This document shows positions 1 through 64,000 of a stretch of DNA of 64,000 bases, in pieces. Source of the stretch: Tubulanus polymorphus (lineage: Eukaryota > Nemertea > Palaeonemertea > Tubulaniformes > Tubulanidae). Where the stretch lies: assembly GCF_964204645.1 (NCBI RefSeq), contig NC_134034.1, forward strand, positions 10,659,414 to 10,723,413. Reading direction: 5' to 3'. Position 1 is the first letter of the stretch. The number at the start of each line of letters is the position of its first letter. Below the pieces are notes generated by a model. The model searched no databases. It saw only the letters and a program-made list of their open reading frames with translations, and had not been told where the DNA came from. A program made the translations under genes and the position numbers.

Positions 1-1300
1 GCACGAAACGTCGCATAAACACCGAGCTTCACAAACTGAAATAAAAGTCCAATGGCCCTGTGGCTTACCATCAAGTCATCGAGTGCATATATTGTCAAAA
101 ATATTATACTAACTATAAATTAATTTGGATCGCAATCAAATGTAGAATAGATTACCGAATTAAAACCATCAACTGACGATATGCTGAACAAACTCTTCAA
201 ACAACGATCTTTTATTCTAAATCTAATCACTTCATTAATTCTTAGCCCCTTATTACACGATTAATACATTACAAGATATTATTATACTCGCAATTTCCAG
301 ATTTTATCATCCTCGAATTAAATCAAAATACGCGCCCAACGCACGATTTCTCTCAGTCTCATCTGTGTTTGTTTTTGACAGCACGCGTGTGATAACTATG
401 CTGTAATAAGATAAAACCCCACTATCTATAGATTAAAAGAATTTAAAAACAAGAATTGATTTATTTAATCTAAAATATATATAAGACACGACGTTTCGAT
501 CTCACACTAGAGATCATCGTCAGGTGAGTTTTAAGACGTTGTGTCTTATATATATTTTAGATTGAATAAATAAATTCTTGTTTTTAAATTCTTTTAATCT
601 GTAAATAGTGGGTTTTTATCTTATTATCCGTTCACCACGTTTGAGTGTGGTTATCGTTCTACTATGCTGTACGTTCTCTATTGATCGCTTCGCACGGATT
701 TCCGTAGTACGATACCGATATATATATATAAGGGTATATGTGTGTAGACTAGCTCCCACCTCTAAATCAGTTGAAAAAACTGACTGTTGATTAGATGAAA
801 ATCTGAAAGCATTCCACTGCCCGCTATTGTCTACAGAGGGCCATAAGGGCCTGTAGGTCGAAAAGTAAATTGAGATCAGTCGAACTAAAAACGGTAACAC
901 TTCCAGGAAGGATTGAACTTTTATATATTTCAATTCCAAGCATGCAAATTGTCATATGTAAAAACGTGCCATTACTTACTGCTGAAAAGCGGGGTTTTTG
1001 CGTGTTTTTCAAGGATAAGTCCCCTAAAAATAACTCGATCACTATGAAATTTTTGTGGGCTCGAGAACTCATTATAAGCCAAACCATGACACCAAAAATC
1101 AACACTATTGGTTCAACAGCGAAATGTTTGTGCCTTGTTGACACACCGGTACTCTATTCATTTTCGATGAAAACTGCTTCATCAGACCGTTGACATAGGC
1201 AAACCTACGGTTCGCCAAAAATAAGAAACGCGAAATAGATACTTTCGTATTTCAGATGAGGCTATTTAGTCACAAGACTTTCAGCCCAACTTCAGTACAA
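1..1300. other. Left edge: no supported exon
   Basis: Apart from the foldback element at 405-665 I see no coding signal. Open frames at 616-1193 overlap on both strands, lack splice-compatible continuation from exon 42 and match nothing I recognise. Confidence 0.4.
405..665. mobile_element. Long palindromic foldback element, copy A
   Basis: Two arms of about 110 bp (AATTTAAAAACAAGAATT, then TAAAATATATATAAGACACG and their inverses) flank a centre with CGACGTTTCGATCTCAC and GATCATCGTCAGGTG. The left end is AAGATAAAACCCCAC and the right end GTGGGTTTTTATCTTATTAT, with an extra 35-bp tail shared with copy B. Confidence 0.75.
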
Positions 1301-1309
1301 AATCTACTC

Positions 1310-1370
1310 CCCTCTGCCTCTGCCTCTCCCTTTCTCACCCTCCCCATCTTTTTTCCTCTCCCTCAACAAG
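1310..1370 (+). repeat. Short CT-rich tract
   Basis: CCTCTGCCTCTGCCTCTCCC and similar, just after the donor of the putative mucin exon 42. Confidence 0.6.
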
Positions 1371-1377
1371 TACTTAC

Positions 1378-1431
1378 CTTGTTTTGTTGTAGTTGGTATT
1401 GTCGTTGAGAGAGAATATTCCTCTTCGCCGC
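1378..1431 (-). CDS. Mucin exon 42 (putative): short Thr-rich exon
   Basis: A 54-nt phase 1-1 exon with acceptor TTTTTTGTTCAAAG and a strong GTAAGT donor at 1377. It encodes [18 protein letters not shown]. The composition and phase match exon 41. I found no convincing continuation to the left: acceptors tested in 640-1260 all hit early stops, so the remaining exons are probably outside the window. Confidence 0.5.
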
Positions 1432-4400
1432 CTTTGAACAAAAAATGGTTAAGCATTCACCTTAACGTTATCACTGAATGAGTGAACTTGGTAAATGAGT
1501 ATGGACTGATAATCTGATGTAGAAGATTAATGAATAATCCCACAATTGATGATATTTCGAAGTTTATCGATCGGAAATTTTCGAGATTCATCTTAAATCT
1601 CATCTTCAGGGAAACAGTGATAAAAAATAGTTTACTGTCACGAGAGAAATCCCACAATATATGCAGCCAAAATTGAAAACTTCCAAACTTCTATAGTAAA
1701 ATGATATCTACATTTCGAGCAACATTTCGGCCTAATAGTAAGCCGAAACGTTGCTCGAAATATCATTTTAACCCTTTCAGTGCATATACACCGTAGTGTG
1801 GTGTATGAATCGGTGATGGATTTTGCTAGTACACCGCACTGTGGTGTATTGGTGTTATTAGTTTTTATCTCTATTGAAAGATGGCAGCACCTATCAAACA
1901 TAGTGAAATATTAGTAACTAACGATACACCGCGCCGCGGTGTAGACGCACTATAGAGGTATTCCCGTTATTCGACACACTAGGGCGGAATTTTTCAAAAT
2001 TTTCAAATTCTCTCCAGCACTATAGGGTATTGATTAGTCAGCACTGAAAGGGTTACTATAGAACTTTTCATTTTTGGCTGAATTTATTGTGGGATTTCTC
2101 TCAGTATTCAAATAAACTTTGAAATATCATTGTTATCAGCTGTTCATTAGTGGTTTGACCTATTTGTTCCAAAGATTTCTCGACGTGGCTTGAACGTTAC
2201 CTGGTAATGTTGTCATAGGTGGCCTCGCTGTCTTTTCCATCGGGGTCGTTCTGCCGAGATCAGATTTCGGCGTGGCTGGCAAGGAAAAAACCAAATCAAT
2301 AATAATAACAATATATAATAATAATTACAGGTATTTAAAGTGCCAGTATCCACTGCAAAGTGATCGCTGACACCTGGCTAGTGGGATAGGATATCGAGCA
2401 GCTGCCCGTGAAAATAAATGGGTCTTAAGACTTCGCATGAAGACAGCGACGCTGCTGGCAGCTCTTATATAACGTGGAATAATATTCCACAGGCGTGGGG
2501 CAGCTCTTGAAAAAGCACGGTCTCCAAGCGAGGCTAGCCTACTCCTGGGTTGTGCCAATAGTAAGTTGTCTTTAGATGGCAAGGCACGCGTTTGGGCGTA
2601 CTAAGTGTCAAGTGTGGAGCGGTGTGGCCGAGTGGTTAGAGCGTTCGACTCTGGGAAGCCAGGTCGCGGGTTCGAACCCCGTACATTGCCGTAATGTCCT
2701 CAGGCAAGACACTTATCCTCATTGCCTCTCTCCACCCAGGAGTAAATGGGTACCTGGCCTGATAGATGCCTCCTGAGCGTTTGTTAGCAGCTCGGTGTTA
2801 CTTCTCCCCAGGGAGAGATGACTGATACATGTTAGAGTATAAAATTGGCTGGGGTAATAATATCGAAAAATTTAAAGCGCTCTGAGCAGCCTGGCTGGAT
2901 TTAGCGCTATATAGGACACATATTATATTATTATTCCTGCAGGTATGGTGGAGCGAAACCATTGATACATTTATATGTTAGTAATCAATCATTTTAAAAA
3001 ATAAGAAGGGAGCAAATGGTCGCCCTGTTATGATAAAGTAAAAACTATTTCACTTACTTCCGCACGGACAGTAAAAACGAACCATCATATCGACGCAGTA
3101 AGGCGGATTCGGATTGTTGTCAGCTCGGCAGACATAACCGATCGTACGGTCACACGTATCGTTCAATCCGACCATCGACGATAGCGTCGTATTGAATCCG
3201 TACATCGCGCACTGGATTCGCGACGGCGCGTCGCAGAATTCGTTCGATTCGCGAATCTTATCGATCAGTTCGAATTCACCGACGCCGCTCTGCGGGCGAC
3301 CTGCGCGTCGAGAGAGAGAGACGGAGAATCGTAAACTTACGTATTATTGATTTAGACACAGCGACCAGTTGCACAGTCGTGACTTAAGTCTAAAAGTGGT
3401 CTTAAATCTTAAGTCTGGTCTTAAGGTATTAGATTGGCTTTAGAACTAGGTTGGTCTTAGACTGGTCTTAAGTCTAAAGCCATGACTATGCAACCAGCCC
3501 CAGAAGCCAGTTGCACAGTTAGGTCTTAGTGGTGATAATTTGAAAATTTTTGAAAAATTCCACCCGTGTGTTGTATAATGGGCATGCCAGCTCATTTTGG
3601 TTCTATGACCAATCTAACAACTAAGACCAGTCTGAGCTCATTTTAGTTCTATAACCAATCTAACAACTTAAGACCAGTCTAAACTCATTTCGGTTCTATG
3701 ACCAATCTAACAACTTAAGACCAGTCTAAACTCATTTCGGTTCTATAACCAATCTAACAACTTATGACCAGACTGAGCTCATTTTGGTTCTATAACCAAT
3801 CTATAAGTATTCACGAGTCTAAAAACAAATTGTGTGACAACTGTCCAACTGACCCAAGGATCACAGTTTAGATAAATTAGATCTTTTTCCCAATATTTTC
3901 ATGAAACAATTACCTGTTGATATCCAGTCGGTCCATGTGCAGTTTTTGTGAATGGTGATTGTTGGTTTAGTAGTGATGCCGGGAGTCGTTTGGACCTCGG
4001 TGACTGCAGGAGTCGTCGCTTTCGGGGTCGTCTGCTTACACAAATCATCCTTGACGCATTTGACGCCTGACTCCGTACAGATACACGCAGTACAGTCGTC
4101 TTTATTCCAAGTTGTCAATGGCTGCAATAGAATAATGATGAATCAATGGAAAAGGGATAAAGGGGAATTAACATAGATTCACGGGATTTATCTTTAGCTA
4201 GATAGACTAGTTGTGGTATGGCTGTCTACAAATCCCCTTATGACATCACCATGCATATCCTCATATGAATTATAACACACATCAAAATATGAAATTCTTT
4301 CTGACATCATCAAATAGTCATAGAAGACAATTTGATGATGTCATTGGGGGATTTATAGAGGCGACCATTTTTTCTGGAAGTGTCTAAAGATTTGATGATG

Positions 4401-7400
4401 TCATAGGGGACTTAAAGAGACAGACATCTTTTCTGAAAGTGTCTATAGATTAATTTGATGATGTCATAGGGGGATTTATGGAGGTCGTCTGTTACTCACG
4501 GGAACCTCGTTTCCTGAGTCGTCGATGCACGTGCAATTAGCCTTCGGAACGCACTTTAACGATCGGTCGTAGAACCAGCCGTCGGGACACGAGGAGTCGC
4601 GTTCCTTACAGCCCGGGATACACGTGCTGTTCACGCATAGTCCCATCTCGTGAGACAGAACCAGCGCCGAGTGACATAACCGCGAACATCTATACCGACA
4701 CTCGTCCCAGTCGCTACCTGGCGGGCAAATCGCTGTTTTCAAAAAAAAAAACAAAACAAAAAAGTAGAAATTATGTAAAAGGGGAACGAAATTATTTCGA
4801 CTTGAGTATTCCTGAGATAAATATTAGGAAATAGTTGAAACATTGAATGTTACTTCGATCAAAGAAATATTTCTGAATCGTTTTATTCTCAGTGTGCAGG
4901 GATTTTATAAATTTCATCAATTGGTATTTTCTAATCTCCTCTGATCTTGTTCTTCTGATCCTTAACTCAGACTAATTTTGCTGCTGGTCCCTGGTTTGTG
5001 CGAGTTAGGTTTACCTGTTGTGGTTGGGCGAGTCGTCTGCTCAGGCGTCGTCTGCTCAGGTGGCGTCGTCTGCTCAGGAGTCGTCGTCTGCGCTGGCGTC
5101 GTGGTCGTACCTGACGTAGTCGTCGTCGTAAAGGCCGCGCAGCCGAGCACTTCGAAACGCATCGCGACATTATCACCGCTCCACAGTTCGGGAATCACGC
5201 GCACGTAACGCGCTGTCACGTTCTTGTGAAACAAAACCTCGACGGTGCTCTCCGCGTTCGAGTTTCCGTCGAACATCACCGGTTTACCTTTGTTCTACAA
5301 AAAGAATGCAATAAAAATTTGCACCTGCAAATGTGGTGAAGTTAGCAAATTCTAAGTAATAACAGCAAAAATTGGGATTTGAACCCAACGAGGCTAGACG
5401 CCAGCTAAAACCATTTTACTACTAAAAGCCTAACCCTTCCCTAACCTACCCTATTACCTACAATGCATAACCCTAACCTTGACCCTAAACTCTTATTTTC
5501 TGCAGTTGACAAAACCGCCATTTGGCTTTTTAATGCCTGTCCATGGAAATGAGAAAAAATTGTTCACCGTTGATCTCAAGTGACCACACTGACCTTGAAA
5601 ATGTGGAAAGTCTGTCCATTTTTGCTGGTCATCACATAAAACTTTGTGACGTAAGATCCAAGTCGCGCGTTTCCTTGCAGCTGCAATCCGGATACCGTAG
5701 TCTCGTGGCCGAGATCCACTTGTATCCACTGTTCACCATCGGAGATTCTATAAATAAATGTCCTCCGTGGTTAATAAATTAAAAACATTTCTTATTTCAA
5801 ATAAATCTCGGATGGACAGAAATAGTCTAATCGAAACCGAAGGTGAACAGAATTTTTGTTATCAATTGTCATTATTGTGGGCTTTCTCTACATATTGCAC
5901 AGAGGTTTTCATGCAATAAGATAAAAACCCACTATCTACAGATTAAAAGAATTTAAAAAACAAGAATTTATTTATTCAATCTAAAATATATAGAATACAC
6001 GACGTTTCGATCTCACCCTACAGATCATCGTCAGGTGTGTACGTCGTGTATTCTATATATTTTAGATTGAATAAATAAATTCTCGTTTTTAAATTCTTTT
6101 AATCTGTAGATAGTGGGTTTTTATCTTATTATCCGCTCACCACGTTTGAGTGGTGGTTATCGTTCTATTAGGTTTTCATGCACTTACCCAGGGACCCAGG
6201 ACGAGGCCACAGCTACAGAACTATCAGTTATGATGCGCCCTTTACTCGCTGAGAACGTACTGTTCAGTTCGCTGGAGGCCTTGAATTGACCATCACCGAA
6301 TATTGCTTTGTTACCGAGACCAAGCGGCTCGGTACAATACGCCGGAGTGGGAACTATCTCGGTAGTAGTTTCAGGAACTATCTCGGTAGTAGTTTCGGGA
6401 ACTATCTCGGTAGTAGTTTCGGGAACTATCTCGGAAGTAGTTTCGGGAACTATCTCCGTAGTTGTTTCGGGAACTATCTCGGTAGTTGTTTCGGGAACTA
6501 TCTCGGTAGTAGTTTGAGGAACTATTTCCGCAGTAGTTTGAACTCCTTCAGTAGTTGTTTGAGAAACTGTCTTGGTAGTTGTCGTTCTGGGTCGAACTGT
6601 TTTTTCTTCCTCCGGCGTCACTTCGCCGTTTCCAGTAGGAGCGATAGGAAGCTCGGTTGTCGTAGTCGGCTGTTCGCATGAACAGTAATATCGTATCATG
6701 TAATCGTTTTTACAGCCACCTTTGTTTTGAGAATGAAGACATTTCAACCCGTCGGACACCGTACACGTAGCCACGTCGTTGGTATCCGTGAACGAGATAT
6801 TAGGTTTACCGGCGACCGAACATTCAATATCCGTTATAAAACCTTTCAGACACATCAGTTCTTTCTCTTCCTTGGATATTGATTCCACATCGCCCACACT
6901 TTCAGCTGAAAGATTTCTATTGTGGTTGATATACGGGGACCAGAAATCACATATTTTAGACGTCGTAGTAGTTTCCGTAGACGCAGTTGTTGGAGGCACA
7001 GTTTCAGCAGTTGGAGGAACCGTTTTTGCAGTAGTTGGGGGAACAGTTTCTGCAGTTGTTGGAGGAACAATCTTTTCAGTTGTTGGAGGCACAGTCTTTT
7101 CAGTTGTTGGAGGAACTGTTTCTGCAGTTGTTGGAAGAACAATCTTTTCAGTTGTTGGAGGCTCAGTCTTTTCAGTTGTTGGAGGAACTGTTTCTGCAGT
7201 TGTTGGAGGAACAGTCTTTTCAGTTGTTGGAGGCACAATCTCGGCAGTTGTTGGAGGCACTGTCTTTTCAGTTGTCGGAGGAACTGTTTCTGCAGTTGTT
7301 GGAGGAACAGTCTCTGGAGTTGTTGGAGGAACTGTCTTTTCAGTGGTTGGAGGCACAGTCTCGGCAGTTGTTGGAGGCACAGTCTCGGCAGTTGTTGGAG

Positions 7401-10400
7401 GAGCTATTTTGGTAGTTGTTGTAGCAACTATTTCTCTAGTGGTTGGAGGGATGGTCGTCGTGGTTATTTCTGTAACACATAAAACGTTACTCGACTTACT
7501 TTGAATCAGGTGTCATGATTTGGTAAAAAGTAAAAGCATGGAATAGTCAAGATTGAATTGTTTTGCTCATCGAAAACTATGAAGTAACCAACAGCCATTA
7601 ACCAAAAAACTTTTTAGTTTAGATATTTTGCGAAGCTGCATTTTCAAAACTAAAAGAGTAGTGATGTTTAGACTCAATTCTACGAGCCATTTTCAAAAAC
7701 TAAGACAGTAGTGACGTTAAGACTCAATTCTATGAGCCATTTTCAAAAACTAAGAGAGTAGTGACGTTTAGACTCAATTCTATGAGCCATTTTCAAAACT
7801 AAGAGAGTAGGGACGTTTAGACTCAATTCTATGAGACATTTTCAAAAACTAAGAGATTAGTTATGTTTAAATTAAAGCCTATGAACCATTTTCAAAATTC
7901 AGCTTTGAAAATGGCTCATAGGATTGAGTCTAAAAGAGGCCAGCAGAAGCCAGCGCCTAACACTTATCTATCTTTCTTTTCCATCTCATTTGGATGCAGC
8001 AATGTACTTTACCGATACGGATACATTATCTACAGAGATGAAACTTCAAAACGTACCTTCACAAGAACAGAAATATCTCATCATGTAATCATTTTTGCAT
8101 CCACCTTCGTTATATTTATCGTTACATTCGAGTCCGTTTTCGAGGTCGCACGTCACATTTTCTCCTCCGACCGTGTACGACTTGCCGGCGAATCGAGCCA
8201 GACGACACTGCACCTCCGTGAACGTACCGTCGCACGCGCGTTTTTCGTCGGGCGTCAACTTCTCGAAATCGCCTCCGATCAAACGCGAACGCGGTTTATC
8301 GCGATTCAACCACGCCGTCCAGTAGTCGCAGCGTGGTGGCGCCACCGTCGTTTCCGTTGTCGTCGTAGCGGCTGGGGGAGTCGTCGGGATCGTCGTGTAA
8401 CACGAACAGAAAACGCGTAATTCGTAATCGTGACACGGGAAGTCCGACGGTAGATCGGAGTTTTTGCAGACGAGCCCGCTCGTCGCGTCGCACGTCACGC
8501 TCGGTTGACCGGTGTAGACGTGCGAAACGTGCGACTTACTGTCGCGGCATTCAACGCGGTCGGGCGCCGCGCAGAATTGATATTTCATGCGAAGGTTTTC
8601 GAACGTTTCGAAATCGCCGGCTTTCGACGGGGTCATCGAGTTCATCCACGGCGACCAGCCGTGTACGACGCATTCCGGAGGGAACGGAGTCGGAGCAAGC
8701 GTGGTAGGTGGCGCCTCGGTTGTTGTTACTAGAAAATAGTGAAATAGAAAACAATCACTCCTTGTTACGAGCGTGTTGAAACATGAATCCCTTTCAGTGC
8801 GGTGTATCAATCACACAACAAAATGCGGTGTATAAATCAGTTATGGACTTGGCTATTACACCGCATCGTGATGTATTGTTGTAATTAGTTATCATCTCTG
8901 TTGAAAGATGGCAGCACCTGCCATGCAATGTTAAGTATTAGGAACTAACGGTACATCGCACCGTGGTGTAGATGCGCCATAACGGTATGCCCATTATACA
9001 ACGCACAAGGGTGGAATTTTGCAAAATTCTAAATTTATCTCCAGCACTTCGGGGTAAGAATTGGTCAACACCGAAGGGTTAAACTAAAATGTAACGTGCT
9101 TCTTTACAGTTAAAGTGAATTTAAATGTAGCGTGCCGAAATTAAACATGTGAAATTAATCATTTAACCCTTTCAGTGCATCTACACCGCAGTGCGGTGTA
9201 TAAATCAGTGATAGATTTTGCTAGTACACCGCACTGCGGTGTATTGATGTAATTAGTAATTATCTCTCTTGAAAAATGGCAGCCCGTGTCAAACATAGTG
9301 AAATACTAGTAACTAATGATACACTGCACCGCAGTGTAGACGCACTATAGCGGTATTCCCGTTGTTCAACACACTAGGGCGGAATTTTTTAGAATTTTCA
9401 AATTATCTCCAGCACTATAGGGTATTAATTAGTCAGCACTGCAAGGGTTAAAAGTGAAATGAACTACGACAAGCACACGTACGTATGAACTGAAATGTAC
9501 TCACAACTTTCGCTACAAATCAGCAAATCGAATCTCAAACTCGCTTCTCCGTGCATCGTTTTCGGAATAATTTTGATGCACTTCGTATCAAATTCATAAT
9601 CGAACAGCGAAAATATCGGCGTCGATTTGTCGTTATTACCGACGAAAACCTGTCGACGAAGATAACATTTACAACCAGCCCGGTCGAAGCATTTTCTGCG
9701 GAACGTTTCAAGAAGTTAGTCTAATTCAAAATGAAGTCGGATAATTCAAATATGAGGACCGAAAAGAGGGATAATAGACGATGACATCTTTTTCTCCAAG
9801 GATTTATAGATAATTTGATGCTATCATAGGGAACTTAATGGAGGCAGCCATCTTTATCTGCAAGGTTTTCGAGATCAAATTTGATGATGTCATAGGGGGA
9901 GTATAAAGAAGTTACTATCTATTCGGTAAGGGTTTATGGGCCAAATTTGATGATACCATCGAGGGACTTTACATGTAGAATGAGAATCTTTTCTGGAAAG
10001 GTGGATTGAATTTGAGGACATCATACGTGGATTTACTGAGAGCGGCCATCTTGTCCGTACCTGTTGAGATCCATCTGGTTTGCGAATCGGCGAAAATTTA
10101 TCGCAGCGATCATTGCCGACAGCGACTGTGTACGACTCGGTCCACTGCGCCAAATCCTGGCGTCCGCGCGTCACCAAGCCGATAACACGTACAGGCCTCG
10201 GGTACTGAACGCCGATCCAAGGGCGCGTATCGTGAGTACGCGCCGTCCACCCGCCGAATCCGCTCGAGTCGGCGGCCGCGCGCAGACGAGCGCGATGCGG
10301 ACCATGGCGCATGTCGTTGTTGTACACGGTCGACGCCGAGTAATTCTCATCGGCGACGGTTAGAACGTCACCAGCGAGAACGACGTCGCAAGCTGTAAAT

Positions 10401-13400
10401 ATTATAAACAAATGATTGACATTTTCAAACATATTTCATGTATTGAATCTTTAGCCCTTTCAGTGCGTCTACACCGCTGTGCGGTGTATGAATCATGATG
10501 GATTTTGCTAGTACACCTCACTGCGGTGTATTGATGTAAATAGTAATTGGTTTTTATCTCTATTAAAGACGGCAGCAACTGTCAAACAGTGAAATACTAG
10601 TAACTAACGACACACCGCGCCGCGGTGTAGACGCACTATAGCGGTATTCCTGTTAATTAACACGCTAGGGTGGAATTTTTCAAATATTTTAAATTATCTC
10701 CAGCACTATAAGGTATTTATTAGCCAGCACTGAAAGGGTTAATAAAGGCCACTTTTGTTTGATTTGGTCTTTCCCAGACATGCGCGCTGTTTTCACTGAT
10801 TTGATCTGCTCGGAATCCAATCAATGGACACAGTCAAATACGTAAAACAAGGACGGAAACTGTCGCTGACTTTTACCTATTTAGGTAGAATCTCAACAAA
10901 TATCTATGATTTTTAGCTTTTTAACAAAATTACTGGCTTTTTTCATGAAAATTTCAAAGTGACTTTTCCCCGATTTCCAGGTGAGTGTGGCCAACCTGTT
11001 TTTAACCCTCTTGAAAAAAACAATCAAAATATTCTTTCATCCATCAAACTAAAAAACTATCAAAGACTAAAAATCAAAGTATCGAAAAGAATTCTTCACG
11101 AAAAGTGTTTCAACCATTTAATTTAATCATTCAAAGTCATGGTTAAGATTAACGACCAGTCTAAGACCAACCTACTTCTATAGTCAACCTAACAACTTGA
11201 GACCAGTCTTGAGATTTAAGACCATTGGACTTAAGTCAAGACTGTGCAACTGGGGCCGGTTCCATAGTCAGGTTTTAAGACCAAAAGTGGTCTTAAACCT
11301 TAAGACTGGTCATAAGTTCTTAGATTGGCTATAGAATTAAGTTTGTCTTAGACCGGTCTTAAGTCAAAGCCTTGTCTATGGAACTGGCCCCAGGGCCCCA
11401 GGGTGTGAGCAAGGGTGAATACTCAAGCCCAGCATTCGCTTGAGCCGAAATGGCACAGCTTTTACCGGACAGGATCGACCCCTCAAAAATTAGGCTTGGA
11501 GAGAAATGCATCGAAATAACATACCCGCAGACGCGCATTGACAGTAAACTCGTACTTCGTAATCCTGGCACATTCCGTGTTTCTGCTTTTCATTTTTGCA
11601 CGACAATCCGTCGTGGACGGTGCAGCTGACGTTCCGGTCGCCGGCGAAATGCGTGTTCGCCTTGCTACCGGCGGCGCGACACTGAATCTGCGTGATTTTG
11701 TCAGCGCTGCAGAACACGTTCGGGTGATTCTGAAAAATCGTGCGATAGTAAGTTTTTTATCGCGAGAAAAGAAAACGATCGATAAAAAAGTAAAAGATGA
11801 ATTTCACGATGAAATGAGGTTTACCTCGATTGAATCTATAGTTTCAAAGTCGCCTGATCCGTATGTCGGCTTATCTGTGTTCAACCACGGCGTCCATCCG
11901 GTTGATATACACGGCTTTACTGTAGTAATTGGAGGAACAGTTTGCGCAGTTGTTGGAGGAGCTATTTTGGTAGTTGTTGGAGGAATTATCTCTTTGGTTG
12001 TTCCAGGAACTATCTCTGTAGTTGTTTGAGGAACTATTTCAGTAGTAGTTCCAGGAACTATCTCTGCAGTTGTTGGAGGAACAGTTTGCGCAGTTGTTGG
12101 AGGAGCTATTTTGGTAGTTGTTGGAGGAATTATCTCTTTGGTTGTTCCAGGAACTATCTCTGTAGTTGTTTGAGGAACTATTTCAGTAGTAGTTCCAGGA
12201 ACTATCTCTGTAGTTGTTTGAGGAACTATTTCAGTAGTAGTTCCAGGAACTATCTCTGTAGTTGTTTGAGGAACTATTTCAGTAGTAGTTCCAGGAACTA
12301 TCTCTGCAGTTGTTGGAGGAACAGTTTGCGCAGTTGTTGGAAGAGCTATTTTGGTAGTTGTTGGAGGAATTATCTCTTTGGTGGTTTCAGGAACTAGCTC
12401 TGTAGTTGTTTGAGGAACTATTTCAGTAGTAGTTCCAGGAACTATCTCTGTGGTTGTTTGAGGAACTATTTCAGTAGTAGTTCCAGGAACTATCTCTGTA
12501 GTTGTTTGAGGAACTATTTCAGTAGTAGTTTCAGGAGCTATCTCTGTAGTTGTTTCAGGAACAGTTTTCGAAGTTGCTGGAGGCACAATCTTTTCAGTTG
12601 TTGAAGGAACAGCCTTTTCAGTTGTTGGAGGCACAGTTTTTTCAGTTGTTGGAGGCACAATCTTTTCAGTGGTTGAAGGAACAGCCTTTTCAGTTGTTGG
12701 AGGCACAGTTTTTTCAGTTGTTGGAGGCACAATCTTTTCAGTTGTTGAAGGAACAGCCTTTTCAGTTGTTGGAGGCACAATCTTTTCAGTTGTTGAAGGA
12801 ACAGCCTTTTCAGTTGTTGGAGGAACTGTCTTTTCAGTTGTTGGAGGAACAGCCTTTTCAGTCGTTGAAGGAACAGTCTTTTCAGTTGTTGGAGGAACAG
12901 TCTTTTCAGTTGTTGGAGGAACCGTTCCTGGAGTTGTTTGAGCTATTTTTTCAGTTGTCGGAGTAACTGTTTCGGCAGTTGTCGGGGGAACAGTCTCCAC
13001 AGTTGTTTGAGCTAACTTTTCAGTTGTTGGAGGAACAGTCTTTTCATTTGCTGCTGTTGTAACAGCGTTTCCAGTAACTGCAGTAGGCAGCGCCGACGTC
13101 GTCGTTTCCAGTGACTCGCACGCACAATAATACCTCACCCTGTAATCATCGCAACCATCGGAGTTTTCCGCATTTCTACAGACGGACCCGTCTTCTAGAG
13201 TACACGTCGTGTTTTCATTCGTCATATAAACCGAATCGTTCGGCTTCGAGGCGACTTTACATTCGATATCGGTGATGAATCCGTGAGGACACAACGTATT
13301 CTTTTCGTTCTCGGTCATGAATTCGAAATCACCGGCCCCCGAATCAGGACTATCACGGTTAAAATAACGAATCCAAAAATCACATTTCAACGTAGTTGTT

Positions 13401-16400
13401 GGAGGCACTACCTTAGTGGTAGTTGGAGGCACAGTCTCTGCTGTTGTTGGAGGCACTGTCTTTTCACTTGTTGGAGGAACAGCCTCTGCAGTTGTTGGAG
13501 GCACAGCCTTTTCAGTTGTTGGAGGAACTATCTCTGTAGTTGTTTGAGGAACTATTTCAGTAGTAGTTTCAGGAACTATCTCTGTAGTTGTTTGAGGAAC
13601 TATCTCTGTAGTTGTTTGAGGAACTATCTCCGCAGTTGTTGGAGCAACAGTTTTTGCAGTTGTTGGAGGCACAATCTTTTCAGTTGTTGGAGGCACAGTC
13701 TTTTCAGTTGTTGGAGGCACAGTTTCTGCTGTAGTCGTAGGAACTATCTTGATAGTTGTTGGAGGCACTATTTTTGTCGTTGTTGGAGGAACTTTTTCAG
13801 TTGTAGTTCGAGGAACTGTCGTGCTAGTAGTTGCAGGAGGAACTATCTTTGTGGTAATGGCCACTGGAGTTGTCGATACTGTTGAAAGAACAAAAATAAA
13901 CAACCTTTGACTGAAGCAATGAACATAAATCAAATCAATGAAGTCGAAATAAGATTTACAACCGCGCAGCTGTGGATGTCGTCGATTTCTTACCAGGAGC
14001 ACATTGACACTGGACGCTGATCTCCCAGTCGAAACATAATCCAATAAGTTGACCTACTGAATGACATATCATACCGACGTCCTTGTTGCAGACAACGTTT
14101 AGCACCGAACCAGCTTTCTTAAGCTCTCCCTGTTGCTCTTTGCATTTGACTTGTGTGATTTGATCATTCGAACAAAATGCATACTTAGTCCTGCGAAAAA
14201 TGGAGACAATATCAATCTATATTCAATATCTTCTTAAGAATTTGTCATTTTCCACATTCATGCTTCCTGTTTAACCCTATCAGTGCTGACTGATTAATAC
14301 CCGAAAGTGCTGGAGATAACTTTCAAAGGATTCCACCCAAGAGTGTTGAATGACAGGCATGCCGCTATAGTGCGTCTACTACGCAGTGCGTTGTATCATT
14401 AGTTACTAATATTTCACTATTTTTAACAGGTGCTAATTGCTAACATTAAAATAAATTTCTAACATTAACCCTTTCAGTGCGTCTACACCGCAGTGCTGTG
14501 TACGAATCAGATTTAATTAGTAATTCCTAATTATCTCTCTTGAAAGATGGCAGCACCTGTCAAACATAGTTAAATATTAGTAACTAACGATACACTGCAC
14601 CGTGGTGTAGACGCACTATAGTGCTATTCCCGTTATTCAAAACACTAGGGTGGAATTTTTCAGAATTTTCAAATTATCTTCAGCACTATAGGGTATTAAT
14701 TAGCCAGCACTGAACGGGTTAATACTCCATGATGCAGTGTACTAGCAAAGGCCATTACCGATTTATACACCACACTGCGGTGTAGACACAATAATATTTT
14801 CGGTGTTGACGTAATAAAACGTTTTGAAAAATCTTTGCAAAATTTCTCCATCAAGTGCTTTTTTTCCACCAAATTTCAACGGAGAATGAAATACTGACCT
14901 CAAGTTTCCCCAGATTTTATTGCCGGAGATGCCGGCAGACGGATTCACAGTCATCCACTTCGTCCAGCCCGGAGTACAGATCGGAGCGTGCGTCGTCAGC
15001 GGTTGCGTCGTCAGTTCCGGCGTCGTCGTACACGGCACCGGTGTTTTCTTCACTTTGCCATTTTCACCGCAGAAACTATCGAAATAGAAATATTGAATGT
15101 TATGAGAGCGCAAGTCTCTCTGCGACTTCCTAAATCCCTTATGAACAATTAAGCTTGAGACAAAAATTCCAACGTGTTCTGCGTCAAATAAGAACACCGA
15201 GAAAAAAGATGGCGGATTTCACCAGTGACTAAATGCGATACCACAGGGCTGGGTCATATAGAAACGCCTTGGGCGATCACTCCAAATTTAGAAAATGTTT
15301 GCAAAAAACATAGTTAAGGGTACTCAAGGAAATAATGAATTTACTCAAAGTACTCAAAGGAAATAATGACTTTAGCAGTGGTGAGATTGATGCAGAGTGG
15401 ATTAGGACATTTTTCACATCATCATTTTTTTCACACATTTTCACCGTAGAAAAGCTGGTATTTTTCACATTTTAAGGAAAAAACAGCGAGAAGCTGCAAC
15501 CTTGCCTCTCACGATGGCAAAACAGCACTTAGTTGCTAGGGGCAAAGGTATCAGGATCTACAAAATTCATGTTTAAATGAAGAGGGGCTCTAAAGATAGC
15601 ATATTCGGTAGAAAAGCACCTCAAAATTTTCAGCAAACAAACTTTCACAAATTTTTTGAAATTTTTTTTTTCATAGAAATTTCAACTGTTATCAAATTTT
15701 TCGCATCAATCTCGCTCCTGATTTTGTTAAAATGAAAGAAAATTTTGCGACCCAGAAAAAATAATCTCCTACCAGATATAACACGGTGGGCAGACGCTTT
15801 CATCGAAAATTTGTTGACCTTCCGTGTAATTTTTGCCGTTCACGCGACAAACACTCTTGCAGTCTTTCTCCTTGACGCAGACGGCCGGTCGAGATGAATT
15901 GTGATAAACCTGTCCGGGCGGACACGGCTTCGGGGTGCAGCCCTCCAAACACATCTGCAACACGAGGAAAGTAGAACAGTTGCATTCAGAAGTGGCGAAT
16001 AGATAATAAGATTAAAAGCTATGGTTACGTATGTTTTTTCAAGGGAATACAGCTATTGAAGGGAATACAACTATTGAAGGGAATTCAGCTATATATATAT
16101 CTTTATTCATAACAATGTTACAAGTTGAAAAATAGAAAAGTCAAAGGGAATACAGCTTTTGAAGGGAATACAGCTATTTCTACAGCAGCATGGGAACAGT
16201 CCTCCCCCCTGCGAAGGTTACCTACCTCTTCTTTACAAGTTTGCGTTATTTCTTTGTAGACGTTCTTGTTTTCGCATGTTTTCACCGGACACTGACTGAT
16301 GCACGGCTTGTAGTTCTCGCATTCCTCGTCGCATTGCATGGCTGTAACAAGCGCATAAAGAATTCTCAATGTTTCAAACAAAATTTTCCATATTCATACG

Positions 16401-19400
16401 TATACTCTATGAAGTTTAAGTCTACTTGGACCCAGTTCCACAGTTGTGAGTTGAGATTTGACTTTGTTAACTCGTTGAAGATGAACTAATCTTAACTCTG
16501 AGTTCCTGAAATCCTGGAACTCATTTCGTGGGATATTTTGCTCAATTTCAGTTTGTAGGCTAAAAAGAATCGCATTGTTAAACTTGGGAGTCTCTTTTCT
16601 CTAATTCAACTTGAGTAAAAGAAGACTTTTCAACAGTCCTTCAACTGAGTGTAAAACGCATATAAAAACAATGGTTTATTCACACTGCATGTACAGTTTT
16701 CCTGGTCAGTTTTAACACCGACTCATCGTAACTGTAACTGTCATTTTCAAATAAAAACTGTGAAGACGGGCGGAAATATTCTCCCGGAAACGTTAGCAAA
16801 ACTTTTGAAAATACGATATTCATTAAGACCAGAAACAGTCTCCTACTGTATATTTACACTGATTTAAGGTGATTAGTCCTAAAATTGAGCCGAATATCCC
16901 GGTATAGAAACTTGTTGCAGCGATTAAAAGTTGAACTTACGGCAGAGTCCTTGGTGGCGCCAGCTAACCGCGATACCGTTGGCGGCGCACTTGTCGGCGT
17001 ACGTGCCGATCGCCGTGCACAGACATTCGCAATCGCCGCCCGAATCGCACGAACACGAATCGAAAACACAACGTTCGTAGAATCCGTCGACGGGAATCAC
17101 CGCGCGGCACTAAAACAAACGGGAGAATTCGTTCAGCGTCGAACATTCTCAAATTCTCTATTTGAAGCCCCCCCCCTGAAAAAGCTTTCGACACCGTAAC
17201 GAAGAACCCGAATCCTACCTTTTCGAACGTTTCAGTTTTGAGAACGCCGCACTGCTGTTTGGCCCACGTTTCTCGTTCGGGGTGTTCGCAGACGAGCGCC
17301 ACTTCTTCGGAATCGCCGCACGAGGTCGAATGCTACGATTTCAGAAACGAAAAATTCATTCAACATGAGTAATGAAAACCATTCGATATGACGATATATG
17401 ACCTTTCCAAATCTCTTTCAGGCAGGTTCAGGCAAGTTGGAAGCTGGTATGCCTGAACCCGAACTGAAATTTCCATGAGCTTCGATTCTGTTACACCGAT
17501 CATCCAACTATACAATATGCACCTAAATTTCCGATTCCTAAATCAACCTCCTGTATCCTGCTGGCACGTGCAGGGTGACCACTGGCTTGCCTTTTCCCCC
17601 TGACTATTCCCTGACTAAGTTTATTTTCCCTGACTCGATCTGCTAAGAATCTGATCAATTAACACAATCAAATACGTAAGACATTGACGGAAACTGCTTG
17701 ATTTTACACTCAATCTCAAACAAATTTCCATGACTTTTCCCTGAAATACTATTCCATGATATTCAAACTATTCCATGTTGTTTCCCCTGACTATTCCCTG
17801 AAATGCGTGTTGTTTTCCCTGACTTAATCTGCTAAGAATCTGATCAATAAGCACAGCCAAATACGCGAGACATTGACAGAAACTGATTGCATGCGTGATT
17901 GAATTAGGCTATCCCTGAATTTTTAGCTTTTTAAAATAATCTTTTCTTGAAGAAAAGAAAGTTCACTGACTTTACCCTGACTTCCAGGTAAGGGGCACCC
18001 TGCCGTGCGGTTGGTTCGTAAAGAAACTGGCGAATAAATCAAATAAACAAGAAACGGAAAATCATCCCTATTTCACGATCGAACCTACCCGCCAACTATC
18101 GGCAAAATCTGTGACGCTTTCTTCGGGAAAACCGCCGCTAGGGGGCGTGAAATCGTCGTCCTGGTCGTTGTTGAACGTGCCGCACAGTCCGTAGACCTGA
18201 CCGTGATGTTCTTCGTTCAGTTTCACGTACAGGCGTCTGCCGGCCTCGTGTACGATCTGTAAACCGGGTACGTCTTTCAATCGAATTATCTCGAACAGAC
18301 CTTTGTGCGTGACGATCTTTTGAGAGCCTGAAAAATTCAGAAAATCCGTTTTTTCATCGTGACTAAAAGTGCACCGCGGTTATTTATCCTTTGAATAACT
18401 TCGATATCCGTGAAACGGAGTCTACTCTATGGTGTCATCCCCAAGGATAACTCTGATACCCGGTCTATAAATCCGGGATAAAAGATTTATACCTAAGGAT
18501 AACTCTAGTCTATAAAACCGGGGTTAAGGATTTATTCCTGGGGATAACTTTGATACCCAGTCTATAAACTGTGCACTGGTTAAGGATTCATCCCATTGGA
18601 TAATTTTGACACCTACACTGGGTACGGGTCGAAGTTAACTTTCATACCAAATTCATAAAACTGGGCCCAGGTTTAGGATAAATCCCAAGGGATAAATTTA
18701 ATGCCCAGTATCTAAAACTGGTCCCAGGCTAAGGATATCTCCTTAGGGATAAATTTGGTACTCGTTCTATGAAACCAGGTCTAAGTTTATGATTTATCCG
18801 AGAGCTAAGTGTCTCGAAGAATGTTTTGTTTCAATTGAAATTAAGAGCAATTAAGACACCAATTTTAAAGAGCGAAAAATTGAAAAAAATATATGGATCC
18901 CAGTTCCGCAGTTGTTAGATAGTTAAGATTCATTTTCAATGTTTTAACTCTTGAGTTATATTCAACTTCAGTAAGAACGAAATAAGCACTTTCAGCGACT
19001 TACCGGTTTTGACGCTGATCGATTTGACGCAAGTGACGCCGGCGCCGCACTTCGTAATATCGGCGATGATCGCGAATTTATGTGCGTTGTCCGGTTTGCT
19101 CTGCACGAGCACGTACGTGCATTCGCCTTCGAAATCGTAAACCTTTCCGTCGAACGTGATGTAGTGATTACCGCCGTAGACGGTGCACGTTCCCTGGCAC
19201 TTCTTCTCGCGACAATTCCAGTTGCGATTCTGACACGTGCTGAATAACATTCATAAACGATCGATTTCGTCTAATTCTTTTGTAAAATTTCAAACGATTT
19301 TTGATAAATCGGTAAATAGGATTTTTCTTTTAAATTTTGACTTTGATTTTATTTTGCAAACTCACCAAGCTCGACACTCCTCTTCGAAACTCTCGCCGTT

Positions 19401-22235
19401 GTGGTAGTTTTTACCGTCGTGCGTACACGGGCAGTCGTCTTCGGCGATGCAGGTGTCGCCCTCTTTAACGAAGCCCTCGTCGCACTGGCAGCCCGGCGAG
19501 CAGCGATCCGTCTCGCAGGTCGGTCGCGATTTCAGATTGCCGCACGTCAGCGGACATTTCGATTTACACTCGACGTAGTGCGTGTTCCGGGGGCAGATGT
19601 TGGTCGCGTTGTGGTTCGGTTTCAGTTCCTGACATTGCCACTTCCCGATCGCGCATGTGCTATTCAAATTAGGATAAATCAAACATTTATCAGACCAGCC
19701 GGGTGTGGTGCTGTAACTCCCGGCAATATTGTACTTCAAATTTCAGTACCTTACACCCATAATCAGACTGGCACTTATTAAAATTTGAATATGTTAACAA
19801 AATTTTGGGTCGGGCACCATTTTTGTAAACAGATTATGCAAGACTGGCGCAAATTTCAGCTACAAACCTTTTTTCCAATCAATTCATTGAAATCCAAGAT
19901 GTGAAACCCTGGTGAACCCTGAATATTTCAAAATCATTCAAGGGCGAGCACTATGACTATTCAGAATGTTTTCAGTTTTGTTGGATACTTTTGAACACCA
20001 GGTTTACACAATTCAACACTAAGGCAGGTTTCGATTGGTCTCTACCGATTCGGGAATAGTATAATCTGTAAACCTGATAAAAGCGGCCGGTAGAGAGTTT
20101 GTAATCTGTCAACCTGATAGAAGGGGCCGGTAGAGAGTTTGTAATCTGTGAACCTGATAGAAGGGGCCCGTAGAGAGTTTGTAATCTGTCAACCTGATAG
20201 AAGGGGCCGGTAGAGAGTTTGTAATCTGTGAACCTGATAGAAGGGGCCGGTAGAGAGTTTGTAATCTGTAAACCTGATAGAAGCGGCCGGTAGAGAGTTT
20301 GTAATCTGTAAACCTGATAGAAGCGGCCGGTAGAGAGTTTGTAATCTGTAAACCTGATAGAAGCGGCCGGTAGAGAGTTTGTAATCTGTAAACCTGATAG
20401 AAGCGGCAGGTGGAGAGTTTATAACCCAGAATTACTGTTCTTAACCCCGAATACGTTCGATCCAAACGAAGACTTACCAAATTCTGTCGTCGATTTGATA
20501 AACGGAGCCGGACGCGAAGTCCTTACCGTCGAACAGGCACGGGCATTTTTCGACGGGAATGCACATGGAATCTTTCGACAGCGTTTGACCGCGAGGGCAG
20601 TTACAGTCGTCGATGCACGTCTCCGTGCACGGTACGTTCAGAGACACGTGACGACACGTACGTCGACACGAGCTGCCGCAAACCTGATACGTCTGCCCGC
20701 TGGAGCACGATAATTCTGTAACGGTTAAAAATTGAAGATTCTATCAACGCAAATCCGATCAGATATTTTACAAATCGGGTAAAATTTTGGGTTGGGTGTA
20801 GATCATAACTTGTAGGCATTATACAGCGTGGCTAGAATTTACAAATCCTCTTTTCGTGTGTTTACACAAAATTCCATCTGAGAAATTTCTAGGTTTAAAA
20901 TGCTAAAATTCATTCATTTTTCATTGAATCACGTACGGATCAATCAACAGAGAAACATGTAGGCATTATCCGAATTCCCTGAGTTTTCCAGGACCCAGTT
21001 CCACAGTTGTGAGTTAGAGATAACTCTGAGTTAAAACTAGTTCATCGTCAATTAGTTAACTCCGAGTTAAACCTTAACTCAGAACTGAACTTGAGGTTAC
21101 TTACTGCATTTATCGACTTGATTTCGCCATAAAATGAACACTCCCATTTTGGCGCACTGCGCCGCGTACGAGGCGTGGCTCGAACACTGACAACCGGCGG
21201 TCTTACACGCGCACATGTCTGCTTTGCAATCTTTGAAATACGGCGTCATATCGACGACGTGCCAACAAGCTAAAAATAGATTCAAAATATTTTAGTCATA
21301 CAGCGGGTTAACTCAAAATCATAAGCAAAGGCATGGATTTGAAATATTCAGGGATGAAAACGGCCCATATTGAAAAAGTTGGAAAATATTTCCAAAAAAA
21401 GAATTTTTTGGGGAACAAAAATCAGTAACTTTTAGCCAAAAAACTTACTTCCTTTTGGGCAAAATGTTAATAGTTTGGGCCTAAATTAGAGCCGCTTTTT
21501 AAATGAGACGCCATATCGGTTTCTCCGACTCCACAGTTGTGCTAACAACTGCCGAAAACCGTCTTAAGGAGCACTCCTAACTACGGAGCACTCCGATGTG
21601 ACGCCCGCGATTGAGGCGATTAAAGCGATTGAGGTGATTTACACTGTTCTCAGGAATAAAGAAAATGTTAGAAAAGGTCGGAAATCCGTCTATGGTCGGA
21701 AGATTTTCATCCCTGAATATTTCAGTCTCATATCGGAGAAACCTAATATCAACGGAAAGGATTCAAAATATTATAGAGTCTCATACCAGGATTATGTAGG
21801 CGACAACATGTCGGCAAATGAGTGAGAACCTACCTTTAAACAGCGCGCTCTTTTTGGTTAAAGCCAAACATTCGGATTCGGCGTTAGGTTTCGGGTTCAG
21901 GGAGCACGGATCGTCGGTTGGCGGGGTCGGCACGCAATCCTCGTCGCTCATCCATTTATTCGCGAAGTGATACGCCGACGATTCGACGTCGCCCATCGGC
22001 GTCAGGAAGTCGTCGTTCTGGTTGTGGTTGAAAGTGCCGCAAAGACCTTGCGTCCGTTTGAAGAACGTCGCCGGCGCGTAGACCCGCACCGTCGTACGGC
22101 GATTCCACATAACCCGTAATCCGTTCGGAAGTCGAACCTTCGCGGGAAATAGAGCAAATAAAATGATAAGGATCCTTCACAAAATTGTTATCATTGCCCT
22201 TATTGCTATTAATCTTCATCTGTTTTTTAACATTA

Positions 22236-22282
<47 letters not shown>

Positions 22283-25200
22283 ATTATTATTATCATTAAG
22301 TATTATAATCCTTCCTATTATTATGAATATGGATAAATATTATAGTGTTAATGATATTCATATATTATAAAGTGACATATATATCTATTTGTATTGCACC
22401 TTGCACATAATGCACGTGGGCACAGTGCCTTAGTAATTATAAGTACAGCCCTCGGCTCGCACTGTGTCCCTCATCTTATGTCTGTTAAAACTATGTTTAA
22501 CTCCTATCTTGTATCTTGCATGACATAATGATGAAAAATAAATATTATTATATATTATATTATAGACCCGTCTAGAAAAGAAGGCTACCTCCATAAAATC
22601 CACTGTAACATATCATAAAATTACCTCGCAATTTGATCTAAGATAAGATGACAGTCTATAGATAAAATTTGCAGGCGTTTTGATGATCTCATTGGCGGAT
22701 TCGATGGGGAAGCCATCTTTTTTCAGTTCTACCATATCCATGAATGAAGTGAAAACAGCCATAATTTCTTATGTCCGTGGTTCCCACAGTTACGTGGGTT
22801 ATAAATTCCCGAGTTTTTCCCAAGTAATTCATGGGTGATTTTTTCAATTTTTCCCAAATGGAAAATTGGGCCTTCATAGAAATGAACAGATACCATCATA
22901 CTACAGTCAACATTTTAGCGTTGACTGGTGATAAAGGTAATTTCAAGAGAAATTGCCGAAGAAAGTTGCCCTTAGCGAATGCAATACGTGAAATGTAAAT
23001 GAATTTCCCAAATATTTCCCCGATTAAAGGCAAATTTCTCAAATATTTCCAAACTAGGAATCATTTACCAGGTATTTCAAAATTCCCAAGTTTTTACCAA
23101 TTACCCTGTTCAATGGGAACCATGTAGGTTGTCAAAAGGACATCGCCAGTGAATCTAGCTCCCGGGATTCCCTCACTAGCCGAAAAGTAAACTTTCAATT
23201 TCTTTACCATTATTGTATTCTGCGCGGCTTCATAAATCACGCGACCGTCCGAAACTAACGGCAGCATCGACGTTTTATATGTTTTCTCTCGTCCAAGTGT
23301 TATCTTTAAAACAAACAAACAAACATTTTCAACACACTTCGAGAACGTTTGGTCCGTTCCGAATTGGAACGGACCAAACAACAGGGTGGTGCCACTTTCC
23401 GCCAATTTACAAATCCCCTTAGTTTTCCCTGATTTTTCCGTGTTATAACACATAATCCCTTGGGGCCAGTTGCATAGCCATGGCTTAGACGTAAGACCAG
23501 TCTAAGATCAACTTAGTTCTATAGTTAATCTAACAACTTTACACCGGTCTCACTATTCAAGACCACTTTTGGAATCAAGTAACGACTGTGTTCCCTGATT
23601 TTTCCGTGTAATAACAAATAATCCCTTGGTGTTGGTTGCATAGTCAGGGCTTAGACGTAAGACCAGTCTAAGATCAACTTAGTTCTATACTTAATCTAAC
23701 AACTTTACACCGGTCTCGCTATTCAAGACCACTTTTGGAATCAAGTCACGACTGCGCAACTGGGCCCTGAGCATATCTGAGTAATTTCTAGGTTTAACCC
23801 TTTCAGTGCGTCTACACCGCAGTGCGGTGTATAAATCAGTGATAGATTTTGCTAGTACACCACAATGTTGTGTATTGATGTAATTAGTAATTATCTCTCT
23901 TGAATGATGGCAGCACCTGTCAAACATAGTGAAATATTAGTAACTAACAATACACCGCGCCGCAGTGTAGACGCACCATAGTGGTATTCCCGTTATTCAA
24001 CACACTAGGGTGGAATTCTTAAGAAATTTCAAATTATCTCCAGCACTATAGGGTATTAATTAGTCAGCACTGAAAGGGTTAAAATGTTATAATTCATCCC
24101 TTTTTTCATCGAAACCACCATCGATGGCGCCACCCTGAACGAGATATTTCGATGTTTTTCGGGATTTTCGTCACCTTTTTGCCGTTGAATTCGATTTCGA
24201 CCGACTTCACGCACGTCGTACTCGCGCCGCAATCTTCGTTCGTTATCGCGATCGAGTAATCGTCGCCTTTCATCAAATAGTACGAACAATCGCCCATGAA
24301 TTCGTAGTGTTTGCCGTCGAACGTTTTGAAATGCGGGTCGCCGGCGGCGATGCACACCGCCTCGCAGACGTCGGTCGTGCAATTGAAATTACCGCCGTTA
24401 CAAACGCTGAAAATAGAGAGACCGTTCCAAATTCTGGGAGCGACACAAGAAAAGGCACGTCCATCAAAAGGAAAAGTCGTTAGATTGAAAGTTGGTTCCA
24501 AAAGTTTGTTACATACAAACTTCAGTTGGTAGGCATGGAAACATATTGTTAAACTTTCATGGAGTCTCTTTTCTCTCATGAACCCGTTTTAGTGAAGATT
24601 TTTTGGATATCCTATAATACAGTTTAAAATGGATTAAAAAACGATGTTTTATGTTAACTGCCAGTACTTTCTGGTCCTAATATGACTTTCATCAGGTAGC
24701 TCTTTGTACCACCAAAACTGACTGAGCTAGGCCACCTGAAATGCTCTTAAGTCAAGTTGAAATAGACCTAAATCAATGGCTGCTGATTCAGACTCCAGGG
24801 GCCGGTTGTATAGTCATGGCTTAGACTTAAGACCAGTCTAAGACCAACTTAGTTCTCTAGCCAATCTAACAACTTAAGACCAGTCTTAAGATTAAAGACC
24901 ACTTTTGGACTTAAGTCACGACTGTGCAACTGGCCTCAGAGTCCTAAATCAACCGTTGACTCAGACTCCTAAGTCAACCAATGACTCCTTTCGGATACTG
25001 ACCATCTATTGCAATCTCTCGGCACAGTCTGCCCGTGGTGTACGATTTCTCCCTTCTCGACGCACGGGCATCTATCGTCCCGGTAACAGTAACCGTCGTG
25101 TAGTCTGTGCCCGTCCGGACAGTGACATCCGTCGACGCAGTGTTCGTCTTTACACAGGTACGGCGTGTCGTCGCACGTTTTAGGACACGACGTTCCGCAT

Positions 25201-28200
25201 TGTTTATAAACCATGCCAGACGGACAATTCATCGCTGAAACCGAAAATCAGTCGCATCAGCGCAACTAGATACAGGTTTGATGAAAAAAACTACGATCAT
25301 AAAACTAAACAAGGTTTTGATCTGTCTCTATCGATTTCGGAATTCTCTTCCGGTGCACCATCTTCCGGTGATTCATTCAACCAGAATATGCTCTACCTAT
25401 TCTGGAATAGGATAATATACCTGTAAACCTGATAGAAGCGATCGGTAGAGTTTGTTGGATCTACCAATTTTGGGACTCTCCTCTGGTGCGTTCATTTTGA
25501 CCAGAATACGCTCTACCTATTTTTGAATAGCATAATCTGAAAACTTGATAGAACTGGCCGGTAGAGTTTGAACTGCTGAACTGGAATATGTTAAATCTAG
25601 CCTAGCGAGTAGCAATGTTTTCACTAAATTCGATGAGCCATTATCAAACTAACCATTTTCAAAATTCTCAATAAAATTGAGCCTGAACATCACATCACTC
25701 TAAGTTTTACTTCGTAATTGAGTTTTTCTTCAATTAAATTTTTGACTTCGCTAAATGGAAACGTAGATCCAGTTTGCCATCGGATTTTTTACTTACGGCA
25801 TATTTTGTCTGTTCTCCAATCGACGATGACTTTAGTTTTCATGCACACTCTCGCGTACGCTGCCAGCGACGAGCAGACGCATCGCTCACGGTCGGCAGAC
25901 GTTTTACCATTGCACGAACAGTAGTCAGTTTTACATGCTCGGAAATACGGAGTTGAATCGACAACCTTAAACAATTAAAAACACCTGCAGGTTGAAAGGT
26001 CTAATGACTTTGGATCCAGTTCCACAGTTGTGTGGGTCTAATTTGACTGTGAACCCAGTTCCTCAGTTTTTCTTGGCTTTCATTTGGTTCCGAACCCAGT
26101 TCCAGAGTTGTGTGGATTAATTTGACGCTGGATCCAGTTCCACAGATTTGTGGGTTTAATTTGACTCTGAATCCAGTTCCACAGATGTGTGGGTCTAATT
26201 TGACTATGAACCCAGTTCCACAGAGTAATGGAATTCATTTGGTTCTGAACCCAGTTCAACAGTTGTGTGGATTAAACTCGCGATCCAGTTCCACAGGTGT
26301 GTGGGTTTAATTTGACTCTGGATCCAGTTCCACAGTTGTGTGGGTTTGGGTCTGAACCAAGTCCCACGGTTAGGTGCGAGTTCAACATAAGTTCGAAATA
26401 TTATCACTTACAGGATGACAAGATTTGAATGAATCCGATTCCAGCAATATTGATTTACAATAATCATTTGCTTCCACGCTACATTTTGAGTCGGCGTCCG
26501 GTTTCGTCGGATTATTGCAGTTCTCTAAAAATAACATTTACAACAGAACATTTCGAATCAGTTAAATCCGACGCCCGGCGCACGCCTTTGATCGCATGGT
26601 TTTATCGCATCATCGTAAAGGTATGCGGTGGCATCCGGAGCCGATTTCATCGCATCATCGCAACAAATCAAACCTGTATGATATTTTCGCATGCGATTTT
26701 TCCGTGCGATAAAAATCGTAAAGGTATGCGGGCTACGCTGCCGATGTTCTGCACGAAAATTTTTGGTAGCCAATCAGAATTAAGGATGAAGCAGTCACAT
26801 GATGCTCAAAATTGGCGGCTCAGTCACGTGATTGAAATCGCATGCCATGACACGATGATCGCAAAAGTGTGCGCCCGGCTTTAGATCACAATAATCCGTG
26901 ATGAAACAATAAACATAAAATCCCACAATCGCTGCAAAAGACTAAAATGTTATATCTAAGATACTAGAAATATCTAAATATCTCTACCATCCTTCTTCAG
27001 ACTGACCACCCGAAATATATCTAGTATCTTAAATAAACTTTTTCATCTTCCAACGATTGTGGGATTTTACATATTCATTTAATGAAAAAAAACTGGCAAT
27101 TTTTGGGGGAAAATCACCAGGGGTCAGTTGCTCAAAAGTTGGTTACAGTTAACCAGTGGATAGTTGCCAAAATTAAAGATCCGCGGTATTTATCTGGGGC
27201 TGCAGTTTTGAACGACCGGCCCAAGAAAGTTGGCGCCTTACCTTGAGTGAGACCAGTCGTCCACTTTTCAACGAACACGTCTTTATTAGTCGTCACCAGT
27301 CCGTTCGGTAGTCGGAAATCGTCGCCTCGAATTCCGTTGAAATTGCCGCACAAACCGCACGTTCTGTTGCGCAGAGAATTGCCGGCGTCGATGGTAACCG
27401 CGTCGTTTCCGTCCCATCGAATCGTCGCGACGTTGATCAGACGAACGTAGATATATTTCGAAACCTACGGAAATAAATTTGAGCCACATTCGAATTGTTG
27501 AAGTTATTTAGAATGAGAAAGTCATCAGTAACTAATCATAATTTTACTGAATAGTTGAAGTCATCGATAATGAAAAGGCAGTCATCAGTAATTAATCATA
27601 ATTTTACTGAATCGTTGAAGTCATCAGGAATGAGGTCTCCATTATTGAATAATCATAATTTTACTGAAACTTTGAGAAGTCAACGAGGATAAAAACGTTG
27701 TCACTTCAACAGAGATTTAGCATGTATCCAACAATAATTGAATAAAAGGTTGTCACTATAGCAACCTGATCACAATTTAACCGTTAACCGAATTCGGATC
27801 TCACCTGATCGATCATGACGCCTTCTTTCACGAACGGTAAACTGACCGGCTGTTTTTCGTACCTGACGACCGACAAACCGCGAAAATTTGACGACAACAC
27901 GACCTCGATTCGACTCATACGAATGATCACATCTCTGAATGAACAAAACAACTCAATTCATAAAACATTACCGTCTATAAAAACGAGGCCGCTCCATAAT
28001 CATTGTTTATTTGTCTACAAACGAATCAATCGCTTGAGGGATTAACCGATGTTGTTAAAGGGGACTTACGCAAGTGGCCATCTTTTTTTAAATCTCAAAG
28101 TAGGGATTGAACCTGTTATCTATTTGATCGGTAGAATCCGTTAGATTTTTTTATTCGATGTCCCTTACAGAACCACCACACCTGCCGGGAGCGAAACAGG

Positions 28201-30856
28201 CAGTTTGAATTTGAAATCGAAAATCGAAGTGGCCATCTCCTAGCAGGGTGGGCAGACGTAGAATGTTACAACAGACCTCGCAGAACAGAGCCTCCATGTG
28301 AGGCGCTCGAAAAACCTGAAATGCCCTTTTTTGTGAGTAAATACCCAAGGACACTAAAATACAATTAGTTTTTTGGTAGAGATTGAAGGTGTGCGCTTCC
28401 TCCGAATATTTCATCAAAATGATTAAAAATAACTTAATCGCGAATTGAGGTCGATTCCTGTAATTTCACTTTTTTTCCCCGTCGTGGCGAGGTAGTCAAT
28501 ATATTATACCCCGGATCCTGCCGCCCTCTGGTGAGTATTCTGAATCGACACTTACCTCGGACAGGAAGTCGGATTGAAGCAGCTCGGTTTATTCGCGATG
28601 ACGACGGAGAACGTTTTCAAAAGACAATCGCGCGCGAGAAGATATTCGCACGAACCGTCGAAATGAAACATCTGCGAGTCGAATGTCCGAACATGCGACC
28701 GGCCCCAAACGCTGCACCAACCCGGTCCGGTCACCGGCGCAACTGTCAAATATACATGCATTACAAAAATACAATTGAGCTATATGATCTAGGGCTTGCT
28801 CGGTCTACACTAAGGTGTGTATTACAGAAATTCATCATCAGGGGCCAGGTTTATAGACTGGTATCAACTTTAACAGAGGGGGCCAGTTGCATAGTAGCGG
28901 CTTAGACTTAAGACCAGTCTAAGACCAACTTCGTTCTATAGCCAATCTAACAACTTAAGACCAGTCTCAAGATTTGAGACCACTTTTGGACTTAAGTCAC
29001 GACCGTGCAACTGGGCCCGGGGTTAACTAATTTGAAAATGAATTGAGTTAACCCCTGGGTTAAAGATAATACCATACTATAAATTCGGGCCCAGAAGATA
29101 ATCGTAATTCTACTGATAATTTTACTGAATCGTTGAAGTCATCGAGAATGAGAAAGTCATCATTAGTAACTTATCACAATTTCTGAGGTTATTCACTTGT
29201 GATTGCTAACGAATCATAATTTTACTGAATCATTGAAGTGATTGAGCTAGGTTTTTATTTCAATGTGGTGCGTCCTCGCTTGCCAGGGTTTGATTGCCTC
29301 CCGCCGAAGCTCACGCCGACTCAAACCCCACACGCACTTCCGACATCCCTCTAGGTATTCCAAGTCATCCTTAAACAGGCTTGAGGTTATTCAGAACAAA
29401 GTTGCGATTAGTAACTAATCATAATTTTACTGAATCATTGAAGTTATCGAGCTAAGATTTTATTTCACTGTGGTGCATCCTCGCTTGCCAGGGTTTGACT
29501 GCCTGCCGTCGAACGTAACGTTAACACAAAGCCTGGCTGCAGACCCTTCATTGGTCTATCATTTCATGTCACCCCAAATATGCTTACCAGTAGTGATTAG
29601 TGGAGTTGTGGTAGTTGGGCTGATCGTAGTGGTCGTCGTCGGCAAATCTGAAATCATAAAATCGAAATCTCACATGAATACGGGTGATGTAATTATTGCC
29701 AGGGATCAATTTTGTAGACTGGTATCAACCCAAGGGCTAACATGTAATTTGAAAATGAATTGAGTTATAGCCCCTGGGGCCGGTTGCATGGCTTAAAATT
29801 AAGACCAGTCTAAGACCAACTTAGTTCTATAGCCAATCTAACAATCTAAGACCAGTCTTAAGATTGAAGACTGGCCCCTGGGTAAAAGATAATACCGTAC
29901 CAGTCTATAAAACCGGGCCCAGGGGCCGGTTCCTCAGTTGAGACTTAAGTCCAAAAATGGTCTTAAATTCTAAGACTGGTCTTAAGTTGTTAGATTGGTT
30001 ATAGAACTAAGATGGTCTTAAATTGGTCTTAAGTCTAAGCCATGACAATTGAACCAGGCCCAGGAGTCTCTCGACACAGTTGCACACTGTAATGAGTTAA
30101 CAGTTAAAATAAATCCATTCTCCATCCCTCTATTTTCCCTTACTCTTTTCTCCACGTTTTCAACTTCAAGTTTTCCAAGCCACGCACCTCGGTTCATGTG
30201 CAGGGTGTAAATTAGCCGATCAGAATGAGTCATCGAAAATAGAAATAGCGTTAACTGGAACTTACTGAATTTGCAGTGTCTGATAGTTTCGACGCCCGGA
30301 GTCCAGCGACCGACGAGATCGCAGACGTAAACAAAGTGCGAGCCGGTCGGGCAGAATATTTCGCAGCGAGTTTCCTTCGCGTTGTGTTGGCATTGTATCG
30401 CTCCGAGCAGCGGTGGATCGGGCTTCTTACAGTTCGACAACGCTGTTAAAACATCTCATACGTTATAAATGATTATATACCGACACAGCGACGAACTCAG
30501 GTGGAATTAGATCTTAGGTAGAGAGTCTAGATAATTCAAGATCCATAGAAGCAAAACAGTACAAATCGCATTTTCTAATCAGTAATATATATTTATTAAG
30601 CGAACGTTTTCGAGGTTTAGATAATTAACTACTAGTCAAATATCTTCACTCAGTAATTTAGATTGTGTGTAATTAACTATCTTTATATTGTAATTATCTT
30701 GTCACGCAGTAATTTGAAATTTTGTTTGTAATTAGCTTCATCTTATTCCGTAAAAATACCAGAATGATATGAAAATTTAATCATTTGCGCTATGCATGAA
30801 GAGGGGATAATGTAACTCCTGAAAACGTTCGCTTAATAAATATATATTACTAATTA

Positions 30857-30905
<49 letters not shown>

Positions 30906-33900
30906 CTCATTAGAAAATGAGATTTGTACGGTTTTTGCTTCTATGGATCAGGTGGAATTTTCACATCTTTTTCACATTCTTAAAAATTGGCATTTTTTTT
31001 CATGTAATTTTTTCCATCTAAGTACAATTACGCCGACGACAAGCTCTACCACGCTACTTACGGTATTTACACTGGGGACCTCGGTAATCGGCCGTACAGG
31101 CACAAATATCCGGTTTCACGCAAGTTCCGCCATTTTCGCAGCTTGGACTGCACACAGCTGAGTATAAGAGAAAAAATTCCGTTTAAGATATAATGTCGTC
31201 AGGAAAAGATCATTATTTTGTTGAATTGTTGAAGGTATTGAGAATGCGAAGGTAGTGACTAATCATAATTTTACTGAATTGTTGAAGTTATTGAGAATGA
31301 GAAGATAGTAACTAATCATAATTTTACTGAATTTTTGAAGTATATTGAGAATGCGAAGGTGGTAACTAATCATAATTTTACTGAATTGTTGAAGTTATTG
31401 AGAATGAGAAGGTAGTGACTAACCATAATTTTACTGAATTGTTGAAGTTATTGAGAATGAGAAGATAGTAACTAATCATAATTTTACTGAATTGTTGAAG
31501 TTATTGAGAATGCGAAGGTGGTAACTAATCATAATTTTACTGAATTGTTGAAGTTTATTGAGAATGAGAAGGTAGTGACTAATCATAATTTTACTGAATT
31601 GATGAAGTTATCTAGTATGAGAAGGTAGTAACTAATCATAATTTTACTGAATTGTTGAAGTTATTGAGAATGAGAAGGTAGTGACTAATCATAATTTTAC
31701 TGAATTGTTGAAGTTATTGAGAATGGGAAAGTGATAACTAATCATAATTTTATTGAATTCCTGCAGTAATTCAGAATTAACCGACTAACAGTGGAACTGG
31801 ATCCCTGTGGAACTGTGGATGGAACCAGATCCCTGAATGTGGAACCGGATCCGGGATATCGCTTTCGTTAAATATAGCCTTACGTTTGCAGGGTGGAAAC
31901 TTTTCCGTTTCCAAATATTCTTGACATATAACCTCGATTTCTTTCGCGATGCCAGCTGTAAATTTGTAACCATCTCGGCAGACGCCTTTGCAAGTGCTGC
32001 GCGAATTGAAAATAGAAATAATATGCCATTAAATCGCGATCTCATCGTTGACACGAATCGGTCACAGTATCAGCGATTAAACGATAAACATAAAATCACA
32101 CGCTCATTGAAAGACTAAAAAAGTTTATTCAAATATACTAGAAATATTTCGGGGTGGTTCCTACCACATTTCATCAGTTTAGAAAAAAAAAAAAAATGAA
32201 GTTCAAATATTTCCAGTATTTCAAATAAACTTTTTAGTCTCGCAACAATTTCATGATTCTACATTTATATTGTTGACATTTTCGCTCGATTTTTTTTCAA
32301 ATATTCCAGCAGATATCTTACGCATATTTTGAAGTTCCTTCGCACGTTATGAGGCCGTTGACGGGAGCAGTCACGTTTAGACAGTCGTTCGCTGAAATAG
32401 AAGTCATTTTCATCAATAATATTCAGGCCGGTGCCGAGCTTATTTGAGGGGGAGTTCTATTTCGAGAAAAAGGGACCCTTTTATTGTAAATAGGGGCACT
32501 TTCGTATTGAACAAGGAGGGTAGATCTTAAATACGAAATGACAGGGTACCTGAATCATGGACTCTCCAAGCCTGAATAAATCATTTGAAAATGGATTACC
32601 TTTCATTTTCCAAAAAAAAAAAAATCAAAATTGAATCAAAATTTCCAAAAATCTTGACCCAAAGTTTTTGAAGGGCATTCTGAAATTCTAGGGGGTTCGT
32701 TTGCTATCCCCGAGCCCCCCCCTCGGCGCAGGCCTGGTTTTCGCGTTCTCTTCTACAAATGCGTTTAACGAGAAAATCACGTTTTCTTAAGCGAAAAAAA
32801 AGTCTTCTCAAACTTCTACTCACGCTCGGGAAAACCTTTTATCGGTGGCGGAGCTGAAAAATCGAAAATTTCAAAGAAATTTATTTCAGCTTTTACCATT
32901 TTTAATTCAAATCTTTACGAAAACTCTAAGCGCGTACTTACGAATCATTGGCGAGGCCCTTTTTTGTCTGAAACGAAAAAAATGAAATTCCTAAAATATT
33001 TTTCGACGCGCCTTCTTAAGAAAAAAAAAGGAGCAACGCGGACATTTCTAGGACTCGAAGTGCAAAATATCAGGTGCCACTTGAGACGATGGTTTATTTG
33101 TCTTGATATGAATTTTGAAAACGTCTTCGCTTATCGCCGGGTTTTATCGCGGTGAGGACTTTTTGAGTAAACAGAACGTCGACGTATGTTGGTTAAGACT
33201 AAAACACGCGCGTAGGCGTCTATATGTATTAACGCCCTTTGTGTAATTAAAACATGACATTTCAAACACTCTCTTGTGACTATTTCAACGACGAGTTGAA
33301 AATTACTGAAATTGAGTTTCTGCAGACAAGTGTGTCTGTATTACAACTGCAGAAAATACCGTGATAAGAATGAAATTGCAAAAAGGTTTTGAAAATGGCT
33401 CATAGAATTGAGTCTAAACGTCACTACTCTCTTAGTTTTAAAAATGGCTCATAGAATTGAGTGTAAACGTCACTACTCTCTTAGTTTTAAAAATGGCTCA
33501 TAGAATTGAGTCTAAACGTCACTACTCTCTTAGTTTTGAAAATGGCTCGTAGAATCGAGTCTAAACGTCACTACTCTCTTAGTTTTATAAATGGCTCATA
33601 GAATTGAGTCTAAACGTCACTACTCTCCTAGTTTTGAAAATGGCTCATAGAATTGAGTCTAAACGTCACTACTCTCTTAGTTTTAAAAATGGCTCATAGA
33701 ATTGAGTCTAAACGTCACTACTCTCCTAGTTTTGAAAATGGCTCATAGAATTGAGTCTAAACGTCACTACTCTCTTAGTTTTGAAAATGGCTCATAGAAT
33801 TGAGTCTAAACGTCACTACTCTCTTAGTTTTAAAAATGGCTCATAGAATTGAGTCTAAACGTCACTACTCTCTTAGTTTTAAAAATGGCTCATAGAATTG

Positions 33901-36395
33901 AGTCTAAACGTCACTACTCTCCTAGTTTTGAAAATGGCTCATAGAATTGAGTCTAAACGTCACTACTCTCTTAGTTTTGAAAATGGCTCATAGAATTGAG
34001 TCTAAACGTCACTACTCTCTTAGTTTTAAAAATGGCTCATAGAATTGAGTCTAAACGTCACTACTCTCTTAGTTTTGAAAATGGCTCATAGAATTGAGTC
34101 TAAACGTCACTACTCTCTTAGTTTTAAAAATGGCTCATAGAATTGAGTCTAAACGTCACTACTCTCTAAGTTTTTGAAAATGTCTCATAGAATTGAGTCT
34201 AAACTCTCTTAGTTTTTTAAAATGGCTCAAAGAATCGAGTCTAAACGTCACTACTCTCTTAGTTTTGAAAATGGCTCATAGAATTGAGTCTAAAAGTCAC
34301 TACTGTCTTAGTTTCGAAAATGACTCATAGAATTGAGTCTAAATGTCACTACTCCCTAAGTTATTGAAAATAGCTCATAGAATTGAGGCTAAATGTCGCT
34401 ACTCTCTAAGTTTAATAGTTTTAACACGACTTTATTGTAATAGTCATCTTTCAGGAATATAGTCATCTTTCAGGAATACATTTCGAAGGTTTAAGATCCC
34501 CTTCGAAAATTCGAATTCTCTGAGTACGGCACGCTTTTCCGAAAGTTTAACTTCGACATCTACTAACAAAATATAGCAACCACAATTGCCACTGACGGCC
34601 TCGAAATCATATCTCGAAGTCAAGACGATAAAATATATTTCCCTAAAAACATAACCATAAAATTCTTCTCCAATTCTTGTCATTCAGTTTATATCTCTAG
34701 ATTAGTGTCATCGGCTATGAAATTTCCACTAATCAAGTATAATCTTTTTCATGCGGGGAGGTGGAGTTCAATTTCAGACACCATTCATAGTTTCGAAGAG
34801 ATAATTTCGACCGATAAACGGAATTACGCGCATGGTTTAACGAGTATTTTATCTACTACGACCGTATATACTAGCACCTGTCGTTTATATAGTCGTTATC
34901 TCGACGAACGACGATTAAACCAGACCAAAAGTCGAATCGTAAAAATTTAAAAAGTTTCATGTTACACGTTCCTGATCGTGAAGTCAGAATGAAAATATAA
35001 AATACGAAACGTTTCCCAGAGCTGTTTGAACATGTTCCCGGTTTCCGACCTCTAAAAAATGCTATCGGTAAAAAATTCAATATTTTCAGTAACGTGTCAT
35101 TTAAATATGAAAGAAAATGTTCAAATTAATCAGTTATCAACAGTAAGAGCCTCAGTAACATATTTCATATTTCTGTTCAAATTTATCAGTAATCAACAGT
35201 AAGACCCTCAGTAACATCTTTCATATTTCTGTTCAAATTTATCAGTAATCAACAGTAAGATCCTCAGTAACATGTTTCATATTTCTGTTCAAATTAATCA
35301 GTAATCAACAGTAAGACCCTCAGTAACATCTTTCATATTTCTGTTCAAATTAATCAGTAATCAACAGTAAAACCCTCAGTAACATCTTTCATGTTTCTGT
35401 TCAAATTAATCAGTAATCAACAGTAAAACCCTCAGTAACATCGTTCATATTTCTGTTCAAATTTATCAGTAATCAACAGTAAGACCTTCAGTAACATCTT
35501 TCATATTTTTGTTCAAATTAATCAGTAATCAACAGTAAGACCCTCAGTAACATCTTTCATATTTCTGTTCAAATTAATCAGTAATCAACGGTAAGACCCT
35601 CAGTAACATCTTTCATATTTCTGTTCAAATTAATCAGTAATCAACAGTAAAACCCTCAGTAACATCTTTCATGTTTCTGTTCAAATTAATCAGTAATCAA
35701 CAGTAAAACCCTCAGTAACATCGTTCATATTTCTGTTCAAATTTATCAGTAATCAACAGTAAGACCTTCAGTAACATCTTTCATATTTTTGTTCAAATTA
35801 ATCAGTAATCAACAGTAAGACCCTCAGTAACATCTTTCATATTTCTGTTCAAATTAATCAGTAATCAACAGTAGGACCCTCAGTAATATCTTTCATATTT
35901 CTGTTCAATGACTTGTTACAACTAGGATCCACCATTGATAAGTCTTGAACTAATGAGCAATTGAACCTTTTTTTTTAGGAAGAAGAGTGTTTAAATCAGA
36001 CCAGGGTCATGGCCTTGCCTTGTCTTGCTTTGTCCCAGACATGCACGATGTTTTCCCTAACTCGATCTGCTACGAAACCAATCAATAAACACAGTCAAAT
36101 ACGTAAAGACATAGACAAAAACTGTTTGATTATACATGCGATCCAGCAATCTTAACAAATTTCCCTGACTTTCAGTTTTTTTTTTACAAAATTCCCCAAA
36201 TATTCCCTAACTCTTTTTAAGGAAAGGAAATTTCCCAGATTTCCAGGTAAGCGGCCGCCACTCTGGCGATGACTCAAAGCCTCGAAACAAATAAATTCAC
36301 ACCTACCTGCCGGATACGCGCGCCGCTGCAAGCTCCGTCGACGACAACGCGCAAAGAAAACCGGCGAGCAAAAAACTGGCAAATTTGACGTCCAT
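1378..36395 (-). CDS. Large secreted gel-forming-mucin-like gene with VWD-C8-TIL, WxxW and discoidin domains (3' partial)
   Basis: I joined 41 coding exons: 36395-36307, 32967-32942, 32853-32824, 32391-32322, 31996-31884, 31157-31062, 30442-30266, 29647-29588, 28742-28556, 27934-27805, 27464-27242, 26524-26412, 25965-25797, 25234-25003, 24406-24175, 23303-23208, 22137-21834, 21269-21105, 20715-20478, 19659-19366, 19239-19004, 18327-18089, 17332-17219, 17109-16941, 16341-16226, 15954-15773, 15075-14899, 14190-13994, 13878-11825, 11729-11525, 10392-10061, 9649-9505, 8728-8057, 7469-6188, 5747-5594, 5294-5015, 4732-4500, 4121-3914, 3300-3058, 2275-2201 and 1431-1378. All 40 junctions have AG/GT borders and preserve frame, giving about 3,470 residues with the end missing. 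VWD-C8-TIL repeats plus Pro/Thr arrays and WxxW domains are the hallmark of polymeric mucins. The discoidin domains recall hemolectin/hemocytin and SCO-spondin. Role inferred: extracellular mucus or clotting polymer. The two most 3' exons are the least certain. Confidence 0.88.
1643..2101. mobile_element. Foldback element interrupted by a MITE
   Basis: Outer arms GAGAAATCCCACAATA and the inverse near 2090-2101 (TTGTGGGATTTCTC), with inner matching arms (CAGCCAAAATTGAAAACTTC against its inverse near 2060-2080). The TTAA MITE at 1772-2052 sits inside it. A small palindrome at about 1710-1765 (TTTCGAGCAACATTTCGGC and its inverse) lies within the left half. Confidence 0.6.
1772..2052 (+). mobile_element. 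TTAA-flanked piggyBac-like MITE, copy 1
   Basis: 281 bp, starting CCCTTTCAGTGC and ending GCACTGAAAGGG, flanked by TTAA and the near-match TTAC. TTAA target site and CCC/GGG ends are features of piggyBac-type non-autonomous elements. It is nested in a larger foldback element (1643-2101). Confidence 0.75.
2201..2275 (-). CDS. Mucin exon 41 (putative): Thr/Pro spacer
   Basis: A 75-nt phase 1-1 open exon with acceptor TTTTCCTTGCCAG at 2276 and donor CAG then GTAACG at 2200. It encodes a Thr/Pro-rich segment ([12 protein letters not shown], then MTTLP). The frame fits the exon before it. The upstream intron contains a LINE 3' end only a few bases from the acceptor. The donor is not ideal, hence moderate confidence. 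Confidence 0.6.
2290..2582 (-). mobile_element. LINE 3' end fragment (CR1/L2-like reverse transcriptase tail)
   Basis: The minus-strand reading frame has the C-terminal motif of non-LTR retrotransposon polyproteins: [20 protein letters not shown] followed by [11 protein letters not shown]. It ends in a stop and an (ATT)n-type tail at about 2290-2330. The rest of the element is missing, a typical 5' truncation. It sits in the intron between mucin exons 40 and 41. Confidence 0.75.
2618..2945 (+). mobile_element. tRNA-derived SINE
   Basis: The head is tRNA-like, with A box TGGCCGAGTGG and B box GGTTCGAACCC spaced as in a tRNA promoter. A central domain with GCAAGACACTTATCC follows, and the tail TTTAGCGCTATATAGGACAC runs into (ATT)n. 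The tail resembles those at 40560 and 51830. About 330 bp, close to full length. A functional tRNA gene is ruled out by the poor acceptor stem and the SINE body. Confidence 0.8.
2620..2692 (+). other. tRNA-like head of the SINE (internal Pol III promoter)
   Basis: Pol III A box and B box are both near consensus. The 5' and 3' ends do not pair into a clean 7-bp acceptor stem and no CCA-ready end is seen. I call it the SINE promoter and not a tRNA gene. Confidence 0.65.
3058..4121 (-). CDS. Mucin exons 39-40: VWC-like stub, Thr spacer and WxxW domain 7
   Basis: Exon 39 (4121-3914) encodes [13 protein letters not shown], a Thr/Pro spacer and the domain start [10 protein letters not shown]. Exon 40 (3300-3058) encodes [36 protein letters not shown] and [13 protein letters not shown]. 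This is the most divergent WxxW domain, but it has the WTDW motif and the C-terminal R.YC.C pattern. The intron interrupts it earlier than in WxxW 1 and 3. The intron holds a foldback element and a 47-bp array. Confidence 0.85.
3362..3501. mobile_element. CTTAAG foldback element, copy 1
   Basis: Inverted arms ACCAGTTGCACAGTCGTGAC and GCCATGACTATGCAACCAG, with internal arms rich in CTTAAGTC, GGTCTTAGACTGG and similar. It is directly followed by the 47-bp array made from its inner segment. Confidence 0.7.
3560..3815 (+). repeat. Degenerate 47-bp tandem array
   Basis: About five units of AGACCAGTCTAAACTCATTT then GGTTCTATGACCAATCTAAC. The unit is the inner segment of the adjacent CTTAAG foldback element. 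Confidence 0.7.
4240..4485 (+). repeat. Degenerate GATGATGTCATAGGGG repeat
   Basis: Three to four copies of TTTGATGATGTCATAGGGG with a partly conserved 65-70 bp unit including CATCTTTTCTGAAAGTGTCT. Related to 9770-10045, 22570-22720 and the 81-bp array at 50195. Confidence 0.6.
4500..4732 (-). CDS. Mucin exon 38: C-terminal TIL module
   Basis: A 233-nt exon encodes [40 protein letters not shown] and [17 protein letters not shown]. This is a TIL-type module (CPPGxxWxEC...C...C, CxPGC). The acceptor follows a T-rich run and the donor is GTGAGT at 4499. Confidence 0.85.
5015..5747 (-). CDS. Mucin exons 36-37: F5/8 type C domain 2, C-terminal part, plus Thr-rich tail
   Basis: Exons 5747-5594 and 5294-5015 complete discoidin domain 2: [47 protein letters not shown] and [14 protein letters not shown], ending MRFEVLGC. 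These are the canonical WIQVDLG, S.DG, F.GN and ARYIRI-P...LR.E..GC motifs. After the last Cys comes a Thr/Pro/Gln spacer (units like TTTPEQ). Exon 37 ends in phase 1. Confidence 0.92.
5915..6172. mobile_element. Long palindromic foldback element, copy B
   Basis: Same arms and centre as copy A. It ends only about 15 bp from the coding end of mucin exon 35 (6188), just inside the intron from the donor site. Confidence 0.75.
6188..7469 (-). CDS. Mucin exon 35: Pro/Thr arrays, WxxW domain 6 and start of discoidin 2
   Basis: A 1,282-nt exon. The first array is of [16 protein letters not shown] units. WxxW 6 follows ([34 protein letters not shown]), then a second array of TTTEIVPE units, and then the discoidin start ([25 protein letters not shown]). 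As in WxxW 2 the motif ends in Tyr (WSPY). The donor GTAAGT at 6187-6182 lies about 10 bp from a foldback element. The antisense strand is also open across the arrays, but that is an effect of the repeat composition. Confidence 0.92.
7630..7915 (-). repeat. 49-bp tandem array, inverse orientation
   Basis: About five units of AAACTAAGAGAGTAGTGACG, TTTAGACTCAATTC and TATGAGCCATTTTC. This is the inverse complement of the large array at 33385-34420. Confidence 0.8.
8057..8728 (-). CDS. Mucin exon 34: WxxW domains 4 and 5
   Basis: A 672-nt phase 1-1 exon carries two complete, intronless WxxW domains separated by a short Thr spacer. Domain 4 has [30 protein letters not shown] and [12 protein letters not shown]. 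Domain 5 has [26 protein letters not shown] and [13 protein letters not shown]. Both keep the second Trp (WSPW, WTAW). The symmetric phase makes the exon a likely duplication cassette. Confidence 0.92.
8789..9078 (+). mobile_element. piggyBac-like MITE, copy 2 (diverged)
   Basis: Begins CCCTTTCAGTGC and ends CCGAAGGG, followed by TTAA. The body matches the other copies with several changes. Intron between mucin exons 33 and 34. Confidence 0.65.
9167..9447 (+). mobile_element. piggyBac-like MITE, copy 3 (intact)
   Basis: 281 bp with perfect TTAA on both sides (9163-9166 and 9448-9451). It has three internal near-palindromes of the form ACACCGCAGTGCGGTGT. Only 88 bp from copy 2, in the same orientation. 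Confidence 0.8.
9505..10392 (-). CDS. Mucin exons 32-33: F5/8 type C (discoidin) domain 1
   Basis: Exons 10392-10061 and 9649-9505 encode a discoidin domain: [49 protein letters not shown] and [10 protein letters not shown], then [27 protein letters not shown] and LRFDLLIC. The W-I-x-V-x-Y/L, V.G..TRGR and VFxGNND motifs are diagnostic. Such domains bind phospholipid, glycan or collagen in other proteins; the ligand here is unknown. Confidence 0.88.
9770..10045 (+). repeat. Degenerate GATGATGTCATAGGGG repeat, second site
   Basis: Four units with TTTGATG, TCATAGG and GCAGCCATCTTT motifs in the intron between mucin exons 32 and 33. Strongly diverged. Confidence 0.55.
10455..10738 (+). mobile_element. 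piggyBac-like MITE, copy 4
   Basis: Same ends and body; left flank TTAG and right flank TTAA. In the intron between mucin exons 31 and 32. Confidence 0.75.
10745..11010 (+). repeat. Dispersed repeat with CACAGTCAAATACGTAA core, copy 1
   Basis: Shares GATCTGCT, CAATCAATGGACACAGTCAA, ATACGTAAAAC and the end GATTTCCAGGTGAGTG with 17570-18000 and 36000-36250. Confidence 0.55.
11140..11395. mobile_element. CTTAAG foldback elements, copies 2
   Basis: A half copy at 11140-11250 is followed by a full copy at 11250-11393 with ends GGGGCCGGTTCCATAGTC and CTATGGAACTGGCCCC. Confidence 0.7.
11525..11729 (-). CDS. Mucin exon 31: WxxW domain 3, C-terminal part
   Basis: A 205-nt exon, phase 0 in, encodes [31 protein letters not shown] and [12 protein letters not shown]. 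This completes the domain begun at the end of exon 30. The donor is GTATGT at 11524. The WxxW motif of this domain (WTPW) is intact. Confidence 0.92.
11825..13878 (-). CDS. Mucin exon 30: giant Pro/Thr repeat exon with WxxW domain 2 and the start of WxxW 3
   Basis: A single 2,054-nt exon, open throughout. It has a Pro/Thr array of about 8-residue units ([24 protein letters not shown]), then a complete WxxW domain ([40 protein letters not shown]), a longer second array, and the first part of WxxW 3 ([14 protein letters not shown]). The arrays are 24-bp minisatellites at DNA level and would be densely O-glycosylated. In WxxW 2 the second Trp is Tyr (WIRY). The donor GAG then GTAAAC is at 11824. 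Confidence 0.92.
13994..15075 (-). CDS. Mucin exons 28-29: WxxW domain 1
   Basis: Exons 15075-14899 and 14190-13994. The first encodes [16 protein letters not shown], a Thr-rich spacer and the domain start [16 protein letters not shown]. The second encodes [23 protein letters not shown] and [12 protein letters not shown]. This is the Mucin2_WxxW (CYS domain) pattern: WxxW near the N-terminus, FC...I..V.C, G..C, D.E....C.C. The WTKW motif is a potential C-mannosylation site. The domain is split by a phase-2 intron that contains a nested pair of MITEs. Confidence 0.9.
14275..14792 (-). mobile_element. piggyBac-like MITE, copy 5, interrupted and 3'-truncated
   Basis: Inverted orientation (starts CCCTATCAGTGCTGAC after TTAA). 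It is split by copy 6 and resumes after 14722 with the palindrome-bearing half. Its far terminus is lost. Confidence 0.65.
14469..14718 (+). mobile_element. piggyBac-like MITE, copy 6, nested in copy 5
   Basis: Flanked by TTAA at 14465-14468 and 14719-14722. About 250 bp; one internal palindromic block is missing. The nesting gives relative age: copy 6 is younger than copy 5. Confidence 0.75.
15773..16341 (-). CDS. Mucin exons 26-27: Cys-rich TIL-like module
   Basis: Exons 16341-16226 and 15954-15773 encode [20 protein letters not shown] and [15 protein letters not shown], then [37 protein letters not shown] and CPPCYIC. This matches the TIL plus VWC-like stub that follows D3 in mucins. It ends in phase 2, completing the last Cys with the WxxW-1 exon. 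Confidence 0.85.
16428..16520. mobile_element. GGACCCAGTT foldback element, diverged copy
   Basis: Starts GGACCCAGTTCCACAGTTGT and ends with TCCTGGAACTC. Intron after mucin exon 25. Confidence 0.5.
16941..17332 (-). CDS. Mucin exons 24-25: third C8 domain
   Basis: Exons 17332-17219 and 17109-16941 encode the third C8: [69 protein letters not shown] and SWRHQGLC. The conserved W and the terminal Cys are present. The gene context (after VWD3) is as expected. Confidence 0.92.
17570..18000 (+). repeat. Dispersed repeat with CACAGTCAAATACGTAA core, two copies in tandem
   Basis: The segment GACTCGATCTGCTAAGAATC, TGATCAATTAACACAATCAA and ATACGTAAGACATTGACGG occurs twice (17630 and 17820). In the intron between mucin exons 23 and 24. 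Confidence 0.55.
18089..19239 (-). CDS. Mucin exons 22-23: third VWD domain
   Basis: Exons 19239-19004 and 18327-18089 encode VWD3: [46 protein letters not shown], then [20 protein letters not shown] and [19 protein letters not shown]. The first Cys of CGLCG is replaced by Tyr. It has one intron in the middle instead of the two seen in VWD1 and VWD2. Confidence 0.93.
18380..18800 (+). repeat. Degenerate repeat of about 60 bp (GGATAACTTTGATACC)
   Basis: About seven diverged units with GGATAACTTTGATACCCAGT, CTATAAAACCGGG and GGTTAAGGATTTATCC. Resembles the ends of foldback elements near 28850 and 29890. Intron between mucin exons 22 and 23. Confidence 0.6.
19366..19659 (-). CDS. Mucin exon 21: third TIL module
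   Basis: The 294-nt exon starts [10 protein letters not shown] (the TILa/VWC end of the previous module). It then has [37 protein letters not shown] and [16 protein letters not shown]. Cys spacing is that of TIL followed by TILa. It stands between C8-2/TIL-2 and VWD3, so two TIL units separate assemblies 2 and 3. That recalls the D2-D'-D3 layout of VWF and mucins, where D' is a TIL-E unit without its own VWD; the parallel is inference. Confidence 0.9.
20070..20420 (+). repeat. 40-bp minisatellite (about 9 units)
   Basis: Unit GATAGAAGCGGCCGGTAGAG followed by AGTTTGTAATCTGTAAACCT, with GGGGCC and GCGGCC variants in blocks. In the intron just after mucin exon 20. A single related copy is near 25420-25570. 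Confidence 0.88.
20478..20715 (-). CDS. Mucin exon 20: second TIL module
   Basis: The 238-nt exon encodes [20 protein letters not shown], then [17 protein letters not shown] and [17 protein letters not shown]. This is the TIL consensus with its TILa tail, and it ends in phase 2 just before the CTC of the next exon. The downstream intron carries a 40-bp minisatellite that begins about 60 bp from the donor. Confidence 0.9.
20990..21100. mobile_element. GGACCCAGTT foldback element, copy in the mucin intron
   Basis: AGGACCCAGTTCCACAGTTG then GAGTTAGAGATAACTCTGAG, with an inverse arm TTAACTCAGAACTGAAC. It ends at the donor region of mucin exon 19 (21105), so it lies against the exon. Confidence 0.6.
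21105..21269 (-). CDS. Mucin exon 19: second C8 domain, C-terminal part
   Basis: A 165-nt phase 1-1 exon encodes [39 protein letters not shown] and a tail with LWRNQVDKC. This completes the C8 domain begun in exon 18. The intron here is in phase 1 and a few residues earlier than in C8-1. Confidence 0.92.
21834..24406 (-). CDS. Mucin exons 16-18: second VWD domain and start of second C8
   Basis: Exons 24406-24175, 23303-23208 and 22137-21834 encode VWD2. It contains [46 protein letters not shown], then ITLGRE and [24 protein letters not shown], and [15 protein letters not shown]. The strand order matches the VWD family exactly, which supports the weakly bordered middle exon (96 nt, donor GTAAAG). 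The first cysteine of the CGLCG motif is replaced by Gln. Exon 18 then starts the second C8 domain ([19 protein letters not shown]). Confidence 0.92.
22195..22565. repeat. (ATT)n microsatellite and AT-rich region, possible non-LTR element tail
   Basis: A long (ATT)n run at about 22227-22290 is followed by AT-rich sequence and a segment around 22390-22560 ending in AAATAAATATTATTATATA. The position of the microsatellite suggests retroelement tails, but no coding motif is present. It lies in a mucin intron. Confidence 0.4.
23461..23768. mobile_element. CTTAAG foldback elements, copies 3 (two in tandem)
   Basis: Two copies start GGCCAGTTGCATAGCC and GTTGGTTGCATAGTC and end in GACTGTG and GACTGCGCAACTGGGCCC. 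The second is followed by MITE copy 7 about 30 bp on. Confidence 0.65.
23798..24078 (+). mobile_element. piggyBac-like MITE, copy 7 (intact)
   Basis: 281 bp with TTAA on both sides, same ends and internal palindromes. In the intron between mucin exons 16 and 17. Confidence 0.8.
24410..24530 (-). mobile_element. LINE reverse-transcriptase fragment abutting a mucin splice acceptor
   Basis: The minus-strand frame reads [18 protein letters not shown], similar to the GDRAFSVAAPRLWNSLP motif of CR1/L2-type LINE polyproteins. The fragment runs into the TCTCTATTTTCAG acceptor of mucin exon 16 (24407). No other part of the element was found. Confidence 0.5.
24797..24938. mobile_element. CTTAAG foldback element, copy 4
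   Basis: GGGGCCGGTTGTATAGTCAT at the left and CACGACTGTGCAACTGGCC at the right. In the intron between mucin exons 15 and 16. Confidence 0.7.
25003..25234 (-). CDS. Mucin exon 15: first TIL/TILa module
   Basis: A 232-nt exon encodes a trypsin-inhibitor-like module: [18 protein letters not shown], then [11 protein letters not shown] and [16 protein letters not shown]. CPxGxxYxxCxxxCxxTC followed by CxxGCxCPxG is the TIL consensus. The end, with the next exon, forms the CNRCVC motif of the TILa/VWC-like extension. The donor GTCAGT at 25002 is slightly atypical but keeps frame. Confidence 0.9.
25797..26524 (-). CDS. Mucin exons 13-14: first C8 domain
   Basis: Exons 26524-26412 and 25965-25797 follow VWD1 and encode a C8 domain. 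It opens [20 protein letters not shown], continues with [16 protein letters not shown] and [13 protein letters not shown], and ends in VDWRTDKIC. The pattern F..C..D.C with a later C.C.SLAAYA..C and W....C is the C8 signature. The intron lies just before VVDSTPYF, in phase 0. Confidence 0.92.
26018..26350 (+). repeat. 39-bp satellite family, mucin-intron array
   Basis: Diverged units of CCAGTTCCACAGTTGTGTGG with GTTTAATTTGACTCTGGAT. Lies in the intron after mucin exon 13. Inverse orientation to the arrays at 41 kb, 48 kb and 61 kb. Confidence 0.8.
26917..27070. mobile_element. Foldback element with CCCACAATCG ends
   Basis: Left arm AAAATCCCACAATCGCTG and right arm CAACGATTGTGGGATTTTAC; inner arms around ATACTAGAAATATCTA. 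A related element is at 32090-32270. In a mucin intron. Confidence 0.65.
27242..28742 (-). CDS. Mucin exons 10-12: first VWD domain
   Basis: Exons 28742-28556, 27934-27805 and 27464-27242 encode a complete VWD domain. It begins [20 protein letters not shown], matching the C-x-x-W/G-D/R-x-H-x-x-T-F-D start, and continues FDGSCEYLL. The middle exon carries the beta-strand region ending [10 protein letters not shown]. The end has the hallmark CGLCGNFNG followed by GDDFRLPNG. This is the only one of the three VWD domains that keeps the complete CGLCG motif, which is linked to disulfide assembly in VWF and mucins. Confidence 0.93.
27485..27680 (+). repeat. 53-bp repeat, short array
   Basis: Three diverged units with TAATCATAATTTTACTGAA and GTTGAAGTCATC. 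Same family as 31205-31770. It begins about 20 bp from mucin exon 12. Confidence 0.7.
28840..29095. mobile_element. CTTAAG foldback element, copy 5, inside a second foldback
   Basis: GGGGGCCAGTTGCATAGTAG to GACCGTGCAACTGGGCCC at about 28878-29018. It is flanked by halves of another foldback type (GGTTTATAGACTGGTATC at 28850 and its inverse near 29075). Confidence 0.6.
29095..29455 (+). repeat. 53-bp repeat units, scattered
   Basis: Units at 29100-29240 and 29400-29455, separated by and followed by a duplicated segment (TTGCCAGGGTTTGA near 29280 and 29485). Confidence 0.6.
29588..29647 (-). CDS. Mucin exon 9: short Thr/Pro linker
   Basis: A 60-nt phase 1-1 exon encodes 20 residues, mostly threonine with proline and serine. 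It is a likely O-glycosylated spacer between the N-terminal CCP-EGF-CCP head and the first VWD domain. The donor is GTAAGC and the acceptor is TTTCAG. Confidence 0.75.
29775..30062. mobile_element. CTTAAG foldback elements, copies 6 and 7
   Basis: GGGGCCGGTTGCATGGC at about 29777, and a second at 29922-30062 with GGGGCCGGTTCCTCAGTTG and CATGACAATTGAACCAGGCC. The left and right flanks again carry the CAGTCTATAAAACCGGGCCC half-element. Confidence 0.6.
30266..30442 (-). CDS. Mucin exon 8: second CCP-like module
   Basis: A 177-nt phase 1-1 exon encodes a Cys-rich module. It starts [15 protein letters not shown], has [15 protein letters not shown] in the middle and ends [13 protein letters not shown]. 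The PP..GAI.C start and the GRW tryptophan before the last cysteine are typical of CCP (sushi) modules. The acceptor at 30443 and the GTAAGT donor at 30265 are strong. Confidence 0.75.
30539..30951. mobile_element. MITE with terminal inverted repeats of about 85 bp
   Basis: The left end ATCCATAGAAGCAAAACAGT, with TTTATTAAGCGAACGTTTTC further in, is mirrored at the right by GAAAACGTTCGCTTAATAAA and GGTTTTTGCTTCTATGGAT. A (TA)n run at 30858-30904 lies inside the right arm. No coding capacity. In a mucin intron. Confidence 0.7.
31062..31157 (-). CDS. Mucin exon 7: EGF-like module
   Basis: A 96-nt symmetric phase 1-1 exon encodes one EGF-like repeat. It contains [17 protein letters not shown] followed by [11 protein letters not shown], with the six-cysteine spacing and the CxNGGTC and YRGPxC motifs. 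A single-exon, phase 1-1 EGF cassette is the usual shufflable form. It carries no calcium-binding D-x-D/E-N signature at its start. Confidence 0.85.
31205..31770 (+). repeat. 53-bp tandem array (about 10 units)
   Basis: Unit TGACTAATCATAATTTTACT, GAATTGTTGAAGTTATTGAG and AATGAGAAGGTAG. Shorter arrays of the same unit occur in other mucin introns at about 27485-27680, 29095-29240 and 29400-29450. Confidence 0.88.
31884..32391 (-). CDS. Mucin exons 5-6: CCP/sushi-like module
   Basis: Exon 5 (32391-32322) and exon 6 (31996-31884) join in phase 2. Exon 5 encodes [16 protein letters not shown], with the PVNG..C pattern of a CCP (sushi) half. Exon 6 encodes [13 protein letters not shown] and ends in EKFPPC. 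The spacing of C-NG-C-Y-C-GY-C fits a divergent CCP module. Splitting a CCP across a phase-2 intron is common in that family. CCP modules bind proteins at the cell surface or in complement-like systems; a specific ligand cannot be inferred. Confidence 0.7.
32090..32270. mobile_element. Foldback element related to 26917-27070
   Basis: AAAATCACACGCTCATTG on the left and CAACAATTTCATGATTCTAC on the right, with inner arms AAAAAGTTTATTCAAATA and its inverse, and a poly(A) run in the middle. Degenerate relative to the other copy. Confidence 0.55.
32824..32967 (-). CDS. Mucin exons 3-4: two micro-exons encoding a Pro-rich linker
   Basis: Exon 3 (32967-32942) is 26 nt and exon 4 (32853-32824) is 30 nt. 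Both have TTTCAG-type acceptors and GTAAGT or GTGAGT donors. They keep frame between the signal peptide and the first CCP module and encode a short basic and proline-rich linker (about [13 protein letters not shown], then IKGFPE). Such small exons would be missed by most gene finders. The frame match on both sides is the main support. Confidence 0.65.
33385..34420 (+). repeat. 49-bp tandem array (about 21 units)
   Basis: Unit AATGGCTCATAGAATTGAGT followed by CTAAACGTCACTACTCTCTT and AGTTTT. The centre is nearly perfect and the right edge degenerates. It fills part of the first long mucin intron (32967 to 36307). Confidence 0.88.
35085..35912 (+). repeat. 56-bp tandem array with 280-bp higher-order repeat
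   Basis: About 14 units of CAGTAACATCTTTCATATTT, CTGTTCAAATTAATCAGTAA and TCAACAGTAAGACCCT. Variant units recur with a 280-bp (5 x 56) spacing, for example the CATGTTTCTG variant near 35390 and 35670. Same mucin intron as the 49-bp array. Confidence 0.85.
36000..36250 (+). repeat. Dispersed repeat with CACAGTCAAATACGTAA core, copy 4
   Basis: Contains ACTCGATCTGCTACGAAACC, AACACAGTCAAATACGTAAA and TTTCCAGGTAAGCGGCC. It lies just inside the first mucin intron. Confidence 0.5.
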
Positions 36396-36473
36396 TCCGG
36401 GATAACTTCGCAGAAACAACGAGCGTAAAAAGATTCTCGGACGGTTGCGTCGACAGTTCGACACCGGAACGTC
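36307..36473 (-). CDS. Mucin exon 2: 5' UTR and signal peptide
   Basis: The start codon is at 36395-36393. The first 29 codons have a short charged start (MDVK), a hydrophobic core ([13 protein letters not shown]) and a small-residue stretch (SSTELAAA), which is a classical secretory signal peptide. The donor is CAG followed by GTAGGT at 36306, in phase 2. The acceptor is a pyrimidine-rich TTTTCTCCTAG ending at 36474, so the exon starts in the 5' UTR. No upstream in-frame methionine is needed. An ER signal at the N-terminus fits the all-extracellular domain content that follows. Confidence 0.8.
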
Positions 36474-37188
36474 CTAGGAGAAAATCAAACATACAAATTT
36501 TACTTCTTACTTTAAGAAATGGATTTTTTTTTTCTCGAAAACTTTGAAAAGAAAATAAAATATTCGATTTAATCTTTTGCTGACACGATAAACGGAAGAT
36601 CCAGTTTAACCAGGGTGGCCACGATCCGGCCATTTACAAATCCCCTCAGTTTTCGCTGATTTTTCCATGTCATCACACAACACAATTCGCCGAGTGAATC
36701 AGAGAAATATCTAGGTTTAAAATGATACAATTCATTCATTTCTAATTGAATCCCGTAATGACAAAGAAACATGTCGTCAACAGCATTATCTAAATTCCCT
36801 CAGTTTCAAGACTTTTACCCCCATACTGACAAAGAAACATGTGGTCAACAGCGTTATCTAAATTCCCTCAGTTTCAAGACTTTTGGTAAAATTTGTCAAA
36901 TTATTCCCAGAGTGAATGAAGAAATTCTAGGTTTAACAACGTTGAAATTCATTCATCGGTCATGAATCACGTTTATACTGAAACACGTGGTCAATAACAT
37001 TATCTAAATTCCCTAAGTTTTCCAGGTTTTTTTTAATAAGATTTTTTTCGAATTCCCTGATTATTCCGAGTTCCTGAGTTTACCAGGTTTTCCGAGTCGG
37101 TGTCGCCACCCCATTCAAGTAACGTTCGATACGTTACTTAAAACGTAAGAACCAATTTAACCGGGCGCGTATCGAAAAATCGTCTTAC

Positions 37189-37300
37189 CTTCTGAAAAAT
37201 CCCGACTTTGCGCGAATCTTTTCGAGGCGCGACGACAAAATCAAGTCAGTCCGGCTTCACGATAAGACCGGCGTTCGAGGACTGATAAAATATATCGAAC
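37189..37300 (-). promoter_or_regulatory. Putative 5' UTR exon and promoter of the mucin-like gene
   Basis: On the minus strand a good donor (AG then GTAAGA) sits at 37188-37183 and would splice to the acceptor at 36474, ahead of the signal-peptide exon. A TATA-like AT stretch lies near 37285-37300, so transcription may start at about 37250-37265. This is inferred from splice signals only; there is no transcript evidence. Confidence 0.4.
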
Positions 37301-38200
37301 TTATTTTTTCACCTGGACGACTCGTAATCTTATCGCGGCATTGTCGAGTACCGAGTACTTATCTGAATACGTGCGGCGCTCCGGTCTTCTTCGCAAGCCG
37401 ATGACTGCAGGCTAGTTAACTGTTATTGGTATTTCTTACCCGGGCAAAAGATAAATCTCCGAGAATAAATGTGTCGCCGGGTCAGCCCCCAAATATTTGC
37501 ATAGTTAATATTTAAGTACTATCGTCGATCAATCGCGCTGTTATTTTCAGTCGTTAAATGCAAATATCGAGTGTTTCGATTAAAAAATATTTGCACTAAA
37601 ACTAATAGAAAAATATCTGCTTATTAAATTTTTCGCACACTAAGGGCCCTAATCCATTTTTCATATTGAAGTCTCGTACAAGGGATATGGCAATTTTTGA
37701 AAAATAAATCCGCTTATAAATTTTTTCTAAACACTTAGGGGTTATAAATGTTTCTGAACACTAAGGGGCCCTAATTTTTTTTTTTTTCAAATTGTTATAA
37801 ATTGGGATAAAACAATAATTTAAAAAAATATTTATACTAAATTTTCTGTGCCCAGTCTCACAAAAATGATTAAGGCCTAAATCGACCTAAGATATACTGA
37901 ATTAATGAAGAAATTAAATCGATTTAGGAGTTAAACCTTTTTTTTTCAAGAAACTGGGCCCTGTAACACTAAGGGGCCCTATTTTTTTCCAAATTGTAGT
38001 CCGATACATGGAACAGTTGCTGAAAGGTTGTTTAATGTGTTAATCGAGTGAAATACTTATCATATCATATCGTATCTTTATTGCAATCCAAAGGAGAGGA
38101 GGCTATCTAGGTTGCCTCTTTTTTTTCGCTTTCTTAACAACGCCAGAAGGGATAAATTTTGTCAAATCAAACATGGATTGAGTCACAGGGTCAACGGTGC

Positions 38201-38555
38201 TGGGGCCAGTTGAACAGTCGTGACTTAAGTCCGAAAGTGGTCTTAAATCTTAAGACAGGTCATAAGCTGTTAGATTAGCTATAGAACTAAGTTGGTCTTT
38301 TAGGCTAAACAAAAATGATACCTTGTTTCTCCGCAGCGGCCGGGTCATTTTTGTAAAATATGATAAAATTTATAAACAGTTCATTTCTATAGCGGCCAGG
38401 TCTGTTATGGTAAAATTGATCACAATTTTAAAAAAAATAATGTATAGGGTAGATAGGCGGCCGGCCGGGTCAACATTTAAGCTCAGCAGAGTGGAGAAAC
38501 AAGGTATCAATTTTTTTTGGCCTTAGACTGGTCTAAGTCGAAGCCATGACTAATG
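38201..38555. mobile_element. CTTAAG foldback element, copy 8, interrupted
   Basis: GGGGCCAGTTGAACAGTCGT at the left and AAGCCATGACTAATGAA at the right. It is split by the AGGC MITE at 38298-38525. Confidence 0.65.
38298..38525. mobile_element. MITE with AGGC...GGCCT ends nested in another element
   Basis: Ends AGGCTAAACAAAAATGATAC and inverse GTATCAATTTTTTTTGGCCT share the arm TGATACCTTGTTTCTCC. It interrupts the foldback element at 38201-38555 between GTTGGTCTTTT and TTAGACTGGTC. Confidence 0.65.
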
Positions 38556-38763
38556 AAAGGTTGTTTAATAATATCATCAGAGTACAGGGGTCAGTTACTG
38601 ACAGACCTAGCAACAATGTATAGTTGCTAGGTCTTTCAGTAACTGAGTGTACACTCTATAGGAGTCAAAATACCTCGGTGCGGGAACAAGTACAGGCACC
38701 ATCGGCGATAACTGAGTTCATCGAAACACCTCGCAATTTACGCCGTAAACAATTCCGAACACA

Positions 38764-38769
38764 TTTATT
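38764..38769 (-). terminator. Putative MLH1 polyadenylation signal
   Basis: On the minus strand AATAAA lies about 50 bp after the MLH1 stop codon, in an AT-rich context. Position and hexamer fit a short 3' UTR; this is inferred. Confidence 0.5.
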
Positions 38770-38818
38770 ATCAGATCGCAGAAAAATAGAGACAAAAATG
38801 AAAAAAAAACGAAGAATT

Positions 38819-38986
38819 TCAACAACGTTCGAAAACGCGATATAAATCGGGTAAATTAGCGATTTGTAAAACGCTCGAGTCGTCTGCGCAACGTCGCGGT
38901 GGTTGTAAAATAGATCGGAACGCCGGGAATATGACGTGCTCCACCGTCCAACGCCAGTCGTGAGAATCGACTTCATCTACTTCACA
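38819..38986 (-). CDS. MLH1: MLH1 terminal exon
   Basis: Encodes [17 protein letters not shown], a variable stretch, and [17 protein letters not shown], then TGA at 38821-38819. The C-terminal FERC is invariant in MLH1 and takes part in MutL-alpha endonuclease function in other species. The acceptor CTAATTTCAG is at 38987. The gene therefore ends about 1.5 kb upstream of the mucin promoter region, in head-to-tail order. Confidence 0.95.
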   Translation of the reverse strand, partial: CEVDEVDSHDWRWTVEHVIFPAFRSILQPPRRCADDSSVLQIANLPDLYRVFERC

Positions 38987-41900
38987 CTGAAATTAGATTC
39001 TTTGACTTGAATACGAATTTGAAAAGTGACAAATTCAATCTCAAGGGGGACAGGAAAGTATTTTCAGAGACAGTTGCTGACAATCAGGGATGGTTGACAG
39101 CTCTGTGTGCGTCAGGGGGGACAGGAAATATTTTTCAGAGACTGTTGCTGACAATCAGAGATGGTTGACAGCTCTGTGTGTGTCAGGGGGGACAGGAAAT
39201 ATTTTTCAGAGACTGTTGCTGACAATCAGAGATGGTTGACAGCTCTGTGTGTGTCAGGAGGGGGACAGGAAAGTATTTTCAGAGACTGTTGCTGATAATC
39301 AGGGATGGTTGACAGTTCTTTGTGCGTCAGGGGGGACAGTACTAGTACATCAGAGACTGTTGCTGATAATCAGGGATGGTTGACAGCTCTGTGTGCGTCA
39401 GGGGGGACAGTAAACTATTTTCAGAGACTGTTGCTGACAATCAGGGATGATTGACAGCTCTGCATGCGTCAGGGGGGACAGTTAAGTATTTTCAGAGACT
39501 GTTGCTGACAATCAGGGATGGTTGACAGCTCTGTGTGCGTCAGGGGGGACAGGAAATATTTTTCAGAGACTGTTGCTGACAATCAGAGATGGTTGACAGC
39601 TCTGTGTGTGTCAGGAGGGGGACAGGAAAGTATTTTCAGAGACTGTTGCTGATAATCAGGGATGGTTGACAGTTCTTTGTGCGTCAGGGGGGACAGTACT
39701 AGTACATCAGAGACTGTTGCTGATAATCAGGGATGGTTGACAGTTCTTTGTGCGTCAGGGGGGACAGTACTAGTACATCAGAGACTGTTGCTGACTATTA
39801 GGGATGGTTGACAGCTCTTTGTGCGTCAGGGGGTACAGTTCAGTATTTTTAGAGACTGTTGCTGACAATCAGGGATGGTTGACAGCTCTGTGTGCGTCAA
39901 GGAGGACAGTTTAACTACATTCTATTTACCTGTTGGCTGCTGTCTTGGGAATTTGTTTGTTGGCCGATGACGAGATCTTTGCGGAAGGCGTAAAAATCGG
40001 CAGTTTCTTGACAAAACGAATCGAAGCATTCTCGCTCATGTTCCCAATCGACCTTGAATACATTTCATGCAGAAAATCACATTTTCTAGTCCAAAAACGA
40101 AAACATTCATCCCGGTATTTCAATAATATCCCGATGGAAAAACGATGTAAACCCCATAAAGGTTGTGGGCTACGTTTACCCTTTGAAGGGCTTAACAAAC
40201 CCCATATTTCAAAGTTCGAGGTAAAGTTTGACTGTTATTGAGACTCGGGGCGCCACTTTCTGCCCATATAGAAATTCCCGAGTTTTTCCCAAAATTTCCA
40301 CATAATCACACTTAAGTGATTAAAAGCAACCATCTGGAATCGGTTACCAGCAGATATCAGGACCCAGTTTCACAGTTGTGAGTTAGAGTTAACTCTGCGT
40401 TCAAGTTAGTTCGTTTTCAATGATTTAACTCAAGAGTCAAATCTTAACCCGGAACTGTGGAACTGGGTCCTGATCAGTTGATGACATCATCTAATTTAAA
40501 AGCATAGTTAAAGCATTATTATTCCGTAGAGCGTTTTGAGAGACAGCGCAGTGAGCGAAGATTTTTGGAATAGCGCTATATAAGAACTTATTATCATTAT
40601 CATTATTATCATTATGTATGTATTAAAATGAAACTATGTACCAAATAGCGTCGCCGTGGACAAGAATATGGACTTGAAATTTTGTGTGGTAGTCAATCAT
40701 TGCATAAACTAATGCAACGGGTATAAACGGGTGTGAAAATGGTTTCCAAGGGTATTACTCTAGTTACTATTATTATTATTATTATTATTATTGAAAGTCC
40801 CTCTTTAAAAAAATTCTAGAAATCTTAACCGGAAACACTTGAAAGCGTTGAAGGGGTTGATTCGTTTCGGATCTTACCTCCGACGCCATCCTCAAAATGT
40901 ACATCGGGAGCCCTTCTAACTGCGGCACGTAGTTATCCAACAGCAGCGGGATCGTTAGAATATTCCCGTCCTGAAAATAAACGCGCCCGAAAATGATGAG
41001 AATCGCGAGAGTCACCCGAAGGTCGGAAAGCCGTGCGCGAGTGAATATCGTCACCTTGTCGATTTCCAGGGAAAAATAGTCTTGCAACATCTCGGATTTC
41101 GATTTCAACAACTGTACGATGTATTTGATGAGATCCTCTTTCGGCCCGTCTGCCGGAGTCCAGCCGCTCTCGTCCGAGTCGAGCGCTAATCTGGCTAACT
41201 CGTCGGTTTCAAAGACGAAATTAAATTAATCAGTGTTAAACCAGTTTTTACGAAAACTGGAGTCAAATTAAACCCGCGAAAAAGGAAACTTGGTCCAGAG
41301 TCAAATTGAACCCACAAATCTGTGAAAATGGGTCCAGAATCAGATTTAACCCACAACTGTGGAACTGGAGTCAAATTAAACCCACACAACTGAAGAACTG
41401 GGCTCAGAGTCAAATGGACCCACACAACTGTGGAACTGAGCCCAGAAATGCAACAATCAAAATTTCCAAGCTATCCTCTTTCAAAATTAAGAACATATCA
41501 GCTGCATGAGACAGTCACAAAGTGGAATGAGGATTTCCAACAATATATACACACGGTACTTACCGACAATCGAAGGACTCCGAAATTCCCGAATTGCATC
41601 AACAAGATCTGATAGAAAAGTTCTTTACTACGAATGAAAGAGGTGAATATATCAGTAAGAAATGAAACAGTAAATTTGGCTTGCGACGTACGCAGAAACC
41701 ACTTGCGAACCTGGAACCAAAATCAACTTAAACCCACACAACTGTGGAACTGAGTTCAGAGTCAAATTAAACCCATACAACTGTGGAACTGGATCCAGAG
41801 TCAAATTAAACCCACACAACTGTGGAGCTGGATCCAGAGTCAAATTATACCCACACAACTGTGGAGCTGGATCGGGAGTCAAATTGGACCCACACAACTG

Positions 41901-44900
41901 TGGAACTGAGTTCAGAGTAAAATTAAACCCACACAACTGTGGAACTGGATTCAGAGCCAAATTAAACCCACAAAACTGTAGAACTGGATCCAGAGTGAAA
42001 TTTAACCATACAACTGTGGAACTGGGTTCAGAGTCAAATTAAACCCACACAACTGTGGAACTGGATCCAGAGTCAAATTAAACCCACAAAACTGTAGAAC
42101 TGGATCCAGAGTGAAATTTAACCATACAACTGTGGAACTGGATCCAGAGTCAAATAAAACCCACAAAACTGGGGGACTGAGTTCAGAGTAAAATTAGTCA
42201 AATTAAACCCTACTCTATCGTTCAACTAGGTCGAGGATCTCACCTTAATCGTGTAAGATTAGCTAAGTATAATTTGGTTTGGTGTTGAATCAGTGCGTAT
42301 TGTTTATTGACACAGCCGACGAATGTGTGCTTCTGAAAAATGTCCCTCAATTCTAAAAACGAAATTCAAAACAAAAATGGTCGCAAAACTTATTACGATT
42401 CTTGCCTTAAAGTGAACAAATCTTAAGAATACGGAATTCTTTCGAACTTTCACATTCTCGAGCGCCTGATTTACACAGTACCTGCGTGCGCTTCGTCGTG
42501 GACCTTATTTTTCAGCGCTTTCACACTAGTCAGTCTGACGTCTCGAACTAGCTGATTCGCGGCGGGCTCACTCGTCGATGACGTGGATGTACTTGACAAG
42601 GAAAAAATAATAACGATATTAATTTCTTTACGATCTTAAAAACGTTGCGCTGTTTTCCCGAGTACCGACCAGCCTCTCAAGAATTCAGCAAAACTCATCG
42701 AAAAATCAAAGTAACTTGCAAAATTATGCTTATCTTAATTTTCAATATCGTAACTCGCAAAAAAAAAGTTAGTTTTTTTCATTTCTCCCATAATTTCAGT
42801 CAAAATCATTATAATTCTCGCTACTTTTTTTTATTTTTTTCTCCCATAATTTGAGTCAAATATATCACAATTTTCACTCTTTTTTAGAATTCTTTTCTGC
42901 TTTCCTTCCAAGGTTTCATGCGGAAAGTACTCAAATAATGAAATAAATCGTATTTAGCATTCTAAGACCTAAGTCAAATTTTGCCCGCTCTTAATTAGAG
43001 AGTGCATTCACATGTAAATCACTCACTCATTCCTCAAAACATTAAAATCAATTAATTTTTCACGAATCATGTATTGGTAAAGAAACGTGTCGTAAAAAGC
43101 GAATCCGAATTCCCTGAATTTCCCAGGTTTTCCTGGTTATTTTTTCAAACCTCGATGCTGCCACATTTCAATAAAGATTATGACTAAATAATACGCGGCT
43201 ATAAAAGGGTAGACTTTGAAAAAAGCAGGACCCAATTCCAAAGTTGTGAGTTGAGATTTGACTATCAACTCAAAACCGTCGAACCGGATCCTGAAATGCT
43301 GAATTAATTTCATCAAAAGGGCGTTATTATCACTTTGGAGTTAAAAATTAATTCAATCGTCGTAGTTTACCTCGGTTGTGGATCGTGTTTCGATGTTGTC
43401 GCGATGTCGGCTGCAACCTCGGGTTCGTCGCGCGTAGGCGATTTAGCGGCCGAGAAAAAGGCATCGAGTTTCCGGGCGCGGCTGTCGGTACGTACCATCT
43501 GATGGGCGTATGTTTTAACGCCGGCGTCACCTGGAAAAAAGACGCCAAAGAATTCTTGAAACCTCGCGACCGTTCTGAACTTATTTACCGTAATGTGTAA
43601 CACAACTATTGAGCATCGAGTTTAAGTTAAAACTGGTCGATAAAACCACGCTCTCGAGTCAGGGTGACCATTTTCATTTAACCCTTTCAGTGCATCTACA
43701 CCGCAGTGCGGTGTATTAATCGGTAATGGATTGTGCTATTACACCGCACCTATTGGTTTAAAAAGTTTTTCTCTCTATTGAAAGATGGCAGCACCTGTCA
43801 AACGTAAGCCGCGATCACATGAGCATTTTTGGCTGCAGTATATCGTTGTAATTAGTAATTAGTTTTTATCTCTAATGAAAGATGGCAGCACCTGTCTAAC
43901 AGTGAAATATTAGTGACTAACAATAGACACCGCACCGTGGTGTAGACGCACTATAGTGATATCCCATTATTCAATACACTAGGGTGGAATTTTTCAAAAT
44001 TTAAAAGTTATCTCCAGGGCCCAGTTTCACGAAAAAGTTTTAGCCTAAAACGGTTAAATTTGAATTGTTGTCCTCATTGAAAACATGAAGTAACCAACAG
44101 CAATTAAACCAAAAATGTGAGTTAAAACTTTTTATGTGAAACTGGGGGCCCATTAATTAGTCAGGACTGAAAGGGCTAAGCGATTTTCACGCGATTTCTC
44201 AGTCGCGCTAAAATTGCGCCGCAAAAAATTGCCCGTCTGAGCTTTAACTCGCTTTTCCGTCGACTTCTTCCCGACCGGCTCGTGAAACTAGGTCGTAGCC
44301 GCGACCACTAACCTCGATTAGCCGACGTCGTTTTATCGTTCGTCGGCGCGACGTCGACCGATGACGACGTCGCCGCGTTGTTGCCCGGTAACAACGCCTG
44401 CACGAAGAACGTGCGCGACTCGTTGGCGCCGAGCAGACGCGCGTCGATCGTCTGCTGAATCGATTCGACGATCGCGTCCTCGTGCAGGAAATGGACCTCG
44501 TGTTTCGTCGGGTGCACGTTCACGTCGATGTTCGCAGGCGAGATTTCAATACTGCAAAAACAAACAAAATACGCCATCAGAAAACTTTTTTCAATTTCGA
44601 CCCCATTTCTCAGTTATGAGGCCATTTTCAAGGTCAACCTCTACGGGGTTGAAATCAATCTATAGTTATCTATTTTTCATTTAAAGCTAACAATGAAATG
44701 AAAAATATGAATTCGTCTAAAATGAACTAGATGTGGATTGAGTTGTTCTGTTGACGGGCGCGCCATCTGGTGGAATAGACAGAACAGCACAAGGGCCCTC
44801 ATCGGAGTCAGCATTCTATTGCATTTGTCTAATGAATGATTGTTCTCATTAGAATTTTCTAGTGTTTTATTTGAATGGATATCTCTATGCATGGATAGTC

Positions 44901-47828
44901 CGAATTAGTTACTATGTTATATCTGTTCGTTTAATTGAACACAAGTTTATTTTGTATCTGTAAATTTTGTGTTGTCCCTCTAACACGTGTAATGGGTTTG
45001 AGTGTAAATAAAATAAGGTTTAGAGGATCGAAGCACTAACGGATCCCCCCCCCCCCCGGTTCAACCAAAATTCAAATCCCCCGGTACAACCAAATTTGAA
45101 TCCCCCGGTACAACCGAATTCGTATCCCCCAGTTCAACCGAATTCGAATCCCCCCGGTTCAACCGAATTCGAATCCCCCAGTTCAACCGAATTTGCGCGA
45201 CGACGAATTAAGCTTACGTCGAAAAAACCGTGAAACCGCGCAACAAGTCGACGAAACTGAATTCGAAATTTTGAAACGCTACACCAGCTATCCGGTTTGG
45301 CTTTTCAACGGAGTTCGTTAACTTCGCTAATACCCGTGTTAAAGGAAATCGCTAACAAAGACCGCGTTCATTATCGGATGGGAATATTTTCGAGCCGAAA
45401 CCCGATTCAAGCCTATTAAGCTTTTAGGAATATAACGTTACTACTCATTGATTTCACCGGCGCGCGATGCGAATTTCAAAGCGATTTTAAACCGGCGCGA
45501 GCATTTAACACTCGCGCTAGCTCACGATATACGGTTACCTCAGGTATATAAAAGGATGCATCCCTTTGGGAAGGTACGCCTGGTAAACGGTATCAATGGC
45601 TTTACGTAGCGACGACGAGTCCACAAGACGATCTGAAAGAGAATGTGAGAAAGATAGAGAGGAGAGAAAGGGCAGAAGAGGGAGAGATGGAGGGAGAGAG
45701 AGGGAGCGAGGGAGAGGGGAAAGAGAAGAGGCGATGGAGAGGGAGGGACAGAGGGAGGGAGAGACAGAGGGAGGGAGAGACAGAGGGAGGGAGGGAGGGA
45801 CAGAGGGAGGGAGGGAGGGAGGGACAGAGGGAGGGGGGACAGAGGGAGGGAGGGAGAGGGGAAAGAGAAGAGGCCATGAAGAGAGGGAGGGACAGAGGGA
45901 GGGACAGAGGGAGGGAGGGACAGAGGGAGGGAGGGACAGAGGGAGAGAGGGAGGGACAGAGGGAGGGAAGGAGGGACAGAGGGAGGGACAGAGGGAACAG
46001 AGGGAGGGAAGACAGAGGGAGGGAGGGACAGAGGGAGGGAGGGAGGGAAGACAGAGGGAGGGACAGAGGGAGGGATTCTTGGTCTAGTGTGGCAGGGTTT
46101 CCTACCGTGGCGAATCCCAATGCCATCAGGTTCAAATCCATAATACCTAGTAACTAAAATTCAATCAAAGCTATATTTTACTACTCTTCAAAATTTGATA
46201 TTCAAAATGCTTTTTATATTCTAGAGTTTTCTAGCGGGTATTTTACGTCAGTATGCATCGGAAAGCTAACGGGGAAAAGGGGAGACGGGGAAAGAGGGGG
46301 AGAGGGGAGGATATTTGAAGTGTCTCGTATAGCGTATCGTTGACTAAATGACGACGGTATCTCGTGACAGTTTCAAGCGGTGATGTAGTGACTTTTAACT
46401 CGCGACGCGCGGCGCACGCCGTATAAATGGAAACCTACTAATGTTCGTTTCCGAGGTAATCGGACACGTTCGGTAATAATACTCATTGTCGATCAAGACC
46501 TGATTGAAAATGCACGGTTAGCGGCAGACGGATATTAAATACCTTCGCCGCCGCCACTGCCAAGGTCAAGTTTCATTCAATATTCATAAAAAAAATAAAT
46601 ATTCATATAAAACAGTTGAATTTATACGGGTCAGTATAGAAACATCGGGATCCAGTTCTAAGCTTAACCCTTTCAGTGCGTCTACACCGCAGTGCGGTGT
46701 ATAAATCAGTGATAGATTTTGCTAGTACACCGCAATGTTGTGTATTGATGTAATTAGTAATTATCTCTCTTGAAAAAAGGCAGCACTTGTCAAACATAGT
46801 GAAATACTAGTAACTAACGATACACTGCGCCGCGGTGTAGACGCACTATAGTGGTATTCCTGTTATTCAACACACTAGGATGGAATTGCTTAAAATTTTC
46901 AAATTATCTCCAGCACTATAGGGTATCAATTAGTCAGCAATGAAAGGGTTAAGACATTAACAAGTACATTTTTGAGATATATCTTAACTCGGAAATGGAA
47001 AACAAGTTACAAGTTACAAGTTAGTTTATTCATCATCATCAAATGACATGATCGTCGTTGAACACCGAAACAGTATAGACATATATACAATACCAGAACT
47101 AGAAAAAGTGCATGGGACAAGCACCGTACTGTATTTGACAGTTGATTGACAATATGGAGAGGGACAAGCAAGCTTTAACCCTTTCAGTGCTGACTAATTA
47201 ATACCCTATAGTGCTGGAGATAATTTGAAAATTCTGAAAAATTCCACCCTAGTGTGTTGAATAAGGGGAATAGCACTATAGTGCGTCTACACCGCGGCGC
47301 GGTGTATCGTTAGTTATTATTATTTTACTATGTTTGAGATAATTATCAATTACTAATTAAATAAATACACCGCAATGCGGTGTACGAGCAAAATCCATCA
47401 CAGATTTATACACCGCACTGCGGTGTAGACTCACTGAAAGGGTTAAAGCTTCGTACACAGCTACAAGTGCTAAGGTGAGGTGCCCCTGGTATCCAATCAA
47501 GTCCCCAGGTCTGAGTGCGCCTATTCTATTGGGTATTATCTGAAAACAGTTCAACGTTTAGTAGTCGTATCTACTTAAGTTCGAAATCCGGAAAAATGTC
47601 GTCGACCACCACACGACGATGACGACTGTGAAACGCGTTCCACGAGAACGTAATTTCGAAAGGATTACAATTCATAAACAATGCACGTAGATGTAAATTC
47701 GGACGAATTACTTACGATTTATAAACAGCAGAAATACGGATTTCTTTACGCCGTAGTTAGCGTTAGTGACGTTACCGGAAACCGTATAACCGATCTTCTC
47801 ATCAGTGCGATTTACGTCTAACAGCTCT
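38819..47828 (-). CDS. MLH1: DNA mismatch repair protein MLH1, C-terminal exons (5' partial)
   Basis: Ten exons align in order with animal MLH1 from about human residue 215 to the end: 47828-47716, 44551-44313, 43530-43371, 42591-42482, 42352-42244, 41627-41564, 41198-41055, 40970-40878, 40052-39930 and 38986-38819. Diagnostic segments are [16 protein letters not shown] and [16 protein letters not shown] (MutL ATPase/transducer), [41 protein letters not shown]-type and [12 protein letters not shown] (PMS2 dimerisation C-terminus). FERC is the conserved MLH1 terminus. MLH1 is the common partner of MutL heterodimers in mismatch repair and meiotic crossing-over. The N-terminal ATPase exons are not in the window, and one internal exon was not found (see findings). 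Confidence 0.93.
39040..39915 (+). repeat. 71-bp tandem array (about 12 units)
   Basis: Unit TCAGGGGGGACAGGAAATAT, TTTTCAGAGACTGTTGCTGA, CAATCAGAGATGGTTGACAG and CTCTGTGTGCG. Variants with TACTAGTACATCAGAGAC form sub-blocks. In the last MLH1 intron. Confidence 0.88.
39930..40052 (-). CDS. MLH1: MLH1 exon: [10 protein letters not shown] segment
   Basis: A 123-nt phase 0-0 exon encoding [20 protein letters not shown] and [10 protein letters not shown], aligning with VNW..EKECFESL..E.A.FY..R. The donor at 39929 lies about 15 bp from the end of a 71-bp tandem array. Confidence 0.93.
40358..40472. mobile_element. GGACCCAGTT foldback element
   Basis: Left AGGACCCAGTTTCACAGTTG and right AACTGTGGAACTGGGTCCTG, with inner arms GAGTTAACTCTG-like and TTTAACTCAAGAGTC. 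Its terminal arm is nearly identical to the core of the 39-bp satellite unit. Similar copies are at 16428-16520, 18896-18975, 20990-21100 and 43228-43295. Confidence 0.65.
40500..40618 (+). mobile_element. SINE/LINE tail fragment
   Basis: It contains GCGCAGTGAGCGAAG, then AATAGCGCTATATAAGAAC and (ATT/ATC)n, the same tail type as the SINE at 2618-2945. Only the last 100 bp or so is present. Confidence 0.6.
40878..40970 (-). CDS. MLH1: MLH1 exon: LLLDNYVP motif
   Basis: A 93-nt phase 0-0 exon encoding [20 protein letters not shown] and [11 protein letters not shown]. This is the conserved LP-LLLDNY.P.LEGLP core of the MLH1 dimerisation domain. Acceptor ATTTTCAG, donor GTAAGA. Confidence 0.95.
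41055..41198 (-). CDS. MLH1: MLH1 exon: [11 protein letters not shown] motif
   Basis: A 144-nt exon encoding [40 protein letters not shown] and YFSLEIDK. Only GAG then TTAGCC serves as an in-frame acceptor. That leaves out the short block (EPAPLFD in vertebrates) between LRLS and this point. Either the block is deleted, or it is in an unrecognised micro-exon, or the true border differs. The donor is GTGACG at 41054. Confidence 0.88.
41225..41445 (-). repeat. 39-bp satellite family, MLH1-intron array 1
   Basis: Five to six diverged units of the 39-bp repeat next to the MLH1 [11 protein letters not shown] exon. The array begins about 30 bp upstream of that exon's acceptor, so it may have disturbed the splice region. 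Confidence 0.8.
41564..41627 (-). CDS. MLH1: MLH1 exon: ELFYQIL motif
   Basis: A 64-nt exon encoding [20 protein letters not shown] followed by LS, matching EELFYQIL...F.NFG.LRLS. The donor is GTAAGT, phase 0. It lies between two 39-bp satellite arrays in the flanking introns. Confidence 0.93.
41725..42205 (-). repeat. 39-bp satellite family, MLH1-intron array 2
   Basis: About 12 units of CACACAACTGTGGAACTGG and ATCCAGAGTCAAATTAAACC, ending about 40 bp from the next MLH1 exon. Confidence 0.85.
42244..42352 (-). CDS. MLH1: MLH1 exon: C-terminal domain, FVGCVN motif
   Basis: A 109-nt exon encoding [20 protein letters not shown] and [16 protein letters not shown], very close to the family's [17 protein letters not shown]. 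Phase 1 in, phase 2 out, joining the S-K-E-L-F-Y-Q exon. Donor GTGAGA. Confidence 0.95.
42482..42591 (-). CDS. MLH1: MLH1 exon: linker to C-terminal domain
   Basis: A 110-nt exon, phase 2 in and phase 1 out, encoding a Ser/Thr stretch and then [20 protein letters not shown]. This aligns with the INLTSVLSLQEEI block that opens the C-terminal domain. Acceptor TTGTCAAG; donor GTACTG is weak, but the frame is right on both sides. Confidence 0.87.
43371..43530 (-). CDS. MLH1: MLH1 exon: linker with the YAHQMVRTD motif
   Basis: A 160-nt exon encoding [20 protein letters not shown] followed by a polar linker. The [16 protein letters not shown] block is a conserved island in the MLH1 linker. It is entered in phase 1 and left in phase 2. 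Acceptor TTTTTTCCAG, donor GTAAAC. Confidence 0.93.
43682..44175 (+). mobile_element. piggyBac-like MITE, copy 8, with insertion
   Basis: TTAA then CCCTTTCAGTGCATC at the left and CTGAAAGGGCTAAG at the right. The copy is rearranged internally (a partial duplication near 43790-43880) and carries a foldback element at 44016-44152. In an MLH1 intron. Confidence 0.7.
44016..44152. mobile_element. Foldback element with GGGCCCAGTTTCAC ends
   Basis: Ends GGGCCCAGTTTCACGAAAAA and inverse TTTTTATGTGAAACTGGGGG. The interior matches sequence at about 7550-7615. Nested in MITE copy 8. Confidence 0.6.
44313..44551 (-). CDS. MLH1: MLH1 exon: end of the ATPase/transducer domain
   Basis: A 239-nt exon encoding [40 protein letters not shown] and FVQALLPG, followed by the start of the disordered linker. 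[12 protein letters not shown] is among the most conserved MutL signatures. It is entered in phase 2, whereas the exon upstream in this window (47716) is left in phase 1, so an exon of length 3n+1 is missing between them. Confidence 0.95.
45045..45195 (+). repeat. Short array of about 24 bp (CCCCGGTTCAACCGAATTCG)
   Basis: Six units after a poly(C) run, in the large MLH1 intron. Confidence 0.75.
45543..45600 (+). promoter_or_regulatory. TATA-box-like sequence upstream of the GA tract
   Basis: TATATAAAAGG at about 45545-45555 is a textbook TATA box on the plus strand, with an ATG at 45596. The frame that follows quickly enters the GA microsatellite, so a protein is doubtful. It could drive an antisense or repeat-derived transcript within the MLH1 intron. 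Confidence 0.3.
45650..46075 (+). repeat. GA-rich GGGAGGGACAGA microsatellite
   Basis: A purine-only strand of about 425 bp. It gives long spurious frames on both strands (Arg/Glu/Gly-rich, or Leu/Ser/Pro-rich). Confidence 0.9.
46668..46948 (+). mobile_element. piggyBac-like MITE, copy 9 (intact)
   Basis: 281 bp with TTAA on both sides, same internal palindromes as copies 3 and 7. In the large MLH1 intron. Confidence 0.8.
47179..47442 (-). mobile_element. piggyBac-like MITE, copy 10
   Basis: Inverted relative to copy 9, about 230 bp away. TTAA at both ends (47175-47178 and 47443-47446). Confidence 0.8.
47716..47828 (-). CDS. MLH1: MLH1 exon: MutL transducer region
   Basis: A 113-nt exon, entered in phase 2 and left in phase 1. 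It encodes [20 protein letters not shown] and [18 protein letters not shown], the strands before the conserved R-L-V-E segment. The acceptor TTTTTACAG is at 47829 and the donor GTAAGT at 47715-47710. No further upstream exon was recognised between 47.9 and 64 kb. Confidence 0.9.
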
Positions 47829-47892
47829 CTGTAAAAATATCGAGAAAACTGCGGTCAGTTTAGGATATACGAGCGGATATAGAACCCTTACC

Positions 47893-49590
47893 AAAACACA
47901 CACAACTGTGGAACTGGATCCAGAGTCAAATTAAACCCACACAACTGTGAAACTGGATCCAGAGTCAAATTAAACCCACACAACTGTGAAACTGGATCCA
48001 GAGTCAAATTAAACCCACACAACTGTGAAACTGGATCCAGAGTCAAATTAAACACACACAACTGTGAAACTGGATCCAGAGTCAAATTAAACACACACAA
48101 CTGTGGAACTGGATCAAGAGCCAAATTAAACCCACACAACTGTGAAACTGGATCCAGAGTCAAATTAAACACACACAACTGTGGAACTGGATCCACAGTC
48201 AAATTAAACCCACACAACTGTGAAACTGGATCCAGAGTCAAATTAAACCCACACAACTGTGAAACTGGATCCAGAGTCAAATTAAACCCACACAACTGTG
48301 AAACTGGATCCAGAGTCAAATTAAACACACACAACTGTGGAACTGGATCCACAGTCAAATTAAACCCACACAACTGTTAAACTGGGTTCATAGTCAAATC
48401 AAACCTTAACAACTGTGAAACTGGATCCAGAGTCAAATTAAACCCACACAACTGTGAAACTGGATCCAGAGTCAAATTAAACACACACAACTGTGGAACT
48501 GGATCCACAGTCAAATTAAACCCACACAACTGTTAAACTGGGTTCATAGTCAAATCAAACCTTAACAACTGTGAAACTGGATCCAGAGTCAAATCAAACC
48601 CTAACAACTGTGGAACTGGATCCAGAGTCAAATCAAACCCTAACAACTGTGGAACTGGATCCAGAGTCAAATTAAACCCTAACAACTGTGGAACTGGGTT
48701 CAGAGTCAAATTAAACCCTAACAACTGTGGAACTGGATCCAGAGTTATATTAAACCCACATAACTGTGGAACTGAGTTCAGAATCAAATTAAACCCTAAC
48801 AACTGTGGAACTGGATCCAGAGTTGTATTAAACCCACACAACTGTGGAACTGGATCCAGAGTCAAATTAAACACACACAACTGTGAAACTGGATCCAGAG
48901 TCAAATTAAACACACACAACTGTGGAACTGGATCCAGAGTCAAATTAAACCCACACAACTGTGAAACTGGATCCAGAGTCAAATTAAACCCACACAACTG
49001 TGAAACTGGATCCAGAGTCAAATTAAACACACACAACTGTGGAACTGGATCCACAGTCAAATTAAACCCACACAACTGTTAAACTGGGTTCATAGTCAAA
49101 TCAAACCTTAACAACTGTGAAAATGGATCCAGAGTCAAATTAAACCCACACAACTGTGAAACTGGATCCAGAGTCAAATTAAACACACACAACTGTGGAA
49201 CTGGATCCACAGTCAAATTAAACCCACACAACTGTTAAACTGGGTTCATAGTCAAATCAAACCTTAACAACTGTGAAACTGGATCCAGAGTCAAATCAAA
49301 CCCTAACAACTGTGGAACTGGATCCAGAGTCAAATCAAACCCTAACAACTGTGGAACTGGATCCAGAGTCAAATTAAACCCTAACAACTGTGGAACTGGG
49401 TTCAGAGTCAAATTAAACCCTAACAATTGTGGAACTGGATCCAGAGTTATATTAAACCCACATAACTGTGGAACTGGGTTCAGAATCAAATTAAACCCTA
49501 ACAACTGTGGAACTGGATCCAGAGTTGTATTAAACCCACACAACTGTGGAACTGGACCAAGAGTTATATTAAACACGCACAATGCAACCA
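47893..49590 (-). repeat. 39-bp satellite, main array with 702-bp higher-order repeat
   Basis: About 43 units with strict 39-bp spacing over 1.7 kb. The rare variant TGTTAAACTGGGTTCATAG recurs at 48375, 48531, 49077 and 49233. The spacings are 156, 546 and 156, so the higher-order period is 702 bp (18 units). Because 39 is divisible by three, the array shows a 13-residue periodic open frame; it is not a gene. Confidence 0.9.
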
Positions 49591-50194
49591 GCTCATAGCG
49601 TAAAACTTATAACAATTACGCGGAAAGTTTTAATCCGATCCGAGCTCGTAATCCCTGATGACATTTTCAATAGAAAACATGAAAGGCAAAAACTGTAATT
49701 CTGCCAGACAGGAGAATAATGACACTTTTAGCGACTTAGACAAGTTAACAACAACTGAACAGGGACGGAGCACACAGGGAAATAAGATCGCAGTTGAGGG
49801 ATTGCCGACGCGTGGCGTTTTTTTCATTTTACTTTTCGAGTTTACGATTACCGTTTACACTTTCCCCGGTGAGTGAGCGCCGCTGTTGTGTGTTACTATA
49901 CCGACAACACGGGCAGGATTTAAAGTTTGTTTTTTTTATTTCAATTGTTCGTGAAGTGAACGCACGACGTGCAAAGGATGAAAAGAAGTTTGTGTCTAGT
50001 TTCGAATGCGCGCGAACAAGATAACCTGATACACGCCCGCGAACAAGAAAATTTGACGAAAACTTCAAAATCTCTTAAGAATTTAGGAATTATTATTATC
50101 AACCCATTTTCATAAAGCCCTCCCGCAAGACGGGTGCACCCATAAATACTAATATAATACAACGTCGTAACTATGCATCACAAATGATTATTTG

Positions 50195-50945
50195 ACCTTC
50201 TGAGCAAAGATGTCTGCTTCAATAATTCCCCCTATGACGTCATCGAACCATGAATTACAATTAACGATCTGTGGATCCTTCAGAGCAAAGATGTCCGCTT
50301 CCATAATTCCCCCTATGACATCATTAAATCATTACAACTAACGATCTGTGGATCCTTCAGAGCAAAGATGTCCGCTTCCATAATTCCCCCTATGACATCA
50401 TCGAACCATGAATTACAATTAACGATCTGTGGATCCTCCTGAGCAAAGATGTCCGCTTCCATAATTCCCCCTATGACATCATCGAACCATGAATTACAAT
50501 TAACGATCAGTGGATCCTTCAGAGCAAAGATGTATGCTTCCATAATTCCCCCTATGACATCATCGAACCATGAATTACAATTAACGATCAGTGGATCCTT
50601 CAGAGCAAAGATGTCCGCTTCCATAATTCCCCCTATGACATCATCGAACCATGAATTACAATTAACGATCAGTGGATCCTTCAGAGCAAAGATGTCCGCT
50701 TCCATAATTCCCCCTATGACATCATCGAACCATGAATTACAATTAACGATCTGTGGATCCTTCAGAGCAAAGATGTCCGCTTCCATAATTCCCCCTATGA
50801 CATCATCGAACCATGAATTACAATTAACGATCTGTGGATCCTTCTGAGCAAAGATGTCCACTTCCATAATTCCCCTTATGACATCATCGAACCATGAATT
50901 ACAATTAACGATCTGTGGATTCTCCTGAGCAAAGATGTCCACTCC
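50195..50945 (+). repeat. 81-bp tandem array (about 9 units)
   Basis: The unit includes GCAAAGATGTCCGCTTCCAT, AATTCCCCCTATGACATCAT and AACGATCTGTGGATCCTTC. Because 81 is a multiple of three, both strands show 27-residue periodic open frames; there is no sign of a real gene. The central part is the inverse of the dispersed GATGATGTCATAGGGG motif. Confidence 0.85.
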
Positions 50946-51269
50946 CAAAAATCTGTCTAACTATCGGACGAATAATTTGATGTTTAAACCCTTATCGAGT
51001 GGTAAAGACATGCGCTTTCATGATCTAAACTACGACACACTATTGGCAGATGGATTACGTAGTTCGAATAAATGCCACCGCATGGCAGCACGCGCAAAAT
51101 ATAACGGAAAGTTTCCAGTGTGGGAAAACTCAAAACAGCAGCAGAGAGAGAGAGAGATAGAGAGAGGGAGAGAGATAGAGAGCAACACCAGAACCGCCTT
51201 AGAAAGATGCTCTCATTATCCGTCTAAATAAATAGGATTAAAAGATACTAAAATCGAATCAGCGAGAAT

Positions 51270-51700
51270 TTAGCGACGTCTGCTCCGGCGCGGAACGTAT
51301 AATAACTTTCATCATCCGTCAGACGGACCGAGTTTCTAACGATTTCGCGTCGTCGTTCGGCGCGCGCCGTCGTTAAAACCGATTAAAGTCGTTAAATTTT
51401 TTAATCCGTCCTCGTCGTCCGACCGGTTATTAATCAGATTTATACGAAAAAGGAATCGAAATGTCATTTGCTCGCGACGACGACGCCGAAATCGAGACTT
51501 CGATCGGATCGAACGACCGAAATCCGAAATAACGGACGGCGATTTGGTTTTTCTCGAAATCTGCGCGGTTTTTAAAAACGGACCGATCGCTGCGCGAGCG
51601 CGCAAACGAGTTTCGGGTTTTCGCAGACCGGATAAAAAAGCGACAGTGAAAGTTATACGTGATCTACGCGGTGTGATGAATACCAAGGTAGGAAATGATT
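51270..51700. other. CpG-rich segment, function unknown
   Basis: Locally CpG-rich, with plus-strand frames open from about 51345 to 51715 and a donor-like AAG then GTAGGA at 51690. The plus frame has no start until four codons before the donor. It may be a CpG-rich regulatory region or the 5' UTR exon of an unseen plus-strand gene. Confidence 0.3.
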
Positions 51701-51809
51701 TTACTTTCTTTTGTTGATGAATAAGCGCAACAATGAGGGAAATTGCATTTATGCGATGAACAGTGTTTTATGTTGGGTGTGGAACTAGTATTTTACGTTA
51801 AGCGCAATG

Positions 51810-51893
51810 AGTCTTTTTTTTTTTAGAAAATAGCGCTATATGAAAGCATATCTTATTTTCATTATCATCATTATTATTATTATTATTAACCCA
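51810..51893 (+). mobile_element. SINE/LINE tail fragment
   Basis: AAAATAGCGCTATATGAAAG followed by a (CATT/ATT)n tail. It matches the 3' ends at 2900 and 40560. The upstream part is not recognisable. Confidence 0.5.
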
Positions 51894-51904
51894 ATTTTCT
51901 TAGT

Positions 51905-52290
51905 ACTAGACGGTGAGTTTTCAGACCAAACTAGAAGTTGAATTTTCAGACTGGACTAGACATTGAATTTTCAGACTGGACTAGACATTGAATTTTCAGA
52001 CTGGACTAGACATTGAATTTTCAGACTGGACTAGACATTGAATTTTCAGACTGGACTAGACATTGAATTTTCAGACTGGACTAGACATTGAATTTTCAGA
52101 CTGGACTAGACATTGTATTTTCAGACTGGACTAGACATTGTATTTTCAGACTGGACTAGACATTGAATTTTCAGACTGGACTAGACATTGTATTTTCAGA
52201 CTGGACTAGACATTGAATTTTCAGACTGGACTAGACATTGTATTTTCAGACTGGACTAGACATTGAATTTTCAGACTGGACTAGACATTG
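51905..52290 (+). repeat. 25-bp minisatellite (about 15 units)
   Basis: Unit ACTGGACTAGACATTGAATT plus TTCAG, very homogeneous, with a T/A variant (TTGTATTTTC) in some units. It starts just after a SINE/LINE tail. Confidence 0.9.
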
Positions 52291-52439
52291 GTGTGTCTAT
52301 CTGTGAAGTAAAATTTCACCACAATTTGACATCTAAAATGGTCGTTTAATTGAAAACGAACTAGAAATAATCCTGATTTCGAGAGTAATTCGATATTTCT
52401 GGTAGTTGTAGAGCTCTTTAGAATAGTAGAAACTACTCT

Positions 52440-52870
52440 CAAATACAAGTGGCAGTGAGGTCTAATTCTAGTTCTAAGGTAAATTCTAATTTTAAGAGTT
52501 CTAGAGTTAATTCTAATTTCAAGAATTCTACAGTTTATTTTAATTTCAAGAGTTCTAAGGTAAATTCTTATTTTAACAGTTCAAAGGTAAATTCTAATTT
52601 CAAGAGTTCAAGTTAATTTTAATTTCAAATGTTCTACGGTGAATTTTAATCTTAAGAGTTCTACAGTTTATTTCAATTTCAAGAGTTCTAAGGTAAATTC
52701 AAATTTTAAGAGTTCAAAGGTAAATTCTAATTTTAAGATTTAATCTTAAGATTTCTACAGTTAATTCCAATTTTAAGAGTTCTAGAGTTAATTCTAACTT
52801 TAAGAGTTCTAGAGTTAATTTCAATTTCAAGAGCTCTAAGGTAAATTCTGATTTTGAGCGTTCTAGGCTA
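52440..52870 (+). repeat. Degenerate array of about 30 bp (AGAGTTCTAAGGTAAATTC)
   Basis: About 14 diverged units alternating TAATTTCAAGAGTTCTA and GGTAAATTC or AGTTAATTC. Confidence 0.75.
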
Positions 52871-53489
52871 CAGTAATTTCTAAATCATTTTCAGAGGTAA
52901 TTGGAGAAATTTCTAGAATTCAACCTCAACCGCAAATTCAAATTCATAAACAAAATCCTTCGTCGATTGCCGCAGCAGGCATCGGAGGATCTACATTAAA
53001 ATGACGTTTATTTCAATTTGAAAAATGATCATTCATTTCAAACAATTCGCGCACGACATTAAGGCGCGACAGAAAAATTCTATTCCAATATGATATTGTA
53101 TTTATTGACCCCTGCCTGCGCGATCAATCGAAACAATATTTCCCCGAAAAAAAAAATTAAAACCCGACAAACGAAGATTAATCGTCGTAAAAAATCCTGG
53201 AAATTTGTTTTCCCGATGACGATTAATTATTGTTTGACGACAAACAACCGCGATCGCGCGATCATCATCGGCGGGATTCGAAAAATTAATCGCGCGCGCG
53301 AGATGCGACGTCGCCGAATTAAGATTGATCGATGTTTTTGAATATACGTTGGGTGTGTTCGTGTACATAGACACATACTTCAGTTAAAAATGGAATCGCC
53401 GCTGAATAATCGCGCGGTGATTTTTAATTTTGGTTAAGTTATTGTTGTCGCGAAACGATCATCGACGCAGAGACTGATAAATGCTGGTT

Positions 53490-53785
53490 GAAATTAATGG
53501 TTGACAGCTCTTTGTGCGTCAGAGGGGACAGTTAAGTATTTTCAGAGGCTGTTCCTAATAATCAGGGATGATTGACAGCTCTTTGTGCGTCAGAGGGGAC
53601 AGTAAAGTATTTTCAGAGACTGTTGCTGACATTCAGGGATGGTTGACAGCTCTGTGTGTGTCAGGGGGGACAGTAAACTATTTTCAGAGACTGTTCCTAA
53701 CAATCGGTGATGCTTGACAGCTCTTTGAGCATCAGGGGGGACAGTAAAGTTTTTTCAGACACTGTTGCTGACAATCAGGAATACA
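53490..53785 (+). repeat. 71-bp tandem array, second locus
   Basis: About four units of the same 71-bp repeat (ATGGTTGACAGCTCTTTGTG, GGGGACAGTTAAGTATTTTC), some 14 kb from the first array and in the same orientation. Confidence 0.8.
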
Positions 53786-54304
53786 CGCCAAAGACTACAT
53801 TTTTTCTGACAATCAATTCTTACTAGATTACAACATTTTCCAGCTCAGTCGGCGCGACAGTGGCCCACTTTTACCGGTAAAAATCTATTTCTAATCCTTC
53901 GACAGTTTTGCCGTAAATTCCTCTCGCTGATTGGGAGTTTTGTTCATCAAGCGCGCGCGCAGGGGATAAACCATCGTCACATCAGACAACTGTGAGTTAC
54001 ATTCACAATTAACCCATCGCTGAACTCATCGAAAACGTCAATCGCGATAATTCAACGCATGGCGCGACTGAGGGCAGACGGCGAATATGGCCGCCATCGG
54101 CGATCATGTCCGACCAATTCCATTCCCTTGTCGTCGTAATCAACGATAATAATGAATGAACAAACAATCCATGAGCGAATAATTTCCTGACAAATTGAAT
54201 AAATCGACACTTGCAGTTTAGAGAGATCGGTACTGATCGATCGTGTGCTTCGACTCTTGAAGTAATGCATACAATAGACTCTCAAGACTGTCAATGTTAG
54301 CAAA

Positions 54305-54990
54305 TATGAAACTGATAAGATTCTACCCCCAGTTCATGTTAAATACTGAGTAAGAGTTTGTGTGAAATACAGTAGACTCTGTCTCTTACTGCGGTAAAGT
54401 CTCTTACTGCGGTAAAGTTGAGACTGGTAAAATTCTACCCCGAGTTGATGTCAAATACTGAGTAAGAGTTTGTGAAATACAGTAGACCCTGTCTCTTACT
54501 GCGGTAAAATTGAGACTGGTAAAATTCTACCCCGAGTCGGTGTCAAATACCGAGTAAGCGTTTGTGAAATAAAGTTGGCTCTGTCTCTTACTGCGGTAAA
54601 ATTGAGACTGATAAAATTCTACCCCGAGTCGGTGTCAAATACTGAGTAGGCGTTTGTGAAATACAGTAGACCCTGTCTCTTACTGCGGTAAAATTGAGAC
54701 TGGTAAAATTCTACCCCGAGTCGGTGTCAAATACCGAGTAGGCGTTTGTGAAATAAAGTTGGCTCTGTCTCTTACTGCCGTAAAGTTGAGACTGGTAAAA
54801 TTCTACCCCGAGTCGGTGTCAAATACCGAGTAGGCGTTTGTGAAATAAAGTTGGCTCTGTCTCTTACTGTGGTAAAATTGAGACTGGTAAAATTCTACCG
54901 CGAGTCGGTGTCAAATACCGAGTAGGCATTTATGAAATAAAGTTGGCTCTGTCTCTTACTGTGGTAAAGTTGACAGTGGTAAAACATTCT
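54305..54990 (+). repeat. 91-bp tandem array (about 7 units)
   Basis: Unit with TTGAGACTGGTAAAATTCTA, CCCCGAGTCGGTGTCAAATA, CCGAGTAGGCGTTTGTGAAA and CTCTTACTGCGGTAAA. Followed by a (TA)n run at about 54990-55009. Confidence 0.88.
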
Positions 54991-55309
54991 TATATATATA
55001 TATATATATTACCTAACTCGCCGTCCCTCGCGTTGCCAGAAGTTTTTTTCGAGGCATTGTAAACAACGTGACCTTTCATTACAACAAAAACACGTTCGTC
55101 AGTTGTGTCTCTACAAACTCGCTTCGCGCCGTTCGCTGGCTAACGCTGAGATGTAATTCGAGCACTGTTATATGAATCTTGAGATGACAAATTCCGCAAG
55201 ACACTTCTTAGGATAATTGGATCCGCTGGAAAGCTGTTAGCCGTGATTGTAGAGTGAAGAGCCGATATCAACACGGTTTAGGAGAGCCTTCCGTATCAAC
55301 TACCAGTCG

Positions 55310-55401
55310 TACAACTTTCTCTCTCTCCCGCTCTCCCTCCCTCTCTCTCCCTCTCTCTCTCCCTCTCTCTCTCCCTCTCTCTTTCCCTCTCTCTTTCCCT
55401 C

Positions 55402-55437
<36 letters not shown>

Positions 55438-55545
55438 CCTCTCCCTCTCCCTCTCCCTCTCCCTCTCCCTCTCTCTCCCTCTCCCTCTCTCTCCCTCTCT
55501 CCCTCTCCCTCTCCCTCTCTCTCCTTCTCCCTCTCTCTGATTACC
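55310..55545 (+). repeat. CT-rich (CTCTCC)n microsatellite
   Basis: Pyrimidine-only plus strand. The Leu/Ser/Pro-rich open frame here is an artefact. Confidence 0.9.
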
Positions 55546-55559
55546 CGTATACCCCAGCT

Positions 55560-56030
55560 TAGACGAATAAAATACTAAATCTAAATGAAACTACAGCGCC
55601 ATCTTTTAGACCTTTTCGAACGATCGAATAAGTGTTCACTAAATCGTGTTTATATTTCTAGAGAGACTGAAAAAATCATCAAAAAAAGGTGCACGATCAA
55701 CCTTTTGGTTTTCCTATTGCCTAAATCAAAGCAGTCCCTGAATTAAGACCATTTTGAAGACTACTTTTACATCTTACGCGTAAATAACTTTTTAAGTACG
55801 TTAGATAAATCATCGGCGATACCAATGACGGTGTGTAATTCTATACAGACAATAGGGGGGGGGGGGGCTTCTAGCACCGTGTCCCGAGGTCTTACCAGCC
55901 AGTGCCTGTTATACTGAGTCACTCATTTTTTACTCTCTGCAACATATCCATATCTCCACCGGGGGATCCAATTTTGCTAGGGGGTTCCCACTTATTCAAA
56001 TAGCTGGAAATTCTAAAAGTCAGGTGACGA
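55560..56030. other. Unique sequence, no gene seen
   Basis: Contains a poly(G) run at about 55855-55867 and no recognisable motif. Confidence 0.4.
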
Positions 56031-56033
56031 TGT

Positions 56034-56195
56034 CACACCTGACGATGATCTCTAGGGTGAGATCGAAACGTCGTGTCTTTTAAATATTTTAGATTTAATA
56101 AATAAATTCTGGTTTTTAAATTCTTTTAATCTGTAAATAGTGGGATTTTATCTTATTATCCGTTCACCACGTTTGAGTGTGGTCATCGTTCTATC
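56034..56195. mobile_element. Palindromic foldback element, copy C (half)
   Basis: Only the right arm and centre remain (CCTGACGATGATCTCTAGGG, GATCGAAACGTCGTGTC, then the arm and the tail GTTCACCACGTTTGAGTG). Confidence 0.65.
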
Positions 56196-56199
56196 AGTC

Positions 56200-56840
56200 C
56201 CGACCTTTTCCAAAGGCGGCGTTTAGGGGCCGAGTCGCAACTGACCTACGCTGCTCTTGCAACTGATGACTGAGACCAGTTTCAACCGACAGTCGCGACC
56301 CGTCCTACGCGAGTCTCAGATTCCCACAGGTCGTCGAACATCGATGAAAGATGGATCCGATCCCTCATAGCTAGAAAAGATTACAAGAGACGCAAATCGC
56401 GGTCTGTTCGTTTTCATCGAGGCAGGCACGGGCTCGTCGTGTTCCGTCGCTTGTAACTAAGCAATATTTATCGCGCCGCGTTATGCTTTACATCATCATC
56501 AGCATCATCATCGTCGTCGTCTTAACGCCGAGTCGACTTCGCGCGCGAGAGATGCCACCCGCGTCGCTCGTAAGAAAGACAAATATATATTTCGCGCGGT
56601 TTTGCAGCGACTAATACTTTTATTTCGCGCGTGACCGATCGCGAATAACGTCCGTCTGCTTGTAATGAGAATCGGACGTTCGTATCATCTGCTCATCGAC
56701 GCGTGGTCTATCGAGGAATTCGTTTTCTTTAAATTGACATCAAGTACGACGCAACGGGATCAAAAGTTCTACATTGATTTATTGTCGCAGAACCGACAGT
56801 TTCATAGGTCAATATGTTCCTGCTTCAGTTCTCTTTGTGG
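56200..56840. other. Unique, partly CpG-rich sequence, no gene seen
   Basis: Includes a CATCATCATCATCGTCGTCG-like stretch near 56490. The plus-strand frame from 56665 continues into the 39-bp array, so it is not credible as a gene. Confidence 0.4.
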
Positions 56841-56844
56841 GCAT

Positions 56845-57320
56845 AATTTCACTCTGGATCCAGCTCCACAGTTGTGTGGGTTTGATTTGACTCTGGATCC
56901 AGCTCCACAATTGTGTGGGTTTAATTTGACTCTAGATCCAGCTCCACAGTTGTGTGGGTTTAATTTGACTCTAGATCCAGCTCCACAGTTGTGTGGGTTT
57001 GATTTGAACCTGGCCCAGTTCCACAGTTGTGTGGGTTTAATTTGACTCTAGATCCAGTTCCACAGTTGTGTAGGTTTAATTTGACTCTGGATCCAGTTCC
57101 ACAGTTGTGTGGGTTTGATTTGACTCTGGATCCAGCTCCACAATTGTGTGGGTTTGATTTGACTCTGAACCAAGCTCCACAATTGTGTGGGTTTGATTTG
57201 ACTCTGGATCCAGTTCCACAGTTGTGTGGGTTTACTTTGACTCTGGATCCAGTTCCACAGTTGTGTAGGTCTAATTTGACTCTAGATCCAGTTCCACAGT
57301 TGTGTGGGTTTAATTTGGCT
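56845..57320 (+). repeat. 39-bp satellite family array
   Basis: About 12 units (TGACTCTGGATCCAGTTCC, ACAGTTGTGTGGGTTTAAT). Orientation inverse to the 48-kb array; a CCAGCTCC variant forms blocks. Confidence 0.85.
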
Positions 57321-57394
57321 GTAATGTTGGTTAACTGGGTCAACTTCAACTAGTCAACGTGTGTCATCTTGTGCAAGTCTAATGCAAAAGGGCA

Positions 57395-57490
57395 GGAAAC
57401 AGAGAAGAGAGAGGGAGAGGGGGAGAGAGAGGGGAAGGGGGAGAGAGAGGGAGAGAGGGAGAGAGGGGGAGGGAGAGATGGAGGAGAGAT
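57395..57490 (+). repeat. GA-rich microsatellite
   Basis: GAGAGAGGGAGAG-type purine tract directly after the 39-bp array at 57 kb. Confidence 0.85.
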
Positions 57491-58009
57491 TTTAATGATC
57501 TCTCATGATGCAACCGTATTTTACCGATCGACAAACAAACGGCCGATCAATGACGAAGTCGTCTGCTGCCGTTTGGCGACAGCGGTGGAAATTTGATCGA
57601 GTCACCGCATGATAGGGCGATTAAAGGATAGAAAAAACTTGCCGCACCCCGTCCACCACCCTTCCCTAGCTTAAAGGATTGGATTTCTATTTGCGGGAAG
57701 CCCTCGCGCGCGCGCAGTACCTGTAGCATGAATGGCCATTAAAAGAACAGCGACGATGTCAACGCCGTTGTCGCGCCGGAGGATGTTTAGATTTTTAAGC
57801 AGCGTCTGTGTTCAGTTTGTTCATCCCCGGGGGTAAAACCTGCTGTCGCAACCATTAAAACTACGATTAAGCCGTTTCCCCCGGGAGTGATGTCGGTATA
57901 ATACTCTACTCGGATCCTACCTCAGGTGGGGCTTAACCGCTGTTCGGCTTACAAGACAAAGCTGATTATACGGACTTATCATTCAAAATGTTCGTGATAA
58001 ATTGCGCGA

Positions 58010-58350
58010 CGAGTAACCACCCATCACTGAGATCCACGTTCCCTGGGAACCCTCAATTCTGCCGGGTGACGATCGTGATAGTAGAGCGTTCTTCACCGCG
58101 CGTAGATCGACCATCGCTGAGATCCACGTTCCTCGGGAACCCTCAATTCGGACGGGTGAAGATCGTGATAGTAGAGCGTTCCTCACCGCGCGTAGATCGA
58201 CCATCGCTGAGATTCACGTTCCTCAGGAACCCTCAATTCGGTCGGGTGAAGATCGTGATAGTAGAGCGTTCCTCACCGCGCGTAGATCGACCATCGCTGA
58301 GATTCACGTTCCTCAGGAACCCTCAATTCGGTCGGGTGAAGATCAGCGGA
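58010..58350 (+). repeat. 90-bp tandem repeat (about 4 units)
   Basis: CpG-rich unit: GATCCACGTTCCTCGGGAAC, CCTCAATTCGGTCGGGTGAA, GATCGTGATAGTAGAGCGTT, CCTCACCGCGCGTAGATCGA. The 90-bp period is a multiple of three, so the open frames are periodic. Less AT-rich than other arrays. Confidence 0.85.
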
Positions 58351-58911
58351 GAGCTATTCACTACTGTAAAGTCAATCTCGGTTAACCGGTCATCTTTAAA
58401 GTCGTCACACTGAGGTCGTTTCTATTTTTGAGTCCCAACAGTAATTTACTAATAAGTGTAATTCGACATTTAGAGACCTTTCACCCTTTCCCGTAAGAGG
58501 ATGTTACAAGAATACAACGGACGCAAGAACGGACACGCACGCGATGGTGCTCAAGAGAACTAGCACTAAAAGTGCATCAAATCCTCCCATGAATAACCGA
58601 AGGAGCGAGAATTAATCGATGAAGGAAAATCTCGCACCACTCACGTCGTTGCACGCGATGACCGGAGAAAAAGACGTATCGCATTGGAAACTTTCTTCGA
58701 CGTTCGCGACGACGCCTGTCGTGCGACGTCACCCGATAACGGAAATAGAGAAACGTCATTTCGGTTTCCGCGGATTCAGTTTTCTTCGTTGAAAGCGTCG
58801 GTAAAAAAAATGTTTTGACGGCGGCACGCGAAGCGCTGAAATTAGACAGCTCATCCATCTAGTTGATTCAGGTAGTCTGCAGGATCTAGCGCGAACTGGA
58901 TCCTATATTCT

Positions 58912-59404
58912 GACAGCCCTTTCAGTGCATCTACACTGAGGTGCAAGTGCATCTACACTGAGGTGCAATGTATTAATTGGTTTTGACACCTGCCATGACG
59001 CAGCGCTCAAATCACTGAAATTAGGCCGCTCATCCAACTAGTAGATTCAGGTAGTCTGCAGGAGCTAGCCCGAACTGGATCATATATTCGGACAGCCCTT
59101 TCAGTGCATCTCGGTGCGTCTACACTGAGGTGCGATGGGTGTATGAATCGGCGATTTTCTTTGCCCATACATCGCACCATGGTGTATCCATCACAATTTA
59201 TGACCTTGATTGAAAGATACCGGTGCATTAACACTGAGATGCGATGTATAAATCGGCGAATGACTTTGTTCATACATCGCACACACAACGGTGCATCCAT
59301 AAGTTATAATCTCTGATGAAAGATTGCGAGGTAAGTCAACAAGTAATCTCTATGAAGAATTATCGTCAGCGCTTTCAGGTAAGGATTGGCCGGCACTGGA
59401 AGGG
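58912..59404 (+). mobile_element. Diverged piggyBac-like MITE and adjacent partial copy
   Basis: CCCTTTCAGTGCATC starts at about 58918 (short partial copy) and at 59096. The second copy ends GCACTGGAAGGG then TTAA at 59405. Internal sequence differs from the main family (CATCGCACCATGGTG palindromes), so this is a subfamily. A duplicated segment around 58850-58920 and 59030-59095 precedes both. Confidence 0.6.
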
Positions 59405-59749
59405 TTAAAAGGGGATTATACATACGACACGTTGATAAACACTTAGTCAGTTGTTCAAATGGGAAAACGTTTCATTTTGATTTCGAGTATGAAATTGATA
59501 TCTGAAGGACGGCGGCGCATGGCACTCGTTCATCAGTTAAAAGCTACCAGACGTGACTAAGAGTCAGCGTAGAACCCGAGTGTTTCACTAGCTTCAATTA
59601 GAAATTACAACCAATTCAATCACGTCTATCTGCGTAGAATAAAATCAATGACACTCAAGAGAAATGTTTTTGCTATCAACCCCAAAAGATTAGCTAGTTG
59701 AGTTAAAGTACCCAGGGGCTGAGTTACGTAATCTTGGTTGAGAGATTGT

Positions 59750-60415
59750 CTTTGTTCTATAACCAATCAAACATATGAGGCCACTTTATGTCCTTAGTGG
59801 TTTCATAGCCAATCTAACATCTTAAGACTAGTGTAAACTCATTTTGTTCCTCTAACCAATCTAACAACTTATGATCAGTCTAAGCTGATTTTGGCTCTAT
59901 AACCAATCTAACAACTTATGATCAGTCTAAGCTGATTTTGGTTCTATAGCCAATCTAACAACTTATGATCAGTCTAAGCTGATTTTGGTTCTATAACCAA
60001 TCTAACAAGTTATGATCAGTCTAAGCTGATTTTGGTTCTATAACCAATCTAACAACTTATGATCAGTCTAAGCTGATTTTGGTTCTATAACCAATCTAAC
60101 AAGTTATGATCACTCTAAGCTGATTTTGGTTCTATAACCAATCTAACAACTTATGATCAGTCTAAGCTGATTTTGGTTCTATAACCAATCTAACAAGTTA
60201 TGATCAGTCTAAGCTGATTTTGGTTCTATAACCAATCTAACAACTTATGATCAGTCTAAGCTGATTTTGGTTCCATAGCCAATCTTACAACTTAAGGCCA
60301 GTCTAAACTCATTTTTGTTCTATAATCAATTTAACAACTTAAGACCAGTCTAAACTCATTTTGGTTCTATGACCAATCTAACAATTTTAGGACCAGTCTA
60401 AACTCATTTTTAGTC
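59750..60415 (+). repeat. 47-bp tandem array with 94-bp dimer structure
   Basis: About 13 units of ATGATCAGTCTAAGCTGATT then TTGGTTCTATAACCAATCTAAC-like sequence. In the centre, units with CAACTTATG and CAAGTTATG alternate, giving a 94-bp period. Same origin as the array at 3560. Confidence 0.8.
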
Positions 60416-60429
60416 AAGGGCGCAACACG

Positions 60430-60870
60430 TCATAATGAGTTAGGGGTTTATCTTATTACAATATTGCAATATTGATACAACACCGACACGATGATACTCC
60501 GCACGCAACACGCCGCACACCGGGGTTCATCGCACAGATTTCACGATCGAACGAACGTCAGGATATGAAACGCATGACCACAACCGCGCGCAAACGACGA
60601 GCAGACGTACGGAGTTGACACCGAGTTGCAAAATCTCAATTACTAAAAAGGTTATCGGGGCGAAGTGGCCGCGACTGCGAGCCGCGTTGATGGAGTAAGA
60701 TTCATGAGTGAAAGGACGTCAGCGTTCTCACATCACATTCTATTACACCAAGGTAAAAAATAATATGCGTAGTATCGTGTTACATCCAAAACAACATAAT
60801 GGCACCGAGTATAATACATAGAATACGGTTCTAGAGAGGTGTACGGGTTAAATTTGACACCTCTGTCCCG
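60430..60870. other. Unique sequence, no gene seen
   Basis: Non-repetitive sequence between the 47-bp and 39-bp arrays. Frames are short and no domain motif is visible. Confidence 0.4.
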
Positions 60871-60879
60871 TTCAATTAT

Positions 60880-61190
60880 ACCCACACAACTGTGGAACTG
60901 GATCCAGAGTCAAATTAAACCCACACAACTGTGGAACTGGATCCAGAGTCAAATCAAACCCACGCAACTATGAAACTGAATCCAGAGTCAAATTAAACCC
61001 ACACAACTGTGGAACTGGGTCTAGAGTCAAATTAAACCCACACAACTGTGAAACTGAATCCAGAGTTAAATAAAACACACACAACTGTGGAACTGGATCC
61101 AGAGTCAAATTCAACCCACACAACTGTGGAACTGGATCCAGAATCAAATTAAACCCACACAACTGTGGAACTGGATTCAGAGTCATTAAC
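60880..61190 (-). repeat. 39-bp satellite family array
   Basis: Eight units, same orientation as the 48-kb array. Confidence 0.85.
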
Positions 61191-61484
61191 TACCAATGAA
61201 ACGGGTTAGCGCGCTGACAATGAAAAATGCAATATATACATTTCCAATATTCATTTAGACACCAAGAGATAAATGGCTGAGACGGGCAGCGAGACGGCAG
61301 CGAGGAGACAGCGAGACAGCAGCGGCCACGGATGAAGTTTCTCTCGCTCCCCGAGAGTCGGTCTATTATTCACCTTTGTACAAAAACATCCAATAAATGC
61401 TGAAGCTAAGAAAGTCGGTCGCAACAAGTAACAAGAAAACTGGATTATTGGAAATACAATCAGTCATAGATATAGTTAGCATTG

Positions 61485-61870
61485 TGTGAAAGGAGAGGGG
61501 GGAAATTGGAGGGAGAAGGGAGTAAGAGAGGGGGAGAGATGGGAGGGTGAGGGGAGAGAAGGGAGCTGAAAGAAGGGAAAGATGGAGAGGAGAGGAAGAG
61601 ACGAGAGAAGGAGAGAAGAAGGAGAGGAGAGGGAGAGATGGGAGAGATGGGAGTGAAGAGAGAGGGAAAGAGAGGGAGAGACAAGAGGGAAGACAGGAGG
61701 AGAGGAAGGGGGAGAGAGGGATATAACAGGAGAGGAGAGGGAGGGAGAGGAATGGGAGATAAGGGGAGAGATAAAAGGGGAGAGAGAGAGATGATAGGAA
61801 GAAGGGAAGAGAGAGGGAGAGATAATAGGCAGAAGAGAGGGGAGAGATGAAAGGTAAGAGGGAGAGATAC
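61485..61870 (+). repeat. GA-rich degenerate microsatellite
   Basis: Purine-rich plus strand (GGAGAGATGGGAG-like words) of nearly 390 bp. Confidence 0.88.
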
Positions 61871-61929
61871 ACTTTCTTAGTTTCATTTATCGACCCCATT
61901 TATACGAAAACACAAATCATCTCTTCGCT

Positions 61930-62270
61930 CGATTTCCACATTCTCATCGATAAATAAATATCACCCTCGTCTCTCAGATGTGCCGCTGCAGCGGCGACCG
62001 CGGTTCAATTCAATCAAATATTTACCGACACTCAGCGGTTAAGGATAAACAAATAAACTAGATTTATGGTAATGTAATCTGAGATCTATCGCTGCGACGA
62101 CGGTCAGAGGCAGTGATTTACGTTTCTCAATGACAAAACGCGCCCGAACATAAGACGACTAAATATGGCCGCTACTTCGACAATATATGTATCGATACGC
62201 GTTGAAAGGCGACGTTCTTGAAATGTATTTATGCACCCGAAGTGCTCCAAGTCAAGTTGAAATAGACAGT
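61930..62270. other. Unique sequence, no gene seen
   Basis: Short frames only; not assigned to any repeat family in this window. Confidence 0.35.
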
Positions 62271-62279
62271 AGCACAGTA

Positions 62280-62900
62280 GCACAAATACAAGTGGGGCCA
62301 GTGGCTAGATTGAAAACATGGGTTCACGGTGAACCCTTCCCCTCACAGCTGTGGGGGAGAGTAGTGACCATTAGGTCAAAAGCATGGGTTCTCAGTGAAC
62401 CATTTCCTTACCGCTGTTGTAAAAAGGCATTGGGTTCTCGGTGAACCTCCTCTTCCCACGGTTGTGGTGGGAAAACAGCGAGTAGAATGGGCACACGGGT
62501 TCCTAATGAACCACCTCTCCTCACAGCTCTCTGGTGGGAGAGCAGCGAGTAGAACAGACACATGGGTTCTTATTGAACCCCCTCTCCTCATTATAGCTGT
62601 GGTTGGAGTAGAACAGCGAGTAGAACCGACACACGAGTTCTTGAAGAGAACAGTGACTAAAAACAAACACAATACGTTCTCGGTGAACCCGAGTCTCCTC
62701 ACGGCAGTCACTGAAGAAAAGACACGATTGATTCTTCTCAAAACGAACAGCGACTGAAACCGACACGAAAGGTTCTCAGCGAACCCGAGTCTCCTCACGG
62801 CAGTCACTGAAGAACAGACACGATTGGTTCTTCTCAAAGAGAACAGCGACTGAAACCGACACGAAAGGTTCTCAGCGAACCCCCGTCTCCTCGCAGCAGC
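62280..62900 (+). repeat. Degenerate repeat with GGTTCTCGGTGAACC
   Basis: About nine units of roughly 60-75 bp with GGGTTCTCAGTGAACC, CTCCTCACAGC and GAGCAGCGAGTAGAACAGAC. The open frames on both strands are periodic artefacts. Confidence 0.7.
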
Positions 62901-62909
62901 AGCAGCAGC

Positions 62910-63290
62910 GCGGTGAAGTACACAGCCCCGCCGAGTTATCAGCGAATGAACACGCTATTACATCTAAAAGAAAAAGACAGCAGCAGACATGGAAACTAGC
63001 CTCCGGTAGACTCAGTCATCAGCTGGTAAAACAAACGTCATGGAATTTTTTTGCTGAAAAGTCCAACGAAGCTTATACGGTAACAGCGTCGTGTCTCTCT
63101 AACTGTCGTTATTAATGTATTCTTAATCTCTACAATACCAGAACAAAGGCTCGCGAGAGCGGATCGACGACAATTTCAGATGTCTCATTTTTATCCGCAT
63201 CGGACAAATCTCTCTCAAGAGTTTTACGACCGTTTGAGTAATCGCCGAGTAGCTTCTCGCGAGAGCCCGGGAAATCATATCATTGATCGA
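62910..63290. other. Unique sequence, no gene seen
   Basis: Starts with a CAG-type run near 62895. No coding motif on either strand. Confidence 0.35.
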
Positions 63291-63299
63291 TCGCGCTGC

Positions 63300-63945
63300 C
63301 AGTCAAAGTCTTTCACTGGTCTCTCATCAATCCAGGGTTCATGTGTTTGAATCCTCGTGGTAGCAGTCAGTCAGTCTTTCACTGGTCTCTCATCAATCCA
63401 GGATTCATGTGTTTGAATCCTGGTGGTAGCAGTCAGTCAGTCTTTCACTGGTCTCTCATCAATCCAGGGTTCATGTGTTTGAATCCTGGTGGTAGCAGTC
63501 AGTCAGTCTTTCACTGGTCTCTCATCAATCCAGGGTTCATGTGTTTGAATCCTGGTGGTAGCAGTCAGTCAGTCTTTCACTGGTCTCTCATCAATCCAGG
63601 GTTCATGTGTTTGAATCCTGGTAGTAGCAGTCAGTCAGTCTTTCACTGGTCTCTCATCAATCCAGGGTTCATGTGTTTGAATCCTGGTGGTAGCAGTCAG
63701 TCAGTCTTTCACTGGTCTCTCATCAATCCAGGGTTCATGTGTTTGAATCCTGGTGGTAGCAGTCAGTCAGTCTTTCACTGGTCTCTCATCAATCCAGGGT
63801 TAATGTGTTTGAATCCTGGTTGTAGCAGTCAGTCAGTCTTTCACTGGTCTCTTATCAATCCGGGATTCATGTGTTTGAATCCTGGTGGTAGCAGTCAGTC
63901 AGTCAGTCTTTCACTGATCTCTCATCAATCCAGGGTCTCGATGAT
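63300..63945 (+). repeat. 66-bp tandem array (about 10 units)
   Basis: Unit TCAGTCAGTCTTTCACTGGT, CTCTCATCAATCCAGGGTTC, ATGTGTTTGAATCCTGGTGG and TAGCAG, near-identical throughout. The TTTGAATCC words recall a tRNA T-arm but no other tRNA part is present. Confidence 0.9.
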
Positions 63946-64000
63946 AGCAGTCGGTCTGCTGCTGTTTCACTTTTCCGACACAAACTTCATTATAACCGGT

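Follow-up and report, generated by a model that had tools for sequence, protein, structure and literature searches.

A 64,000-nucleotide stretch of the Tubulanus polymorphus genome (267,791,593 bases in 77 contigs), spanning C10 (NC_134034.1):10659414-10723413 and hereafter called the window, very probably carries one single gene, whose product is probably a gel-forming mucin that would be secreted, polymerise through disulfides and make up mucus or an adhesive polymer. The window part of the gene encodes a signal peptide, a six-Cys module, an EGF module, a second six-Cys module, a D1-D2-D'-D3 block and a tail of WxxW, PTS, F5/8C and TIL modules. The sequence shows this domain order, conserved multimer cysteines and an exon-intron structure shared with its relatives. 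Among the features of gel-forming mucins it possesses the D block, the D3 cysteines, a repeat domain and WxxW domains, and it looks like a mucin-like build combined with hemolectin-type surface-binding modules.

Gene structure and genomic context

The gene was rebuilt from genomic sequence alone using our own splice and coding-potential program, trained on the obvious exons of this same gene, so that its coding scores are partly circular. The window holds a chain of 39 exons running from 36395 to 1378 on the minus strand, in agreement with the coordinates and strand given in an earlier note on this DNA, and its 3,450 stop-free residues form the one long spliced reading frame that the note had described. 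The gene is cut by the window edge and extends 9.2 kb further left in the same genome, a remainder that the note had overlooked. The 30 kb of left flank examined contain 11 further in-frame exons; the first is a Cys-rich exon that begins at window position 35 and is cut by the edge (1..35, minus strand), and ten more lie in the flank, with the stop codon at C10:10650194. The whole model comprises 50 exons over 45,615 bases (45.6 kb) and encodes 4,076 aa with no internal stops. Two minus-strand exons near the edge, both from splice and ORF prediction, are linkers, one Pro/Thr-rich (2201..2275) and one at 1378..1431, after which the gene continues to the left. A separate single-exon, minus-strand ORF of 335 aa that matches 7tm_1 (E 3.9e-8) also lies in the left flank, around -23520 to -24524 on the window scale.

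Splice junctions are GT-AG and in frame at 48 of 49 positions in the whole model and at 37 of 38 in the window model; frame-keeping is imposed by the program, so the junction frame is no independent evidence. The note had counted 40 junctions, all keeping frame; the window model has 38, and the statement holds for 37 of them and not for the first. The good GT donor of exon 1, after 36307 (phase 2), does not agree in phase with exon 32391-32322, and joining the two requires either a GC donor at 36311 (phase 1) or skipping of exon 32391-32322, which would leave half of the first CCP-like module. A search for a micro-exon that could bridge this junction gave only three weak candidates.

Without hints, the program predicted one minus-strand chain of 36 exons, upstream MLH1 exons included. 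Compared with the final 39 window exons, 28 were exact, 3 had one differing end and 8 were absent: both halves of the first CCP-like module, the second such module, the first VWD exon, the D' exon, one C8 exon each of D1 and D3, and the middle F5/8C exon. Its only plus-strand prediction was a low-scoring chain of 4 exons and 116 residues. Most of the remaining exons came from a further run, given hints and less strict splice limits, and manual placement was used for exons 1 and 2, the acceptor of D' and the exons that form the second F5/8C domain. Several exon choices were rejected and replaced: exon 28239-28182 with donor 27297 (by exon 28742-28556 with donor 27242), acceptor 19710 for the D' exon (by 19659), and exon 5593-5568 with donor 6261 (by exon 5747-5594 with donor 6188). 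Pfam scans covered the protein in pieces, with exon 1, the PTS arrays and some linkers outside them.

The upstream neighbour, on the same strand, is the DNA mismatch repair gene MLH1 (38819-44551), identified by a Pfam DNA_mis_repair match in exon 44551-44313 and with a further probable exon at 43530-43371. Its end, at a VFERC that we take to be the MLH1 C-terminus, is near 38819, which leaves about 2.4 kb to the start of the mucin gene. The segment 36473-36307 was considered as a continuation of MLH1 and rejected. Introns and intergenic DNA in the window contain many minisatellites with units of 39-56 bp (3591-3803, 20062-20424, 31209-31777, 33386-34413, 35118-35908, 47894-49582 and 59798-60410), and a 39-bp family recurs at 26005, 41711, 47894, 56836 and 60874.

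N-terminal head

Exon 1 (36307..36395, minus strand) encodes 29 signal-peptide-like residues according to the ORF and splice reading, in line with the start at 36395 proposed before. It is followed, on the same strand, by a six-Cys module at 31884..32391 (exons 32391-32322 and 31996-31884; Cys spacing 12-8-3-17-11), an EGF module at 31062..31157, a second six-Cys module at 30266..30442 (Cys spacing 12-8-3-9-15) and a Thr-rich linker exon at 29588..29647 (splice and ORF prediction). The EGF module, which the note had also recognised, gives a marginal match just over the cut-off (PF07974, E 1.1e-4) and PDB matches to WIF1, its best solved relative, and to fibrillin.

The earlier identification of the two six-Cys modules as CCP domains was not upheld. 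Neither has any Pfam match at E<=10, Sushi included, and a PDB search with the head at the same limit listed 18 sequences, which are EGF-type matches such as WIF1 with no sushi protein among them. Both modules have six cysteines with the first three spacings identical (12-8-3), as a result of which the CCP-like label is one of cysteine pattern only. Six-cysteine sushi domains occur in selectins.

D1-D2-D'-D3 block

Three VWD-C8-TIL units were found on the minus strand, as the note had proposed, with three VWD and three C8 matches by Pfam and a TIL that is firm in D1 and D2 and weaker in D3. D1 (25003..28742; VWD 2.6e-35, C8 2.4e-18, TIL 1.4e-8) carries a CGLC motif. In D2 (20478..24406; VWD 2.4e-32, C8 3.2e-14, TIL 9.2e-10), QGLC replaces CGLC and a GDPH motif lies at residue 574 of the model; in many VWD domains this motif is a site of cleavage at its Asp-Pro bond (PMC10880436). 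The pair of CGLC in D1 and QGLC in D2 is the same as that printed for MUC2 in the alignment. Between D2 and D3, the D' unit (TIL'), overlooked in the note, shares an exon with the end of the D2 unit (19366..19659; TIL 1e-11; hand-chosen acceptor 19659), and VWC matches beside it are at the cut-off (28.5 bits vs 27.6, and 25.8 in another scan). D3 (15773..19239) has a VWD in two stretches (1.7e-25), a C8 (3e-19) and a TIL that is the weaker of the two TIL stretches in the Pfam scan of D'-D3 and clearer in the VWF/MUC5AC alignment.

The block aligns in one collinear stretch with VWF 34-1228 (E 7.5e-171) and in one stretch with MUC2 15-1193 (E 3.7e-168). Among PDB sequences, the top score for the D region belongs to FCGBP, a repeat-rich protein (E 1.7e-193) that aligned in nine repeated stretches and not in one collinear run. 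FCGBP also came first in the alignment search used to print the motifs, and MUC5AC and VWF came first in the search used for the D3 cysteines.

Both multimer cysteines are present in D3: Cys stands opposite each of VWF C1099 and C1142, whose positions were counted off from the numbering printed with the alignment. A different VWF construct in that alignment output carries alanine at precisely these two positions. We take the VWF pair to be equivalent to C1088 and C1130 of MUC2. In that mucin, inter-chain bonds are formed by C1088 (C8-3) and C1130 (TIL-3) (PMC6739602). The 3,450 residues of the window part contain no furin-type site (RX[KR]R), and D1-D2 is therefore likely to remain joined to the rest of the protein, as it does in mucins.

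None of the 108 VWD matches in the genome search lies in the mucin gene past D3; the gene therefore has no D4 unit by this search and falls outside the MUC2/MUC5AC/MUC5B subgroup. Elsewhere in the genome, ten VWD exons of near-equal score (profile 8-151 or 10-151) are spread over about 1 megabase at C4:19.93-20.94 Mb and seem to stem from a different VWD gene that has recently expanded in tandem. A protein predicted at C5:4.098-4.128 Mb seems, by eye, to alternate VWD units with ShKT-like Cys motifs and has a Pro/Thr stretch near its end.

WxxW domains and Pro/Thr repeats

CysD/WxxW domains are found in several, not all, gel-forming mucins. The seven proposed in the note all appeared as Mucin2_WxxW matches above the curated cut-off, and the W-x-x-W motif is kept in five of them. 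The first (13994..15075, exons 15075-14899 and 14190-13994; PF13330 5.5e-8) lies directly after D3, separated by a short Thr linker. MUC2 requires the domain in this position, CysD1, for filaments at pH 6.2 (PMC9169620).

The remaining six lie further along the minus strand. WxxW 2 (13124..13375; PF13330 and motif check) has WIRY in place of the lost motif. WxxW 3 (11525..11915, start approximate; PF13330 4.5e-21) is formed by the end of exon 13878-11825 and exon 11729-11525. WxxW 4 (8406..8657; E 3.3e-19) and WxxW 5 (8067..8321; E 1.5e-11) are followed by WxxW 6 (6682..6942; PF13330 and motif check), which has lost the motif to WSPY, and by WxxW 7 (3058..3300; PF13330), which starts in exon 4121-3914. 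Genome-wide, at least seven Mucin2_WxxW matches were obtained in 267.8 Mb, with all eight candidates scored; all seven matches found fall in the mucin gene, and a wide spread of WxxW in this genome was rejected.

The Pro/Thr arrays described in the note were recovered as tandem repeats by a tandem repeat search, with a 24-bp unit that corresponds to 8 residues. They lie on the minus strand at 13394..13848 (24-bp period), 11970..13050 (several arrays with 24/48/240-bp periods), 6983..7449 (24/72-bp periods) and 6349..6539 (24-bp period). Exon 13878-11825 alone encodes 685 aa, WxxW 2 counted in, of which 201 are Thr and 105 are Pro.

F5/8C domains and C-terminal region

Two F5/8C (discoidin) domains are present, as proposed, both on the minus strand. 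The first (9505..10392; PF00754 2.8e-12) is formed by exons 10392-10061 and 9649-9505. The second (5100..6345, domain ends approximate; PF00754 8.3e-24, profile positions 1-127 of 127) spans the end of exon 7469-6188, exon 5747-5594 and the start of exon 5294-5015; the middle exon and donor 6188 were hand-chosen. Next, at 3914..4732, come a TIL domain missed in the note (exon 4732-4500; TIL 3.2e-6) and, in exon 4121-3914, a stretch labelled VWC-like by eye with a Thr linker.

The exons of the left flank contain VWC-like stretches below the Pfam cut-off, one LDLa (E 9.6e-6) and a cystine-knot-like end. No Pfam model matched this end; its PDB matches are weak (norrin E 0.011, VWF CK E 0.012), and a CxCC is aligned to VWF CK.

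Proposed function

The conserved D3 cysteines and the knot-like end are most simply read as those of a polymer of the VWF/MUC2 type, and the same two features, at the level of sequence, support the note's suggestion that the product polymerises. The C-terminal cystine knot would first link chains in pairs at their tails, after which the two D3 cysteines would connect these dimers at their heads; D1-D2-D' and the first WxxW domain would give the filament its organisation. The Pro/Thr arrays would bear O-glycans and swell to form a gel. The F5/8C modules, together with the EGF, the LDLa and the six-Cys head, may bind glycans or surfaces, and such binding modules would make the product mucus or an adhesive polymer rather than plain slime. 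We infer that the gene gives one mRNA and that its product is secreted, glycosylated and polymerised; we likewise only infer its ligands and tissue. The gene offers a test of whether polymerisation uses the same two disulfide joints as in MUC2 and VWF.

Two other roles for such a polymer were considered. That the product serves in temporary adhesion, as Sfp1 does in sea stars and Mlig-ap1 in flatworms, is somewhat unlikely. Sfp1 holds discoidin, VWD, C8 and EGF domains (PMC7037938) and hemolectin/SCO-spondin-like proteins are described from limpet pedal mucus (PMC7333891); however, no feature of the sequence favours adhesion over barrier mucus, and the scanned pieces gave no match to the C-type lectin domain that is listed for both Sfp1 and Mlig-ap1 (PMC7037938). 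It is rather doubtful that the gene represents the hemolectin/hemocytin of this animal, in which case wandering or body-fluid cells would make a polymer, with mucin-like inserts, that clots and traps bacteria. Such a role would be consistent with the F5/8C, LDLa, VWC-like stretches and knot-like end that follow the D region, and fly hemolymph without the hemolectin discoidin domain reportedly fails to aggregate bacteria (PMC4015701). The long PTS arrays and the seven WxxW domains are nevertheless mucin traits, and a second relative of the gene, at C10:11.83-11.86 Mb and without a WxxW match, fits the hemolectin role equally well. The preferred reading is a gel-forming mucin.

Relatives on the same chromosome

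Two other D1-D2-D'-D3 genes are located on the same contig, about 0.7 and 1.1 Mb from the mucin gene. Both were predicted by the same program with no hand edits. The D region of the first paralog (C10:11.42-11.457 Mb, plus strand) is 46.2% identical to that of the mucin over 983 aligned residues and keeps 100 of 114 cysteines; 13 of 18 introns are in common in place and phase (within 3 columns), vs 0.56 expected by chance. Identities at codon positions 1, 2 and 3 are 0.584, 0.671 and 0.374 over the 983 codons, which points to constraint or selection at the protein level. The second relative (C10:11.827-11.858 Mb), which begins with an EGF array and has D1-D3 and, by eye, an LDLa-like module, is 33.8% identical over 969 residues and has 8 of 18 introns in common vs 0.54 expected. 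Both models are rough; in that of the first paralog, part of the repeat region was read in an incorrect frame.

Past its D region, the first paralog has nine F5/8C-like stretches among Thr/Ser repeats of the GTSASTGSTTS type; they were detected by tblastn with the first F5/8C domain of the mucin as query, and some may be parts of one domain. It ends in VWC-like exons and a cystine knot 36.9% identical to that of the mucin gene. Neither relative has a WxxW match (at E<=0.001 in the first paralog). The six-Cys/EGF head used as a query gave no match on the first paralog, whose exon 1 is outside the model, and one match on the second relative, over EGF. A retroelement-like ORF stretch was noticed by eye between exons of the first paralog, near 11434766-11436400. 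Just before this paralog, at C10:11.406-11.420 Mb, six very similar tandem ORFs of 360-385 aa look, by eye, like rhodopsin-type GPCRs.

Since the first paralog has the same order, from the D region through F5/8C to the knot, the tail of the mucin belongs with its D region. The VWD and F5/8C matches and the VWF alignment also cross exon borders of the mucin gene, and these findings, together with the common introns and the separate MLH1, favour the note's view of one gene and not a chain of neighbours. That the model has joined two or three neighbouring genes is very improbable: several splice sites score weakly, 8 of 39 window exons are missing from the unhinted prediction and the chain is read from genomic sequence, but the introns in common with both relatives (13/18 and 8/18), the paralog's order from D region to knot, the zero internal stops over 4,076 codons and the separate end of MLH1 upstream speak against it, and a fusion of neighbouring genes was rejected on these grounds.

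It can be speculated, though we consider it unlikely, that the mucin gene keeps an ancestral build predating the split of gel-forming mucins and hemolectin-type clotting polymers. If so, one polymer would have had both mucin parts (PTS, WxxW after D3) and surface-binding parts (F5/8C, LDLa, EGF), and the three-gene family would show PTS with WxxW and PTS with F5/8C being swapped on one D1-D2-D'-D3/cystine-knot frame. The gene provides a sequence-level link between barrier mucins and clotting or adhesive polymers of the VWF/hemolectin type, which are usually described apart, and comparison with its two chromosomal neighbours of the same family allows the exchange of domains on a conserved polymer frame to be traced.

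Comparison with known systems

The note had held that the modules of this protein usually occur in separate families. This is overstated: VWD and discoidin are known together in hemolectin/hemocytin and Sfp1, and VWD, C8, TIL and LDLa in a limpet mucus protein. For F5/8C, WxxW and PTS in one gene, we met no description in the parts of the literature searched, without claiming that none is published. Hemolectin/hemocytin of insects join VWD units to discoidin domains, as the mucin gene does (PMC3193375, PMC4015701), and a 2011 comparison reported that, of the species it covered, only Drosophila has a member in which VWD and F5/8C occur together (PMC3193375). The mucin gene appears to differ in its PTS arrays and seven WxxW domains. 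Sea star Sfp1 similarly unites its shared domains within one large protein, and differs in a C-type lectin domain and four discoidin domains; the part of its description consulted does not mention WxxW or PTS (PMC7037938). The limpet pedal-mucus protein P-vulgata_3 resembles the mucin in having C8 x2, VWD x3, TIL x2 and LDLa; it has five LDLa, and neither F5/8C nor WxxW figures in the part of its description consulted, where it is likened to SCO-spondin, hemolectin/hemocytin and mucin (PMC7333891). VWD-TIL-C8-PTS proteins are described from placozoans (PMC11452194), and the full-length mucins listed in a sea anemone survey belong to transmembrane and mucin-like types (PMC9080433).

Identity as VWF or SCO-spondin was rejected. 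The scanned pieces, which leave exon 1, the PTS arrays and some linkers outside, gave no Pfam match for VWA, TSP1, EMI or C-type lectin. SCO-spondin combines VWD, LDLa, F5/8C and a cystine knot with TSP1 repeats and an EMI head, and the mucin gene differs from it in having no TSP1 or EMI match in these pieces. Von Willebrand factor is similar in the D1-D2-D'-D3 order and the knot-like end; unlike it, the mucin gene has PTS and WxxW, no VWA match and, in the window part, no furin-type site. Unlike MUC2, MUC5AC and MUC5B, the mucin gene adds F5/8C, LDLa, EGF and a six-Cys head and is without a D4 unit, whereas it resembles them in the D1-D2-D'-D3 order, the D3 multimer cysteines, the CGLC/QGLC motifs (MUC2), the WxxW domain after D3, the PTS arrays and the knot-like end.
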